Shown here one piece after another: positions 1-64,000 of a stretch of 64,000 bases of DNA. Source of the stretch: Antedon mediterranea (Eukaryota > Echinodermata > Crinoidea > Comatulida > Antedonidae); assembly GCF_964355755.1 (NCBI RefSeq), contig NC_092676.1, positions 1,346,288 to 1,410,287 of the forward strand, given 5' to 3'. The notes beneath the pieces are model-generated. The model was not told the DNA's origin, did no database searches, and was given only the letters and a program-made list of their open reading frames with translations. The position numbers and the translations under genes are program-made. Every line of letters begins with the position of its first letter. Position 1 is the first letter of the stretch.

Positions 1-38
1 ATATGCTATGCATGCAAAATGAATGGGTTAGTATTAAA

Positions 39-889
39 GGGTGCAGGTCAAGTCGGCCCTAAACCGTCTTGGCAGGCAAAAGTCAAGTCGGCCCCACGTC
101 AAGTCGGCCCCAAGTCAACTCGGCCCCAAGTCAACTCGGCCTCAAGTCAACTCGGCCTCACGTCAACTCGGCCTCACGTCAACTCGGCCAAAAACTAATC
201 GGTCAACTCGGCCACAATAAAGTATGGAATGCAAAAAGTGCTTAATATTATTATGATTCTTACTATCCACGCTTTAAAAAAAATGAAGAAAAAAAAAAAA
301 TATATATAATTAAATAATATATAAAAAAATGAACTCATTGCCGATATGAATATAAGTACCCGCGTGTTACAAAAACACGTGCAGGTACCGCATTTTAGTA
401 AATCGAAGACGGAGGCCTACGTTCCACCATTTGGCCATAGAAAAAATGATCGTACATCGTTTTTGTCCATGATTTGCATTTAAAAAAAGGGGAATCCCCC
501 GGTCAGTGAAAACACGTAGCAGTTGTAGATATCGAAAAAGCTGCCAAAGGCGCAGGGAGGCGCAGCTACGAATTGTTTTCAATTGTGCAATTTGAAATTT
601 TATTAAACGTATTAATAAAGGAAAGTTGGTGAAATCATTCCTATTTTTTTTTGCTAAATATATTATTGTCTAAATATTAATATTCATTAAAAGTCAGAAT
701 TATTTATAGTTAAAAAATTGTGAAGAAATATTATTTTATCAATCCCCTTCATTTGCACTTTTTGCGTTCCATACTTTAACGGGGCCGAGTTGACCGATTA
801 TTTTTTGGCCGAGTTGACTTGAGGCCGACTTGACTTGAGGCCGACTTGACTTTGGCCGAGACGGTTTAGGGCCGACTTGGATCGAAACC
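39..889. mobile_element. Fold-back DNA transposon remnant with long subrepeat-rich inverted ends
   Basis: Two inverted arms (about 50-243 and 749-880) are built from a ~15-bp subrepeat of the form AAGTCAACTCGGCCT and end in the shared block CGGCCCTAAACCGTCT. The inner edges also pair, through the stretch around TAAAGTATGGAA (220-243 against 750-780). An 8-bp direct repeat, GTATTAAA, flanks the element at 31-38 and 890-897 and fits a target-site duplication. The 500-bp interior has no convincing coding capacity; a 71-codon minus-strand frame at 367-582 looks spurious. An 8-bp duplication is typical of hAT-like elements, but the family is not established. Confidence 0.75.
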
Positions 890-900
890 GTATTAAACTA

Positions 901-1660
901 GCAACATTAGTAATGAAATCATTAATAAGTTTCATTTGTGAAATTAAACCACAATGGTATTTCACTGAAGTCTAAAACCATATGAAAATACATTACATCA
1001 CACAGTAGGGCTCTCGTGAAGTGGTTTAAAAGTATTTGTGAGATTTTTTTTTTAAACATGGAAAATGTTAAAATGTTATTAAAACCAGTTTACTCTTTTT
1101 AGTTTGTGTAAATACATTATTTATCTTAGTAACTTTTCACCTATAGGTGTAATAAATATTTTCAATAATTAACAAATAATCTTAAATAAATTAAGCAATA
1201 GTTTGATTCAGTGTTTCAGTGATTTAAAAAATAATTTATCTTATAATGTTTATCTTATAATGTATTGTTTATAGATAATAACATTATGTTGCTCTATAAA
1301 AACATATTTAGCAGTGTGTAGGTAATAATTACTATTTTCTTATTTCAACATGTAAATAACATTAATGTAAATTGTAAATATTATTGTAATAAAACAACTC
1401 GCATGGCCTGTTCAATTCAGTCTTTTGTGGAATATTTTTTTGTAATACAGTATATAAAATTATTAGGTCAGTCGCTGCATGCTCTGGCTGCATCATGAAC
1501 AACAATTACAATCTGTAGAGGTCGCTGTTTGTTTTGGGCAGACTATCTTCTTGATGTGTTTCACACATGTTTATTCGAGGTACACAATATTATTTATTTT
1601 GTTTACTTAGGTTACTACTACTAGTCTAACCTAGTAGGGCTATTCAGATTAAATCATTTT
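901..1660. other. AT-rich intergenic DNA
   Basis: No reading frame, repeat array or RNA gene can be supported here. The region is low-complexity AT-rich sequence between the fold-back element and the LINE. Confidence 0.5.
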
Positions 1661-1666
1661 AATAAG

Positions 1667-2497
1667 GTGCTACATTTGCACTATTGCATTTGTTATTATG
1701 ATATTGTGGTTGTGAAAGAAAACCCCCATCTTATTTTTGTTACTGAGACAAAGTTGGAAGAGAGTCACGATACAATTACTTATTTTGATACTAATATTTA
1801 TTTAGTTTATAGAAGAGATAGAATTCCAAGTGATGGAGGTGGTGGCGTCCTAATCCTGGTGCGCAAGGATATTGTTTCTGAAATTGTAATTGACGAAGTC
1901 TGGATTGATATAGAAGTGATAACTTGTCTATTGAAATATGGAGAGAAATCTGCTCTTATCGCTTGTGTCTACCGTAGCCCTAGCTCTCGAGGTGAATACA
2001 ACCAGAGGATCAGGGATACGCTGTTGAAATTTAATTCATACAAAACTGACCAGATTTTAATTTGCGGAGATTTCAATATTAAAGATATAGACTGGGATAC
2101 TCTTTCTACTAGACGCGGCGAATTGAGTGAACAGCAGAAACTTTTAGATGTAGTAAATGACTCGTTCTTGACGCAACATGTGACACAATTTACACGTGTA
2201 AGAGGAGACGACGAGCCTTCATTACTTGATTTAATTTTTAGTAAACATGAACTTGATGTTGATATTTTACGTTATGATGCTCCAGTCGGGAAAAGCGACC
2301 ATGCCGTTATAATTTTTCGTTTTGTATTAGATTGTTTTGTTGATCAAAGCGCAGAAGAATATACTAAATTTAATTTTTTTAAAGGTGATTTCACTACAAT
2401 GAATGCCCAACTCGCTGATGTTGTTGGGAAAGCTTGTTTGAAACCAAATCTGTCCAAGAAATGTGGGACATTTTTCACAATAAGATTAACTTTTTGA
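1667..2497 (+). pseudogene. LINE endonuclease domain (partial)
   Basis: About 270 residues match the exonuclease/endonuclease/phosphatase fold of LINE ORF2. Visible motifs in order are VTETKL (catalytic Glu), GGGVLILVRKD, CVYRSPS, CGDFN, LLDLIFS and the terminal GKSDHAVI (catalytic SDH). The first codon is GTG inside an open frame, so this is not a real start. The frame is lost about 60 bases after the downstream frame begins (overlap 2434-2497), which places a one-base frameshift near 2430-2450. In an intact element it would nick target DNA to prime reverse transcription. Confidence 0.85.
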
Positions 2498-4491
2498 TTT
2501 CTGATTGTGTTCCGAAAAACATTGTAAACACAAATCTCCGCCCAAGTAAACAGAAATGGATGACAAAATTCGCACTAAATAAAGTTCAAATGAAGGAGGA
2601 TGCATGGCAACGTTACAGACGTCATAGGTCTAACAAAAGACATAAATATTACTGTAAGGCCAGAAATGATGCTACTTCGGCAGTAAGAATGGCTAAAGCT
2701 AATTTCGAGAAGGATGTCGCACTAAATGCTAAGAGAAATCCGAGGGCATTTTATAGCTATGTTCGTAGTCAAACTTCAATTAAGGAAGGGGTATCCAAAC
2801 TAAAAAAACAGGATGGATCTTTTTCTTCCACCAATCAGGAAGCAAGTGAATTAATGAACGAGGCCTTCCAAAAAGTATTTACAGTAGAAGATAATCGTAA
2901 TATTCCAAACATGGCTTCTGTTTTTCATGGACATCCTTTGACCAATGTGGACTTTACACTTGATGACGTTAAAATGCATATTAAAAATCTTCGTGATTCA
3001 TCATCCCCTGGACCTGATGGCATCCACCCTAAAGTGTTGATTGAATGTTGTGACCATATATCCCCTCCGCTGTTATTACTGTTCAGAAAGTCGTTAGCAA
3101 CAGGTGAAATACCAGCTGCCTGGAAAGACGCAACCATTACACCAATTTTCAAAAATGGCAACAAGTCTGATCCTCTAAATTACCGCCCTGTTAGTTTAAC
3201 TTCAGTTATCTGCAAGATTTTAGAAAAAATCATAACTAACACAATTATGATCCATCTCGAAACTAAAAATACACTCACCAAACATCAACATGGTTTTCGT
3301 ACTAATCGTTCTTGTTTAACACAATTGCTTGAATTTTTCCGCGATGTAGAAAATGCTCTCGCCGACAGACATCCCGTTGATGTTATATACTTGGACTGCC
3401 GTAAGGCCTTCGACACAGTTCCGCACATTAGGCTGAAAATTAAATTGCGAGCTTATGGCATTCAAGGTAATATTCTAAGTTGGATAAGTGGATTTTTAGA
3501 AAATAGACGTCAATGTGTTTCAATCAAAGGTTCGGTTTCAAGTTGGTTACCTGTGTTCAGTGGCGTGCCTCAAGGCACAGTTATTGGTCCGGCTTTATTT
3601 TTAGTCTACATCAACGATCTACTTGATAATATTGAATCAGATGGTAAACTATTTGCAGACGATGCTAAGATTTATCGTAAGATTGATTCAGTTAACGACC
3701 GAGATGCCCTGCAGAATGATTTGAGTAAACTTGAGCAGTGGAGTAAGAAGTGGCTACTGGAGTTTAGTAAATCTAAATGTAAAGTAATGCACATTGGAAA
3801 TCGAAATCCAAAACACACTTATTCAATTGATGGTACAGTTCTTGATACAACCTCTGCTGAGAAAGACCTCGGAGTCTATGTAACGTCTGACTTTAAAGTG
3901 TCGACACAAGTTTCCAAAGTTGCAGCCAAAGCCAATTCAATTGTAGGCCGAATACGGAAATCCTTTACATATATGGATAAACAGATGTTCATGTCGCTTT
4001 ATACTTCTCTTGTGCGTCCGGTTATGGAGTATGCAGTTCAAGCCTGGTCACCATATCTACAACAAGACATCAATAAACTTGAGAAAATCCAACAACGAGC
4101 TACAAAACTTGTACCAGAACTCAGAAACTTGCCCTATGAAGAGCGCAGGATACAGCTAGGTTTACCAACTTTACTGGAAAGAAGGGAACGCGGAGACCTC
4201 ATCGAAGTTTTTAAATTTTTGAATGGTTACGAAAATATAGATCGCCACTCCTTTTTTAAATTAGCATCTGAAGTTGGTCCAAATATCACTCGAGGCTCAA
4301 CTTTTAAATTAAAGAAACCTAGATGGAACTCAACTAAACGGAATAATTTTTTTGACACTAGAGTAATTAACAAGTGGAACTCGCTGCCCGAATCTGTTGT
4401 CAATAGCAAGAGTGTAAATTCATTCAAAAACAAGCTTGACAAATACACACACATACACACATATGAGAGAAGAGGCTCCCTACGAGTTTAA
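2434..4491 (+). pseudogene. LINE reverse transcriptase and C-terminal domain
   Basis: This frame encodes 685 residues. Reverse transcriptase motifs are clear: SSPGPDGIHPKVL, YRPVSLTSVICKILEKII, HGFRTNRSC, the first catalytic Asp block in IYLDCRKAFDTVPH (about residues 318-331), SGVPQGTVIGPALFL, and the FADD box at about residue 407 (nucleotides 3651-3662). The C-terminal part contains LVRPVMEYAVQAWSP and WNSLPESVVNSKSVNSFKNK, typical of CR1-like LINEs in fish and marine invertebrates. It would copy the element RNA at the target site. The reading frame is open throughout, but separated from the endonuclease by a frameshift, so a full ORF2 protein is not expected. Confidence 0.9.
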
Positions 4492-4550
4492 AAACTCATT
4501 GCCTCTTAACTTTACTAAAGGTAAGAATTACTAAAGGTAAGAATTAAGAT

Positions 4551-5320
4551 ATAAAAATCGGTGTCTAGGGCCTAGGCTAGCTAGGCCTATAGAAATCTAG
4601 GCCTCACTAGTGAGTGAGCCCTCCCCGGGCCCTGTCTGTGCTGCTGTCTGTGTGTGTGTGTCTGCCCTCCTCCTTTTTTCCCAGCAAGGGGGCCTAGGCT
4701 ACACTTTTACACTTTTTAATTAATATAAAGTCTTGATGACAAATTGCGTAGTATAGTTGTATAGATTTCAATGTTTATGCTGCAATTTTAATTCAACAGT
4801 CATTGAAATGTCTTTACGACTTGACAGCTAACTTTTTTTGTTAGTTATGACAATATGAATGATGTGGTCGCTTAACTTAATTAACGCATATCATGAAACT
4901 AAACTTGTGCGGTCGCGGAAAACCATGATGCAAGGCTTTTTGTGGTGTGGGTTTTTTCCCATATAATTATTGTGTTTTACCTGGAGTTCCAATCATTTTA
5001 GGAAAAATCATATAGGCCTAGTATGTTCCCGTAGTTTGTATTCCATTTCCGTATGTGCATAATTGACTCAAAATGTCTGTAAAATGACACATACATTTCA
5101 TGGCTTGACGACCCTGTAGTATGCTAGGTAGTGTGATACATGATGCACATGACATACCAAAAACTGCTTAGTCATGATGACCAAACAAATTTTCAACTAT
5201 AAATTCCGCTGAATCCATCGATTTAAAAATTAAGGTCTTTTATTAATGCAAACCTTGAAGTTGAAATAATTTGTAAGCCACAATATTACAACCAAGTGAG
5301 TACGTAAGTATTGTTGAAGT
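4551..5320. other. Intergenic DNA
   Basis: No coding signal is seen. There is a short TG/CTG-rich stretch at about 4635-4665 and repeated AGGCCTAG words at 4565-4610. Confidence 0.5.
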
Positions 5321-5464
5321 AAAGCTCTGTCTACACTATAATTTATAAAACTTTATTTGACAAAAAATGAGATGTGCCCATATAATGGACATGATGATAT
5401 CATATCACTACCATATTTGGGCACACTTTTTTTCAAACTAGTTTGATAGTGTAGATAGAGCTTT
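5321..5464. mobile_element. MITE, family 1, copy 1
   Basis: A ~144-bp element with inverted ends beginning AAAGCTCTGTCTACACTAT and ending in the complementary ATAGTGTAGATAGAGCTTT. Its interior has the family words TCACTACCATATTTGGGCACA and GGACATGATGAT. Related copies lie near 9.3, 16.5, 21.1, 61.1 and 63.4 kb. It has no coding capacity. Confidence 0.85.
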
Positions 5465-6384
5465 ATGTTGTTAATGCATAATTTGTAGCATTTGAACAAA
5501 CTGGTGGAATAATCATTTTAAATTGCATAGTGCGGATGTGTAGTTTTCAATGTGTTCGATTTTGACAAGGTTATATATTGCACAATTTACGGCTTAGCCA
5601 ACAGTTAAATTTCATTGTTTTAATCATTGTTTTTTAAACGTTTGAATAATTTCCTTTAAAATTCTGAACTCAATACGTCTAAAGGTGCGGTATTTTAGGT
5701 TTTAACATGATTTTTATTAGTTCAGTTCAATTTTACTTTTAAAAGCCTATTTTATTGTTGTTGCAGTATACTGGATTTAAAACCTTTCATTTTTATATTA
5801 AAATTAAATTGTTTTAAGTTTTTCATAAATTTTACGGTATTTTTAACCTTTGCCAGATTTTTCCTAATTGAAATAATATCCAAAGAAATACACTATTTTA
5901 TGAAACTTATATTCCGTAGATATTTATTACATTTTCAATAGATATTGAAATATAGATCCATGAGATTGAGTTTATGGGTTTCAAATATCCTTGCGATTTT
6001 GGTTATATTTACCCATGTCAAAAGCCTAACGCAACCTGGTCTCTGCTCCTAATAATAGAGGCTGCATACATCATTGGCATGTGGTGTGTTATCACTGCTG
6101 TGCTGACTCAATGAGTTAAATATACAACAAATAAAATAATTAAAATTCTTGTGAAGAATTGAATACATCAAATGATTAAAAAAACAAAATTTTATACTAT
6201 TGTTTTCACATTTTTTTTAAATAGGCAAACAGCTTTTCAATTATTTTCCAAAGATCTACATCACTAACATTTTAAAGATGAGTACTGCAAAATCTGGAGA
6301 GTTTGTGCGGAGGGCATCTGGCTTCAGGAATCACATTACAGGTATTGTCTCCTTGTGTACTATATGCAAATATACTATTAGTTA
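5465..6384. other. Intergenic DNA
   Basis: AT-rich sequence with no supported gene or repeat. Confidence 0.45.
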
Positions 6385-6501
6385 CACCCTGCTTGTTCAC
6401 GGAATACGGGAAATATCTACGTTCTGGTTCCATGGAACCAGAACGTAGATATTTGAACCAGAACGTAGATATTTCCCGTATTCCGTAAGAACAAGCAGGG
6501 T
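6385..6501. repeat. Long near-perfect hairpin with an internal 20-bp duplication
   Basis: The left arm (6385-6434) runs from CACCCTGCTTGTTC to ACGTTCTGGTTC. The right arm (6435-6501) is its reverse complement, except that the block GAACCAGAACGTAGATATTT is present twice (6435-6454, 6455-6474). The arms meet with almost no spacer. Function is unknown; it may be a small transposon remnant or a replication-derived palindrome. Confidence 0.85.
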
Positions 6502-6726
6502 GCAACGATTTTATCTCTTAGTGTACACATATAAGCAATTGGACATTCTCTAATGAGGAGGCTTTATACAGTGATTGCTCACCGCCGTAACCGTCGCTGC
6601 TCCCTGAAGTTTCACAGTCACGGTTTTGCTTCCGCGCGCCTAGCCAGAACCCTTCAAGGGTTTCATTCAGTTTTTCATACATCATCTCCCATTTCCTCCA
6701 AATAATAATAATAATAATCCAAACTG

Positions 6727-6940
6727 TTGAACATAATAAGTATTTTGCAAAACTATTTTTATTTTTAAAAAGAAATTCTGTATTGAATAGTTATAGCACT
6801 CCTACAGACAACACACGACGTCAATAGTTTATATTTGTAAGATTTATAAATAATCTGTTTGATCTTTTATTTGTACACATGCATTGAATGTATACAATTG
6901 ACATCTTGGTTCCACCCATTGTTGAACATAATAGATTTTT
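6727..6940. repeat. Dispersed ~170-bp repeat, copy 1
   Basis: This segment has the words AAATAATCTGTTTGAT, TGCATTGAATGTATACAATT and TTGGTTCCACCCATTGTTG. All recur at 9250-9835 in two to three further copies, 3' of receptor B. Confidence 0.75.
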
Positions 6941-7380
6941 TTTGTTTAAAGTTGCAAAGATGCTGTTGTTAGGCATTTACATTTGACAGCAATTTTAAAT
7001 ATATAATATTAATAAATTTGGTGGAATTGTAAAAAAAGCATCTCGGTTAAAGTGATTAATTTGATAAATTCTACAAAAAAATGATGCATTTTGTTATCAT
7101 ATTACAATATTATAATTTCTAAATTATATGAATTCATTTATATCAAGAGAATTAATTTCTAGATGGCTGTCATTCCTTACAGAAGTCTACCAAACACGCA
7201 GATACAAATTTTGAAACATAAACAAATAAGAAGTTACCCCAAAATGAATGAATTCTGATGAAATAATAAGCTTTGCATTGATATTAAAAATTATAGAATA
7301 GAATCTTAAAGATTCAATTGAGTCAGGTGATCCATGTTGATCACTTTTTAATGAGTTCAACATCATCTTTAACAAACTCG
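6941..7380. other. 3' flank of receptor pseudogene A
   Basis: No gene. Most of 7020-7380 is homologous to 10770-11060, the 3' flank of receptor B, and so belongs to the tandem duplication. Confidence 0.65.
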
Positions 7381-7426
7381 CCTTCTTTGATAGCGTAAGC
7401 TCCGTCAGGTTCTGTGGGAAGCCTTC

Positions 7427-8622
7427 CTAATCCACAATAGCATACAGGTACGCGTTTTCCTCCACTATGGAAACATTTGATCTTTCTGGATTGTGCAGTT
7501 CAACGATGGTGTTTGCGTACGTTTCTTGCTCACAATTTCCACTTGTACGTTTCGATGAAAGATAACAGATAATGAAGATGATAAGGAAGATAAAACACAC
7601 TGTAGTAACAGCAATGATGACCAGAAAGATAACTAAAGTAGACGAAAAGGTGATGGAATCTGACGATTTTGTTTCTTTTATATGTAGACTTGCTTCAGAT
7701 ATTCCGATTCCAACACTGTTGCTTGCCTCGCATGTGACTTTGAATTCCTTACCAGAAAGCGTTGATGATATGTCTGTTAGACTCAGCATTTGTCCATTGT
7801 TTAACAAACGTGTTGTTATGTCTTGAGTTTTGGGACTAAGATACCAAGAGTATGTGATGTTAACTGGTTGAGCTCTTCCACTGCAATTAAAACCTACTTC
7901 TTCACCAGGTTTAACAGTAATTTCGTTGGGATAAACTTCGACCTTCGGCTCAAAATGAACACCTATAGGGCCTATATGACAAACACTAGCTTCTTGTCGT
8001 CGCGATTCGTTGTGATATATGCATGTGAACACGGTATCGTGAAGATCTTCATGTGCCGTAAAGTTTAAATACGAGTAAACCATTTTGTCCGCTTCGTTAA
8101 AATCCTGCCATTGTCTGCATGCACCTTTTCTTGATCACCTTTTTCCCAAACAAGAGAAGTGCCGTTTTTTTGATCGCGTACTGGATATTGACAACGTAAC
8201 AGAACTGGCGTACCAATCGTAAGCTCATTAAGATATTGGGAAAACGCACAGAGAGGGTAAAGTTCAAGAGTGTGAAATAAAACAGTAACCTTAGATGAGA
8301 GCGAAACCGCCAACGTCTTTTGTTCCTTATCGAATACGCTACAAAAATACATACCCGCATCTTGAATCTGAACGGAGGTTATATCAAGGTTTATCTGTCC
8401 ATTTCCCTCAAACAACGTTACAGTTGTTCGTTCTTGCTCCGACAATTGACCATCAATTCTATGCCACTGTAGAACATGTGAATCTTTGTAGTTTGTGACT
8501 ATACATACTAGATTGATTTTCCCACCTTCTAAAACCTCCAACTCTAATGGATCAATGTATATAGTTTGAGCTGCAGTGAGATGTAAACAGCAAATAAACA
8601 AAATTAAACTTATTGCGGCCAT
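7427..8622 (-). pseudogene. Receptor A: frameshifted three-Ig-domain transmembrane receptor
   Basis: This is a close tandem copy of the intact gene at 11063-12352. The 5' part (8622 to about 8118) encodes signal peptide, Ig1 and the start of Ig2. The rest (8083-7427) encodes the end of Ig2, Ig3, a membrane segment and the tail, in another frame. Aligned to its paralogue, one C is missing at about 8118 (TCTGCATGC here, TCTGCCATGC there), which shifts the frame. The tail stops right after AYLYAIVD. The paralogue continues for about 35 more residues there, because a short deletion and shift near 7425 bring a stop codon into frame. It could be a real pseudogene or an assembly error; the second, independent defect favours a pseudogene. 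Confidence 0.85.
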
Positions 8623-8639
8623 GTTCTCTGCAGACTACA

Positions 8640-9250
8640 TAGACTAGAAGACGATTAAAGACTGCGTTTTGAATTCACAGTCTAATTGTGCTGTTTATTC
8701 AACGATTATAAACTTCTATCGCAGTTGCTCTTACATATACAACATTGTTTTTATTATTCACGTCATGGTCTGATGCACAAAATCTACAATGAGCCCCCTA
8801 TAGAAAGTGTAGAACATTGAATATTCATAGGACTTTCTTTTCTACTCTAATTTTTTTCAAATCAGTAATTTACAGTCTGTAACAAAAACATGAAAAATGA
8901 AGATTAATTAAATCAGACTTTGAATAGGCTATTTTGTAGTTTTAGCAAAGTTGATCATTTCCATAGAAAAGAACCAGAAAAAAAAAATGTTTTCACTTAT
9001 AAAATGACAAAATAAACGGTTAAATTCAACCAAAAAGCAGCCAGCATCAGTTCCAATCATCTACAGTATTTATCAGGTAATCTGACGTCCACATAGAAGC
9101 GTTTACCTCCACTCTAGAAACATTTGAACTTTTTAGATTAATACTAGCAGACCCCATGACTAATTAATTATCCTTATTATAACACAAATATGAGTTACAT
9201 AATCAATTAATTAATATTAATATTTAAAGTATTTCACTAAACTGGATTTT
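8640..9250. other. 5' flank of A with a receptor-tail relic
   Basis: No intact gene. The stretch at about 9105-9145 (TTTACCTCCACTCTAGAAAC onward, then TTGAACTTTTTAGATT) matches the tail-coding part of receptors A and B (7455-7500 and 11188-11225). It is a degraded remnant of an older copy. The same relic lies at about 13010-13055. Confidence 0.65.
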
Positions 9251-9840
9251 ATTATTAAAAAAAAGATGAATACTGTAGTTATATAGCACATGCTCATATC
9301 AACACATGTCAATAGTTTCTATTTGTAAAGCTCTGTCTACACTATGCTACCAAGTACCAAATATGGTAGTGATATACCCAAATATGGTAGTGATAAGACA
9401 TCACTATGTCCATATATGGACACATCACATTTTTTTGTCACATAAAGTTTGATAGTGTTGCCAGAGCTTCATATTTATAAATAATCTGTTTGATGTTTTA
9501 TTTGTCCATGCATTGAATGTATACAATTGACAATCTTGGTTCTACCCACTGTTGAACATTATAAGTGTTCCGCAAAACTTTTAAAAAGATATTGAATAGT
9601 TATACCACTCCTTGTCAACACACGTCAATAGATTCTATTTTATAGATTTATAAATAATCTGTTTGATGTTTTATTTGTCCATGCATTGAATGTATACAAT
9701 TGACATCTTGGTTCCACCCATTGTTGGAAGTATTTTGCAAAACCCTTTTTATTTTGAAAAAGATATAGAATATGAATAGTCTGTGTATCTCTATTTCTGT
9801 CAACACACGACGACGTCAATGATTTCTATACAGTTAAACG
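9250..9840. repeat. Tandem ~170-bp repeats interrupted by a MITE
   Basis: Two complete copies and part of a third of a ~170-bp unit (AAAACT...GAATAGTTATA...CAACACACG...AAATAATCTGTTTGATG...ACAATTGACA...TTGGTTC). The first copy is split by MITE copy 2 (9327-9469). The unit also occurs at 6727-6940. Confidence 0.75.
9327..9469. mobile_element. MITE, family 1, copy 2
   Basis: Inverted ends AAAGCTCTGTCTACACTAT / ATAGTGTTGCCAGAGCTT, with two copies of ACCAAATATGGTAGTGATA inside. The flanks TTTGTA and ATTTATAAATAATC are contiguous in the uninterrupted repeat at 6830-6850. This is direct evidence that the element inserted into that repeat. Confidence 0.85.
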
Positions 9841-10560
9841 TCAACAAACCTTTAGCATTGTAAGCTAATATTTTGTTTTCTATTTTTATTGTGCACAAGT
9901 TAACCATGATTTCACAAACTGAATAGATTACGTAAATGAAAGTATTCACCAATAATCATTCAAATCATTATTCTGCTATATATTTATTAATATTGTTTAA
10001 GTAAGATATCTAGTCTAGATTTCAATTATTATGTGATCATATAAAACGCCAATACAATACCAAAATGTATTTTTTAATTGATAAAAATGAATACAAATTT
10101 TAAAACAATATAGTTCACGCACAAAGTCTTAGTAGACAATATTGAGGCCTAGATTGGGTGATCCTTTTGCTTTAAATAATTATTTCTTATTAAATGAAAC
10201 ACTGAGAAAAATTTTGTTGCCAACTTGCACTACACAGGTTGGTTGAATCTTGTTAGTCTTCCCTCAATGTAAGCGTACAGTACCTACATATTAATAAGAT
10301 GTAACCAGGATTTTTACAGGCAGCGAAGTTCTTTTTTCAAAGGCGTAAAAATCATCATGAGGTAGACTAATATGCCTATTTAACTTCTGGTGCTACTGTT
10401 AGTCTCTTGTTTAATAATGGCACTTAGTTGCAAAATTGAGGTTCGTTCAAACACCCTGGCTATCAAATTTAAATCTCACATTTTTTTATTAAAAATTATA
10501 AATTGATTCACTAATTACGATTATTGTATATTTTTTAAATAAATATGTAACAATAATCAG
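9841..10560. other. Intergenic DNA
   Basis: AT-rich, with no supported feature. Confidence 0.45.
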
Positions 10561-10569
10561 GGCATCATT

Positions 10570-10650
10570 TATAAGGAGCGCCTGCGCGACCGCGCTCCTC
10601 CGCGCTCCTCAACAGGCTTCGAGGAGAGCAATTTATCGCGCTCCTTAATT
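10570..10650. repeat. GC-rich fold-back patch
   Basis: The sequence begins AAGGAGCGC and closes with GCGCTCCTT. Between them are GCGCTCCTCC and GAGGAG words that can pair with each other. It stands out strongly from the AT-rich surroundings and may be a remnant of a small DNA transposon. No target duplication was identified. Confidence 0.4.
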
Positions 10651-11062
10651 TTCAAAATAGAGCCTTAATACATTTTTTTTATTAGATGCTGTTGTTAGTT
10701 ACATTTGACAACAATATTACATATTTTAATTATTATATAATATATTCTTAATATTTGGTCGAATTTTACAAACAAAAGCATCTCGGTTATATATAATATT
10801 AATATATTCTTAAAAATGATGCTCAACATCATATGTTATTGTTATAATACAATATTATAATTTCTAAATTATATTAATTCATTTATATAAAGAGAATTCA
10901 TTTTAAGATGGCTGTCATTCCTGACAGAAGTCTACATGCAGACACAAATTTTTAGACATAAACAAATAAGCAGTTACCTCAAAATGAATTCTGATGAAAT
11001 AATAAGCTTTGCATTGATATTAAAAATTATAAAATAGAACCTTAAAAGATAGTCTATGTTGA

Positions 11063-12352
11063 TTACTTTTTAATGAGTTCAACATCATCTTGAACAAACT
11101 CGCCTGCTTTGATAGCGTAAGCTCCGTCAGGCTCTGTGGAAAGTTTCACAACTAGGCCTCCCTCATCCACAATAGCGTATGCGTTTTCCTCCACTCTGGG
11201 AACATTTGATCTTTCTGAATTGTGCAGTTCAACGATAGGGTTTGCGTATGTTTCTTGCTCAGAATTTCCACTTGTACGTTTCGATGAAACATAACAGATA
11301 ATGAAGATGATAAGGAAGATAAAACACACTGTGGTAACAGCAATGATGACCGGAAAGATAACTAAAGTAGACGAAAATGAGATGGATTCTGAAGATTCCG
11401 TTTCTTTTATATGTAGACTTGCTTCAGAAATTCCGATTCCAACACTGTTGCTGGCCTCGCATGTGACTTTGAATTCCTTGCCAGAAAGCGTTGATAATAT
11501 GTCTGTTAGACGCAGCATTTGTCCATTGTTTAACAAACGTGTTGTTATGTCTTGAGTTTTGGGACTAAGATACCAAGTATACGTGATGTTAACTGGTTGA
11601 GCTTTTCCACTGCAATTAAAACCGACTTCTTCACCAGGTTTAACGTTAATTTCGCTAGGATAAACTTCGACCTTCGGCGCAAAATGAACACCTATAGGGC
11701 CGATATGACAAACGCTAGCTTCCTGTCGTCGTGATTCGTTGTGATAGGTGCATGTAAACACGGTATCGTGAAGATCTTCATGTGCCGTGAAGTTTAAATA
11801 CGAGTAAACCATTTTGTCCGCTTCGTTAAAATTCTGCCATTGTCTGCCATGCACCTTCTCTTGATCACCTTTTTCCCAAACAAGAGAAGTGCCGTTTTTT
11901 TGATCACGTACTGGATATTGACAACGTAACAGAACTGGCGTACCAATCGTAAGCTCATTAAGATATTGGGAAAACGCACAGAGAGGGTAAAGTTCAAGAG
12001 TGTGGAATAAAACAGTAACCTTAGATGAGAGCGAAACTGCCAACGTCTTTTGTTCCTTATCGAATACGCTACAAAAATACATACCCGCGTCTTGAATCTG
12101 AACGGAGGTTATATCAAGGTTTATCTGTCCATTTCCCTCAAACAACGTTACAGTTGTTCGTTCTTGCTCCGACAATTGACCATCAATTCTATGCCACTGT
12201 AGAACATGTGAATCTTTGTAGTTTGTGACTATACATACTAGATTGATTTTACCACCTTCTAAAACCTCCAATTCTAATGGATCAATGTATATAGTTTGAG
12301 CTGCAGTGAGATGTAAACAGCAAATAAACAAAATTAAACTTATTGCGGCCAT
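11063..12352 (-). CDS. Receptor B: three-Ig-domain transmembrane receptor with tyrosine tail
   Basis: 429 residues in one uninterrupted frame. A signal peptide (about 1-18, ending TAAQ) precedes Ig1 (about 20-112; Cys in LVCIVTN, Trp in LQWHR, DAGMYFCSV). Ig2 follows (about 120-220; LLRCQYP, LVWEKG, VFTCTYH), then Ig3 (about 225-325; VGFNCSG, TYTWYL, FKVTCEASNSVG, an I-set-like end). A hydrophobic segment (about 340-363) leads to a ~65-residue tail. The tail has ETYANPIV, EENAYAIVD (a YxxV site) and GAYAIKAG. It is probably a cell-surface recognition or adhesion receptor. Ligand and pathway are unknown. It is a tandem duplicate of pseudogene A. The ATG at 12352 directly starts the signal peptide. 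Confidence 0.9.
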   Translation of the reverse strand: MAAISLILFICCLHLTAAQTIYIDPLELEVLEGGKINLVCIVTNYKDSHVLQWHRIDGQLSEQERTTVTLFEGNGQINLDITSVQIQDAGMYFCSVFDKEQKTLAVSLSSKVTVLFHTLELYPLCAFSQYLNELTIGTPVLLRCQYPVRDQKNGTSLVWEKGDQEKVHGRQWQNFNEADKMVYSYLNFTAHEDLHDTVFTCTYHNESRRQEASVCHIGPIGVHFAPKVEVYPSEINVKPGEEVGFNCSGKAQPVNITYTWYLSPKTQDITTRLLNNGQMLRLTDILSTLSGKEFKVTCEASNSVGIGISEASLHIKETESSESISFSSTLVIFPVIIAVTTVCFIFLIIFIICYVSSKRTSGNSEQETYANPIVELHNSERSNVPRVEENAYAIVDEGGLVVKLSTEPDGAYAIKAGEFVQDDVELIKK

Positions 12353-12359
12353 GTTCTCT

Positions 12360-13430
12360 GCAGACTACATAGACTAGAAGATGATTAAAGACTGCGATTT
12401 GAATCCACAGTGTAATTGTGCGGTTTACTCAACGATTAAACTTCTATCTCAGTTGCTTTCTATGTAATAACAATCTCTCATGCATATTCATTATCAAGTT
12501 TTTGTGATGCTTGACAAAACTCTACCATAACAACATTGTATTATTCACGTCACGGTCTGATGCACAATATCAACCATGAGCCCCCTATAGGCCATTTCAT
12601 TTGAGCATAGAAAGTTTAGAAACATGAATATTCATGAGGTTTTTCTTTTCTATTCTCATTCTTTGCAAATCAATTATTAACAGTCTGTAACAAGTTTGTT
12701 CATTCTTTGCGGTGGAAGGTCACAGAAGAGAGGTCATACAAATGTCTTTGTCACTATGGACATTGTTTGTACTATAAGATGTATTGTCCCTCAAAAACAT
12801 GAAAAATGAAGATTAATAAAACCAGACTTTGAATAGGCCATTTTATAGTTATTCTTTTTCCATAGAAATAAACCGGGAAAAAACTCATGTTTTCACTAAT
12901 ATAAAATGACAAAATAAACCGTTAATGTTATTGTTAACCAAAAAAAGACAGCTGGCATCAGTTCCAATCATCTACAGTGTTTATTAGGTAATCTGTCGGC
13001 CACATAGATGCGTTTACCTCCACTCTAGAAACATTTGAACTTTTTAGATTAATATTAACAGGCCCCTTGACTAATTAATTATCATTATTATTGAGTACAC
13101 AAATATGAATTTTGATTCATTAAATTTGATTGATAATAATGTACAAACAAGTAGTGATGTATCCAAGGAGGTGTAGCATTTACCCTGGTAGTACATTCCA
13201 AATAAATTACTGAAACAAAAATTGACGTGATTCATAAAAAGTGGCTGGATATGATTTGAAATGCAAAATAAGTTAGAAAAAGGATTTAAAAAGAAGAAAA
13301 ATTTAACAATTGGTAGACATGCCAGCTTTTTGAAAATCCCATATATATCAGTATATTTATTATTTGCCATCCATGCTACAGTTATAATATGGACAATGAT
13401 AAATAAAAACAATGTAATCAACATATACAG
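12360..13430. other. 5' flank of receptor B, duplicated from the flank of A
   Basis: The region 12360-13090 aligns to 8630-9180 upstream of A, with small insertions. This includes the receptor-tail relic at about 13010-13055 and the GACTAATTAATTATC block at about 13067-13082. The boundaries show a tandem duplication of at least 2 kb carrying gene plus flanks. Frames at 13071-13449 are low-complexity and not supported as genes. Confidence 0.7.
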
Positions 13431-13475
13431 TGTGTTGATTGATTGCTAGATTGATTGATAGATTGATAGATCAGA
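13431..13475. repeat. TTGATTGA-type microsatellite
   Basis: A short run of TTGATTGAT / AGATTGATAG words. Confidence 0.7.
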
Positions 13476-13989
13476 GAGATGTTTTACATCTCCCTTGATA
13501 TAGAATGATTGATAACCGAGAGATAATGCATTTTTGATAAAATATACTTTGAAGATTGATTGGTTTCGAACGAAACCAAGTACTGAATAGTATCTCGTGT
13601 TAAACTAGCTAGAAAAGAACGTTTGATAAGTCAAATTGAAACAATTCACTTCCATTAAAAAGTTACAAAACCATGAAAAATGTAGTTATTTATTTTAAAT
13701 TGAATAATACCATTCAAACAGTAGGACACTTCCTCATTTCAAGGTCAAATCTTTACAACATAAAATTGACAAATGAAACTTTAAAAGTGAAACTGCATCG
13801 TGTTTAGTGCTTGAAGGGTTATCCATTGCCACCTGCTACCTGTTGCATTGTTCTTGGTAACCTCTGCACCTGGACAATGATGATTCCAATAAGTACTTGT
13901 TTTCAAGAAGTTTGTATTACAATACACTGTATATGACAGAGTATGGTCCCATGGGGGCATGGGTATTAATTTTTTTACGATTATTAATT
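13476..13989. other. Intergenic DNA
   Basis: No supported feature. Confidence 0.45.
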
Positions 13990-15428
13990 AGGAGGTGGAA
14001 TTATACTTCTTATTTAATAACGATATGATGTATTTGTGTCCGAATTCAGCATAAATTAGGAGGTGGAATTATACTTCTTATTTAATAACGATATGATGTA
14101 TTTGTGTCCGAATTCAGCATAAATTAGGAGGTGGAATTATACTTCTTATTTAATAACGATATGATGTATTTGTGTCCGAATTCAGCATAAATTAGGAGGT
14201 GGAATTATACTTCTTATTTAATAACGATATGATGTATTTGTGTCCGAATTCAGCATAAATTAGGAGGTGGAATTATACTTCTTATTTAATAACGATATGA
14301 TGTATTTGTGTCCGAATTCAGCATAAATTAGGAGGTGGAATTATACTTCTTATTTAATAACGATATGATGTATTTGTGTCCAAATTCAGCATAAATTAGG
14401 AGGTGGAATTATACTTCTTATTTAATAACGATATGATGTATTTGTGTCCGAATTCAGCATAAATTAGGAGGTGGAATTATACTTCTTATTTAATAACGAT
14501 ATGATGTATTTGTGTCCGAATTCAGCATAAATTAGGAGGTGGAATTATACTTCTTATTTAATAACGATATGATGTATTTGTGTCCAAATTCAGCATAAAT
14601 TAGGAGGTGGAATTATACTTCTTATTTAATAACGATATGATGTATTTGTGTCCGAATTCAGCATAAATTAGGAGGTGGAATTATACTTCTTATTTAATAA
14701 CGATATGATGTATTTGTGTCCGAATTCAGCATAAATTAGGAGGTGGAATTATACTTCTTATTTAATAACGATATGATGTATTTGTGTCCGAATTCAGCAT
14801 AAATTAGGAGGTGGAATTATACTTCTTATTTAATAACAATATGATGTATTTGTGTCCGAATTCAGCATAAATTAGGAGGTGGAATTATACTTCTTATTTA
14901 ATAACGATATGATGTATTTGTGTCCGAATTCAGCATAAATTAGGAGGTGGAATTATACTTCTTATTTAATAACGATATGATGTATTTGTGTCCGAATTCA
15001 GCATAAATTAGGAGGTGGAATTATACTTCTTATTTAATAACGATATGATGTATTTGTGTCCGAATTCAGCATAAATTAGGGGGTGGAATTATACTTCTTA
15101 TTTAATAACGATATGATGTATTTGTGTCCAAATTCAGCATAAATTAGGAGGTGGAATTATACTTCTTATTTAATAACGATATGATGTATTTGTGTCCGAA
15201 TTCAGCATAAATTAGGGGGTGGAATTATACTTCTTATTTAATAACGATATGATGTATTTGTGTCCGAATTCAGCATAAATTAGGGGGTGGAATTATACTT
15301 CTTATTTAATAACGATATGATGTATTTGTGTCCGAATTCAGCATAAATTAGGGGGTGGAATTATACTTCTTATTTAATAACGATATGATGTATTTGTGTC
15401 CGAATTCAGCATAAATTAGGGGGTGGGA
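13990..15428. repeat. 68-bp minisatellite, 21 complete units
   Basis: Units start with AGGAGGTGGAATTATACTTC and repeat at exactly 68 bp, e.g. starts at 13990, 14058, 14126 and 15418. Twenty-one full units end at 15417 and a partial unit follows. Variation is sparse: CCAAATTC replaces CCGAATTC in units 6, 9 and 17; AACAATATG occurs only in unit 13. AGGGGGTGG replaces AGGAGGTGG in units 17 and 19-21 and in the partial last unit. The homogeneity indicates recent expansion. No unit-spanning reading frame or transcript is evident. Confidence 0.95.
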
Positions 15429-16480
15429 TTGTGAGTAAATCATTTCCTTCCATGATGCCTTATCCTCAGCTCTCTAGTATTTTTCAACCAGGTACACATT
15501 TTACACTTACAGCTGAATGGACTAGGAGTCGTTCTTGAATTAAACTAATGTCTGTATGATAGTCATTTGTCCTAACCCCTCCTCACTTCCACTTACCAGG
15601 GGCAGATCCAGCATTATAGAAGGGTGAGGTTAAATATTTCATAAATGATAAAACGATCTGTCAGGTTGCAGAAAAATAAAAATATTCATTATTTAAAATA
15701 ACTACGGTAATAAAAAGCCAAATCCGTGCCTGCTTCTATGTTCAAATAGCATTTTTGTCTGTCACCCTCACAGTCACAGAAGCTAAAGGTAATTCTATTC
15801 ATGTTGTTGATTTATCAGCAAGAATGGATATGCAGACAATTACTTCCTGCTTGTAAGTCTAATAATAGGATATAGGTGTCATTAAAACCAGGAACGATAG
15901 TCAATAACATGTACAGCATTCAGTAATTTGCAATTAATAATTCCATGGCGCTTTTTGTATGATATTATGCTATTGAGATCAATCATATCTATTCAGTTTG
16001 TCCAAGTATCTACAGTAAATCCTTTTCATTTGGCCTTGGGTCAAAACATCTTAAATAAAATCGTTTTGATAATTAAGATGTACATGAGATCCATTTAAAT
16101 GGTCAGTCTACTTGACCATCTGTTGGTATGTTCATTTGTCTGATCATTTGTTGTCAGTCAATATGTCCATTAAGTCTATTGTTTCATTCAGTGCTTTCTT
16201 TCAGTCAACTCAATTCAGTTTGTTTGTCTGTTAGTCCATCAGTTTGGTCCTAGGATAGTTAGTAATACAAAAAATACAAAGTCTTAATTTTACATTTCAA
16301 ATTTATTTTGAAATTATCTAAACTAAATGAATAAATTTATATGAACTAATTATAAACTCAATTATCTAAATTAAGATCTTAAAATTACACTTTCTTAATT
16401 AACAAAATAACTTTTATTTTCTATCGTTAAACTGGTAACTGGTATTAGACTAAATAGGAATTTAATTTGTAATGAGGTAC
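15429..16480. other. Intergenic DNA
   Basis: No gene found. A loose run of TCAGTC/TTTGTC-type words occurs at about 16100-16255. Confidence 0.45.
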
Positions 16481-16482
16481 TT

Positions 16483-16800
16483 AAGCTCTGTCTACACTAA
16501 AATGTGATGTTCCTATATATGGACATGATGATTTCATATCACTACCATATTTTGGTATATCAATACCCTATTTGGATATATCACTACTATATTTGGGGGT
16601 TACCCCGGTGTACTAGTCCACACAAACACAGTCACTGTCACACACAGCCACTGTGCAATTGGGACTGGACCGTTTTTAGAGGTGTTTACCACCTGTTGGT
16701 CACGATCCTTCACTAACAGTGTTAGTGAGAAGTTGAATAAATAAAAATTTTAAAAAATATCACTACCATATTTGGCCACATTACACACTTTTTTGTTAAA
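16483..16800. mobile_element. MITE, family 1, copy 3, interrupted by a SINE
   Basis: The left end AAGCTCTGTCTACACTA and the family interior (TATATGGACATGATGATTTC, CACTACCATATTTTGG) are present. The right part resumes with ATATCACTACCATATTTGGC after the inserted SINE and then decays. Confidence 0.75.
16591..16757 (+). mobile_element. SINE family 1, 3' fragment
   Basis: It runs from GGTTACCCCGGTGTACTAGT to an A-rich tail of GAATAAATAAAAA type. It is the reverse complement of 59755-59925, the 3' half of a full-length copy, and lacks the tRNA-like head. It is 5'-truncated, as expected of retroposition, and is nested in MITE copy 3. Confidence 0.85.
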
Positions 16801-17520
16801 CCAAGTGCATGAATCACTATTTGAACAAAATAAAAGTTACAGATTCAATTACAATTTAAAGAAGTCATTTTAAATTTAATGGATGCTTTACATCTATGAG
16901 TTTGTTTTAATTATCTAATAATGAGATTCAAACAAATTAATTATATAATTATATAAGTTAAAGAGTCACACTAAACACACATTAGGTAGACTTATTAAAT
17001 GGAAAGATTCAACATTGTTGATAGGGAGCTTTTGGTTTTGAAATGACCTATGACCTACGACCTAGAAACTACCCATTATGTCATCGTCCACCAAAACTGT
17101 TTCGAGGTATAGAGTGACAAAGCACGTTCTAACTTCTCCGCATGCGCACAATGAAATAACATTTAAGTTGAACAAATCAAAACCTCCCTATTTAGTATTA
17201 AGCATAAACTTTTTAATTAGGAAACTTGTTTTCTTTGACAATTAAACAGATCTAGTCATGTGAGAAATAAGTGGTTGAATGTACAGGACTTATAAGTTAT
17301 ACTTTAAAATAGGAATTTTACGGAATTCCAATCAATTGTAATAAATATATATTTACATATAAATTGTACCTTATTTAAATTTTTTTTTAAATAAGGCCAT
17401 TTTCCACCATTTTAAAATCTGCCTTAGTACTTTCCTTATATAGTAAATTGTGATAAAACAACGTCCTGATTAATTATTTATATTATAGTCTTTCTAGTAC
17501 ATTCAACAAACAACAGTCAA
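16801..17520. other. Intergenic DNA and 3' flank of gene C
   Basis: AT-rich, with no supported feature. Confidence 0.45.
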
Positions 17521-17525
17521 ATAAT

Positions 17526-18191
17526 TTATTTTCCAGACAACAGAGGTGCAGTTTCACCGCTGGTGCTGGCGCCCTCTGTTGGTTTATAGCGGTCGTCATG
17601 CGTGTGCCCGGCTTCGTCTTTATCATATTTATAAACACATTTTGGATCAACCAATTTTTTTTTCTTTTTAGATAGTTTCTTCGCAACTACAACTCCAGCG
17701 GCTGTTGCCGCAGCTGCACCTCCGACACTAGCTGCAGCTACAACCGTAGGGTTGACTGGTGGCTCTGGTATACTGCTTTCCTCCCCTTGAGGTTCTTGGT
17801 GTTCCTGCGTTTGCTCATTTTTTTCCTCTTTTTTCTCATCTTTTTTTTCTTTCTTTTGTTCTTTTGTTGTGCGTGATGACTTTTTTGTAGTTGTGTGTGA
17901 TGACTGTGTAGTTGTGTGTGATGGTTGCGTAGTTGTGTGTGGTGGTTGCGTAGTTGTGTTAGATGGCTGTTTCGTAGCTGCCTGTGGTGGTTCAGTCGGT
18001 TTTAACGTCATAAAAGCAGGAATATATTGTGTAGCATGTGAGGCCACAGTAGGAAATGCGTTATCTGAACCCATTGCTTCATTATCATCAAACTTGTCGC
18101 TCAATTTAACTGGAAGTGTTCGTGCTTGAATACCAATATAATCCGGTAATTCAACAATCATCAAAAACATCATAATGTGTATTCTGGCCAT
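17526..18191 (-). CDS. Gene C: small mucin-like single-pass membrane protein, function unknown
   Basis: 221 residues in one frame. The N-terminus (MARIHIMMFLMIV) is hydrophobic and could be a signal peptide. Residues about 60-105 are Thr/Pro/Ser-rich with five tandem QPSHTTT-like heptads, likely O-glycosylated. A charged Lys/Glu segment with many KKE words follows (about 108-130). Then comes an Ala/Gly/Val-rich hydrophobic stretch (about 148-170, PTVVAAASVGGAAAATAAG), probably the membrane segment, and a basic stop-transfer run KKLSKKKKK. The C-terminus has KCVYKYDKDEAGHTHDD and ends TAPLLSGK. No known family was recognised. It shares strand and general layout (ectodomain stalk, one membrane pass, short tail) with the receptors around it. 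Confidence 0.65.
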   Translation of the reverse strand: MARIHIMMFLMIVELPDYIGIQARTLPVKLSDKFDDNEAMGSDNAFPTVASHATQYIPAFMTLKPTEPPQAATKQPSNTTTQPPHTTTQPSHTTTQSSHTTTKKSSRTTKEQKKEKKDEKKEEKNEQTQEHQEPQGEESSIPEPPVNPTVVAAASVGGAAAATAAGVVVAKKLSKKKKKLVDPKCVYKYDKDEAGHTHDDRYKPTEGASTSGETAPLLSGK

Positions 18192-18553
18192 AACTTCCTT
18201 CCTTCTTTACAAAAGATAGATTTATAAATTACACTTAATAAACAAATAATGTATTTACATTATAGACAAACAAATGATGCATTATGGAGTCTCCATTATT
18301 GTAAACTTTACATAATTTGTGGTTATTTTTAATAACTAAAAATTATTATACTAAAATATGCAAGTTTACTAATGATCAATAAATGACATTTACTATTCTT
18401 CTATACAATATTTATCCACCAAAATCTTGTGTTTCAATTTATGATAAGATTGTTATTGGGATATTACACTATACTCTAGCATGAGATTATACTCGGATCA
18501 TTATACCAAAATAGAGTACTTTACTATAGTAACTGATACTAACTAAACATACG
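18192..18553. other. 5' flank of gene C
   Basis: AT-rich; no defined promoter element could be assigned. Confidence 0.4.
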
Positions 18554-20608
18554 TAGCTGATATCAACTACAACATACTGCAGTAACTACTCTATTTAGCT
18601 GATATTAACTACAGTATACTGCAGTAACTACTCTATTTAGCTGATATTAACTACAGTATACTGCAGTAACTATTCTATTTAGCTGATATCAACTACAGTA
18701 TACTGCAGTAACTACTCTATTTAGCTGATATCAACTACAGTATACTGCAGTAACTACTCTATTTAGCTGATATTAACTACAGTATACTGCAGTAACTACT
18801 CTATTTAGCTGATATTAACTACAGTATACTGCAGTAACTACTCTATTTAGCTGATATTAACTACAGTTATACTGCAGTAACTACTCTATTTAGCTGATAT
18901 TAACTACAGTATACTGCAGTAACTACTCTATTTAGCTGATATCAACTACAGTATACTGCAGTAACTACTCTATTTAGCTGATATTAACTACAGTATACTG
19001 CAGTAACTACTCTATTTAGCTGATATTAACTACAGTATACTGCAGTAACTATTCTATTTAGCTGATATCAACTACAGTATACTGCAGTAACTACTCTATT
19101 TAGCTGATATCAACTACAGTATACTGCAGTAACTACTCTATTTAGCTGATATTAACTACAGTATACTGCAGTAACTACTCTATTTAGCTGATATTAACTA
19201 CAGTATACTGCAGTAACTACTCTATTTAGCTGATATTAACTACAGTTATACTGCAGTAACTACTCTATTTAGCTGATATTAACTACAGTATACTGCAGTA
19301 ACTACTCTATTTAGCTGATATTAACTACAGTATACTGCAGTACCTACTCTATTTAGCTGATATTAACTACAGTATACTGCAGTAACTACTCTATTTAGCT
19401 GATATTAACTACAGTTATACTGCAGTAACTACTCTATTTAGCTGATATTAACTACAGTATACTGCAGTAACTACTCTATTTAGCTGATATTAACTACAGT
19501 ATACTGCAGTACCTACTCTATTTAGCTGATATTAACTACAGTATACTGCAGTAACTACTCTATTTAGCTGATATCAACTACAGTATACTGCAGTAACTAC
19601 TCTATTTAGCTGATATTAACTACAGTATACTGCAGTACCTACTCTATTTAGCTGATATTAACTACAGTATACTGCAGTAACTACTCTATTTAGCTGATAT
19701 TAACTACAGTATACTGCAGTAACTACTCTATTTAGCTGATATTAACTACAGTATACTGCAGTAACTACTCTATTTAGCTGATATCAACTACAGTATACTG
19801 CAGTAACTACTCTATTTAGCTGATATCAACTACAGTATACTGCAGTAACTACTCTATTTAGCTGATATTAACTACAGTATACTGCAGTAACTACTCTATT
19901 TAGCTGATATTAACTACAGTATACTGCAGTAACTACTCTATTTAGCTGATATTAACTACAGTATACTGCAGTAACTACTCTATTTAGCTGATATTAACTA
20001 CAGTATACTGCAGTAACTACTCTATTTAGCTTATATCAACTACAGTATACTGCAGTAACTACTCTATTTAGCTGATATTAACTACAGTATACTGCAGTAA
20101 CTACTCTATTTAGCTGATATTAACTACAGTATACTGCAGTAACTACTCTATTTAGCTGATATTAACTACAGTATACTGCAGTAACTACTCTATTTAGCTG
20201 ATATTAACTACAGTATACTGCAGTAACTACTCTATTTAGCTGATATTAACTACAGTATACTGCAGTAACTACTCTATTTAGCTGATATTAACTACAGTAT
20301 ACTGCAGTAACTACTCTATTTAGCTGATATTAACTACAGTATACTGCAGTAACTACTCTATTTAGCTGATATTAACTACAGTATACTGCAGTACCTACTC
20401 TATTTAGCTGATATTAACTACAGTATACTGCAGTACCTACTCTATTTAGCTGATATTAACTACAGTATACTGCAGTAACTACTCTATTTAGCTGATATTA
20501 ACTACAGTTATACTGCAGTAACTACTCTATTTAGCTGATATTAACTACAGTATACTGCAGTAACTACTCTATTTAGCTGATATTAACTACAGTATACTGC
20601 AGTACCTA
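18554..20608. repeat. 42-bp minisatellite, about 49 units, with higher-order structure
   Basis: The unit begins TAGCTGATATTAACTACAGT and repeats every 42 bp; some units are 43 bp through ACAGTTATACTG. Each unit contains two overlapping perfect palindromes, CAGTATACTG and ACTGCAGT. Variants (TATTAAC or TATCAAC; AACTACTC, AACTATTC or ACCTACTC; the extra T) recur in order. For example, the pattern from 18596 to about 18932 repeats from 18975 to about 19311, showing a ~379-bp block duplication. The array lies upstream of gene C. Confidence 0.95.
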
Positions 20609-21064
20609 TACACTTTACGACAAATAGTTCTTATGTCTGTGATATCATCAGCCTAAGAGTAAAACAGTGTATAATATATATACAATATAATATAATACTT
20701 ACAGTATATATACAAAACTCCTTTTACAATCATTTAAAAAAAAACCAGATTAATATCAAGTAATGTGTTCACCGTGTATACCATCTAAAACCAGTAAATT
20801 TTCTTTAGCTGATACTAAGTTTCTGATTAGTTTAAGTAACTGATGCCAGCTTTTTTTCTCAAGGACTCTCATGCTGTATTTTGTTTACGTTTTTGTTGAT
20901 TTTAACATGTAAAAATAGTGTATTCTGTAAATCATTCACTGCAATAGTTAATAAAGTGTGTACACTCATTTAAATTTTAACATCCATGTGAACAGAACAA
21001 TTACTTACATAAAGATTGGTTATAATTTGAATGAAATAATAAATAACTTTATGAAAAAAAAGCG
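20609..21064. other. Intergenic DNA
   Basis: No supported feature. Confidence 0.45.
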
Positions 21065-21065
21065 A

Positions 21066-21242
21066 TATCTACATTATCAAACTAGTTTGAAAAAAAAAAC
21101 TGTGATGTGCCAAAAAAAAACAAAAAACTGATGTGCCCAAATATGGTAGTGATATACCCAAATATGGTAGTGTTATGACATTATCGTGTCCATATATGGT
21201 CACATTGTTGTCACATAAAGTTTGATAGTGTAGACAGAGCTC
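21066..21242. mobile_element. MITE, family 1, copy 4
   Basis: Ends ATCTACATTATCAAACTAGT and ATAGTGTAGACAGAGCT; the interior has two CCCAAATATGGTAGTG words and TCCATATATGGTCACA. Confidence 0.85.
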
Positions 21243-21645
21243 TAGAAACAAAATATTCAAACTTAGTTAAATATCATATTGAATTGATCCACAATAGGTT
21301 AATATACCCACACTGGCTCTTGGGCGTGGCCCTCACCATTTACCTGATGCCAAATCCACACCCAATTACACTGTATTAATGCGGTAAATTTGGTATAATT
21401 GTCTTTAATTATAATTATCGATTATTCTATGAAAGAGAAAATGGGTTTCCTCTAGATTGTCGTTATTGATATAATAAAAAAAAATCATAAATACTTTTGT
21501 TTTTGATATATTATTACGTTCTACTCGTCTTTAGTTCCAGATTTAATAATAGTTTTCTGCCTGTTTTTAAAAAAAGTATTGAGGTTCATGGTTGATTAAA
21601 ATTCATCAGACCATTTCAATTATCAGTGTTAGATTTTTCATTACA
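21243..21645. other. 3' flank of gene D
   Basis: No supported feature. Confidence 0.4.
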
Positions 21646-22608
21646 TCAAAAATAATCCTCTAAATCGACTCCGTCTTCGGGAACACCAAACATAGAATTG
21701 GGCGCATTTGAGTCATCGTTGGCAACAAGCACAAAACCGGTAGCATCACTTATAGAATTGCTTACTTGGACATCGTCGCTGGCAACACATACAGAATTGC
21801 TGACCTGGGTATCATCGCTGGCAACACATACAGAATCGCCTACCTGGATATCGTCATTGGCAACACATACAGAATCGCCTACCTGGATATCGTCACTGGC
21901 AACACATACAGAATCGCCTATCAGGATATCGTCGCTGGAAACACATACAGAATCGCCTACCTGAACATCGTCGCCAGTAACAAACACAGAATCGGACACC
22001 TGTACATTGTCACAGGAAGAACCTAAAGCATCACATGTCTCGACAAAGTCGCTAACAGCGCCCCCAAAATCGTCTACCTGAGTTTCATCATCTTTTGCCT
22101 GTGCACTATCACTGACAACAGAATCTCGTACTATACTTTCAGCAAAATTAACTCTCGTCTCCTTTCCTGATCTACCCACATAAATAATGCTAGCGTTCTG
22201 TGAAGGTTTCATCCCGGCGGCGCTTGTTTTTGGACGTCTTGTCATGTAGAAATAAGCTCGTTGTTGTTGACGTTTTAATTTTCGTTGAATTCTTGCCCAC
22301 AATGGAATAAAAATCATGATTCCAATTCCACCGATAATCATTAGAAATATAAAAATTATAAAAAGTACATTTTGAAGGACTTCATTATACTGATAGTTGT
22401 ACTTGTAGTCCTCTGTAGAAGAATCATTAATTGTGGTTGAGATTACAGTATACAATTCTGTTGAAACCTCAGTAAAATTCTCCGTAGTCCAAGTACTGTT
22501 ACTCATAGTACTGCTACTCAAAGTGCTGTCAGTGTTACTCTCCATATTATAAGTAATGTTGTTTTCCAGACTTGTCAACTCTTGAGCTGTTATGTAAGCA
22601 TTTGACAT
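21646..22608 (-). CDS. Gene D: single-pass membrane protein with 13-residue acidic tail repeats
   Basis: About 320 residues from the ATG at 22608. The frame stays open further upstream into FAIFLLMSNAYITAQ, which looks like the end of a signal peptide. The true start may therefore lie upstream or in a separate exon. The ~75-residue ectodomain is Asn/Ser/Thr-rich with many N-x-S/T sites (NNIT, NSTW, ENFT, NDSS). The membrane segment (about 84-108) is VLFIIFIFLMIIGGIGIMIF, followed by a basic RIQRKLKRQQQR. The tail holds about eight repeats of the form DDxQVxDSVCVAS (about 205-300), with one Cys in most and no Tyr. Ectodomain and membrane segment are nearly identical to gene E, but the tail is unrelated. 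Confidence 0.7.
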   Translation of the reverse strand: MSNAYITAQELTSLENNITYNMESNTDSTLSSSTMSNSTWTTENFTEVSTELYTVISTTINDSSTEDYKYNYQYNEVLQNVLFIIFIFLMIIGGIGIMIFIPLWARIQRKLKRQQQRAYFYMTRRPKTSAAGMKPSQNASIIYVGRSGKETRVNFAESIVRDSVVSDSAQAKDDETQVDDFGGAVSDFVETCDALGSSCDNVQVSDSVFVTGDDVQVGDSVCVSSDDILIGDSVCVASDDIQVGDSVCVANDDIQVGDSVCVASDDTQVSNSVCVASDDVQVSNSISDATGFVLVANDDSNAPNSMFGVPEDGVDLEDYF

Positions 22609-22611
22609 CAA

Positions 22612-23740
22612 AAGAAAGATGGCAAATTGCAGTGGTATATAATTGTATACAAAATCTCTTTAAAATAATTTAAATCTTATAACAGCATCCTATGCTGGTG
22701 ACAATTTGTATCAAATCACTTCCGAGTTTTGAATTTCTTGTATTTAGAAACTTAATATTCATTTCATATTGTAATTAAAATGATAGTTTCACTTTTGATT
22801 TATTTGATAATGTTTAAAATATTAACATACTACTTTTGTTTGAATGTTAATTACTTTTGTTTATTGTCAGTCTAATCATGTTTACTTTATTTGTTATGAT
22901 TTGTTTTATTTCTTCTGCCATCAATTACTAATAATACAATTATTTTTACAACTAAACAGCCAAATATTAGAAAGGTTTAAAGTGAACCAACTGTTACCTA
23001 CCCATATAGACAATAATTTGTTTATATATTGTTGTGTTGATTGATAGATATAAGATCAAATTCAATGTATTAATTGATAATTATTTAACAGTTAGGGATT
23101 ATGAAATTGATGCCGATAATAACTTGATTTAAATTGCACGCACTATGCATTTGAAAGTAAATAGAAACTTGCCGACTCTCATTAAAACATCTAAATGAAA
23201 CTGAAATTTGTAAATACAGATACTGTGGGACTTAAGACTAAAAAGTTTATCCTTACTTAACTATAGAGGGCAGCATACTGAATGTGTGGTCAGAAGGTTT
23301 GACCAACTGTCAGATGCCATTTTGGAAAAAATTTCCTTTTAAAATTTTGTTTAGAAATATTGCTAATCAAACTGATTATTGAGTCGAGAAACATAGTTTT
23401 GTATTATATTTTTTGCTACACGATTTTAGAAATGTGTAGCAATAAGGTTGTTTTGTACACTGAGAAATTATTCCCTGCATCTTAATACTAAAAAAAATAA
23501 TTATTATTTTATATCTCCCTGAGAGACATCATCTGGGAGAGTATAAAAAGGAAATCTGCAAAAACGTTTTTGCTCTAGCATAAAGTGTTGTGATTTTTTG
23601 TATGAAAATCACATACTGCGTACAAAAACAGGAATTTTAAATAAAATTATGTGCCTCAATTTGTTTTTTTTACCTTTATGAAAGATTACAAAATTTGAAG
23701 TATTTACCGCTCACAAGATGACCAAATTCATTCATTTTGA
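22612..23740. other. Intergenic DNA between D and E
   Basis: No supported gene; the frame at 22844-23044 is AT-rich and unsupported. Confidence 0.45.
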
Positions 23741-23744
23741 CAAA

Positions 23745-25001
23745 TTACTGTGGTAGAATGAAAACTGGTTCCAAATAGTCATTCTCATCACTTGTTGATC
23801 TTTGTTCGTCCATTTCACAGTAGAACTCGGAATCGTCATCAATTGTAGATCTTTGTTCGTCCATTTCACAGTAGATTAACTCGGAATCGTCATCAATTGT
23901 AGATCTTGGTTCGTCCATTTCACAGTAGAACTCGGAATCGTCATCAATTGTAGATCTTGGTTCGTCCATTTCACAGTAGAACTCGGAATCGTCATCAATT
24001 GTAGATATTGGTTCGTCCATTTCAAGTTCACCATTTTTATATCTTTGTTCATCCATTTCACAGTATAACTCAGAATCGTCATCAATTGTAGATATTGGTT
24101 CGTCCATTTCAAGTTCACCATTTTTATATCTTTGTTCATCCATTTCACGTTCACCATTTTTATATCTTTGTTCATCCATTTCACAGTATAACTCAGAATC
24201 GTCATCAATTGTAGATATTGGTTCGTCCATTTCAAGTTCACCATTTTTATATCTTTGTTCATCCATTTCACAGTATAACTCAGAATCGTCATCAATTGTA
24301 GATATTGGTTCGTCCATTTCAAGTTCACCATTTTTATATCTTTGTTCATCCATTTCACAGTATAACTCAGAATCGTCATCAATTGTAGATATTGGTTCGT
24401 CCATTTCAAGTTCACCATTTTTATATCTTTGTTCATCCATTTTACAGTATAACTCAGAATCGTCATCAATTGTAGATTCACAATAGAGGGCAGTTTCATC
24501 ATCGTTGGCACTTATTAGATTGTCCATGTTATAGATCTCAACATTTTCTTCAATTTTTTGTGGAATTGTTGCCTCCAAGTGTCCACTTGTTTTCATTGTT
24601 TCTCTGGTTTGTTGACGCACATCTTGGGAAGGTATGTTAAATTCACCTCTAGTTTGACGACATCTTATTCTGCAGATATAAAATTTCTGTTGAATGTTAG
24701 CCCACAATGGAAAAAAAATCATGATTCCAATTCCACCGATAATCATTAGTAATATAAAAATTATACAAAGTACATTTTGAAGGACTTCATTATACTGATA
24801 TTTGTACTTGTAGTCCTCTGTAGAAGAATCATTAATTGTGGTTGAGATTACAGTATACAATTCTGTTGAAACCTCAGTCAAATTCTCCGTAGTCCAAGTA
24901 CTGTTATTCCAAATACTGTTACTTATAGTACTGCTACTCAAAGTGCTGTTACTCTCCATATTATAAGTAATGTTGTTTTCAAAACTTAACTCTTGAGCCA
25001 T
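23745..25001 (-). CDS. Gene E: single-pass membrane protein with nine tandem YxxM tail motifs
   Basis: 418 residues from the ATG at 25001. The Asn/Ser/Thr-rich ectodomain and membrane segment (about 79-104, VLCIIFILLMIIGGIGIMIF) match gene D. The tail is different. After IEENVEIYNMDN it has tandem repeats of about 29 residues, STIDDDSELYCEMDEQRYKN plus a short linker, later shortened to 17 residues. Nine Y-C-(E/K)-M sites are present, one YCKM and eight YCEM. YxxM is the known binding motif for the SH2 domains of PI3-kinase p85, so a PI3K-recruiting scaffold is inferred. Compared with D, an extra T in a T8 run just upstream puts the likely signal-peptide codons out of frame. The N-terminus is therefore uncertain. 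Confidence 0.75.
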   Translation of the reverse strand: MAQELSFENNITYNMESNSTLSSSTISNSIWNNSTWTTENLTEVSTELYTVISTTINDSSTEDYKYKYQYNEVLQNVLCIIFILLMIIGGIGIMIFFPLWANIQQKFYICRIRCRQTRGEFNIPSQDVRQQTRETMKTSGHLEATIPQKIEENVEIYNMDNLISANDDETALYCESTIDDDSELYCKMDEQRYKNGELEMDEPISTIDDDSELYCEMDEQRYKNGELEMDEPISTIDDDSELYCEMDEQRYKNGELEMDEPISTIDDDSELYCEMDEQRYKNGEREMDEQRYKNGELEMDEPISTIDDDSELYCEMDEQRYKNGELEMDEPISTIDDDSEFYCEMDEPRSTIDDDSEFYCEMDEPRSTIDDDSELIYCEMDEQRSTIDDDSEFYCEMDEQRSTSDENDYLEPVFILPQ

Positions 25002-25905
25002 ATGTAAAAAAAATTGCCATCAAAATGAAGTTTATAAGTATGGAGTATTATGTAACTGTGTAAATCTTTACCAACATGAGGTATGGTGAAATTACTTGCT
25101 ATTTACATAAGTTATGTTTCAATTGTCGTCATAACAATACTTTTGCATCATGAGAATGAAACGGCCCAATAGAAGAGTTGTTTGATGTACCTTAGATCTA
25201 TTTTACGATGTAAACATACAAACGCTGTAGGAAAACTGAAAGTGTACATAAATTAAAAATAAAGTTACTTTCCACAGGAATTGATAGAAGAAGATAATGA
25301 TAGGGCAATAAACGAACAAGACCTAGTGAATAATAAGTAGCTGTAGTGTGCATTTATAGTTCTACAGTAACTACCATAGAAAACTTATACTTTTAATATA
25401 CTTACGGTATATAAAATTGTTGGTGGGTTGCGCGGTAATTTAGCTTTTGAATGTAAGCTATTGGTAATAGCGATCTTCGTGAATGTCGTTAATGTCGCCA
25501 CATTAATAATAATTTTTTTTCGTTTAATATAAACATATTTCTATATTGTAAAGTTATTTGTAATAATTATTTAATATACTAGAAATTAGAGTGGAGGGGC
25601 ACACCATTCCCAGTGATAGTGGTATTGTACTGCTCTTGCCTCTCCTCAGCTCTCCACCTCTTTTGTTTTGCATCATGTTTGTTTTTCCCATCTATTTTTG
25701 TTCATATAAAGTAAAACTGTTGCATGAATGCTTAGCTAATGAATATTCATGATATCAATACATTTTATTAATTCCTTTTATTCTTTAACATCTTGCGATA
25801 ATACTTTAGTGTTCAGAATAGTATACAATACAATGAACTATTGAATATGATATTGAATACTGAATAAGTGTACAGAAACAAACATGTTCCTCATTCACTA
25901 ATTAT
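25002..25905. other. Intergenic DNA upstream of E
   Basis: No gene supported. A palindromic ATGAATATTCAT occurs at 25739-25750. Confidence 0.45.
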
Positions 25906-25907
25906 CA

Positions 25908-26062
25908 AGACACAACTTTGCGCTGATTACTAGCTGCATTATGGGAGTATGTTTCCATCATGTTTGGCCCCCAAAAAAATTACTGGGGTAATAATGTTCA
26001 GCGCTTAGAAGCATTGTGCAATAAGCGCTATATAAAAAACGATTATTGTTATTATTATATAC
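25908..26062 (+). mobile_element. SINE family 2, 3' part
   Basis: It starts near CAAGACACAACTTTGCGCTG and ends in GCGCTATATAAAAAACG with a TTATTATTA-type tail. It matches 59226-59380, the body of a full-length copy with a tRNA-like head. The head is missing here, so the copy is 5'-truncated. Confidence 0.8.
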
Positions 26063-26490
26063 TGCCAAAATATTATAATATCATTGATTATAGTCCCAGG
26101 GGGCTAGCTAAGGAATTTGGGAGAAATTGGGATTACACTTGGATTGTATATACAATGGAATTTATCAAACTCTTGTGTCCAAATTTTTACTAAACATACG
26201 TGTGTGTGCTGATCTGGTAGACACTACACTGCTGGCTGCCACTGGTTCGTGGAGGCCCTATCCGAATTGCCTCAGTTTCCAGGTAAGACCAAATAAAATA
26301 CATTTAACATTTAATTATAGTTCGGTCATTATGGTAATTGCATAGCACCTATGTAGACCACCTCCTATATGAAGCCCACTTTATATACATTATAAAAATT
26401 AGAACAACAGTATGTACATATTATAGTTTGTTTATCTGTGTTTAAAAGCTTCTTGTTTTAACTAAAACATAATAAAATTTATTGTTTTCA
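26063..26490. other. 3' flank of gene F
   Basis: No supported feature; short frames here are not convincing. Confidence 0.4.
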
Positions 26491-26494
26491 TCAT

Positions 26495-28741
26495 TTAACC
26501 CAATGGTACCATATGAGCAATTTCATCATTATTGTCATCTCTGGCCTTATGACCAACATTGTCATTAATAATGTCATTGCAGTTGACATCTTCATCACCA
26601 TCATCATTGCAATCATCATTGTTGTCATCATTGTCATCATTATTGTCAATATTGTCATTGATATATGTTTCATTAGTATCAGGACCATCATCAGTAATAT
26701 CATCATTGCTGTCATCATCCTTATCATCATAAATGTTATCATTGGTGTTTTCATCATCACTGTTTTTGTCATTTTGGTTTTCATGATCATCACAACTTTT
26801 GTTTTCATTGTCATCATGGCCGTTGTAGTTGTTATCAGCATTTTCATTGTTATCTGCATTTTCATTGTTATCAGCATTTCCATCTTTTCTATTATCGATA
26901 CTACAATCTATGACGTTGTCATCTTTATTGGCATCTGTGTCATTTCTATCATTAACTTCATCTTTCATGTTGCCATCAGTGTCATCATCATTGTTATCAA
27001 TGTTGCTTCCATCTTTATCATTTTGGTCATCATTATTTCCATCAATGTCATTTTTTTCATTAATGCTATCATTAATATTTTCAATATCAGCATTATCACC
27101 ATCATTGTTATCAACAATAATTATATCTTTATCATTTTCTTCTTTGTTATCTATTTCATTGGTAACATTTTCATCATTTTGATCCTTGTCATTGTTATCA
27201 ACATTAATTATATCTTTATCATTTCCTTCTTTGTTATCAATTTCATTGTTAACATTTTCATCATTTCGATCCTTGTCATTGTTATCAATATTAATAATAT
27301 CTTTATCATTTCCTTCTTTTTTATCAATTTCATTGTTGTTGCTTTCATCATTTCCATCCTTGTCATTGTTATCAACATTAATATCTTTATCATTTCCTTC
27401 TTTGGTATCAATTTCATTGTTAATGCTTTCATCATTTCCATCCTTGTCATTGCTATCAACATTAATATTTTTATCAATTTCATTGTTAACTCTTTCGTCA
27501 TTTCTATCCTTTTCGTTGTTATCATTGACTTCACTGTTGTTAACATAATCATAATAATCATCAATACAAGCATAGTCATTATCAAAATCATCTTCAACCA
27601 GATGTGAAATACTGCAGTTGTTGGTTTTTGGAGGTTCAAAGAGTTGCCTCTCGTTCAATATGCATATTCCTCCCGTGACCTTTACATTGTCTTTATTGTT
27701 AACAACTTTGCTGTTTTTAACATGACCTTCACCATCACGCAAATAGCCATAATCATCGATGCATGCATAATCATTATCAAAATCATCCTCAACAAGACCT
27801 AAACCTTCATTCCTTGGTTTTAATTTATCCGCACTCTCATAAATTGTATTTTCTTGCTCTATGTAATCATCGGAGAGTCTATCGTAATCTGATTCACATA
27901 TTGGTTTTAGATTAGCATCTTCTCCAGAATTAAGACTAACAGATGAGTACAAACTGGACCTGTCTAACGATGTAATCTTTCTGAACTCATCTGTTGTGAT
28001 ATCATCATATATTTCATTTTCCTGGTTCACATATTCATTTGTGTCATTAATATCTTCATATATGTTACAAGTTTCAAGTATTTCTGAATTTGTCATGCTT
28101 TCATTTGGTGGTGTGGAAATCGTTATTGAACAAGATTCCAGTTTTTGTTCTTTGGGATCTTGGTAAGGATGATTGTCATCCGCAGATTCTTCTAGTAAAA
28201 GCAAATCAGTTGATGCCGCTTTTTTATTGCCATCTTTTTTCAAATCCTTTCTAACCTTTTTTCTATATTTTGCGCAGAGAATAATAAGTACAAGAAGTAT
28301 AAACACAGCTATCAAAGATGGAATAATGATAAGTAAATCATTTGTTTCCAATGGTGATTCATTTTCACTTTCATCTGTAGAAGTTGTTGTCAGTGTTGTA
28401 ATTTGATTTTTCTCTCTATTTATCGTCACATTCGGTGTTGAATTTGTTGTTTCTTCAGATGTAGATAAAACTGTAGCTGTCGTTTGTTCTGCTGATTCCA
28501 TTGTAGTTGAATATGTCACATTTTTATCAGAAGTAGATAAAACCGTTGCTGTGGTTTGTTCTGTCGATTCTATTGTAGTTGAATATGTCACATTTTTATC
28601 AGTAGTCATATATTCAGTAGTATAATATGTAGTAGTTGCGTCGGTATTCATTGTTTCAGTTGAATAGCAACTAGCAAACAATGCATAACATATCACCCAA
28701 TGAATCCATAAAGAAAGCATTATTATTGGAGAAAATAACAT
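26495..28741 (-). CDS. Gene F: transmembrane receptor-like protein with Tyr motifs and a long Asn/Asp tail
   Basis: 748 residues in one frame. A signal peptide (about 1-27, ending ASCYS) precedes a Thr/Ser-rich ectodomain with two copies of DKNVTYSTT-ESxEQTTATVLSTS (about 48-95). The membrane segment is about 135-159 (LLIIIPSLIAVFILLVLIILC). The proximal tail is rich in Tyr sites: YEDI, NEYVN, EIYDDI, SLYSSV (fits the ITIM consensus SxYxxV), YIEQENTIYESAD and two copies of DFDNDYACIDDY. From about residue 415 the protein becomes a ~330-residue Asn/Asp/Glu/Lys repeat region (NNEIDxKEGNDKDI-type units), ending IAHMVPLG. This part is likely disordered and strongly acidic. No Ig fold is seen. The NTIYESAD motif is shared with receptors K to O. 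Overall function is unknown. Confidence 0.75.
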   Translation of the reverse strand: MLFSPIIMLSLWIHWVICYALFASCYSTETMNTDATTTYYTTEYMTTDKNVTYSTTIESTEQTTATVLSTSDKNVTYSTTMESAEQTTATVLSTSEETTNSTPNVTINREKNQITTLTTTSTDESENESPLETNDLLIIIPSLIAVFILLVLIILCAKYRKKVRKDLKKDGNKKAASTDLLLLEESADDNHPYQDPKEQKLESCSITISTPPNESMTNSEILETCNIYEDINDTNEYVNQENEIYDDITTDEFRKITSLDRSSLYSSVSLNSGEDANLKPICESDYDRLSDDYIEQENTIYESADKLKPRNEGLGLVEDDFDNDYACIDDYGYLRDGEGHVKNSKVVNNKDNVKVTGGICILNERQLFEPPKTNNCSISHLVEDDFDNDYACIDDYYDYVNNSEVNDNNEKDRNDERVNNEIDKNINVDSNDKDGNDESINNEIDTKEGNDKDINVDNNDKDGNDESNNNEIDKKEGNDKDIINIDNNDKDRNDENVNNEIDNKEGNDKDIINVDNNDKDQNDENVTNEIDNKEENDKDIIIVDNNDGDNADIENINDSINEKNDIDGNNDDQNDKDGSNIDNNDDDTDGNMKDEVNDRNDTDANKDDNVIDCSIDNRKDGNADNNENADNNENADNNYNGHDDNENKSCDDHENQNDKNSDDENTNDNIYDDKDDDSNDDITDDGPDTNETYINDNIDNNDDNDDNNDDCNDDGDEDVNCNDIINDNVGHKARDDNNDEIAHMVPLG

Positions 28742-29495
28742 TTCGTCTTCTAAATATTACATACAGTATATCATATATTTTTTGTATTAAAATAACTAGC
28801 GTATTCTTGCCACTGAAGAATTTTCCAGAAAGAAGATGAAGATATAAGTTGATTTCACCCGGTTATCAAAATCTAATACAGTAATTTTGGTTCCCGCTAA
28901 GAAATCAGTTCGAAGGTTATATACCACCAGTAATGTTGGTATTCTATTCTAATCCACAGCTCTCACATACACATTTGTGCAATTTAAGATTTCCAACAAA
29001 CAGAGCTTTACTTACATATTCTTCTGTACATTTGTAATATAGAGATAAACATGAATGTACTAGTGTTTACTGTTTTATGTTGTTCCTGTTTAGAAATACA
29101 ATTCAAACATTGTGTAAAGGGAAGCAATCAAACATATTCCAAGAACGTCTAGATTGCTTTCATGTATGCCTTAATTTACCACAAGTAGGTACATGTCCAA
29201 AAATAGTTTAGTTCCTGTTATTAGATCAGCTTAACTGCTATGACTTGCTATATAAATACCTGTTGGTGTTTTATATTCTCAAATAATATACACTTTTTTA
29301 TTCTAGGAATTGTTTTCCATTGTAATAAAGATGAGGGTCCACAAATAACATATTGTCAAAAATCTGCTATTATGAAAATAACAAGAATTGAATTCAATTC
29401 AGCTGTTGTTGTTGCTATTGTCACTATTTATATTATATAGTAGATTCCAACTTTTTCATGAACTCCCAGGTTGTTGCATTCAATGTACTTAACAC
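28742..29495. other. Intergenic DNA upstream of F
   Basis: No supported feature. Confidence 0.4.
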
Positions 29496-29499
29496 AGAG

Positions 29500-29775
29500 T
29501 ATATTCCAAATAAGTAGAAGTCTTTATTCACAATAGTATATAACTCGATTATTCCAAATAAGCATATTATAAGTCTTTATTCCAAATAAGTAGAAGTCTT
29601 TATTCCTAATAAGTTGATTCTAAAGTCTGTAATCCAAATAAGTATAAGTCGATTATTATTCAAAATAAGTATAACTATAAGTCTTTATTCCAAATAAGTA
29701 TAAGTCTTTATTCCACATAAGTAGAAGTCTTTATTCCAAATAAGTAGAAGTCTTTATTCCAGAAAGTAGAAGTCT
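29500..29775. repeat. Degenerate ~24-bp tandem repeat
   Basis: About eleven imperfect copies of TTCCAAATAAGTAGAAGTCT with variants (AAGTATAAG, CACATAAG, CCTAATAAG). Confidence 0.85.
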
Positions 29776-30085
29776 GTCTGCTGCTACTGTGAAATATTCA
29801 TTGTACACAGGTTGTCTTATCTTGGTTAAATCAATCAACCTCAGTGAAAAGCACCTTTTAATGTTTTAATTCTCCAGAGATAGATACAGAAACATAATGT
29901 CTAAACTACTACAGTAACTGTGAAACAATAAACATACAGTCACTATAGTCCACATAAGTACCTATTAAGTTATATTAAACCTCTAGAGGTACAGAAACGA
30001 AAACACAGAATTACTTCCTTGATGTAAAAGTTCAAGAGAGTCATTGTTTATAAAGAGGACATGTCAAGTATTGAACTTTTGCAAC
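29776..30085. other. Intergenic DNA
   Basis: No supported feature. Confidence 0.4.
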
Positions 30086-30385
30086 AGTGGTATCATTAAT
30101 ATGTTGTTTATTTTATGAAGCCAAGGAGAAACATGTCTGCCATCTTTGGAAGTAGAAGGGTAATTCCCAAGAAAAATATTTTTGATTTGGGGTATTTTTA
30201 CAATTATATTTGAAGTTTGATGAATGTTTAAAATGTGTATCAATAAAATGTTGTTTATTTTTGTAAGCCTAGAGGAAACATATCTACCATTTTTTTTAAA
30301 GTAGACAGAGAATTCCCAAGAAAAATATTTTTAATTTGTTTGTTATTTTTACAATTATATTTGAAGTTTATTGAATGTTTATCAG
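30086..30385. repeat. Tandem duplication of ~145 bp
   Basis: Two diverged copies sharing ATGTTGTTTATTTT, GGAAACAT, AATTCCCAAGAAAAATATTT and TTTTTACAATTATATTTGAA. Confidence 0.85.
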
Positions 30386-31180
30386 ACATGCATATATAAT
30401 ACAATAAGATACTAATAAAAAAAATGTTTATTAATAAAATTATTAAAAATTTTCATAATACAAACAAATAATTACTATACCCATTTTGGTATTTATGTTT
30501 ATTAATATAGAGTAGAGTTCCTCCTTTATAACAACCTTATTCAACCCTATATTTTTTTCATAATGTGTAAGAAACAGGAAATCCAATAATTGTGTGGTTA
30601 CATGCATACAAAGTATGCAAATTACCAATTTGTTTTCATCTTCCCCTCTTCCCCACAAAAAAATGTTTTTAAAAATTCCAATAAAGTGTTTTTTTTAAAT
30701 TGATCTTCCATTTAACAGTTCAACGGTTGGAATGCAATAAGTTGAATTTATTCAATAAACTAAAAATAAACTATGACAGTAGTCCCAGATTCATGCATGC
30801 ATTCAATGCAAACAGAGAATTTACCACAAAACAACATGTGACGAAATAAAGTATAGTTCCTGTTAAAAAAGTATATAATCATTAATAAACACTAACATAT
30901 TTCACAATCATGCAATAGTACATCCTATTGCACGTTGTGTGACCAACAATGGTCCAATTAAATGACAGGAATTTTCGTGTGTTGTAATAATAATTATGTA
31001 TACTTTTATGATGATTTAGTGTTTTAGTAAAACATATTTAATAGTTTTTTTCCCTTTGAATAGTGGTTTTGAAATCCATTAGTACTTTTTTTAAGGTTCA
31101 GTATTATACATTATATATTATTTTTAATGAAATTAAATTTATATTACTATTATTACATTGTGGTGTTATCTTCAATTTTC
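30386..31180. other. Intergenic DNA, 3' flank of receptor G
   Basis: AT-rich, no supported gene. Confidence 0.4.
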
Positions 31181-31188
31181 TTAACAAT

Positions 31189-32373
31189 TTAATCTGTCAC
31201 TTGCAAATATCCATCCTCATCCAGTTCAAATTCATCATATGCCTGGTTGGACATTCCATAGAGGGTGTTGTTGTGTTCTGTCTGTTGACGCACAGTGCTC
31301 TCCTCCTGGTTTATATTTTGTGTGCTTTGAGACTGCATTTGTTCGGAAGTTGTAAGTGGAGATCTCCTCCTTATACATCTGTACAACTCAATAAGAAATA
31401 AAATAAGAAAAGCAGAAAAAATACATGCAATTGCTACGATGAAGTGTTCTTCTCTTATCCAGTATATGTTTGAATCGGATTCGATATCATATTCAACTGT
31501 GGATCTGGCTTCTTTGGTAGTAATTGATGTGTCTGAAATCACTGTGCTTGGTGTATCAGTTGTTGTTGTGCTACCTTGGGAGGATGTATCTGGAGTTGTA
31601 ATTGGTGTGCTTGGAAACATTGTAGTTGGTGGTGTATTCCTAATAGAAGATATTTCAGTGGCACCAGTTGTTGTTGCTTCTGGTGATGTTGTAGAAGGCA
31701 TCTCAATTATAGAACATGATTTTGATATGCTTATCATTCCAGATAGACTAACATCACATGTAAGACCATAAGGCGCAATATCAGCTGGATTGTATGTGTA
31801 ATATAATGTACATACATTAGATTTTAAGCAGTTTGTTGTGGTTAGAGTGTTTCCGTTACTTCTCAACATCAATGTTTCGATATCGTCTGGAGGCATGTTG
31901 TATGAACATGATGCAATAGAACTAGTATCATTAATGTGTAAACTTGTGCATTTAGGTAATGACTGATAAATGTTCAAAGTAACTGTATTTATTATGCTAT
32001 TAATACTAAAAAATATTAACCTGCATTCATATGTTGAATTAAGATGCTTCCAGATATTAATATCATCAGGAATCTTGACCAAAAGACTATAGTCTGCACC
32101 TTCACCAGGGATTGAGTAATAACTTGACTGTAAACCAAGTCGACTTTCATCTATCATCTTTTCAGTACTGATGTAATCACTATGGACAACCCACCTTACA
32201 ACAGTTCCATCATTCATATGATTATGAGTACAGGGAAGAGATACATTCTGTCCAGGTGTGACCGTAATGACTTCTCCAAATACAAACAAAGAATGTTTAT
32301 CCACCAAGAGAATACTCCACAACAAAAAGATATATCTGCCCATTTCCAAACTGCTCAATGAAAATGTAAACAT
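31189..32373 (-). CDS. Receptor G: V-like Ig receptor, tail type 1
   Basis: 394 residues; MGRYIFLL (ATG at 32343) is a likelier start than the ATG at 32373, because paralogues begin there with MARY. After the signal peptide comes a V-like domain (VTPGQNVSLPC, VVRWVV, DYSLLVKIPDDINIW, NSTYECR). A second Ig-like domain follows (KCTSL, ASCSYN, NCLKSNVCTL, LTCDVS, SCSI). Its usual Trp is replaced: TLMLRSNG here, LIWRSNG in J, K and M to O. A Thr/Ser/Pro stalk of ~80 residues leads to the membrane segment (about 309-332, FIVAIACIFSAFLILFLIEL). The tail is short and ends with LYGMSNQAYDEFELDEDGYL; YLQV is a YxxV site. It is likely a surface recognition receptor with unknown ligand. Confidence 0.85.
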   Translation of the reverse strand: MFTFSLSSLEMGRYIFLLWSILLVDKHSLFVFGEVITVTPGQNVSLPCTHNHMNDGTVVRWVVHSDYISTEKMIDESRLGLQSSYYSIPGEGADYSLLVKIPDDINIWKHLNSTYECRLIFFSINSIINTVTLNIYQSLPKCTSLHINDTSSIASCSYNMPPDDIETLMLRSNGNTLTTTNCLKSNVCTLYYTYNPADIAPYGLTCDVSLSGMISISKSCSIIEMPSTTSPEATTTGATEISSIRNTPPTTMFPSTPITTPDTSSQGSTTTTDTPSTVISDTSITTKEARSTVEYDIESDSNIYWIREEHFIVAIACIFSAFLILFLIELYRCIRRRSPLTTSEQMQSQSTQNINQEESTVRQQTEHNNTLYGMSNQAYDEFELDEDGYLQVTD

Positions 32374-32879
32374 TTGAATTCAGACTGCCAACTTCTCTGA
32401 CTGATTTCAGTTTTTTAAATGAGATTTTAGAATAAAAGTTGTGTCTCATTGATCCCAAAAGACAAATTCTTTACCCAATACTCAATAATTAAAAATAACC
32501 TCAAGGGGATTCCCAACAATTTGGTTCATTAATAATTCATTTTACTTTACAGTTCATTTGTAATAAATGTATAATAAAGAGTAATTGAAAAATCTTAGAT
32601 ATTTTATTTATTTAGGTTTGCTTCACCGATCAGGGCAATGAGGAAGTAACTATCACACTAAGAACCTTTAAAACATTGGGATATTCATATATTAAACAAT
32701 TCATAGAAAGTTTTTGTAATGTTATCCATCTGAGCTGTATAGATGACAAGTATGTTAATTTTAATTGGAGAACCAAAACAAACAAATCATTAAAAATGAT
32801 GTTCTCTATTGTCAAATTTTATATATTAGATAATTATCATAAACAAAATGATCTATTATATGAGTTTAAGAAATAGTTA
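32374..32879. other. Spacer between G and H with the array's shared flanks
   Basis: 32390-32470 has the 5' block shared with H to K and M (ATAAAAGT..TG..TCATTGATCCC). 32580-32870 matches the H-I and I-J spacers (AGGGCAATGAGGAAGTAA, ATGTTGATTTTAATT-like words). This is the intergenic part of the tandem duplication unit. Confidence 0.65.
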
Positions 32880-33770
32880 TTATCTTCCATTACATTGCAA
32901 AACATTCACTTCCAAATATCCATCCTCATCCAGTTTAAATTCATTTCCATCATCCTGTGTAGATGTCATGTTGGACATTCCATAGAGGTCATTGTTGTCT
33001 TCTGTTTGTTGGTGCACAATGCTCACTTGGTTTGTATTTTGTATGCTTTGAGAGTTTCTTTGTTCAGAAGTTGTAAATGGATGTCTCCTCCTTGTACATC
33101 TGTACAACTCAATAAGAAACAAAATAAGAAATGCAGAAGAAATACATGCAATTGCTGTGATGAAGTGTTGTTCTCTTCTTATCCAATATTTGTTTGAATC
33201 GGACTCAAGATCATTCTCTACTGTGGATCTGGCTTCATTGGTTGTAATAGGTGTTTTAGGAAACTCTGTGCTTGGTGTAATACCTTTAACATCAGTTGCT
33301 GTTGTTGTGATAGAATGTACTCCAGATGTGCTGCCTTGGAAATGTGTTGTAATTTGTGCAGACAATGTACTTTCTTGTGCAATTTGCAAAGTAACTGTAC
33401 TTAATACACTGTAACCACCACTCATAGATGTTAACCTGCATTCATATGTTACATTAATATATTTCCAAATATTAATATCATTAGGAATTATGATAAAAAG
33501 ACTATAGTCTGCACCTTCACCAGGGATTACGTAATATTCAGTAAGTAAGTAAAGTACATTTTCATGTAGTTCTTTTTCAGTACTGATATAATCATTATAG
33601 GCAAACCATCTAACATTTCCATCATTCATGTTTCCATTATTACAAGGAAGAGATATATTCTGTCCAGGTGTGCCTGTAATAGTTATCGTTTCTCCAAATA
33701 CAAACAAAGAATGTTTATCCCTCAAGCACACCAATAGAATACTCCACAACAAGATGGTATATCTGGCCAT
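32880..33770 (-). CDS. Receptor H: single V-like Ig receptor, tail type 1
   Basis: 296 residues from the ATG at 33770 (MARYTILLW signal peptide). The V-like domain (about 28-140) has the family words TPGQNISLPC, VRWFAYNDYIS, DYSLFIIIPNDINIW and NVTYECR. The second Ig-like domain is absent: after LSTVTLQIAQ the chain goes straight into a short Thr/Ser stalk. Membrane segment about 200-223 (FITAIACISSAFLILFLIEL). The tail has DLYGMSNMT and ends EFKLDEDGYLEV plus NVLQCNGR. Near-identity of tail and stalk to I and J suggests recent duplication or conversion. The one-domain form could change ligand or dimer geometry. Confidence 0.85.
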   Translation of the reverse strand: MARYTILLWSILLVCLRDKHSLFVFGETITITGTPGQNISLPCNNGNMNDGNVRWFAYNDYISTEKELHENVLYLLTEYYVIPGEGADYSLFIIIPNDINIWKYINVTYECRLTSMSGGYSVLSTVTLQIAQESTLSAQITTHFQGSTSGVHSITTTATDVKGITPSTEFPKTPITTNEARSTVENDLESDSNKYWIRREQHFITAIACISSAFLILFLIELYRCTRRRHPFTTSEQRNSQSIQNTNQVSIVHQQTEDNNDLYGMSNMTSTQDDGNEFKLDEDGYLEVNVLQCNGR

Positions 33771-33776
33771 TTCCAA

Positions 33777-34211
33777 AGTTTAACTTCTCAAATTAATATC
33801 GACATTTGAATATTCATGGCTTCATATGGCTGTTCTTTCTGACTGTGGTATTCCTGCTTAGAATCAGATTTTATAATAAAAGTAATGCCTCATTGATCCC
33901 AATGTATAAATATTGTGTATTGTAAAGTCTTTGAGTTTTTATTTATTTAGTTTCACTTCACAGATCAGGGCAATGAGGAAGTAAATATTACACTGTTAAA
34001 CATTGGGAAATTAATAAGTATACAAAGTCACAAAAGTTATTGTAATTTTATCTGTATAGGTGGTAATTATGTTGATTTTAATTTGAAAGCCAAAACAAAC
34101 ACACCATTAAAATGTATGTTCTATAAACTGTATAATTAACATTAGATAATTATTAAAAACAAATTAATGTATCGGCAATGATATCAATGAGTTTAAGAAA
34201 TAAATACTATC
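33777..34211. promoter_or_regulatory. Shared 5' flank of receptor H and H-I spacer
   Basis: 33790-33905 is the conserved 5' block seen before G to K and M: an AATATTCAT-type word near the start codon, GAATCAGATTTTATAATAAAA, then TCATTGATCCCA. On the minus strand it reads TTTTATTATAAAATC about 80-100 bp before the ATG and may hold the core promoter. 33906-34211 is the duplicated spacer that also occurs at 40872-41168. Confidence 0.5.
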
Positions 34212-34969
34212 TTCAATTATGGATAGATGACAAATTTCGTTTTTGTAAAAGCACAAGTTAACGGAGTACTTACTCGAACGTTTCAATCTCTATCAGAGAT
34301 CCTTCTCAACTGACTGCGGAGTGTTAATGCAGCTTGGTCATTCTTGACGTCATCTGTTGATGACGTCGTACGCCTCCGGTTGTAGGTTGGAGGTTGTGCG
34401 GGGCTCGGCCAGGTGATGTGTCTATCAAATCATTGTACAAATGCGAGAGTTCGTGGGCTCCAGTGTCCCGGTTCATGGTCTTCTCCTTATTTCTCCTTAT
34501 ATGTAATGATTCTCTAATCTGTTTGTCTTTGCGTTTAGGCTCTTTGGTTAAGATGGTAGCCTCCCAGTTTGGTACATGATTGTGTTTTATGACATGTTCT
34601 GTGATGGCAGATTTGTGTATGATCGAAGATGTGGATGTTCTGGAGGCCCTAGTCATTACTCCCCCCGTGTTTGTTGTAACATCTTTTTTGTGATCATTAA
34701 TTCGTGTTTGTAATGCCCTCCCTGTTTCCCCAATGTAAACTTGTGGACAGTAACCTCCAACCTACAACCGGAGGCGTACAACGTCATCAACAGATAACGT
34801 CAAGAATGACCAAGCTGCATTAACACTCCGCAGTCAGTTGAGAAGGATCTCTGATAGAGATCGAAACGTTCGAGTAAGTACTCCGTTAACTTGTGCTTTT
34901 ACAAAAACGAAATTTGTCATCTATACAAAATCGAAGCTAAATAAAATTCTTTCAAGATTCAATTATGGA
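34212..34969 (-). mobile_element. Penelope-like retroelement fragment with 12-bp target duplication
   Basis: The insertion (34224-34957) is flanked by the 12-bp direct repeat TTCAATTATGGA (34212-34223 and 34958-34969). The uninterrupted site is present once at the end of receptor J (41169-41181). Inverted end segments (about 34224-34396 and 34756-34923) contain CTCTGATAGAGATCGAAACG and GTAAGTACTCCGTTAACTTG, the kind of terminal repeat seen in Penelope-like elements. The coding part between them is on the minus strand. The reverse transcriptase is missing. It sits just past the stop codon of pseudogene I. Confidence 0.85.
34324..34755 (-). pseudogene. GIY-YIG endonuclease domain of the Penelope-like element (fragment)
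   Basis: Reading the minus strand from about 34755 gives GYCPQVYIGETGRALQTRIN, the GIY-YIG core seen in Penelope-like elements. KSAITEHVIKHNHVPNWEAT, LHIRRNKEKTMNRDTGAHEL and SHLYNDLI follow, matching the usual C-terminal order. An open frame covers 34656-34324; the GIY-YIG motif lies just upstream. This domain normally nicks target DNA. The copy is a fragment and cannot act alone. Confidence 0.75.
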
Positions 34970-36026
34970 ATTGGCAAAACAGTAACTTCCAAATATCCAT
35001 CCTTATCCAGTTTAAATTCATTTCCATCATCCTGTGTAGATGTCATGTTGGACATTCCATAGAGGTCATTGTTGTCTTCTGTTTGTTGGTGCACAATGCT
35101 CACTTGGTTTGTATTTTGTATGCTTTGAGAGTTTCTTTGTTCAGAAGTTGTAAATGGATGTCTCATCCTTGTACATCTGTACAACTCAATAAGAAATAAA
35201 ATAAGAACAGCAGAAGAAATACATGCAATTGCTATGATGAAGTGTTCTCTTCTTATCCAATATTTGCTTGAATCAGATTCAAGATCATTTTCTATTGTTC
35301 TAGCTTTGTTGGTTGTAATAGGTGTGTTTGAAAACACTGTGCTTGGTGTTACAGGAGATGAGTTTAAATTTTCTGCTGTTGTGATTGAATGTGCTCCAGA
35401 TGTTCTTTCTTGGAAATATGTTTTTGTAATTGGTGAGCTTGGAGACATTGTTCTTCCTTGGAAAGACTGGTCCATTTCTGTTCCTTCTGGTGATGTTGTA
35501 AAAGGCATCTCATTTGTATAAAATGATTTTGATGTGCTTATTGTTCCAGATAGACTAACAACACATATGAGACCATTTTGCGCAAAGTCAGCTGGGTTGT
35601 ATGTGTAATATAATGTACATACATCAGATGATAAGCAGTCTATTGTGGTTAGATTCATTCCATTGCTTATCCTCATCAATGATTCAATATCTGAAGGAAT
35701 GTTGTATGAACATGATGCGATAGAACTAATATCATTAATGTGTAAACTTGTGCATTTAGGTAATGACTGATAAATGTGCAAAGTAACTGTACTTAATACA
35801 CTGTAACCACTCATTGATTGTAACCTGCATTCATATTCATATTAAGATATTTCCAGATATTAATATCATCAGGAATCTTGATAAAAAGACTATAGTCTGC
35901 ACCTTCACCAGGGATTGCATAATATCTTGCCAATAAGCCAACTGTGCTTTCATTTATTATCCTTCCAGTACTGATGTAAACTGAATGGCTAAACCACCTT
36001 ACAACGTTTCCATCATTCATGTTATT
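34963..36026 (-). pseudogene. Receptor I, 3' part: V-like Ig receptor disrupted by a transposon
   Basis: It encodes the second half of the V-like domain (36020 to about 35830), the second Ig-like domain, stalk, membrane segment and a type 1 tail ending DGYLEVTVLPIP. The 5' part of the same gene lies at 39756-39890, beyond a 3.7-kb palindromic element. A one-base deletion near 35840 (TTCATATTCATATTAAG here, TTCATATGTTACATTAAG in J) also shifts the frame inside the V-like domain. The second domain lacks the usual Trp (SLMRISNG). The last ~270 bases are almost identical to receptor J. The gene is dead as read, but its 3' half is otherwise well preserved, so inactivation is recent. Confidence 0.9.
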
Positions 36027-36697
36027 TAGACTAGGCTATGAATGAGGTAGGTGCCACCCGGAGAGGTAGAAATTCTCATATAACTTTTCTAGACCAGTTT
36101 TTTCTGGGGAATCCAAATATATTGGGTAAACGGGCTGTAACCTGAGAACTTTCGCGTGAGGGCGCTTTTTTCAAAATGGCTGCCAGTTACAGTAGACTAT
36201 GATATCTTGGCAACCACTGGTCATAGAGAGTTGATTTTGGTGTCAAATTGTTTGGAATGTACATGTTCCTATTTGATGTAATAGAAAATTTTGTCAGAAA
36301 ATGGCCGGAAATACCTCTATTGACCTTTGACCCAATATCTAACAGATATCATATCTCCGTAACTACTGGACACAGAAAGTTGTAATTGGTGTCAAACTCT
36401 CCAGAATATAGATGTTTATATTCAAACTAATAGAACATTATCTGTAAAAATGACCGGAAATAACGTTACTGACCTTTGACCCAAAATGCAAGACATTTCT
36501 CCTATCTGATCACGCTAATCCTGTCAATTAATTCATTTTGTGCCAATTGGAGGTTGACATTCTCATATTATTTTCTTGACCAGTTTTTCATGTGCAATCC
36601 GAGTAATATGAGATAAATAAGCCATAACAAGGCCAAGAATTTAATTCTTTTACTACATACATGCTTCCCTTTAGTGTTTCAGTCTGTATGTCGTGTA

Positions 36698-37618
36698 TTA
36701 ATCTTCAAGATCGCTCACATCACTGCAATCTGAAAAGTCTTCATATTCATTATGTGTAAACAGTTCCTGGACATCAGTGGGCATCACTGTCTCAATCCAT
36801 TTAGGCTCCATTTGTTCGTTCCATCCATTGTGTGTACTGTTGTTGACAAAATAATTGACGTCTGCTGATTGCCATTCTTTAGTAATGAAGTTTGCTCTAA
36901 GTATATGAAACTCAAGGGTCTGCTGACATAGTGGCAGTAATGATATATCTGTAATCTTGTTGTGTCTGGAAAACTTTCTGTTGAAGATATCATATCTTGC
37001 TTGATTTACACTTTTCCCCTTCACTCCATACAATGGTGAAACATACTCTTCAAGTTCCTCATACAACTCTTTTGATGGAACATCTGACACTCCAAGGTTG
37101 CAGAATGTGTCTGCGCTTTTGTTAAATCAATGTCACTCAATTTCAGTACATTTCGGTATTTCCCAGTGTTTGTATCAATAATTACCCTCTGCCCATCATC
37201 TATGAAATGAGATAGTGAAATGACTGGAATGTCAAAGTCTCCAGAATGGGAACGAATTATTGCTACGCCTTGATTGTTATTTGTTAAAGCATGCTTTGCA
37301 TGCAGGATGACTTTCATGTCGGCTTCTTCTTGGCTACTATTAAGCTCTGGAACCAATACAACATCTCAGTTAGTAACGTAGATGCATTCTTTGTACGATG
37401 AAAAGTAGATAACATCACTCCTCATATCTGTTAGAATGCTTTCTTTCTTTGACACTAGTACACAGCGAATAAGCTCAATCAATCTGGTCTTGTTTTTGCC
37501 GTTGGCAAGGAAATTGTTAAAATCACGGGGCAACTTTGATATTTTTGAGCTTACAATTACTTTTGGTGCAATACCGCGTCTGTTTCTCGCAGTGCTCGAC
37601 CAGGATCCATAACATCAT
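36698..37618 (-). pseudogene. Left-arm copy of transposon protein (FEN1/PIN-like candidate), 3' half
   Basis: Minus-strand frames 37356-37021 and 37090-36698 encode SSQEEADMKVILHAKHALTN, IIRSHSGDFDIPVISL and then a C-terminal part ending DVSDLED. EEAD followed by DxDIxV resembles the acidic metal-binding motifs of FEN1/XPG-like (PIN-fold) nucleases. Similar proteins are, to my knowledge, common repeat-associated genes in invertebrate and fish genomes. A deletion or frameshift near 37090 removes the segment present in the right arm at about 38540-38690 (HAFTGNDYNSAFFRKGKRTC). Confidence 0.65.
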
Positions 37619-37689
37619 CTCACTTTATTTTCAAATAGTGGGAAGAAACTCGAAATCAAGGAAAATGGGAAAGTAAGAGTAATATAAGC

Positions 37690-39080
37690 TAATCGGGATG
37701 TTTTAGGAAAGCTTCTTGCCACCTCAACAAAGCATGGTAGAATAATTGACTTTAAGAAAGCCTTTGAGTATCCACTTACCCCTGTCCCGCTAAGCCTTGC
37801 TAATACAGATGGGACAAGACGAACAACTCAGAAAAGTGTCCTAATGGAAATTCTCATCGAAATTTCAACAGATGTTATAGATCCTGGTCGGGCACTGCCA
37901 GCAAAGGCTACTGTCATTGCCTATGTTGTTGACTTGATGGCATTAATCAGAACATTTACATCTTACCCTGATGCGTACGAGGATCTTGTAGCAAAGGTTT
38001 TCAACAGCATCCCTAAAGGATACAAGCGAGTTGATATTGTTACCGATGCATACCTGCCAAAAAGCATTAAGTCTGTTGAGAGAAACATACGCGGTATTGC
38101 ACCAAAAGTAATTGTAAGCTCAACAATATCAAAGTTGGCCCGTGATTTCAACAATTTCCTTGCCAACGGCGAGAACAAGACCAGATTGATTGAGCTTATT
38201 CGCTGTGTACTAGTGTCAAAGAAAGAAAGCATTCTAACAGATATGAGGAGTGATGTTATCTACTTTTCATCGTACAAAGAATACATCTACGTTACTAACT
38301 GAGATGTTGTATTGGTTCCGGAGCTTAATAGTAGCCGGAAGAAGAAGCCTACACGAAAGTCATCCTGCATGCAAAGCATGCTTTAACAAATAACAATCAA
38401 GGCGTAGCAATAATTCGTTCCCATTCTGGAGACATTGATATTCCAGTCATTGCACTATCTCATTTCATAGATGATGGGCAGAGGGTAATTATTGATACAA
38501 ACACTGGGAAATACCGAAAGGTACTGAAATTGAGTGGCATTGATTTAACAAAAGCGCAGAAATCATCCCTTATTGGATTCCATGCTTTCACAGGTAACGA
38601 TTATAACTCCGCTTTCTTTCGGAAAGGAAAACGTACCTGCTGGAAGCTTCTGGAATCAAAAGCAAAATTTGTTGACACATTCTGCAACCTTGGAGTGTCA
38701 GATCAAAAGAGTTGTATGAGGAATTTTAAGAGTATGTTTCACTATTGTATGGAGTGAAGGGGAAAAGTGTAAATCAAGCAAGATATGATATCTTCAACAG
38801 AAAGTTTTCCAGACACAACAAGATTACAGATATATAATTACTGCCACTATGTCAGCAGACCCTTGAGTTTCATATACTTAGAGCACACTTCATTACTAAA
38901 GAATGGCAATCAGCAGATGTCAATGATTTTGTCAACAACAGTACACACAATGGATGGAACGAACAAATGGAGCCTAAATGGATTGAGACAGTGATTCTCA
39001 CTGATGTCCAGGAACTGTTTACACATAATGAATATGAAGACTTTTCAGATTGCAGTGATGTGAGCGATCTTGAAGATTAA
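37690..39080 (+). pseudogene. Right-arm copy of transposon protein (FEN1/PIN-like candidate)
   Basis: The plus strand reads KAFEYPLTPVPLSLANTDGT, IAYVVDLMALIRT, VDIVTDAYLPKSIKSVERN and NFLANGENKTRLIELI up to a stop at 38302. It continues after it with HAKHALTNNNQG, IIRSHSGDIDIPVIAL, HAFTGNDYNSAFFRKGKRTC and a C-terminus ending DVSDLED. Several breaks are visible: the stop at 38300, and two extra bases near 38340 that destroy the EEAD motif kept in the left arm. A frame change also occurs near 38760. The left and right arms therefore carry independent mutations. The nuclease assignment rests on spacing of acidic residues and is inference. Confidence 0.65.
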
Positions 39081-39755
39081 TACACGACATACAGTCTGAA
39101 ACACTAAAGGGAAGCATGTACAGTATATAGTAAAAGAATTAAATTATTGGCCTTGTTATGGCTTATTTATCTCATATATTCGGATTGCACATGAAAAACT
39201 GGTCCAGAAAATAATATGAGAATGTCAACCTCCAATTGGCACAAAATGAATTAATTGACAAAATTAACGTGATCAGATGGGAGAAATTTCTTGCATTTTG
39301 GGTCAAAGGTCAGTAACGTTATTTCCGGTCATTTTTACAGATAATGTTCTATTAGTCTGAATATAAACATCTATATTCTGGAGAGTTTGACACCAATTAC
39401 AACTTTCTGTGTCGAGTAGTTACGGAGATATGATATCTGTTAGATATTGGGTCAAAGGTCAATAGAGGTATTTCCGGCCATTTTCTGACAAAATGTTCTA
39501 TTACATCAAATAGGAACATGTACATTCCGAATAATTTGACACCAAAATCACCTCTCTATGACCAGTGGTTGCCAAGATATCATAGTCTATTGTAACTGGC
39601 AGCCATTTTGAAAAAAGCGCCCTCACGCGAAAGTTCTCAGGTTACAGCTCGTTTACCCAATATATTTGGATTCCCCAGAAAAAACTGGTCTAGAAAAGTC
39701 ATATGAGAATTTCTACCTCTCCGGGTGGCACCTACCTCATTCATAGCCTAGTCTA

Positions 39756-39890
39756 ATTATTACAAGGAAAAGATACATTCTGTCCAGGTGTGGCTGTAAT
39801 ACTCATCGTTTCTCCAAATACAAATAACGATTGTTTATCCATATAGCACACCAATAGAATAATCCGCAACAAGATGGTATATCTGGCCAT
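39756..39890 (-). pseudogene. Receptor I, 5' part: signal peptide and start of V-like domain
   Basis: From the ATG at 39890 the minus strand encodes MARYTILLRIILLVCYMDKQ, then SLFVFGE and TPGQNVSFPCNN. It then runs into the transposon end, where a stop follows. The continuation of the domain is at 36020. Confidence 0.9.
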
Positions 39891-39893
39891 TTC

Positions 39894-40134
39894 TAAAGTT
39901 TAACTGCTAAACTTAATGTCAACATGAATGACTGTTCTTTCTTACTATGATATTCCTGCTTGGAATCAGATTTTATAATAAAAGTAATGCCTTATTGATC
40001 CCAATGTATAAATATTGTGTACCTGTCCCCTTAACTCGTCCATGCACATCATAACCCCAGTCTGAATAAACAATTACCTGGTTATTTCCTACAACTTAAT
40101 ACAATGTATAATAAAGAGTAAATAGACACGTATC
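39894..40134. promoter_or_regulatory. Shared 5' flank of receptor I
   Basis: Contains the conserved block GGAATCAGATTTTATAATAAAA then TTATTGATCCCAATGTATAA, as upstream of G, H, J, K and M. The rest is the CATCATAACCCCAGT spacer also seen before J, K and M. Confidence 0.5.
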
Positions 40135-40870
40135 GCGCTCGCGAGGTCACCGTCAGTTTGACCTTTTAGTGGGTATGGTAAACAAACACAGCGAGAGGTA
40201 TGTTAAAGCATGGGAGAACTGAGAGATGATCATCTTAAAAAGCAATCGTCAAAACTAGCCTTTTGATGGAATGGCATGGTAAGGATGTTATTTATTTTCT
40301 AAACTTATGTTTTATATTCACTGTAGAATTATTTGGGCATTTGGTTCGGAATCATCGACTTTATTTATGTATTGTCATTTTTGGTTTGACACATATATAT
40401 TACAGTGCATTTAATACATGTTAACTGTTGATTTTATTTACAAATGTTGCGTAAATATATTAATTATTATCTTTCATTCTTTTTCATGCTCCTATTGCAT
40501 CTTCCATGTATTATGTGATGTTCTTCGGCGCTTAAACAGACACCCAAGCCTCCTAGGCCTAGTAGACGTAGTACCGCATCAGGCAACGCCACCGGGCGGG
40601 CGGAGAGACACGAGCACATCGTGGACGTACCTTTCCTTGAAAAATTTCAAAGATTTTGCGCTACTATCCTTCGGAGCCGACGCAAACCACTCAGCAAGTG
40701 TTAAATTCACGATTTATCCAACATATACAACATTTATGATGCACCTTACAACAAAAGCACTCGGCAGTCGCCATTTCGCTATGCTTCAACACGCACTAGG
40801 CGAGAGGTGTTCGGTTTGTTTACAAATCTATACCCACTATTTCTGATTGGTCACGAGCGCGAAACGTGTC
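40135..40870. mobile_element. 736-bp DNA transposon with TA target duplication
   Basis: Ends GACACGTATCGCGCTCG and CGAGCGCGAAACGTGTC are inverted repeats. Inner matches include GTGGGTAT..AAACAAAC and the CGAGAGGT words. The flanks GAGTAAATA and TATTGTAAAGTCTTTGAG join in the empty paralogous spacers (e.g. 33910-33930), leaving one TA duplicated. It is non-autonomous; the interior frame at 40418-40846 has no recognised transposase motif. Its base composition is more GC-rich than the surroundings. Confidence 0.8.
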
Positions 40871-41168
40871 TATTGTAAAGTCTTTGAGTTTTTATTTATT
40901 TAGTTTCACTTCACAGATCAGGGCAATGAGGAAGTAAATATCACACTGTAAAACATTGGGAAATTGATAGTATACAAAGTCAAAAAAGTCATTGTAATTT
41001 TATCTGTATAGGTGGTAATTATGTTGATTTTAATTTGAAAGCCAAAACAAACACACCATTAAAATGTATGTTCTATAAACTGTATAATTAACATTAGATA
41101 ATTATTAAAAACAAATTAATGTATCGGCAATGATATCAATGAGTTTAAGAAATAAATACTATCTTCAA
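40871..41168. other. Duplicated spacer between I and J
   Basis: Nearly identical to 33911-34211, part of the tandem duplication unit. Confidence 0.75.
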
Positions 41169-42320
41169 TTATGGAATTGGCAAAACAGTAACTTCCAAAT
41201 ATCCATCCTTATCCAGTTTAAATTCATTTCCATCATCCTGTGTAGATGTCATGTTGGACATTCCATAGAGGTCATTGTTGTCTTCTGTTTGTTGGTGCAC
41301 AATGCTCACTTGGTTTGTATTTTGTATGCTTTGAGAGTTTCTTTGTTCAGAAGTTGTAAATGGATGTCTCATCCTTGTACATCTGTACAACTCAATAAGA
41401 AATAAAATAAGAAAAGCAGAAGAAATACATGCAATTGCTATGATGAAGTGTTGTTCTCTTTTTATCCAATATTTATTTGGATCCGAGTCAAGATCATTCT
41501 CCACTGTGGATCTGGCTTCATTGGTTGTAATCGATGTGCTTGGTTTAATACCTGTAGTAGCAGTTCCTTGAAAATATGCATCTGGGGTTGTAATTGGTGG
41601 AGACACTGTACTTCCTTGGAAAGAATGGTCCATTTCTGTTCCTTCTGGTGATGTTGGAATCTCATTTATAGAACATGATTCTGATACGCTTATCATTCCA
41701 GATTCACTAACATTACAAGTAAGTCCATGTGGAACAACATCTGTTGGGTTGTATGTGTAATATAATGTACATACATTAGATGATAAGCAGTTTATTGTTG
41801 TTAGAGTCCTTCCATTGCTTCTCCATATCAATGATTCCATATCTGAAGGGTTGTTGTAGGAACATGATGCAACAGAAGTGGTATCATTAATTTGTAAACT
41901 TGTACATTTAGGTAATGACTGATAAATGTGCAAAGTAAATGTACTTAATACACTGTAGTAACCACCACTCATTGATGTTAACCTGCATTCATATGTTACA
42001 TTAAGATATTTCCAGATATTAATATCATCAGGAATCATGATAAAAAGACTATAGTCTGCACCTTCACCAGGGATTGCAAAATGAGTTGCATGTAAGCCAA
42101 GTGTGCTTTCATTTATCATCTTTTCAGTACTGATGTAAGCACTCTGAACAAACCACCTTACAACAATTCCATCATTCATGTGATCATAATTACAAGGAAG
42201 AGATACATTCTGTCCAGGTGTGCCTGTAATAGTTATCGTTTCTCCAAATACAAATAATGAGTGTTTATCCCATAAGCACACCAATAGAATACTCCACAAC
42301 AAGATTGTATATCTGGCCAT
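41169..42320 (-). CDS. Receptor J: two-domain V-like Ig receptor, tail type 1
   Basis: 383 residues from the ATG at 42320 (MARYTILLW signal peptide). The V-like domain (about 28-140) has TPGQNVSLPC, VVRWFVQSAYIS, EGADYSLFIMIPDDINIW and NVTYECR. The second Ig-like domain (about 145-225) has KCTSL, ASCSYN, LIWRSNG, NCLSSNVCTL, LTCNVS and SCSI. A ~60-residue Ser/Thr stalk follows. The membrane segment is about 290-313, the tail ~65 residues with DLYGMSNMTS and a final DKDGYLEV (YxxV) plus TVLPIP. The intact structure makes it the reference for G, H and I. It is a probable surface receptor; the signalling partner is unknown. Confidence 0.9.
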   Translation of the reverse strand: MARYTILLWSILLVCLWDKHSLFVFGETITITGTPGQNVSLPCNYDHMNDGIVVRWFVQSAYISTEKMINESTLGLHATHFAIPGEGADYSLFIMIPDDINIWKYLNVTYECRLTSMSGGYYSVLSTFTLHIYQSLPKCTSLQINDTTSVASCSYNNPSDMESLIWRSNGRTLTTINCLSSNVCTLYYTYNPTDVVPHGLTCNVSESGMISVSESCSINEIPTSPEGTEMDHSFQGSTVSPPITTPDAYFQGTATTGIKPSTSITTNEARSTVENDLDSDPNKYWIKREQHFIIAIACISSAFLILFLIELYRCTRMRHPFTTSEQRNSQSIQNTNQVSIVHQQTEDNNDLYGMSNMTSTQDDGNEFKLDKDGYLEVTVLPIP

Positions 42321-42326
42321 TTTCAA

Positions 42327-42614
42327 AGTTTAACTTTTCAACTTAGTCGACATGAATATTCATTGATCTATAATGACTGTTCTTTCTTACTACTGTATGA
42401 TATTCTTGCTTAGAATCAGATTTTATAATAAAAGTACTGTAGTGCCTTATTGATCTCAAAAAAATAAATATTGTGTAGGCCTACCTCTTAACCCATCCAT
42501 GCATATCATAACCCCAGTCTGAATAAACAATTACCTGGTTATGTTCATAGTAAACATAAGCTGGAATTTTAGTTCCTTTTTTGTCCAATTCATTCTGATC
42601 TAACTTGGCATTAT
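42327..42614. promoter_or_regulatory. Shared 5' flank of J and 3' end of K
   Basis: 42350-42460 carries the AATATTCAT word, GAATCAGATTTTATAATAAAA and TTATTGATC. 42540-42614 still encodes, in a shifted frame, the C-terminal end that K has lost. Confidence 0.55.
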
Positions 42615-43949
42615 TTATATTGAATCATCAAGTGATTGATAGGCCTCATTTTCATGGTATACAATGCCATCATTTGTTCCATCTTCATTGCTATTCTCTG
42701 ATGCATCCACCTTCAATGCACTTTGTTCAAGAACTTGTTCTCCTGTTTTATCTGCTCTATTTGTACAATCTCCATCAACAATAACATTCTTAATTTCCTT
42801 CTTTTGCTCATCAGCTGATTCATAAATCTGATTTTCCTCCATGACACTCTCCTTACTATTTTCCAGCATCTCCTGATTTTCTCCTTTTGTTGTTGGATTT
42901 ACTTTCAAGTCAACCTCAACATATTCATGATCATCTGGTGGTGCTGATTTAAATGAAAGGTTTTGTTTATATTCAGAGCGTCTTCTTACATAATAAATGA
43001 TGAAAATAATCAGAAGTAGAATGATGACAAAAGCTACTGACATGATGGCTATTAGATATATTGGGACACTGTCATTAGGTTCTTCTGGTTTATTTACAGT
43101 TAACATTTGTTTGTTTCTTGTTGTACTATCATTAGATTCTGTGGAAGTGGTTGTGATAGTACTTTCTAATGTTGAGAAGTATTTTGTCAAAGTTGTTTTT
43201 TCAATAAAAGGTTCAACAGATGCGCTTCCTTCAAAAGGCGAGTCTGTGTCTGTTCCTTCTGTTGATCCAGGGATCTCATTTATAGAACATGATTTTGTTG
43301 TGCTTATCGTTCCAGATTCACTAACATTACAAGTGAGACCATGTGGTACAATGTCAGCTGGGTTGTATGTGTAATTTAATGTACATACATTAGATGATGA
43401 ACAACTTTCTGTGGTTAGAGTGTTTCCATTGCTTCTCCATATCAATGATTCCATATCTGAAGTGTTGTTGTAGGAACAGGATGCGATAGAACTAGAATCA
43501 TTAATTTGTAAACTTGTGCATTTAGGTAATGACTTATAAATATGTAAAGTAACTGTATTTAATTTGCTATAACTACCTGTAATAAATGTAAATCCGCATT
43601 CATATGTTACATTAAGATATTTCCAGATATTAATATCATCAGGAATCGTGATAAAAAGACTATAGTCTGCACCTTCACCAGAGATTGCATAATAACTTGT
43701 CAGAAAGCCAAGCACAGTACTATCTAGTATTCTGTCACTACTGATGTAATCACCATGGGCATGCCACCTAACACTTCCATCCATCAGTTGATCATTAGTA
43801 GTACAAGGAAGAGATACATTCTGTCCAGGTGTGGCTGTAATAACTTCTCCAAATAAAAATAATGATTGTTTATCCATCAAGCACATTAATAGAATAATCC
43901 GCAACAAGATGGTATATCTGGCCATTTCCAACTTCTTTAATTTCGTCAT
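42615..43949 (-). CDS. Receptor K: two-domain V-like Ig receptor, tail type 2, C-terminus frameshifted
   Basis: 444 residues from the ATG at 43949; the in-frame ATG at 43925 (MARYTILLR) is the start used by paralogues. V-like domain, second Ig-like domain, Thr/Ser stalk (FIEKTTLTKYFSTLEST), membrane segment about 298-322, then tail type 2. The tail has DDHEYVEVDLKV (YxxV), EENQIYESAD and IVYHENEAYQSL, with YxN and YxxL sites. It stops at DDSI because one base is missing near 42634 compared with L. That removes about 26 residues, including the ITIM-like end found in L, N and O. Its second domain and stalk are almost identical to M. It may still be functional without the inhibitory-type motif. 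Confidence 0.85.
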   Translation of the reverse strand: MTKLKKLEMARYTILLRIILLMCLMDKQSLFLFGEVITATPGQNVSLPCTTNDQLMDGSVRWHAHGDYISSDRILDSTVLGFLTSYYAISGEGADYSLFITIPDDINIWKYLNVTYECGFTFITGSYSKLNTVTLHIYKSLPKCTSLQINDSSSIASCSYNNTSDMESLIWRSNGNTLTTESCSSSNVCTLNYTYNPADIVPHGLTCNVSESGTISTTKSCSINEIPGSTEGTDTDSPFEGSASVEPFIEKTTLTKYFSTLESTITTTSTESNDSTTRNKQMLTVNKPEEPNDSVPIYLIAIMSVAFVIILLLIIFIIYYVRRRSEYKQNLSFKSAPPDDHEYVEVDLKVNPTTKGENQEMLENSKESVMEENQIYESADEQKKEIKNVIVDGDCTNRADKTGEQVLEQSALKVDASENSNEDGTNDGIVYHENEAYQSLDDSI

Positions 43950-44977
43950 GAATATTTATGAATTTATAATGGCTGTTCTTTTTGACTGTGATATTTCTGC
44001 TTAGAATCAGATTTTATAATAAAAGTAGTGCCTAATTGATCCCAAAGTATAAATACTGTGTACCTCTTTACCCATCCACACACATCATAACCCTAGTTGG
44101 AAATAAATATAACCTAGTTGTTTCCTACAGCTTTTGTTACTTAATGCAATTAATTAAAAAAGAGTAGTTGTAAAATCTTTGAGTTTTTATTTACTTAGTT
44201 TCACTTCACAGATCACAGGGGGCAATGAGGAAGTAAATATCACACTGTAAAACATTCGGAAATTTAAAAGTATACAAAGTCACAAAAGTCATTGTAAATT
44301 TTTTTCTCTCTAGATGGCAAGTAATTTATTTGAAAAATTAAATTTGATCTAAATTATTTTCTTCTAAATTGTCAAACTGTCTCTATACATTTTTGTGTTT
44401 ATCCATCTGAGCTGTAGGTAGTTGCAAGTATGTTGATTTTAATTTGTTCTTTGAAGAATGTACTAGTAACAGATTTTCTGTTGAAGCACAAAAGTTTCCA
44501 ATCAAAAATGGTAAATGAATAAATGAAAGATAGAACACTGTGTTACAGTTCAGAGTTCAATGACGAAGTAAACACCATTGTGCAATACAGAATTTTATTT
44601 TCAAATCTCAGACACAGACTATACTATATTATAAAGTTCTATTGTAATTCCATCTTATAGTAATTCATTTTTACAGACCAGCCCAAAAGTTTGTTCTTTT
44701 TTTAACTTTGGTTATTAAGTGACTTATAATTTCACTGCTTTTAAATTAAATTTTAATTCAATATCTTCAATTAAGGTCTACAAATCTCCTTGTCTTATGC
44801 TAATTTTAACAAAGGTTTATTTAACATTTGCAAAAGCATTTTTGATTAATTTAAGCTTTATGAGGTCTAAAATATATTTTTTATTGTTTAGTAAAGTTTT
44901 GTCATTCTAGTTCTGTTAACACTTTCAAAGTTATTTTATTCTCATTCTAACAAATCAAGTAAAAGTTTTAAGTTTTT
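43950..44977. other. Spacer between K and L
   Basis: 43960-44050 is the shared 5' block of K. 44165-44330 is the GGCAATGAGGAAGTAAATAT spacer repeat. 44400-44970 matches 50690-51270 and parts of 47560-48060 and 55010-55600, the 3' flank shared by L to O. No gene. Confidence 0.65.
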
Positions 44978-46321
44978 CTATTCAAGTTCTAACACTTCAT
45001 AGTGAACATAAGCTGGAATTTTAGTTCCTTTTTTGTCCGATTCCTTCTGATCTAATTTAGCATTATTTATATTGATGTCATCAAGTGATTCATAGGCTTC
45101 TTTTTCATGGTATACAATGCCATCATTTGTTCCATCTTCATTGCTATTCTCTAATGCACTCTTCTTGAATGCCTCACTTTGTTCAAGAACTTGTTCTCCA
45201 GTTTTGTATATTCTCTTTGTATACTCTCCATCAACAATAACATTCTTAATTTCCTTTTTTTGCTTCTTTGCAACATTACCATCATCATTAATCTGTTTCC
45301 CATTCATGTCAGCTGATTCATAAATCCAGTTTTCCTCCATGACACTCTCTTTACTATTTTCCAGTATCTCTTGATTTTCACCGTTCTTTTGCTTATTTGC
45401 AACATTTTGTTTCCCATTCATGTCAGCTGATTGATAAATCTGATTTTCCTCCATGACACTCTCCTTACTATTTTCCAGCATCTCCTGATTTTCTCCTTTT
45501 GTTGTTGGATTTACTTTCAAGTCAACCTCAACATATTCATGATCATCTGGAGTTGCTGATTTGAATGATGGGTTTTGTTTATATTCAGAGCGTCTTCTTA
45601 CATAATAAATGATGAAAATAATCAGAAATAGAATTACGACACAAGATACTGACATAATGACTATTAGATGTATTGACTGATTAGAATTGGTTGGGTTGCT
45701 TACAGTTGAATGTATTTGTTTGTTTCTGTCCCTTGGTTCTGTGGTGCCTGTGCTTTTGGTACTTTCTAATGTTGTTTTTGTTGTATTTTTGTCTCTGTGT
45801 TCTGCAGTTTTTGTTTTAAATGAGACTGAGCCTGTTGTTTTTTCAATAAAAGATACACTAGTTGTGCTTCCTTGGGATGACAGGTCTGTCTCTGTTTCTG
45901 TGGATGTTGTAGAAGGCATATTATTTGTAGGTAATGACAGATAAATCTTCAAAATAAATTTGTTTAGTATATCATAATTGCCACTCCATGTTAACCTGCA
46001 TTCGTATGTTTCATTAAAATGTTTCCAGACATTAATATCATCTGGAATCTTGATTAAAAGACTATAATTATGACCAGTACCAGGGATTGCAAAATAACTT
46101 GTCTGTAACCCAAGTGTAGTATTAATAACTGTTCTTCCAGTAGTGATGTAAGCTTGACGGGTAAACCACCTAACAATTCCAACATTCACACAAGTAAGCA
46201 ATACATTCTGTCCAGGTGTGGCTGTAATAAAAGTCTCTGTTTCTCCAAATACAAATAAAGAATGTTTATGCCATAAATATACCAAGAGAATCATAAACCA
46301 CAACAAGATATGTTTGCCCAT
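44978..46321 (-). CDS. Receptor L: single V-like Ig receptor, tail type 2 with ITIM-like end
   Basis: 447 residues from the ATG at 46321 (MGKHILLWFMILLVYLW signal peptide). The V-like domain has TPGQNVLLTC, GIVRWFTRQAYIT, NYSLLIKIPDDINVW and NETYECR. The second Ig-like domain is missing: KIYLSLPTNN runs directly into the Thr/Ser stalk. Membrane segment about 223-247. The tail is extended by an internal duplication of the module ENQEILENSKESVMEENxIY with its xSADMNGK ending (IYQSAD and IYESAD copies). It also has HEYVEV and VYHEKEAYESL. It ends VHYEVLELE, where VxYxxL fits the ITIM consensus. Upstream lies a putative spliced 5' exon. Confidence 0.85.
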   Translation of the reverse strand: MGKHILLWFMILLVYLWHKHSLFVFGETETFITATPGQNVLLTCVNVGIVRWFTRQAYITTGRTVINTTLGLQTSYFAIPGTGHNYSLLIKIPDDINVWKHFNETYECRLTWSGNYDILNKFILKIYLSLPTNNMPSTTSTETETDLSSQGSTTSVSFIEKTTGSVSFKTKTAEHRDKNTTKTTLESTKSTGTTEPRDRNKQIHSTVSNPTNSNQSIHLIVIMSVSCVVILFLIIFIIYYVRRRSEYKQNPSFKSATPDDHEYVEVDLKVNPTTKGENQEMLENSKESVMEENQIYQSADMNGKQNVANKQKNGENQEILENSKESVMEENWIYESADMNGKQINDDGNVAKKQKKEIKNVIVDGEYTKRIYKTGEQVLEQSEAFKKSALENSNEDGTNDGIVYHEKEAYESLDDININNAKLDQKESDKKGTKIPAYVHYEVLELE

Positions 46322-46436
46322 TTTAAAAAAAAAATTAACATGTGGGAATTTGAATAATTTTCTTTCCTTTCTGTCCTATTTTTTCTTCTAGATTTTTCTT
46401 GGTCCTTGCATTTGCCACTGTTCTTGCATTGTCATT

Positions 46437-46690
46437 CCTGTAGAATATATTTATAACGACTTGTTAGCATATTCTATTGTTTCGGTATTAAATAATTTAT
46501 AAAGCATCTCAAATATTTATTCCATAAAATACTTGTCCATACATGAATGGGCCTAATTTAATTCTTTTTGTAGCAATAAAATTTTAGAAAGGTAACTAGT
46601 GAAGTTTAAAATATCTAAACAATTACACAATTATGATTACAGTAAATATAGTAATTGACAGAAAGCATCACTTACCTCCATTAGGATAGC
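46437..46690 (-). promoter_or_regulatory. Putative 5' UTR intron and first exon boundary of receptor L
   Basis: On the minus strand CCTAATGGAG is followed by GTAAGTGATG (donor; last exon base about 46676). TTCTACAG then precedes GAATGACAATG (acceptor; exon resumes about 46437), giving a ~238-bp intron. The same donor and acceptor words occur upstream of N and O. Conservation supports them, but transcript data are needed. Confidence 0.6.
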
Positions 46691-47125
46691 AACAAACTAC
46701 ATACTAAGTTCACTTCCTTATAGCCTGGTGTCACTGTCAATTTAGTTCACTGTTAATAAATAGTGTTACGTTGTATACCCCTGGACGTTCTTTGTACATA
46801 TTCAGACAATATACATTATTTGATTCTAATGTTCTATTTATGATCAATGATGCAAACAAATTATGACTGCTGCATAATAAGTTTTAAAAATTGGGGGTCA
46901 CCTTTGATCCTGAAGAGCTATAATAGATTCAAAATAGGCATGATTTTGACAATATTGTGTAACTTTTTCAACTAAAACGCGCACAATTTTGTAATTCGTA
47001 TGGCGTGATTTAAAGTAGAAATAGTTTTTAAAAATTTCAAATTACTAGGAAAAGCTGGAAAGTTATAATTCAAGAGAAAAAAACCTGTTTTTCATACACC
47101 GTACGCATAAAAAGTTTGCACGCGT
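46691..47125. promoter_or_regulatory. Upstream region of the L-type first exon
   Basis: The block from about 46690 to 47120 (ACATTATTTGATTCTAATGT, TTAAAAATTGGGGGTCACC) recurs at 54150-54590, upstream of N, and partly at 59490-59650, upstream of O. It probably contains the promoter for these genes. Confidence 0.5.
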
Positions 47126-47545
47126 GGGAATTTTCCTAATATCCATCCTCATCCAGTTTAAATTCATTGCTATCATCGTGTGTAGATGTCATGTTGGACA
47201 TTCCATAGCGGTCAGTGTTTGTTGACGCACAGTGTTCATGTTGTGTAGATTCTGTTTACATCAAGGGCTTTTTCATACATTATAAATGATGAAAATAACC
47301 AGAAATAGAATTATGACAGATGAAAAGATACCAAGACAATAGCTATTAGATATATTACAATACATACTGTTTATTGACTGGTTAGAGTTAGTTTTTTTGC
47401 ATTTTCAGTTGTAATTTATTTTTTGCTGCCTTTTGTTCTATCATCGTATTCTGTTGGAGTGGTCATGTACTTTGTAATGTTGATATTAATAATGTTTTTA
47501 TACTTTGCCTGCATATTCTGCAATCCTTTTAATTGAAATTAATTA
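47126..47545 (-). pseudogene. Chimeric receptor relic 1
   Basis: The minus strand has, at 47140-47225, the C-terminal tail of type 1 receptors (NMTSTHDDSNEFKLDEDGY-like) including the CATGTTGGACATTCCATAG coding block. It is followed upstream by TACATTATAAATGATGAAAA and CAGAAATAGAATTATGACAG, which match the membrane-segment codons of tail type 2 genes. Stops and frameshifts are frequent. A near-identical relic lies at 54590-54965. Confidence 0.7.
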
Positions 47546-48076
47546 TTTAGTTCATTTGAATAGAAGAATGTACTTTACTTTGCAGATTTTTTGTTGAAGC
47601 ACAAAAGTTTCCAATCAAAAATGGTAAAAGAATTATGAAAGTTTAGAACACAGTTTCACTTTCCAACTCGCTCAATGAGGAAGTAAACATCATTGTGCAA
47701 TACAGATTTTTATTTTCAAATCTCAGACAAATTCACATCAAGTTTCACTAATTTAAATTTTAAAGTTCTATTGTAAGTCCATTAAATCATTTAAAGATGG
47801 GCCCAATAGTGGGTTCCTTCCTATAACGTTGGTTATAATGTCAGATTTTAATGAGTGACTTATAATTTCACTGCGTTTAAAACAAATCTCCTTGTCTTAG
47901 GATAATTAAAAAAAGGTTATTTAACTTTTGCAAAAGTATTTTTGATTAATTAAGCTCCATCTGGTCTAAAATATATTTGTAATAGTTTAGTAAAGTTTTG
48001 TTTTTCTAGTTCTGTTAACATTTGAAAAGTTCTTTTATTCTCATTCTAACAATTCAAGTAAAAGTTGAAAGTTTTG
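47546..48076. other. 3' flank of M
   Basis: Matches 55010-55600 and parts of 44450-44970. No gene. Confidence 0.6.
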
Positions 48077-49534
48077 CTATTCACGTTCTAACACTTCATA
48101 GTGATAATAAGTTGGATTTTTAGTTCCTTTTTTGTCTGATTCCTTCAGATCTAACTTATCATTATTTACATTGATGTCTTCAAGAGATTCATAGGCTTCA
48201 TTTTCATGGTACACAATGCCATCATTTGTTCCACCTTCATTTCTGTTCTCTGATGCACTCTTCTTCAATGCCTCACTTTGTTCAAGAACTTGTTCTCCTG
48301 TTTTATCTGCTCTATTTGTATAATCTCCATCAACAATAACATTCTTAATTTCCTTCTTTTGCTCAGTAATCTGTTTCCCATTTATGTCAGCTGATTCATA
48401 AATCCAGTTTTCCTCCATGACACTCTCCACATTATTTTTCATCATCTCCTGATTTTCTCCTTTTGTTGTTGGATTTACTTTCAAGTCAACTTCAACATAT
48501 TCATGATCATCTGGTGGTGCTGATTTGAATGATGGGTTTTGTTTATTTTGAGACTGAGAGTGTCTTCGTACATAATAAATGATGAAAATAATCAGAAGTA
48601 GAATGATGACAAAAGCTACTGCTGACATGATGGCTATTAGATATATTGGGACACTGTCATTAGGTTCTTCTGGTTTATGTACAGTTAACATTTGTTTGTT
48701 TCTTGTTGTACTATCATTAGATTCTGTGGAAGTGGTTGTGATAGTACTTTCTAATGTTGAGAAGTATTTTGTCAAAGTTGTTTTTTCAATAAAAGGTTCA
48801 ACAGATGCGCTTCCTTCAAAAGGCGAGTCTGTGTCTGTTCCTTCTGTTGATCCAGGGATCTCATTTATAGAACATGATTTTGTTGTGCTTATCGTTCCAG
48901 ATTCACTAACATTACAAGTGAGACCATGTGGTACAATGTCAGCTGGGTTGTATGTGTAATTTAATGTACATACATTAGATGATGAACAACTTTCTGTGGT
49001 TAGAGTCCTTCCATTGCTTCTCCATATCAATGATTCCATATCTGAAGTGTTGTTGTAGGAACAGGATGCGATAGAACTAGTATCATTAATTTGTAAACTT
49101 GTGCATTTAGGTAATGACTTATAAATATGTAAAGTAACTGTATTTAATTTGCTATAACTACCTGTAATAGATGTTAATCCGCATTCATATGTTTCATTAA
49201 AATATTTCCAGATATTAATATCATCAGGAATCGTGATAAAAAGACTATAGTCTGCACCTTCACCAGGGATTGCATAATAACTTGTCTGGAAACCAAGCAT
49301 AGTACTATCTAGTATTCTTTCACTACTGATGTAATCACCATGGGCATGCCACCTAACACTTCCATCCATCAGTTGATCATTAGTAGTACAAGGAAGAGAT
49401 ACATTCTGTCCAGGTGTGGCTGTAATAACTTCTCCAAATAAAAATAATGATTGTTTATCCATCAAGCACACCAATAGAATAATCCGCAACAAGATGGTAT
49501 ATCTTGCCATTTCCAACTTCTTTAATGTCGACAT
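48077..49534 (-). CDS. Receptor M: two-domain V-like Ig receptor, tail type 2
   Basis: 485 residues from the ATG at 49534; MARYTILLR begins nine codons later. The layout is V-like domain, second Ig-like domain with LIWRSNG, a Thr/Ser stalk almost identical to K, membrane segment about 297-322, then tail type 2. The tail has HEYVEVDLKV, EENWIYESAD, VYHENEAYESL and the C-terminal YHYEVLERE. Here Tyr sits at the -2 position of the last motif (YHYEVL). This departs from the strict ITIM consensus that L, N and O satisfy. Differences from K are concentrated in the V-like domain. The frame is complete to the shared C-terminus. Confidence 0.9.
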   Translation of the reverse strand: MSTLKKLEMARYTILLRIILLVCLMDKQSLFLFGEVITATPGQNVSLPCTTNDQLMDGSVRWHAHGDYISSERILDSTMLGFQTSYYAIPGEGADYSLFITIPDDINIWKYFNETYECGLTSITGSYSKLNTVTLHIYKSLPKCTSLQINDTSSIASCSYNNTSDMESLIWRSNGRTLTTESCSSSNVCTLNYTYNPADIVPHGLTCNVSESGTISTTKSCSINEIPGSTEGTDTDSPFEGSASVEPFIEKTTLTKYFSTLESTITTTSTESNDSTTRNKQMLTVHKPEEPNDSVPIYLIAIMSAVAFVIILLLIIFIIYYVRRHSQSQNKQNPSFKSAPPDDHEYVEVDLKVNPTTKGENQEMMKNNVESVMEENWIYESADINGKQITEQKKEIKNVIVDGDYTNRADKTGEQVLEQSEALKKSASENRNEGGTNDGIVYHENEAYESLEDINVNNDKLDLKESDKKGTKNPTYYHYEVLERE

Positions 49535-49808
49535 GAATATTCATGAATTTATAATGGCTGTTCTTTCTGTCTGTGATATTCCTGCTTGTAATTAGATTTT
49601 ATAATAAAAGTAGTGCCTTATTGATCCCAAAGTATAAATATGTTGTACCATCCCCTAAACCCATCCACACACATCATAATCCTAGTCAGAAATAAAAATA
49701 ACCTAGTTGTTTCCTGCAGCTTTTGTAACGTAATACAATGTATAATAACAAGTAATTAGTAAAGTCTTTGAGTTTTTATTTATCAGTTTCACTTCACAGA
49801 TCAGGGGG
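49535..49808. promoter_or_regulatory. Shared 5' flank of receptor M
   Basis: ATGAATATTCATGAATTTAT overlaps the start region. TTATAATAAAAGTAGTGCC and TTATTGATCCCAAAGTATAA follow. The same order is found upstream of K, J, I and H. Confidence 0.55.
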
Positions 49809-50528
49809 TGTTACAACCGCTAATGTAGAAAACGCCAGCTAATGTCGAAACAACCATTAATGTAGAACAATCCACCGCTTATGTAGAAGGTGAGAAGCGG
49901 TCCTTAAATAGAGGTAGTGGTCCTTTAAGAGGTCGTCACTGACAAGTGGTGTGGTCGTTAAGGTGGTTGCTTTCGAGGTGGTCAATGATGAGAAGCGGTC
50001 CCCTAACAGAGACAGTGGTTGTTCAATAGAGGTGATCACTTTCGAGATGTGGTCAATGATGAGCGATGGTCGATTATGAGAAACAGTCCCTTAATAGAGG
50101 TGGTGGTCCTTTAAAAGAGGTTGTCACTTACGAGAGGTGGGGTCGTAAAAGAAGTGGTCCCTTAACAGAGATGGTAGATTACGATTTGTGGTCGTTTTAG
50201 AATGTTGGTTGCTTACGAGAGGTGGAAAGACTGATAGCTAAGTAAAGATTGATGCATTTGCACATGATTTAGACATTTTTGTAAAATAAATAACATTTTC
50301 TACATTAGCTGGCAATAGTAACTACATAAGCTGGGGGGAAATTTTCGTTACTACATAAGCTGGTGTTGATTTTTATTTACTACATAAGCTGGTGTTGATT
50401 TTTATTTACTACATAAGCTGTTGGTGTTTCTACATAAGCGGGAGGTTTTACTACATAAGCGGTGGATTGTTCTACATTAACGGTTGTTTCGACATTAGCT
50501 GGCGTTTTCTACATTAGCGGTTGTAACA
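49809..50528. mobile_element. 720-bp fold-back element inserted in the M-N spacer
   Basis: Ends TGTTACAACCGCTAATGTAG and CTACATTAGCGGTTGTAACA are near-perfect inverted repeats of about 80 bp. The interior has ACATAAGCTGGTGTTGATTT repeats and GGTCGTCACT/GGTGGTC words with no coding capacity. The surrounding spacer (CACAGATCAGGGG...GGCAATGAGGAAG) is continuous in the other copies, proving insertion. A target duplication is not clear. Confidence 0.85.
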
Positions 50529-51270
50529 GCAGGCAATGAGGAAGTAAATATCACACAGTGTAAAACATTGGGAAATTTATAAGTATACAAAGGCACAAAA
50601 GTCTCTCTAGGTTGCAAGTACCGTAATTTATTTGAAAAATTAAGTTTTATCTAAATTATTATGTTCTAAATTGTCAAACTGTCTATATACATTTTTGTGT
50701 TTATCCATCTGAGCTGTAGGTAAAGTTGTAAATATGTTGATTTTAATTTGTTCTTGTTTTAATTGAAGTTGAAAGTTAATTATTTAGTTCATTTGAATAG
50801 AAGAATGTACTAGTAACAGATTTTCTGTTGAGCACAAACGTTTCCAATCAAAACTGGTAAATAAATGAAAGGGTAGAACACTGTTACAGTTCAGAGTTCA
50901 ATGAGGAAATAAACACCATTGTGCAATACAGATTTTTATTTTCAAATCTCAGACACAGACTATACTATATTATTCACGTTTCACTAATTTAAATTTTGAA
51001 GTTTTATTGTAATTCCATTAAATTATTTAAAGTTGGTTCTTTTTTAACTTTGGTTATATATGTCATAGTTTGATAAGTGATTTATAATTTCACTACGTTT
51101 AAATCTAATTTTTGATGCAATATCTTCAATTAAGGTCTACAAATCTCCTTGTTTTATGCTAATTTTAAAAAGGGTTTATGTAACTTTTGCAAAAGCATTT
51201 CTGATTAATTCAAGCTCTATCTTGTCTAAAATATATTTTTAATAGTTTAGTAAATTTTTTTTTTTCTAGT
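50529..51270. other. Spacer between M and N
   Basis: Continuation of the array's shared spacer; matches 44240-44970. Confidence 0.65.
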
Positions 51271-51569
51271 TCTATTAACACTTGCAAATTATTTTATTCT
51301 CATTCAACCAATTTAAGTAAAAGTTTCAAGTTTTGTTTTTCTATTTCTCTTAACACATTTGCAAAGTTATTTTATTCTCATTCTAAGAATTAAAGTAAAA
51401 GTTTTGTTTTTCTAGTTCTGTTAACACTTGCAAATTATTTTATTCTCATTCTAACAATTCAAGTAAAAGTTTAAAGTTTTGTTTTTCTAGTTCTATTAAC
51501 ACTTCAAGTAAAAGTTGCAAAGTTATTTCATTTTTATTCTAACAATTCAAGTACAATTTTCAAGTTTTG
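51271..51569. repeat. ~75-bp tandem repeats at the 3' end of receptor N
   Basis: About four copies of a unit with TTCTAGTTCT, TTAACACTTGCAAA, TTATTTTATTCTCATTCTAA and AATTCAAGTAAAAGTTT. One or two copies lie at the same place after L, M and O, so the number varies between genes. The unit resembles the end of the coding region (CTCGTTCTAACACTTC), so it may derive from it. Confidence 0.75.
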
Positions 51570-52913
51570 TTATTCTCGTTCTAAAACTTCATAGTGAACA
51601 TAAGCTGGGATTTTAGTTCCTTTTTCGTCAGATTTCTTCTGATCTAATTTAGCATTATTTATATTGATGTCATCAAGTGATTCATAGGCTTCATTTTCAT
51701 GGTACACAATGCCATCATTTGTTCCATCTTCATTGCTCTTCTCTGATGCACCCTTCTTCAATGCACTTTGTTCAAGAACTTGTTCTCTTGTTTTATCTGC
51801 TCTCTTTGTGAAGTCTCCATCACCAATAACACACCTAATTTCTTTCTTTTGCTTATTTGCAACATTTTGTTTCCCATTCATGTCAGCTGATTGATAAATC
51901 TGATTTTCCTCTATGACACTCTCCTTACTATTTTTCATCATCTCATTATTTTCTCCTTTTGTTGTAGGATTTACTTTCAAGTCAACCTCAACGTATTCAT
52001 GATCATCTGGTGGTGCTGATTTGAATGATGGGTTTTGTTTATATTGAGGGCGTCTTCGTGCGTAATAAATTATGAAAATAATCAGAAATAGAATGATGAT
52101 GAAAGCTATCGACATAATGACTATTATATGTATAGAAATATTGTCACCTGATTGATTAGAGTCTTCGGTTGATTTTATTTGTTTGATGTTTGTGAATTCT
52201 GTGCTTAGAGAAGATGTTTCAATGTTTGATGTGGCTGCTGGCAAGTAAGTCTCTAGTCCTTCTGGTGATGTTGTAAAAGACATCTCATTTATAGAACATG
52301 ATTTTGTTGTACTTATCATTCCAGACTTACTAACAGCACATGTGAGACCATGTGGCACAATGTCAGTTTGGTTGTATGTGTAGTTTAATGTACATACATT
52401 AGATTTTAAGCAGTCTATTGTGATTAGAGTGTTTCCATTACTTCGCCATATCAATGATTCCATATTTGAAGTGGTGTTGTAGGAACATGATGCGATAGAA
52501 GTTGTAGCATTAATGTGTACACTTGTGCATACAGGTAATGGCTGATAAATGTGTAAAGTAACTGTATTTAATATGCTATAATCATCACTGCATTCATAGT
52601 CTCCATCAATGTATGACCAGATATTGATATCATCAGGAATCTTGATAAAAAGACTATAGTTGGAACCTTTACCAGGGATTGTGTAATAAGGTGACAGTAA
52701 GCCAAGTGTGCTTTCATTTATCATCCTTTCAGCACTTAGGTAACCTGAATGGCTAAACCACCTTACAACATTTCCATCATTCATGTTATCCTTATTACAA
52801 GGAAGAGATACATTCTGTCCAGGTGTTACTGTAATGGTTGTACTTATTTCTCCAAATACAAATAAAGAATGTTTATCCATCAAGTACACTAAGAGAACCA
52901 TACACCAAAACAT
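51570..52913 (-). CDS. Receptor N: two-domain V-like Ig receptor, tail type 2 with ITIM-like end
   Basis: 447 residues from the ATG at 52913 (MFWCMVLLVYLMDKHSLFV signal peptide). The V-like domain is shortened before its end: IDGDYECSDDYSILNTVTL lacks the RLTSMSG stretch of relatives. The second domain has VCTSV, ASCSYN, LIWRSNG, DCLKSNVCTL, LTCAVS and SCSI. Short stalk. The membrane segment (about 263-288) is IHIIVIMSIAFIIILFLIIF. The tail has HEYVEV, EENQIYQSAD and VYHENEAYESL, and ends VHYEVLERE, a VxYxxL ITIM-type motif. A putative spliced 5' exon lies upstream at about 54136. Confidence 0.9.
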   Translation of the reverse strand: MFWCMVLLVYLMDKHSLFVFGEISTTITVTPGQNVSLPCNKDNMNDGNVVRWFSHSGYLSAERMINESTLGLLSPYYTIPGKGSNYSLFIKIPDDINIWSYIDGDYECSDDYSILNTVTLHIYQPLPVCTSVHINATTSIASCSYNTTSNMESLIWRSNGNTLITIDCLKSNVCTLNYTYNQTDIVPHGLTCAVSKSGMISTTKSCSINEMSFTTSPEGLETYLPAATSNIETSSLSTEFTNIKQIKSTEDSNQSGDNISIHIIVIMSIAFIIILFLIIFIIYYARRRPQYKQNPSFKSAPPDDHEYVEVDLKVNPTTKGENNEMMKNSKESVIEENQIYQSADMNGKQNVANKQKKEIRCVIGDGDFTKRADKTREQVLEQSALKKGASEKSNEDGTNDGIVYHENEAYESLDDININNAKLDQKKSDEKGTKIPAYVHYEVLERE

Positions 52914-53014
52914 TTTCAAAGATTGCCAGCTCACAAAATCTTCTCTTTCTTGTTGTCCTAGACTTTGTAGATTATTCTTGGTCTTTACATAGCCACTGTC
53001 CCTGCTTAGTCAAT

Positions 53015-54150
53015 CCTGTAGAAGAAATGGTTAAGATTTGTGTTAGCATTCTTCAGCAAATTTGACTCCTACTTCACTGAACCCACAAAATATTTGTGAC
53101 TTGTGCATACACAGCATCTTTCTCACACATGAATTGTTCTATTATATCATATTTATGCCTGTCAATTTAACCTTTTAAAAAACAATCATTGATCATTTTA
53201 AAGGCTGTATAAAATCAAATTTCATATGATGTACTTAAGTAATAGTATTAGTAGACACTTTAACTTATTTTCCTCAAGAGAAATTTTAGCATGGCAATTA
53301 ATGTTTGAGGTGACTTTCTTTCTGTTTAATCTATTCAACAGGCAGCCAAGTTACTGTCTGTATGCTTACTAGTAAAATAAATGATATGATTATGTAATGT
53401 CAGCAAAACTTAAAATGTAAGAATAAAAAGATATGATCACAGTGAATGGCACATAAAGTCATAATAACATTGTAATAGTTTATGAACAGGAAACTATTAC
53501 ATTTACTAACTAGAAAATATTTAGTTATTCATTGTAAGTTTATTCACATTGAAATATTCAAATTTACTTCCTTGTAATATTACCTTAGATTTGAAGGTGT
53601 ATAAAATGAACACCATAATTTTAATACATCCAAATCATTGTTGAATATGATTTAAACTTAGAAAACAAATTAATATTTGAAAAAGGTATGTGGTCTTTGT
53701 TTTATAATTTTACAATTATTAATAATATAGCAAACTAGAAAGCAGTGACATAAAAATACTTTTTTTGGCAGAATTCTAATGTCCCCAAATCATCATGAGT
53801 ACAATTTAAAACCTTATTGAATTTAAAAAAAAAATTAAAGAAATAGATAATTTTCATTTTCTAAACTAAATTGATGTCGGTTTTCCCTGACGCCATGTAT
53901 CATTCCAGTTAGTAATTTTTTGATTTAATTGGACACATTGGTGTCTCAGCAATAGAGAGTGCAGGAAAAGTTTAGGTGAAGAAAAAAAAGTAAAACATAA
54001 ATAAACACAGTACATTAATTATGAGTCCAACAAATATCTTAGAAAGGTGAAGTAGTCAAGATTCATATACCTATAAAAAAAACTTATCTGTTTTAATATA
54101 AAATTGACAAAAAGTTTATGTATGATATTACTTACCTCCATTAGAGAATA
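53015..54150 (-). promoter_or_regulatory. Putative 5' UTR intron of receptor N
   Basis: Donor GGAG|GTAAGTAAT on the minus strand (last exon base about 54136) and acceptor TTCTTCTACAG|GATTGACT (exon resumes about 53015), giving a ~1.1-kb intron. It contains no recognised gene. The boundaries match those of L and O. Confidence 0.6.
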
Positions 54151-54590
54151 CAACAAACTACATACTAAGTTCACTTCCTTATTGCCTGGTGTCACTGTCA
54201 CTTTAGTGTTTTGTTATGTTGTATACCCCTGGGTGTTCTTTGTACATATTCAGACAATATACACTATTTGATTCTAATGTTCTATTTATGATCAATGATG
54301 CAAACAAATTATGACTGCTTGCATAATAAGTTTTAAAAATTGGGGGTCACCTTTGATCCTGAAGAGCTATAATAGATTCAAAATAGGCATGATTTTGACA
54401 ATATTGTGTAACTTTTTCAACTAAAACGTGCACAATTTTCTAATTCAACATGTTCGTATGACGTGATTTAAAGTACAAATAGTTTTTAAAAATTTCAAAT
54501 TACTAGGAAAAGCTGGAAAGATATAATTCAAAAGAAAAAAACATGTCTTTCATACACCGTACGCATAAAAAGTTTGCACGCGTGGGAATT
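54151..54590. promoter_or_regulatory. Upstream region of the N-type first exon
   Basis: Near-identical to 46690-47120, so the duplication carried promoter and first exon with it. Confidence 0.5.
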
Positions 54591-54965
54591 TTCCTAATAT
54601 CCATCCTCATCCAGTTTAAATTCATTGCTATCATCGTGTGTAGATGTCATGTTGGACATTCCATAGCGGTCAGTGTTGTTGTTGTTGTCTTCTGTTTGTT
54701 GACGCACAGTGTTCATGTTGTGTAGATTCTGTTTACATCAAGGGCTTTTTTATACATGATAAATGATGAAAATAACCAGAAATAGAATTATGACAGAAAT
54801 GAGAAAATATCAAGACAATAGCTATACAATTCTGTTTATTGACTGGTTTAGAGAATAGGTTTTTTGCATTTTCAGTTGTAATTTATTTGTTGCTGCCTTT
54901 TGTTCTATCATCGTATTCTGTTGGAGTGGTCATGATACTTTGTAATGTTGATATTAATAATGTTG
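54591..54965 (-). pseudogene. Chimeric receptor relic 2
   Basis: Same composition as 47126-47545: a type 1 tail end joined to type 2 membrane-segment codons, with the same broken frame and only small differences (it retains GTTGTTGTTGTCTTCTGTTT, lost in relic 1). The two relics and their flanks belong to one duplicated block. Confidence 0.7.
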
Positions 54966-55619
54966 TTATACTTTTGCCTGCATATTATGCAGTTCTTTTA
55001 ATTGAAGTTAATTATTTAGTTCATTTGAATAGAAGAATGTACTTTACTTTGCAGATTTTCTGTTGAGCACAAAATTAGTTTCCAATCAAAAATGGTAAAA
55101 GAATTATGAAAGTTTAGAACACAGTTTCACGTTACAGCTCAATGAGGAAGTAAACATCATTGTGCAATACAGATTTTTATTTTCAAATTCAAGTAAAGTT
55201 TCACTAATTTAAATTTTGTTTCTATTGTAAGACCATTAAAGCAGTAAAGATGGGCCCAAAAGTGGTTTCCTTCCTATAACGTTGGTTATATGTCAGATTT
55301 TAATGAGTGACTTATAATTTCTCCTTGTCTTAGGATAATTAAAAAAAGGTTATTTAATTTCTGCAAAAGCATTTTTGATTAATTTAAGCTCCGTCTGGTC
55401 TAAAATTGTTAATAGTTCAGTAAAGTTTTATTATTCTAGTTCTATTAGCACTTAAAAAGTTATTTTATTCTCCGATTCTAACAAGTAAAAGTTTAAAGTT
55501 TTGTTATTCTCATTTCATTTCATAAACATTTATTTATATTAATTAATTCTGGTTCTGTTAACACTTGCAAAGTTATTTTATTCTCATTCTAACAATTCAA
55601 GTAAAAGTTTCAAGTTTTG
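54966..55619. other. 3' flank of receptor O
   Basis: Matches 47560-48060; about two to three copies of the ~75-bp 3' repeat lie at 55430-55619. Confidence 0.6.
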
Positions 55620-57242
55620 CTATTCTCGTTCCAACACTTCATAATGAACATAAGCTGGAATTTTAGTTCCTTTTTTGCCCGATTCCTTCTGATCTAACTT
55701 AGCATTATTTATATTGATGTCATTAAGAGATTCATATGCTTCATTTTCATGGTATACAATGATATCATTTGTTCCATCTTCATTGCTATTCTCTGATGCA
55801 CCCTTCTTCTTAATTTCCATTTTTTGCTTCTTTGCAACATTACCATCATCATTAATCTGTTTCCCATTCATGTCAGCTGATTGATAAATCTGATTTTCCT
55901 CCATAACACTCTCTTTACTATTTTCCAGTATCTCTTGATTTTCACCGTTCTTTTGCTTATTTGCATCATTTTGTTTCCCATTCATGTCAGCTGATTCATA
56001 AATCCAGTTTTCTTCCATGACACTCTCCTTACTATTTTCTAGTATCTCTTGATTTTTTCCTTTTGTTGTAGAATTTACTTTAAAGTCAACCTCAACGTAT
56101 TCGTGATCATCTTGTGGTGCTGATTTGAATGAAGGATTTTGTTTATATTGAGAGCATCTTCTTACAAAATAAATGATGAAAATAATCAGAAGTAGAATGA
56201 TGACAAAGGCTACTGACATGATGGCTATTGGATGTATTGGAAAATCTGGATTTTCAGTTGAATTTATTTGTTCATTTGTTGCAAATTCTGTGGAAGTTGT
56301 AGGCATGATACTGGTTTGATTTACTGGTAACTCTGTAATTGTACCTTTGTCAATGTACTCTGTAGTAGAGAAAGATGTTTCAACTTTAGTCGATTGGTCT
56401 GGATTTTCTGTTGTGGATACGGTTTCTTTGGTTGTAATTGGTGAGGTTTGAAACATTGTAGTTGGTGGTGTATTTCTTATAGAAGATGTTTCAGAGTTTG
56501 AAGTGGTTTCAGTAAAAGATACACTAGTTGTGCTTCTTGGGAAAGACCGGTCCATTTTTGTTCCACCTGTTGATGTTGCAAAAGACATCTCATTTATAGA
56601 ACATAATTTTGATACGCTTATCATTCCAGATACATTAACAGCACATGTGATACCATGTGGTACAATGTCAGCTGGGTTGTATGTGTAAGTTAATGTACAT
56701 ACATTAGATGATAAGCAGTTTATTGTGTTTAGATTCATTCCATTACTTCGCCATATCAGTGATTCCATTTCTGAAGGAATGTTGTAGGAACATGATGCGA
56801 TAGAAGTGGTATCATTAATGTGTAAACTTGTGCATTTTGGTAATGACTGATAAATGTTCAAAGTAACTGTACTTAATATGCTATAATCACCACTCATAGG
56901 TGTTAACCTGCATTCATAGGTTTCTTCTAAAAATTCCCAGACATCAATGTTATCAGGAACCTTGATAAAAAGACTATAGTCTGCATCTTCACCACCAGGA
57001 ATTGCAAAATAAGGTGCCTGTAAGCCAAGTGAGCTTTCATCTATCATCTTGTCAGCACTGATGTAAACTTCACGGGTAAACCACCTTACAACATTTGCAT
57101 CATTCATGTTACCATTAGTACAAGGTAGAGATACATTCTGTCCAGATGTGGCTGTAATGGTTATCGTTTCTCCAAGCACAAACAAATTTGTATCCATCAA
57201 GTTCACAAAAAGAACCATACACAAGAAACTTGTTTTTCTCAT
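55620..57242 (-). CDS. Receptor O: largest two-domain V-like Ig receptor, long stalk, ITIM-like end
   Basis: 540 residues from the ATG at 57242 (MRKTSFLCMVLFVNLMDTNL signal peptide). V-like domain (TSGQNVSLPC, VVRWFTREVYIS, ADYSLFIKVPDNIDVW, EETYECR) and second domain (KCTSL, ASCSYN, LIWRSNG, NCLSSNVCTL, ITCAVN, LCSI). The stalk is longer than in the others (~120 residues). It combines the RNTPPTTMF segment of G with other repeats. Membrane segment about 338-363. The tail has HEYVEV and two EILENSKESVMEEN modules (IYESAD, IYQSAD). It lacks the VIVDGD...EQVLEQS part of L and M. It retains VYHENEAYESL and ends VHYEVLERE (ITIM-type). First exon predicted near 59477. Confidence 0.9.
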   Translation of the reverse strand: MRKTSFLCMVLFVNLMDTNLFVLGETITITATSGQNVSLPCTNGNMNDANVVRWFTREVYISADKMIDESSLGLQAPYFAIPGGEDADYSLFIKVPDNIDVWEFLEETYECRLTPMSGDYSILSTVTLNIYQSLPKCTSLHINDTTSIASCSYNIPSEMESLIWRSNGMNLNTINCLSSNVCTLTYTYNPADIVPHGITCAVNVSGMISVSKLCSINEMSFATSTGGTKMDRSFPRSTTSVSFTETTSNSETSSIRNTPPTTMFQTSPITTKETVSTTENPDQSTKVETSFSTTEYIDKGTITELPVNQTSIMPTTSTEFATNEQINSTENPDFPIHPIAIMSVAFVIILLLIIFIIYFVRRCSQYKQNPSFKSAPQDDHEYVEVDFKVNSTTKGKNQEILENSKESVMEENWIYESADMNGKQNDANKQKNGENQEILENSKESVMEENQIYQSADMNGKQINDDGNVAKKQKMEIKKKGASENSNEDGTNDIIVYHENEAYESLNDININNAKLDQKESGKKGTKIPAYVHYEVLERE

Positions 57243-58202
57243 TTTCAAAGATTGCCAGTTCACTTAAAATAAAAAATATTTGTCTTCTCTTTCTGTTGTC
57301 CTAGACTTCTCTATCTCTTCGTAGATTATTCTTGGCCACTGTTCCTGCATAGTCAATCCTGTAGAAGAAAATGGTTAAGATTTGTTAGCAAGCATTCTTC
57401 AGCAAATTTGACTCCTACTTCACTGAAAATATTTTTAACTTGTCCATACACAGCATATCTCTCACACATGAATTGTTTATTTAATAATTATATTATTATG
57501 CCTGTCAATTTAACCTTTTAAAAAACAAGAGGATGCTTGATAATTTTAAATGCTGTATAGTAAAACAAATTGTATATGGTGCACTTAAGTAATATAGTAG
57601 ACAAATTATTTTTCTCAAGAGAAATATTTCAGGACTGCAAATAATGTTTGAGGTGACTTCCTTTCTGTTTAATCTATTCAACAGGCAGTTAAGTTACTGT
57701 TTGTATGCTTACTAGTAAAATAAATGATATGATTATGTAATGTCAGCAAAACTGAAAATGTAAGAATAAAAAGATATGGTCACATTCAAAGTACAGTGAA
57801 CAGCACACACAGTCATAATTTACATTGTAAAAGTTTTGTACAGGAACCTATTTCAAGTTTGGTCTTTGCTAATTATTTACTTATGTTATTTCTCTATGTT
57901 TATTCACTTTGAAATATTCAAATTTACTTCCTTGTACAGTTTTACCTTAGAGTTGAAGGTGCAGAAAATGAGCATCCTCATTCTAATACCCCCAAATCAT
58001 TGTTAGATATGATTTAAAAATTTAAAAAACAAATTAATATTTGAAAAAGGTATGTGGTCTTTTATAACTTTACTATGGGAAACTAGAACACTTTTTTTTG
58101 CAGAATTCTAATGCCCCAAAAGACAGAATACATTGGTATCTCTCAGGAAAAGTTTAAATTTCAGAGAAAAGAAGAAAAATAAACAATGATACAGTACAAG
58201 TC

Positions 58203-59024
58203 TAAGGCCCTGTTTCTGCTGCCAACTAAATACCGTATATTATACGGTATTTTTTGAATACCGTATATATACGGTATATTTTTGGCAGCAGAAACTGCGC
58301 TCATAAAAAATATACCGTATTTTGTATACCGTATTTTCCCCACAAAATTTGTGGATAAAATACGGTATTTACAAATTTATACCGTATTTTTTGTACCCGT
58401 TTCTGCTGCCAATAAAAAATACCGTATTTTTTTTTTACATGACAAAAGGTCAACATTCGTATTTTTATTTTCTGTCGCTGTCAGATGCTTTACACACGTG
58501 TATAGATATATTCGGCGAAAATGTGGAGCGAAGACGTCACAGTTTTACTAAATAAATGTGTGTGGGGAAGCTAAAATGTCTGGCCAACTAATAAAAGGGA
58601 CAACCACATTTATAAAGACATTTCTAAAAAAATAAAGCAGGAGTATGGAATAGACTTGTCTCCAAAGCAAGTAAACTCAAAGCTGAAGAGCCTGCGAAAG
58701 CAATACAACATTGCAAAATACAATAACTCGGGGAGGGAACGAATTAATTGTCCCCATTACGATGTTTTCTGTGCTCTCACAACATCTCTATCACTAGGGC
58801 TAGGCTGTTGAAAGTGAGACGTAAAACTTCCTTTATTGCGACTTTTAATTATCGACCAAATAAATGAATGGCAATTTGGGTAAAAAAGATGGAATTTAAC
58901 ACGACCACCCAAGAAGTATTGTTAGCAGAAACGGGGTACTAAAAAATACGGTATAAAAAATACCGTATTTTATACCGTATTTTTATACCGTATTTTGAGC
59001 AGTTGCAGCAGAAACAGGCCCTAA
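58203..59024. mobile_element. Harbinger-like non-autonomous element with a Myb-like gene fragment
   Basis: Element 58206-59021 has inverted ends GGCCCTGTTTCTGCTGC / GCAGCAGAAACAGGCC and a 3-bp duplication TAA (58203-58205, 59022-59024), as in PIF/Harbinger elements. Both ends are packed with the word ATACCGTAT, partly as palindromes. The interior codes for a Myb/SANT-like domain, matching the two-gene design of Harbinger elements. No transposase is present. Confidence 0.8.
58521..58810 (+). pseudogene. Myb/SANT-like DNA-binding domain remnant
   Basis: MWSEDVTVLLNKCVW starts at 58521; after a frame change near 58565 it continues NKRDNHIYKDISKKIKQEYG, SPKQVNSKLKSLRKQYNIAK and CPHYDVFCAL to a stop at about 58810. 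The spacing of Trp, Lys/Arg and the KSLRKQY helix fits the Myb/MADF-like protein that Harbinger elements encode for end binding. It is broken by the frameshift. Confidence 0.6.
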
Positions 59025-59073
59025 GGAAGATCTCAGAAAGGTCACTAGTGAAGTTTGACATGATGTTTATGTA

Positions 59074-59383
59074 AGGGCGTGTGGCGCTGTGTGTTGGACG
59101 TTCAACTACTGATCTTGAGATCGAGTTTTGAATCCAACTCTCATCGCATTTCTTGTATCCTTAAGCAGGTACTTTTCTTACGTTTGCCGCTCCACCCAGG
59201 TGTATAAATGGGAACCCGGTTAGATCAAGACACAACTTTGCGCTGATTACTAGCTGCATTATGGGAGTATGTTTCAATATGTGTTTGATAAAAAAAAAAT
59301 GGGGTAATAATGTTCAGTACTTATATGTTTCACAACATTAGGCGCTATATATATCCAGGATATTATTATTATTATTGTTAAAA
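59074..59383 (+). mobile_element. SINE family 2, full-length
   Basis: The tRNA-like head has an A-box-like GTGGCGCTGTGTGTTGGA and a B-box-like GAGATCGAGTTTTGAATCC. The body contains CCACCCAGGTGTATAAATGG and ACTTTGCGCTGATTACTAGC. The tail is GCGCTATATATA followed by ATT repeats. The 3' part recurs at 25908-26062. Confidence 0.8.
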
Positions 59384-59489
59384 AAATTGTAGAAAACACA
59401 TACCTAATATTTGTGTTATTACATTATGAATACAATTTTAATAGAAAATTGACAAAAAGTATAATGTATCACTTACCTCCATTAGGATA

Positions 59490-59745
59490 GCAACAAACTA
59501 CAGTACATACTAAGTTCACTTCCTTATTGCCTAGTGTCACTGTCACTTAGTTCACTGTTAATAATAAATAGTGTTTTGTTATGTTGTATACCCCATGACG
59601 TTCTTTGTACATTCACACAATATACATTATTTGATTCTAAAGGTCCATTTATGACCAATGATGCATACAAATGATGAATACAAACAAAGACATCCTGTAA
59701 TTAAACATTAAAATGAAAGTAAAATGTAAAAATAAACAGATTTCA
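59490..59745. promoter_or_regulatory. Upstream region of receptor O first exon
   Basis: Related to 46690-46860 and 54150-54310 (CACTTCCTTATTGCCT, TTGTATACCCC, ACATTATTTGATTCTAA), then diverges. Confidence 0.45.
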
Positions 59746-59749
59746 TATC

Positions 59750-60120
59750 TTATTTTTATTTTATTTTTATTTATTTATTCGACTTCTCACTAATTCAGTT
59801 AGTGAAGGATCTGGACCAACAGGTGGTAAACACTTCTAAAACGGCCCAGTCCGAATTTGCACAGTGGCTGTGTGTGACAGTGGCTGTGTTTGTGTGGACT
59901 AGTACACCGGGGTAACCCCCCCTACTCGTCTCGAAAGATGTACTAGGTTCTTTAAAGTGCGCATGAGCTATGTGTACACTGGACCTACGGTTTATAGTCC
60001 TTATCCGAGAAGACTCGTTCTACCACCAGAACCATGGAGCGAGTGAGCCTCGAACCCTTGCCGATGTTATGGCTACTTAATTACGGTTCCACTGTCTTAA
60101 CCGCTCGGCCACTCACTCAC
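59750..60120 (-). mobile_element. SINE family 1, full-length, tRNA-derived
   Basis: On the minus strand it begins GTGAGTGAGTGGCCGAGCGG TTAAG (A box) and continues to GGGTTCGAGGCTCACTCGC (B box), clearly tRNA-Leu/Ser-like. A body with CTTTAAAGAACCTAGTACA and GGGGTTACCCCGGTGTACTA follows. It ends GTTAGTGAGAAGTCGAATAA with an ATAAAT-rich tail. The 3' half recurs at 16591-16757. Confidence 0.88.
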
Positions 60121-61127
60121 TATCTTATCTTTAACATTATTTTAAACACAAACCGTTTGTTTTATTTTGTTAATAGTATATATTTATATAGATTTATACT
60201 TAAGCATATGATTATCGATATTGATAATAAAATAAAAGTTTTGAAAGTAAGGTACTACCTGTACTGTTAAACAATAGACAAAAGTTTAAAATCTCAGTTT
60301 TCAATGTCTAAGTCAGAAATTAATATTAGTAGTAGACAGATACATTTAAAGTAACCGTTAAATATTTTCCCTCCATGTTTGGCTTATTTTAAGAGGATTG
60401 CCAAGTACAAGATTGATTCATAATATTGAAAGAATAAATTTATAGTGAATAGTTACTATTTTGTTATATATTCATATTCTTTAAAAACTTAGTCATTAAT
60501 CATCAAGGACTGAAACAGAACACAGCATATGAGGAATTGTAGGAACATAAAGTAGATTATTGCATTTGACCCTGATGCGGAAATTTTTTGATATCACCCT
60601 ATACTTACATCATACGTCTGTAGAAAAATAGAAAAAGTTTCAATTTTATACAAGATTTGTTTAGTGACAGAAAGACTAAAACAAAACATAGCATATATTA
60701 CAGTTATTCAATATGATCTGGTAATAAGGAAATTTGACATAGCGCCCTCTATTTGTAAGCAACTATGAAATCTTTTAAAGAAAGTTAAAGCATAAAATAA
60801 GAACAGAGCATTTTTACAATACATAAAATATCCAAGTTTTATAGAATAAATTATTTTGCTTTGAAATTACATTATTTCAGTTTTCACATTACCTGTGTAA
60901 TCATGTTTTCAATGATTGAACCTTAAATGAAATGTTCAAATTATGTCATGTGACAATCCTTCCATACATCCGATCACGTAGCAAACATCCGTCACAATTT
61001 GCATGTTTTGTTTTTTTTTTCACACAAATTCAATTCATATCCGTAAAGAATTGACGAAAACTGGAAGTGAGCAACATTGTTGTTTTCCCCTTTATAATGC
61101 AACTTTATTTTCAAATTGAAATTCTAA
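60121..61127. other. Intergenic DNA
   Basis: No supported gene; AT-rich. Confidence 0.45.
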
Positions 61128-61513
61128 AGCAAAACTAGTTTGACAAACAAAAATTGTAATGTGCCCAAATATGGTTGTGATATGCCCAAATATTTATTTT
61201 TATTTATTTTATTTTATTCAATTTTCAGGCACAAAAATACATGGCAAGACAGCGGTGCAGCACCCTGAGGATTGCCATGAGTGCCAAGATGGCTCTCCAT
61301 ATACTGCACTTGAACATATAAGTAAACAATAAAAATACAAAGATATAACAATTGAAAAATTGCGAGGCATCAAATTGAACAATCGTTAAAATTGAATCTA
61401 AAAATAAATTGAACAATCGTTAAAATTGAATCTAAAAAATATAATATGGTAGTGATATGACATCATCATATCCATATATGAGCACATCACATTTTGTTGT
61501 CACATAAAGTTTA
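61128..61513. mobile_element. MITE, family 1, copy 5, interrupted by another insertion
   Basis: AAACTAGTTTGACAAACAAA and CCCAAATATGGTTGTGATAT on the left; GGTAGTGATATGACATCATC and TGTCACATAAAGTTTA on the right. The middle (61195-61440) is foreign, with a T-rich start, CAAGACAGCGGTGCAGCACC and a 33-bp tandem duplication (AATTGAACAATCGTTAAAAT, twice, 61372-61437). It looks like the 3' end of a retroposon on the minus strand. Confidence 0.7.
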
Positions 61514-61760
61514 GACCTTTGCTTGGAGTGTTTGATTCAACATTAAGTCTAGCTTGTTTTTCATTTCCATCCACCTAATTTCCTCTACTACTACTTGCTT
61601 TTTTAAAGGCTCATGAACTTAACTATTATGCTGATACCAATAAAGTTTTATTCAGAAACTTCAGGCAGAAGAATATACTAAAAATGTAAGCACCACACTG
61701 TTGTATGTTAAGATGTGCAGTAATTGGGTTTTACTGTTTAAAGTCATTTCTTTCCATTTT
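61514..61760. other. Intergenic DNA
   Basis: No supported feature. Confidence 0.4.
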
Positions 61761-62144
61761 TATAGAGTATCACGGTGTGACGTCACAACGATAGAGGGCG
61801 CTGCACGATTGCTAACCAACCAAAAAATGCGTTCAGCGCTACTATGTTGATAAACAGTAAAGATCTGTATTTCTATCAAATTATGTACCATAGCTTGATT
61901 TTTTTTAACTTAAACTGTAGTTGAAGAATAAGTATATTATTAAAAACAAATATTTAGTGATCTTAGGAAATTTTAGTTTGTTTTTATTGAAAATTATTAA
62001 GTTTTAAAATGACTACTTCAATAAGCCTATTCCAAACCATTGGTGACCTTGGAGTCACTCAGGCAGGCTGAACGCATTTTTGGTTGCGCTAGCAACCATG
62101 CAGCACCACTTACCGTCGTGACGTCAGCACAGTGATACTCTATA
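61761..62144. mobile_element. ~384-bp MITE with ~85-bp inverted ends
   Basis: The left end TATAGAGTATCACGGTGTGA pairs with the right end, whose complement begins TATAGAGTATCACTGTGC. Inner pairing includes TGACGTCAC, GCTGCA and ACCAAAAAATGCGTTCAGC. No coding capacity. Confidence 0.8.
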
Positions 62145-62545
62145 GGAAAATTTTTAATAATTTTAACTTTGAAATTTTCAACGTGTTAAAGAAGAAATGA
62201 TTTACCTCACCTCAATTTCATTTGATACAAATCAGAGTTTCCATCGCCATGTGTTTAAACATATTTTGCTATTCATTAAATACATTTGCCATCTTCTCTT
62301 GTACTGGTTTGATTTCATGTTGTTCATGAATATTCATGATTTACTTTATATGACACCACTAAAAGCTGATTTAAAAATCTCAAATAAACACGACGACTTT
62401 ACACAAACACAAGCATACCGAGATGTATAGTTTCACTGTATATTATTTATTTGTAATATTTACAAAATATAATTTATTTAAATTAAATATCATATACATG
62501 TTTTATATACATTCAAGATACAGTTATAGTCATTATTATGTACCA
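62145..62545. other. Intergenic DNA
   Basis: AT-rich; the frame at 62197-62430 is unsupported. Confidence 0.4.
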
Positions 62546-62682
62546 AATAACATTCTTTATGTTAACTATTTAATGTAACATTAATTTAAAAGTAGCCTTA
62601 ATGTTATAACATTCTTTATGTTAACTATTTAATGTACCATTAACTTAAAAGTAGCCTTAATGTTTCAATGTAACTTAATTCA
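62546..62682. repeat. 68-bp tandem duplication
   Basis: Two copies sharing TAACATTCTTTATGTTAACT and TTAAAAGTAGCCTTAATGTT. Confidence 0.85.
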
Positions 62683-63366
62683 AATCTTTCTATTTCTCTC
62701 AAAATATGCAAGGCAAGTTTCCATGTAGTACTCTGTCGGACACACAACCGCAGAACACTATAAATCTGTAGACATGGTAACTTAAATCATGATACACAGC
62801 TAACTAATTAATCAACAGTAGTCAGAGAAATATTTTGAACAAAAATGTTTAAAATAGACTTGTTTTAGCATGTTTACTAAATATAAATACATTATGTTAT
62901 TGATTAGCAAATAATCAGACTTTAATGTCCAAACTGTGTATTATTATTAATATTATTTAAAGTTGTTTTACCACATTTTTGTTATTTTTTTATTCAGTTT
63001 AATATTATTATCCACCGTTTAGTATATAAATCCTGTTTCACACAATAAAAAATGTTTTCCTACATCTCCACATTATATTCATTTTTTTACCACTGTTTTA
63101 TCACAATTTTACTGGTTAAATTTCATATTTTGGTAACTTTTTGTTTACCAGCCTGACGATTTGTTTTTCTCATAAAATCAATTCACAAAGGACGTGACAC
63201 ACAGATCATCTGAGTTTTCCATTCTCGGCTGCCGACATCACTCATACCTCAACAACACAACTTAGAATAGAAGGATGCTCTCATAAGATGTCTGATTTCA
63301 GAACCAACACACATGTTTTTATAAAAAAGATCACATTTAACTTTGGAAAAACGGAAGTATTCTTAA
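62683..63366. other. Intergenic DNA
   Basis: No supported feature. Confidence 0.4.
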
Positions 63367-63530
63367 ACACTGTCTAAACTATCAAACTAGTTTGACAAAC
63401 AAAAGTGTGATGTACCCAAATATTGTAGGGATATTCTCAAATATGGTATTGATATGACATCACCATGTCCATATATGGGCACATCACATTGTTTTGTCAA
63501 TTAAAGTTTGATAGTGTAGATAGAGCTTTA
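63367..63530. mobile_element. MITE, family 1, copy 6
   Basis: Left end CACTGTCTAAACTATCAAAC (slightly decayed), right end ATAGTGTAGATAGAGCTTTA, with the family interior CACCATGTCCATATATGGGC. Confidence 0.85.
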
Positions 63531-64000
63531 AATATCTCAGTACACCATGAAATGTACTTTAATGTATTTCAGGGATTCGAAACGATAATGTATTACCATT
63601 ATTACACTCACACACATTTATTCAGTACAGTATTTAAATATTAACCAATCAAATTAGAGAAAGTCAGGATGTTTAAATTACTTTCTATTATCATTGGATT
63701 GAAAACCTTTTTTGTATTCTTATTTACTTCACTTTTCTACTCATTTTATAACAATATGAATGTTATGCCTTTTTTATGTTTTCTACTATTTTTACCTTCT
63801 TATTGTACAGTAAGTGTTTTGTATTTGTTATCTTGTTTTGCCCTGCATATGCTTGGTCTTCCAAGCTGTAACCTGAGATGTTTGTTACATTCTTATGTTT
63901 TTAAAATAAAGGATGATTTTTACAATTTCTCTAATCCATTCATTTTTTCACTGTAAAGATTCTCGTTTCCGTGACCACCTCATTCTTTTCTCATATCATA
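63531..64000. other. Intergenic DNA at window end
   Basis: No supported gene. A 95-codon hydrophobic frame at 63669-63956 is AT-driven and has no relatives in the window. Confidence 0.4.

Follow-up and report, generated by a model that had tools for sequence, protein, structure and literature searches.

A tandem array of single-frame immunoglobulin-like receptor genes in the crinoid Antedon mediterranea and its relationship to a wider set of intron-free receptors

The window analyzed here is a 64-kb stretch of contig NC_092676.1 of Antedon mediterranea. Its minus strand carries, from position 31189 to 57263, nine mutually similar Ig-receptor loci, which we call G to O, and the original prediction of nine related loci on one strand is therefore borne out. 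All of these loci except I are intact, uninterrupted frames of 298-547 amino acids, in local DNA of approximately 30-38% GC, and an ATG is present within the first eight codons of each of the eight intact frames. The predicted single-frame coding region is thus seen at eight of the nine loci, but not at I, which is broken. It is important to note that the intron-free status applies to the coding frame, as introns in untranslated regions are invisible in genomic DNA.

In the eight intact genes, the order of parts is a signal peptide, a V-like Ig domain, a Thr/Ser stalk, one membrane pass and a tyrosine tail. A second, Cys-rich Ig domain is present in six of the eight, the exceptions being H and L, so this domain is usual, as had been proposed, without being general. 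At all nine loci, a strong hydrophobic segment occurs once and precedes a tail. Although the original prediction of one membrane pass and a tyrosine tail agrees with this, it had envisaged a single kind of tail, and there are two: a short type 1 (G, H, I and J) and a long type 2 (K to O). The features of the array, with two neighbors from elsewhere in the window, are as follows.

7427 to 8622, minus strand: frame-broken second copy of the gene at 11063
11063 to 12352, minus strand: single-frame three-Ig receptor of 429 aa, a neighbor belonging to the wider class (Ig_3, E 1.7e-20)
31189 to 32373, minus strand: gene G, 394 aa in one frame; a signal peptide and two Ig domains (V-like, then Cys-rich), followed by a Thr/Ser stalk, a membrane pass and a short type-1 tail
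32880 to 33776, minus strand: gene H, 298 aa from TTG (ATG as codon 3); a V-like domain without the second one, then a stalk, a membrane pass and a type-1 tail
34963 to 35814, minus strand: locus I (pseudogene), main frame; second domain, stalk, membrane pass, type-1 tail
35811 to 36035, minus strand: locus I, remaining V domain in another frame
36023 to 39759, no strand assigned: fold-back (long inverted repeat) insertion within the V domain of locus I
39756 to 39911, minus strand: locus I, end of the signal peptide and start of the V domain, separated by the insertion
41169 to 42326, minus strand: gene J, 385 aa (ATG as codon 3); V and second domains, then a stalk, a membrane pass and a type-1 tail
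42615 to 43949, minus strand: gene K, 444 aa; V and second domains, then a stalk, a membrane pass and a long type-2 tail with an early end
44978 to 46321, minus strand: gene L, 447 aa; a V domain without the second one, then a stalk, a membrane pass and a type-2 tail
47133 to 47219, minus strand: type-1 tail fragment
48077 to 49534, minus strand: gene M, 485 aa; V and second domains, then a stalk, a membrane pass and a type-2 tail
51570 to 52934, minus strand: gene N, 454 aa from GTG (ATG as codon 8); V and second domains, then a stalk, a membrane pass and a type-2 tail
54591 to 54734, minus strand: type-1 tail fragment
55620 to 57263, minus strand: gene O, 547 aa from GTG (ATG as codon 8); V and second domains, then a long stalk, a membrane pass and a type-2 tail

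Locus I is a pseudogene, split inside its V domain by a fold-back insertion of 3.7 kb. The outer arms of this inverted-repeat element (36023-36605 and 39177-39759) are 97% complementary and its main arms 96-98%. The second domain of locus I has also lost the last of its four cysteines.

We considered whether the two ectodomains adopt an Ig fold. Two cysteines and a tryptophan are invariant across the eight V parts, and a profile of six G-O ectodomains matches antibody light chains (best E 4.4e-4). Pfam V-set or ig matches fall below the cut-off in five of the nine proteins and are unlisted in the other four. An AlphaFold2 model of the two domains is of modest confidence (mean pLDDT 64.7), with residues 38-60 under pLDDT 50 and block means of 71-82 across residues 111-180, i.e., the second domain; an earlier model that included signal peptides (pLDDT 47) was kept out of the fold searches. 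The two-domain model matches the two-Ig proteins CD2, CD48, PD-L1 and Neph1 over both domains (best Z 9.2, rmsd 6.2, 162 residues; for Neph1 D1-D2, which ties with CD2 and PD-L1, Z 8.7 and rmsd 6.8 over 169 residues), although Z-scores near 9 lie only slightly above 7 to 8, the range typical of this tool for models without a clear match. For the same model, Foldseek lists mainly antibody light chains, with TM-scores in the range 0.32-0.47. Structure prediction, which had been suggested as a check, thus favors an Ig fold: sequence and model both point to one in the V-like domain, and the model points to one in the second domain, for which sequence by itself is not decisive.

The array is not the only place where this design occurs. 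Besides G to O, the genome contains 161 distinct long open frames with Ig matches, spread over ten contigs and with 82 of them on contig C3; as the count combines three genome searches and is limited to frames no shorter than 337 aa, it is a lower bound on copy number. In all 20 class frames that we inspected (seven with Pfam and the remainder by eye), Ig domains are followed by a membrane pass. The idea of an intron-poor ancestor amplified in tandem is therefore supported, except that the amplification is not confined to the array. Amplification restricted to the local array is ruled out, given that the same design is widespread in the genome searches.

Among relatives of the G-O V domain, the highest scores belong to three-Ig receptors located at 2.42, 2.46 and 3.75 Mb of the same contig. 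These three score 31-45 bits with the V profile, versus at most 21 for the other 16 of the 19 frames searched. For the second domain, we used a four-cysteine pattern, P-x-C..C..C..C, which occurs in 16 of the 19 frames from the set L015-L034 (0.15 expected; maximum 2 in 300 shuffles), in all three later class frames and in all six intact two-domain G-O genes. It is found in none of six short-frame C2-type exons with splice-like flanks on contig C8, a small control in which five of the six exons are alike. When second-domain profiles of G to O and of the class were compared, the match fell short of significance (E 0.15), and therefore the second-domain link depends on position and cysteines. 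The single frame typical of this V-C2-I class is found in eight of the nine loci. The third, I-type Ig domain is absent from all nine, with the stalk occupying its place, and for this reason we term G to O a derivative of the class rather than a typical member. Lacking that third domain, G to O appear to be a local branch of a larger set of intron-free Ig receptors that extends through the genome.

A separate observation concerns homeobox genes. The Hox genes of this genome, assigned by eye from their signatures, include three that we take to be Hox11/13-like and one that we take to be Hox9/10-like, which speaks against a mollusc or another lophotrochozoan. A Dlx-like homeobox gene lies on the same contig, C2, as the Hox cluster. 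In hemichordates, Hox and Dlx are reported to be separated (PMC11175523), so that a hemichordate is disfavored; together, the Hox genes and their linkage to Dlx suggest an echinoderm. A search of the assembly for mitochondrial COX1 gave no match.

The tails contain more YxxPhi motifs than expected, namely 19 in G to O versus 10.5 in shuffles, with none of 500 shuffles as high, although these tails are paralogues and their motifs are not independent. In 20 tails of the wider class, the corresponding numbers are 61 and 30.6 (again 0 of 500). By contrast, ITIMs are not enriched in the nine G-O tails (3 versus 2.0; 161 of 500 shuffles as high), with one each in L, N and O, and are mildly enriched in the wider class (12 versus 7.0; 22 of 500). 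Judged by these motif counts, G to O would not qualify as ITIM-bearing inhibitory receptors. The short-tailed form appears, by eye, to have no basic residue inside its membrane pass, and therefore does not have the usual design of an activating partner. Comparison of tail profiles with other receptors found no relative for tail 1 and at best a weak match for tail 2 (E 0.0009, in 28 sequences).

The original prediction also held that the array is diversifying as a recognition system, which is supported in part. The V-domain dN/dS of 0.87 (95% 0.60-1.20) means that amino-acid changes are nearly as free as silent ones, and the long tail is constrained (0.40; 0.26-0.65), which fits diversification. 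However, the V-domain ratio is not significantly above 1, so positive selection is not shown, and no constraint is shown on the short tail, where pairwise ratios of 0.78-1.35 come from few changes. Loop-like V sites have a dN/dS of 1.00 versus 0.72 elsewhere; since shifted partitions match this in 8 of 107 cases, we make no claim about these sites.

Divergence between copies is uneven. Between K and M, the tail differs at 12.5 of 72 silent sites, but the V and second domains together at 2 of 123 (Fisher p 1.5e-4). In the I-J pair, the tails are identical across 74 codons, whereas the second domain differs at 12.5 of 57 silent sites (p 1e-3). Such unevenness suggests exchange between copies and points to gene conversion. 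AU tests on trees do not reject ectodomains that follow tail type (p 0.073, 0.087 and 0.256), and therefore the trees do not demonstrate that ectodomains have moved from one tail type to the other.

We think it fairly probable that G to O encode single-exon cell-surface recognition receptors that signal through phosphotyrosine, derive from the V-C2-I class and exchange blocks by gene conversion. The V-like domain, carried by the second Ig domain and by a long stalk that is probably glycosylated, would contact a ligand on another cell or on a microbe. Once a ligand is bound, tail tyrosines that lie in YxxV/YxxL contexts would be phosphorylated and could then be read by SH2 proteins. In the order of events that we infer, an early class member lost its introns, probably by way of an mRNA copy, after which duplication spread the class; a single copy would have lost its third Ig domain, acquired a Thr/Ser stalk instead and given rise to the tandem array with two alternative tails, between whose copies gene conversion may have moved blocks. 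There is a precedent in kirrelL, which is intronless in all echinoderms examined and for which retrotransposition has been proposed (PMC8903837).

More tentatively, it is possible that a single intron-free Ig gene gave rise to a repertoire of well over 160 single-exon receptors, held in several chromosomal arrays, renewed by gene conversion and equipped with two or more tail types. In the open-licence literature on Ig receptors and intronless genes, we found no echinoderm report of such an expansion. Sea urchins have repertoires of Toll-like and scavenger receptors, and if this proposal is true, this crinoid would have a parallel in a large innate, Ig-based recognition repertoire.

A somewhat unlikely alternative is that G to O are adhesion or fusion proteins rather than immune ones, functioning like echinoderm KirrelL and the nectin/Neph/SYG cell sorters through homophilic or heterophilic contact. 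KirrelL is intronless in echinoderms and is needed for cell fusion (PMC8903837). The tied Neph1 match fits this alternative, as do the matches of class member L028 to the solved structures of CD276, SYG-2, Neurotrimin/IgLON, Kirrel-like 1 and the poliovirus receptor. However, immune-type families commonly show tandem arrays, broken or lost copies and loosely constrained V domains, and this combination, which the present array has, is more usual for them.

It is improbable that the array is an allorecognition or self-recognition complex like the Alr genes of Hydractinia, whose proteins have tyrosine tails, given that crinoids are solitary animals. The likeness that speaks for it is one of design, since tandem Ig genes encoding single-pass proteins with V-like domains also make up the 41-gene Alr family (PMC11067881 and PMC11999971). 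That the loci have little function and are for the most part decaying leftovers of tandem duplication is very improbable: one broken locus, two tail fragments and ratios near 1 in the V domain and short tail would suit decay, but eight long frames are intact and even the upper bound for the long tail is 0.65.

The recognition receptors that we propose resemble several known systems. KirrelL, as described in PMC8903837, shares with G to O a coding region without introns (eight of nine loci here), an Ig ectodomain and a transmembrane segment; unlike G to O, it is treated there as a single gene with a set developmental role, whereas here 161 other long Ig frames accompany the array. This offers a concrete way to test if the intronless echinoderm kirrelL belongs to a much larger class of receptors, as one of its members or as its founder. 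The Hydractinia Alr family, likewise compared by description (PMC11067881), also consists of clustered genes for single-pass Ig proteins, with pseudogenes and AlphaFold-supported folds. It differs in belonging to another phylum, while the genes described here are single-frame and have a wider class over ten contigs. Among vertebrate two-Ig receptors, CD2/CD48, B7 and nectin have the V plus C2 ectodomain fold of the G-O model, and paired receptors of vertebrates, such as KIR or SIRP, similarly carry one ectodomain family on two kinds of tail. However, vertebrate Ig receptor genes have one exon per domain, whereas G to O have single-exon coding frames. The usual construction from one exon per domain ties the evolution of Ig receptors to exon shuffling, and a large single-exon repertoire would show another route of expansion, one in which gene conversion, tail choice and copy number can be read directly in genomic DNA.

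The cluster of nine Ig receptor loci (G to O) is real, and its interest lies less in being a separate array than in belonging to a set of single-exon Ig receptor frames that extends across the genome. The nine loci, of common protein design, occupy the minus strand of window positions 31189-57263 (the window being G000:C7:1346288-1410287). The original prediction of nine related single-frame genes on one strand holds for number and strand, but the frame is intact in only eight of nine loci (298 to 547 aa). Six of these genes (G, J, K, M, N and O) encode a signal peptide, a V-like Ig domain, a Cys-rich second domain, a Thr/Ser-rich stalk, a membrane pass and a tail, in that order; in H and L, the second domain is absent and the stalk directly follows the V domain. 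A receptor role is something that we infer rather than observe.

The ninth locus, I, is a pseudogene, broken within its V domain: one part of that domain is in a different frame from the rest of the gene, and the N-terminal end is displaced 3.7 kb upstream. A long fold-back element makes up the gap, and its outer ends (36023 and 39759) lie at the break. Two fragments of the short tail found in G, H, I and J suggest that further copies have been lost from the array:
47133-47219, fragment of the short tail
54591-54734, fragment of the short tail

The Ig fold of the ectodomain is supported by profiles and by a model. Pfam lists V-set or ig, under the cut-off, in five of the nine proteins and neither in the other four, while a profile from six ectodomains matches antibody light chains (best E 4.4e-4). 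Structure prediction, originally proposed as a check on the fold, gave a model of both domains, built on nine sequences from the window, with mean pLDDT 64.7; confidence was lower in the V loops than in the second domain. The structures that match it are Ig proteins (CD2, CD48, PD-L1, CD58, VCAM-1, Neph1 and CD80; Z 8.6-9.2, rmsd about 5-8), all tied, and their order is uninformative on function.

Tyrosine sites do occur in the tails, but the single common tail envisaged earlier proved to be two kinds, between which alignment reveals no recognisable similarity. The short tail has two conserved sites, LYGMS and GYLxV. The long tail (K, L, M, N and O) has HEYVEV, IY(E/Q)SA and EAY(E/Q)SL, with HYEVL added at its end in L, M, N and O. 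The nine tails contain 19 YxxPhi motifs, whereas shuffling gives 10.5 and none of 500 shuffles reaches 19, although the tails are paralogues and the motifs thus not independent; ITIMs are not enriched in these tails (3 versus 2.0). Elsewhere, three members of the genome-wide class, L019 and L020 (both on C7, the window's contig) and L030 (on C2), have near-alike ITIM-like sites close to the tail end (LVYAEL, LLYADL and LKYADL).

In pairwise codon comparisons, whose pairs are not independent, dN/dS was 0.87 for the V domain (0.60-1.20; eight genes), 0.53 for the second domain (0.31-0.89; six genes) and 0.40 for the long tail (0.26-0.65; five genes). The long tail is therefore clearly constrained, unlike the V domain. 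Ratios for the short tail were 0.78-1.35, with few changes. Divergence is uneven within pairs: K and M have near-identical ectodomains, yet their tails have changes at 12.5 of 72 silent sites (p 1.5e-4). In I and J, by contrast, the tails are identical and the second domains have changes at 12.5 of 57 silent sites (p 1e-3), a pattern repeated in H versus J (p 0.04). Ten pairs were compared at the nucleotide level: in most, similarity drops near the coding region, and more of the upstream flank is common to N and O. Together, these observations suggest that gene conversion or unequal exchange has acted within the array. In tree tests of whether ectodomains cross between the two tail types, grouping by tail type was not rejected (AU p 0.07 to 0.26).

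Beyond the array, we searched the 354-Mb animal genome in 18 contigs. Gene M as query returned the cluster, a fragment on C4 (L018) and three distant C7 relatives, at 2.42 Mb (open frame 704 aa), 2.46 Mb (452 aa) and 3.75 Mb (342 aa). Of these three, L015 and L016 are intact and L017 lies in two frames. The latter (G000:C7:3747800-3750600), a three-Ig relative, has two overlapping frames and is a pseudogene or an assembly error.

Broader queries returned many more frames. In the V-set search, 48 of 150 rows (790 candidates, 150 scored) lay inside open frames of at least 337 aa, as did 67 of 131 C2-set_2 matches (207 candidates, 150 scored) and 95 of 98 matches to the window's three-Ig gene at 11063-12352, where the three rows dropped were the query and its copy. 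Merging by contig, strand, frame length and position left at least 161 distinct frames, a lower bound that does not prove all to be genes of one class; two contain an internal stop within the matched part. The proposed tandem amplification of an intron-poor copy fits G to O, but a local array is too narrow a description, given these other frames on ten contigs. C3 alone holds 82, and three arrays stand out:
C3:11.73-11.90 Mb, same-strand array of 22 frames
C11:5.56-5.60 Mb, same-strand array of 11 frames
C3:18.57-18.91 Mb, mixed-strand array of 45 frames

We read 20 of the 161 frames (seven with Pfam, the remainder by eye; L043 and L044 without their left end), and in every one a membrane pass follows the Ig domains. 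The majority are V-C2-I and bear tyrosine in the tail; in L022, L023 and L034 the tail is short. The 102 shorter-frame rows among the 150 V-set rows lie mostly on C8, many in blocks at 0.38-1.66 Mb and 4.7-6.1 Mb. There, L035 (G000:C8:5122400-5130400) contains near-identical tandem V-set exons of two alternating kinds (frames about 123-128 aa) in a higher-order repeat of 3236 bases, and V-set matches run on to about C8:5140872.

Of 19 frames searched with the array's V profile, L017 scored 45 bits, L015 35 and L016 31, and the remaining 16 at most 21. The class second domain has four invariant cysteines (alignment of 15). A pattern based on these cysteines is present in 16 of 19 frames from L015-L034 (mean 0.15 and maximum 2 after shuffling), in three of three later frames and in all six intact two-domain G-O genes. 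It matches none of six short-frame C2-type exons of C8 with splice-like flanks, a small control in which five exons resemble one another. Comparison of second-domain profiles between array and class gave no significance, and comparison of tails only one weak match. L044 (C9; single-frame, read by eye, left end cut) combines Ig domains with a long Thr/Pro stalk and a tail and, like G to O, lacks a third Ig domain, so this shape may have more than one origin.

The window also holds four single-frame proteins with a hydrophobic segment and no Ig domain by eye, whose ectodomains are Thr/Ser-rich and whose tails are often long or repetitive, and two long, near-perfect tandem repeats:
26495-28741, minus strand, non-Ig protein, IYESA site as in the long tail
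23745-25001, minus strand, non-Ig protein, repeats ELYCEM/QRYKNG
21646-22611, minus strand, non-Ig protein
17526-18191, minus strand, non-Ig protein
13986-15430, 68-base unit, 21 copies
18554-20608, 42-base unit, 49 copies

Two overlapping plus-strand frames at 1667-4491 are, by eye, LINE endonuclease- and reverse transcriptase-like. Elsewhere, C2 carries twelve Hox genes within 0.38 Mb (by eye, one Hox9/10-like and three Hox11/13-like) and a Dlx-like gene; in hemichordates, according to one paper, Hox and Dlx are separated (PMC11175523), and the combined picture favours an echinoderm source.

Intronless Ig genes are already known in echinoderms. One study describes kirrelL, which encodes an Ig transmembrane protein, as intronless in all echinoderms examined, in a comparison that takes in a feather star, and proposes its origin by retrotransposition (PMC8903837). 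Our searches of an open-licence library turned up no paper describing a large echinoderm class of single-exon Ig receptors. Among invertebrate tandem Ig complexes, Hydractinia Alr offers the closest comparison.
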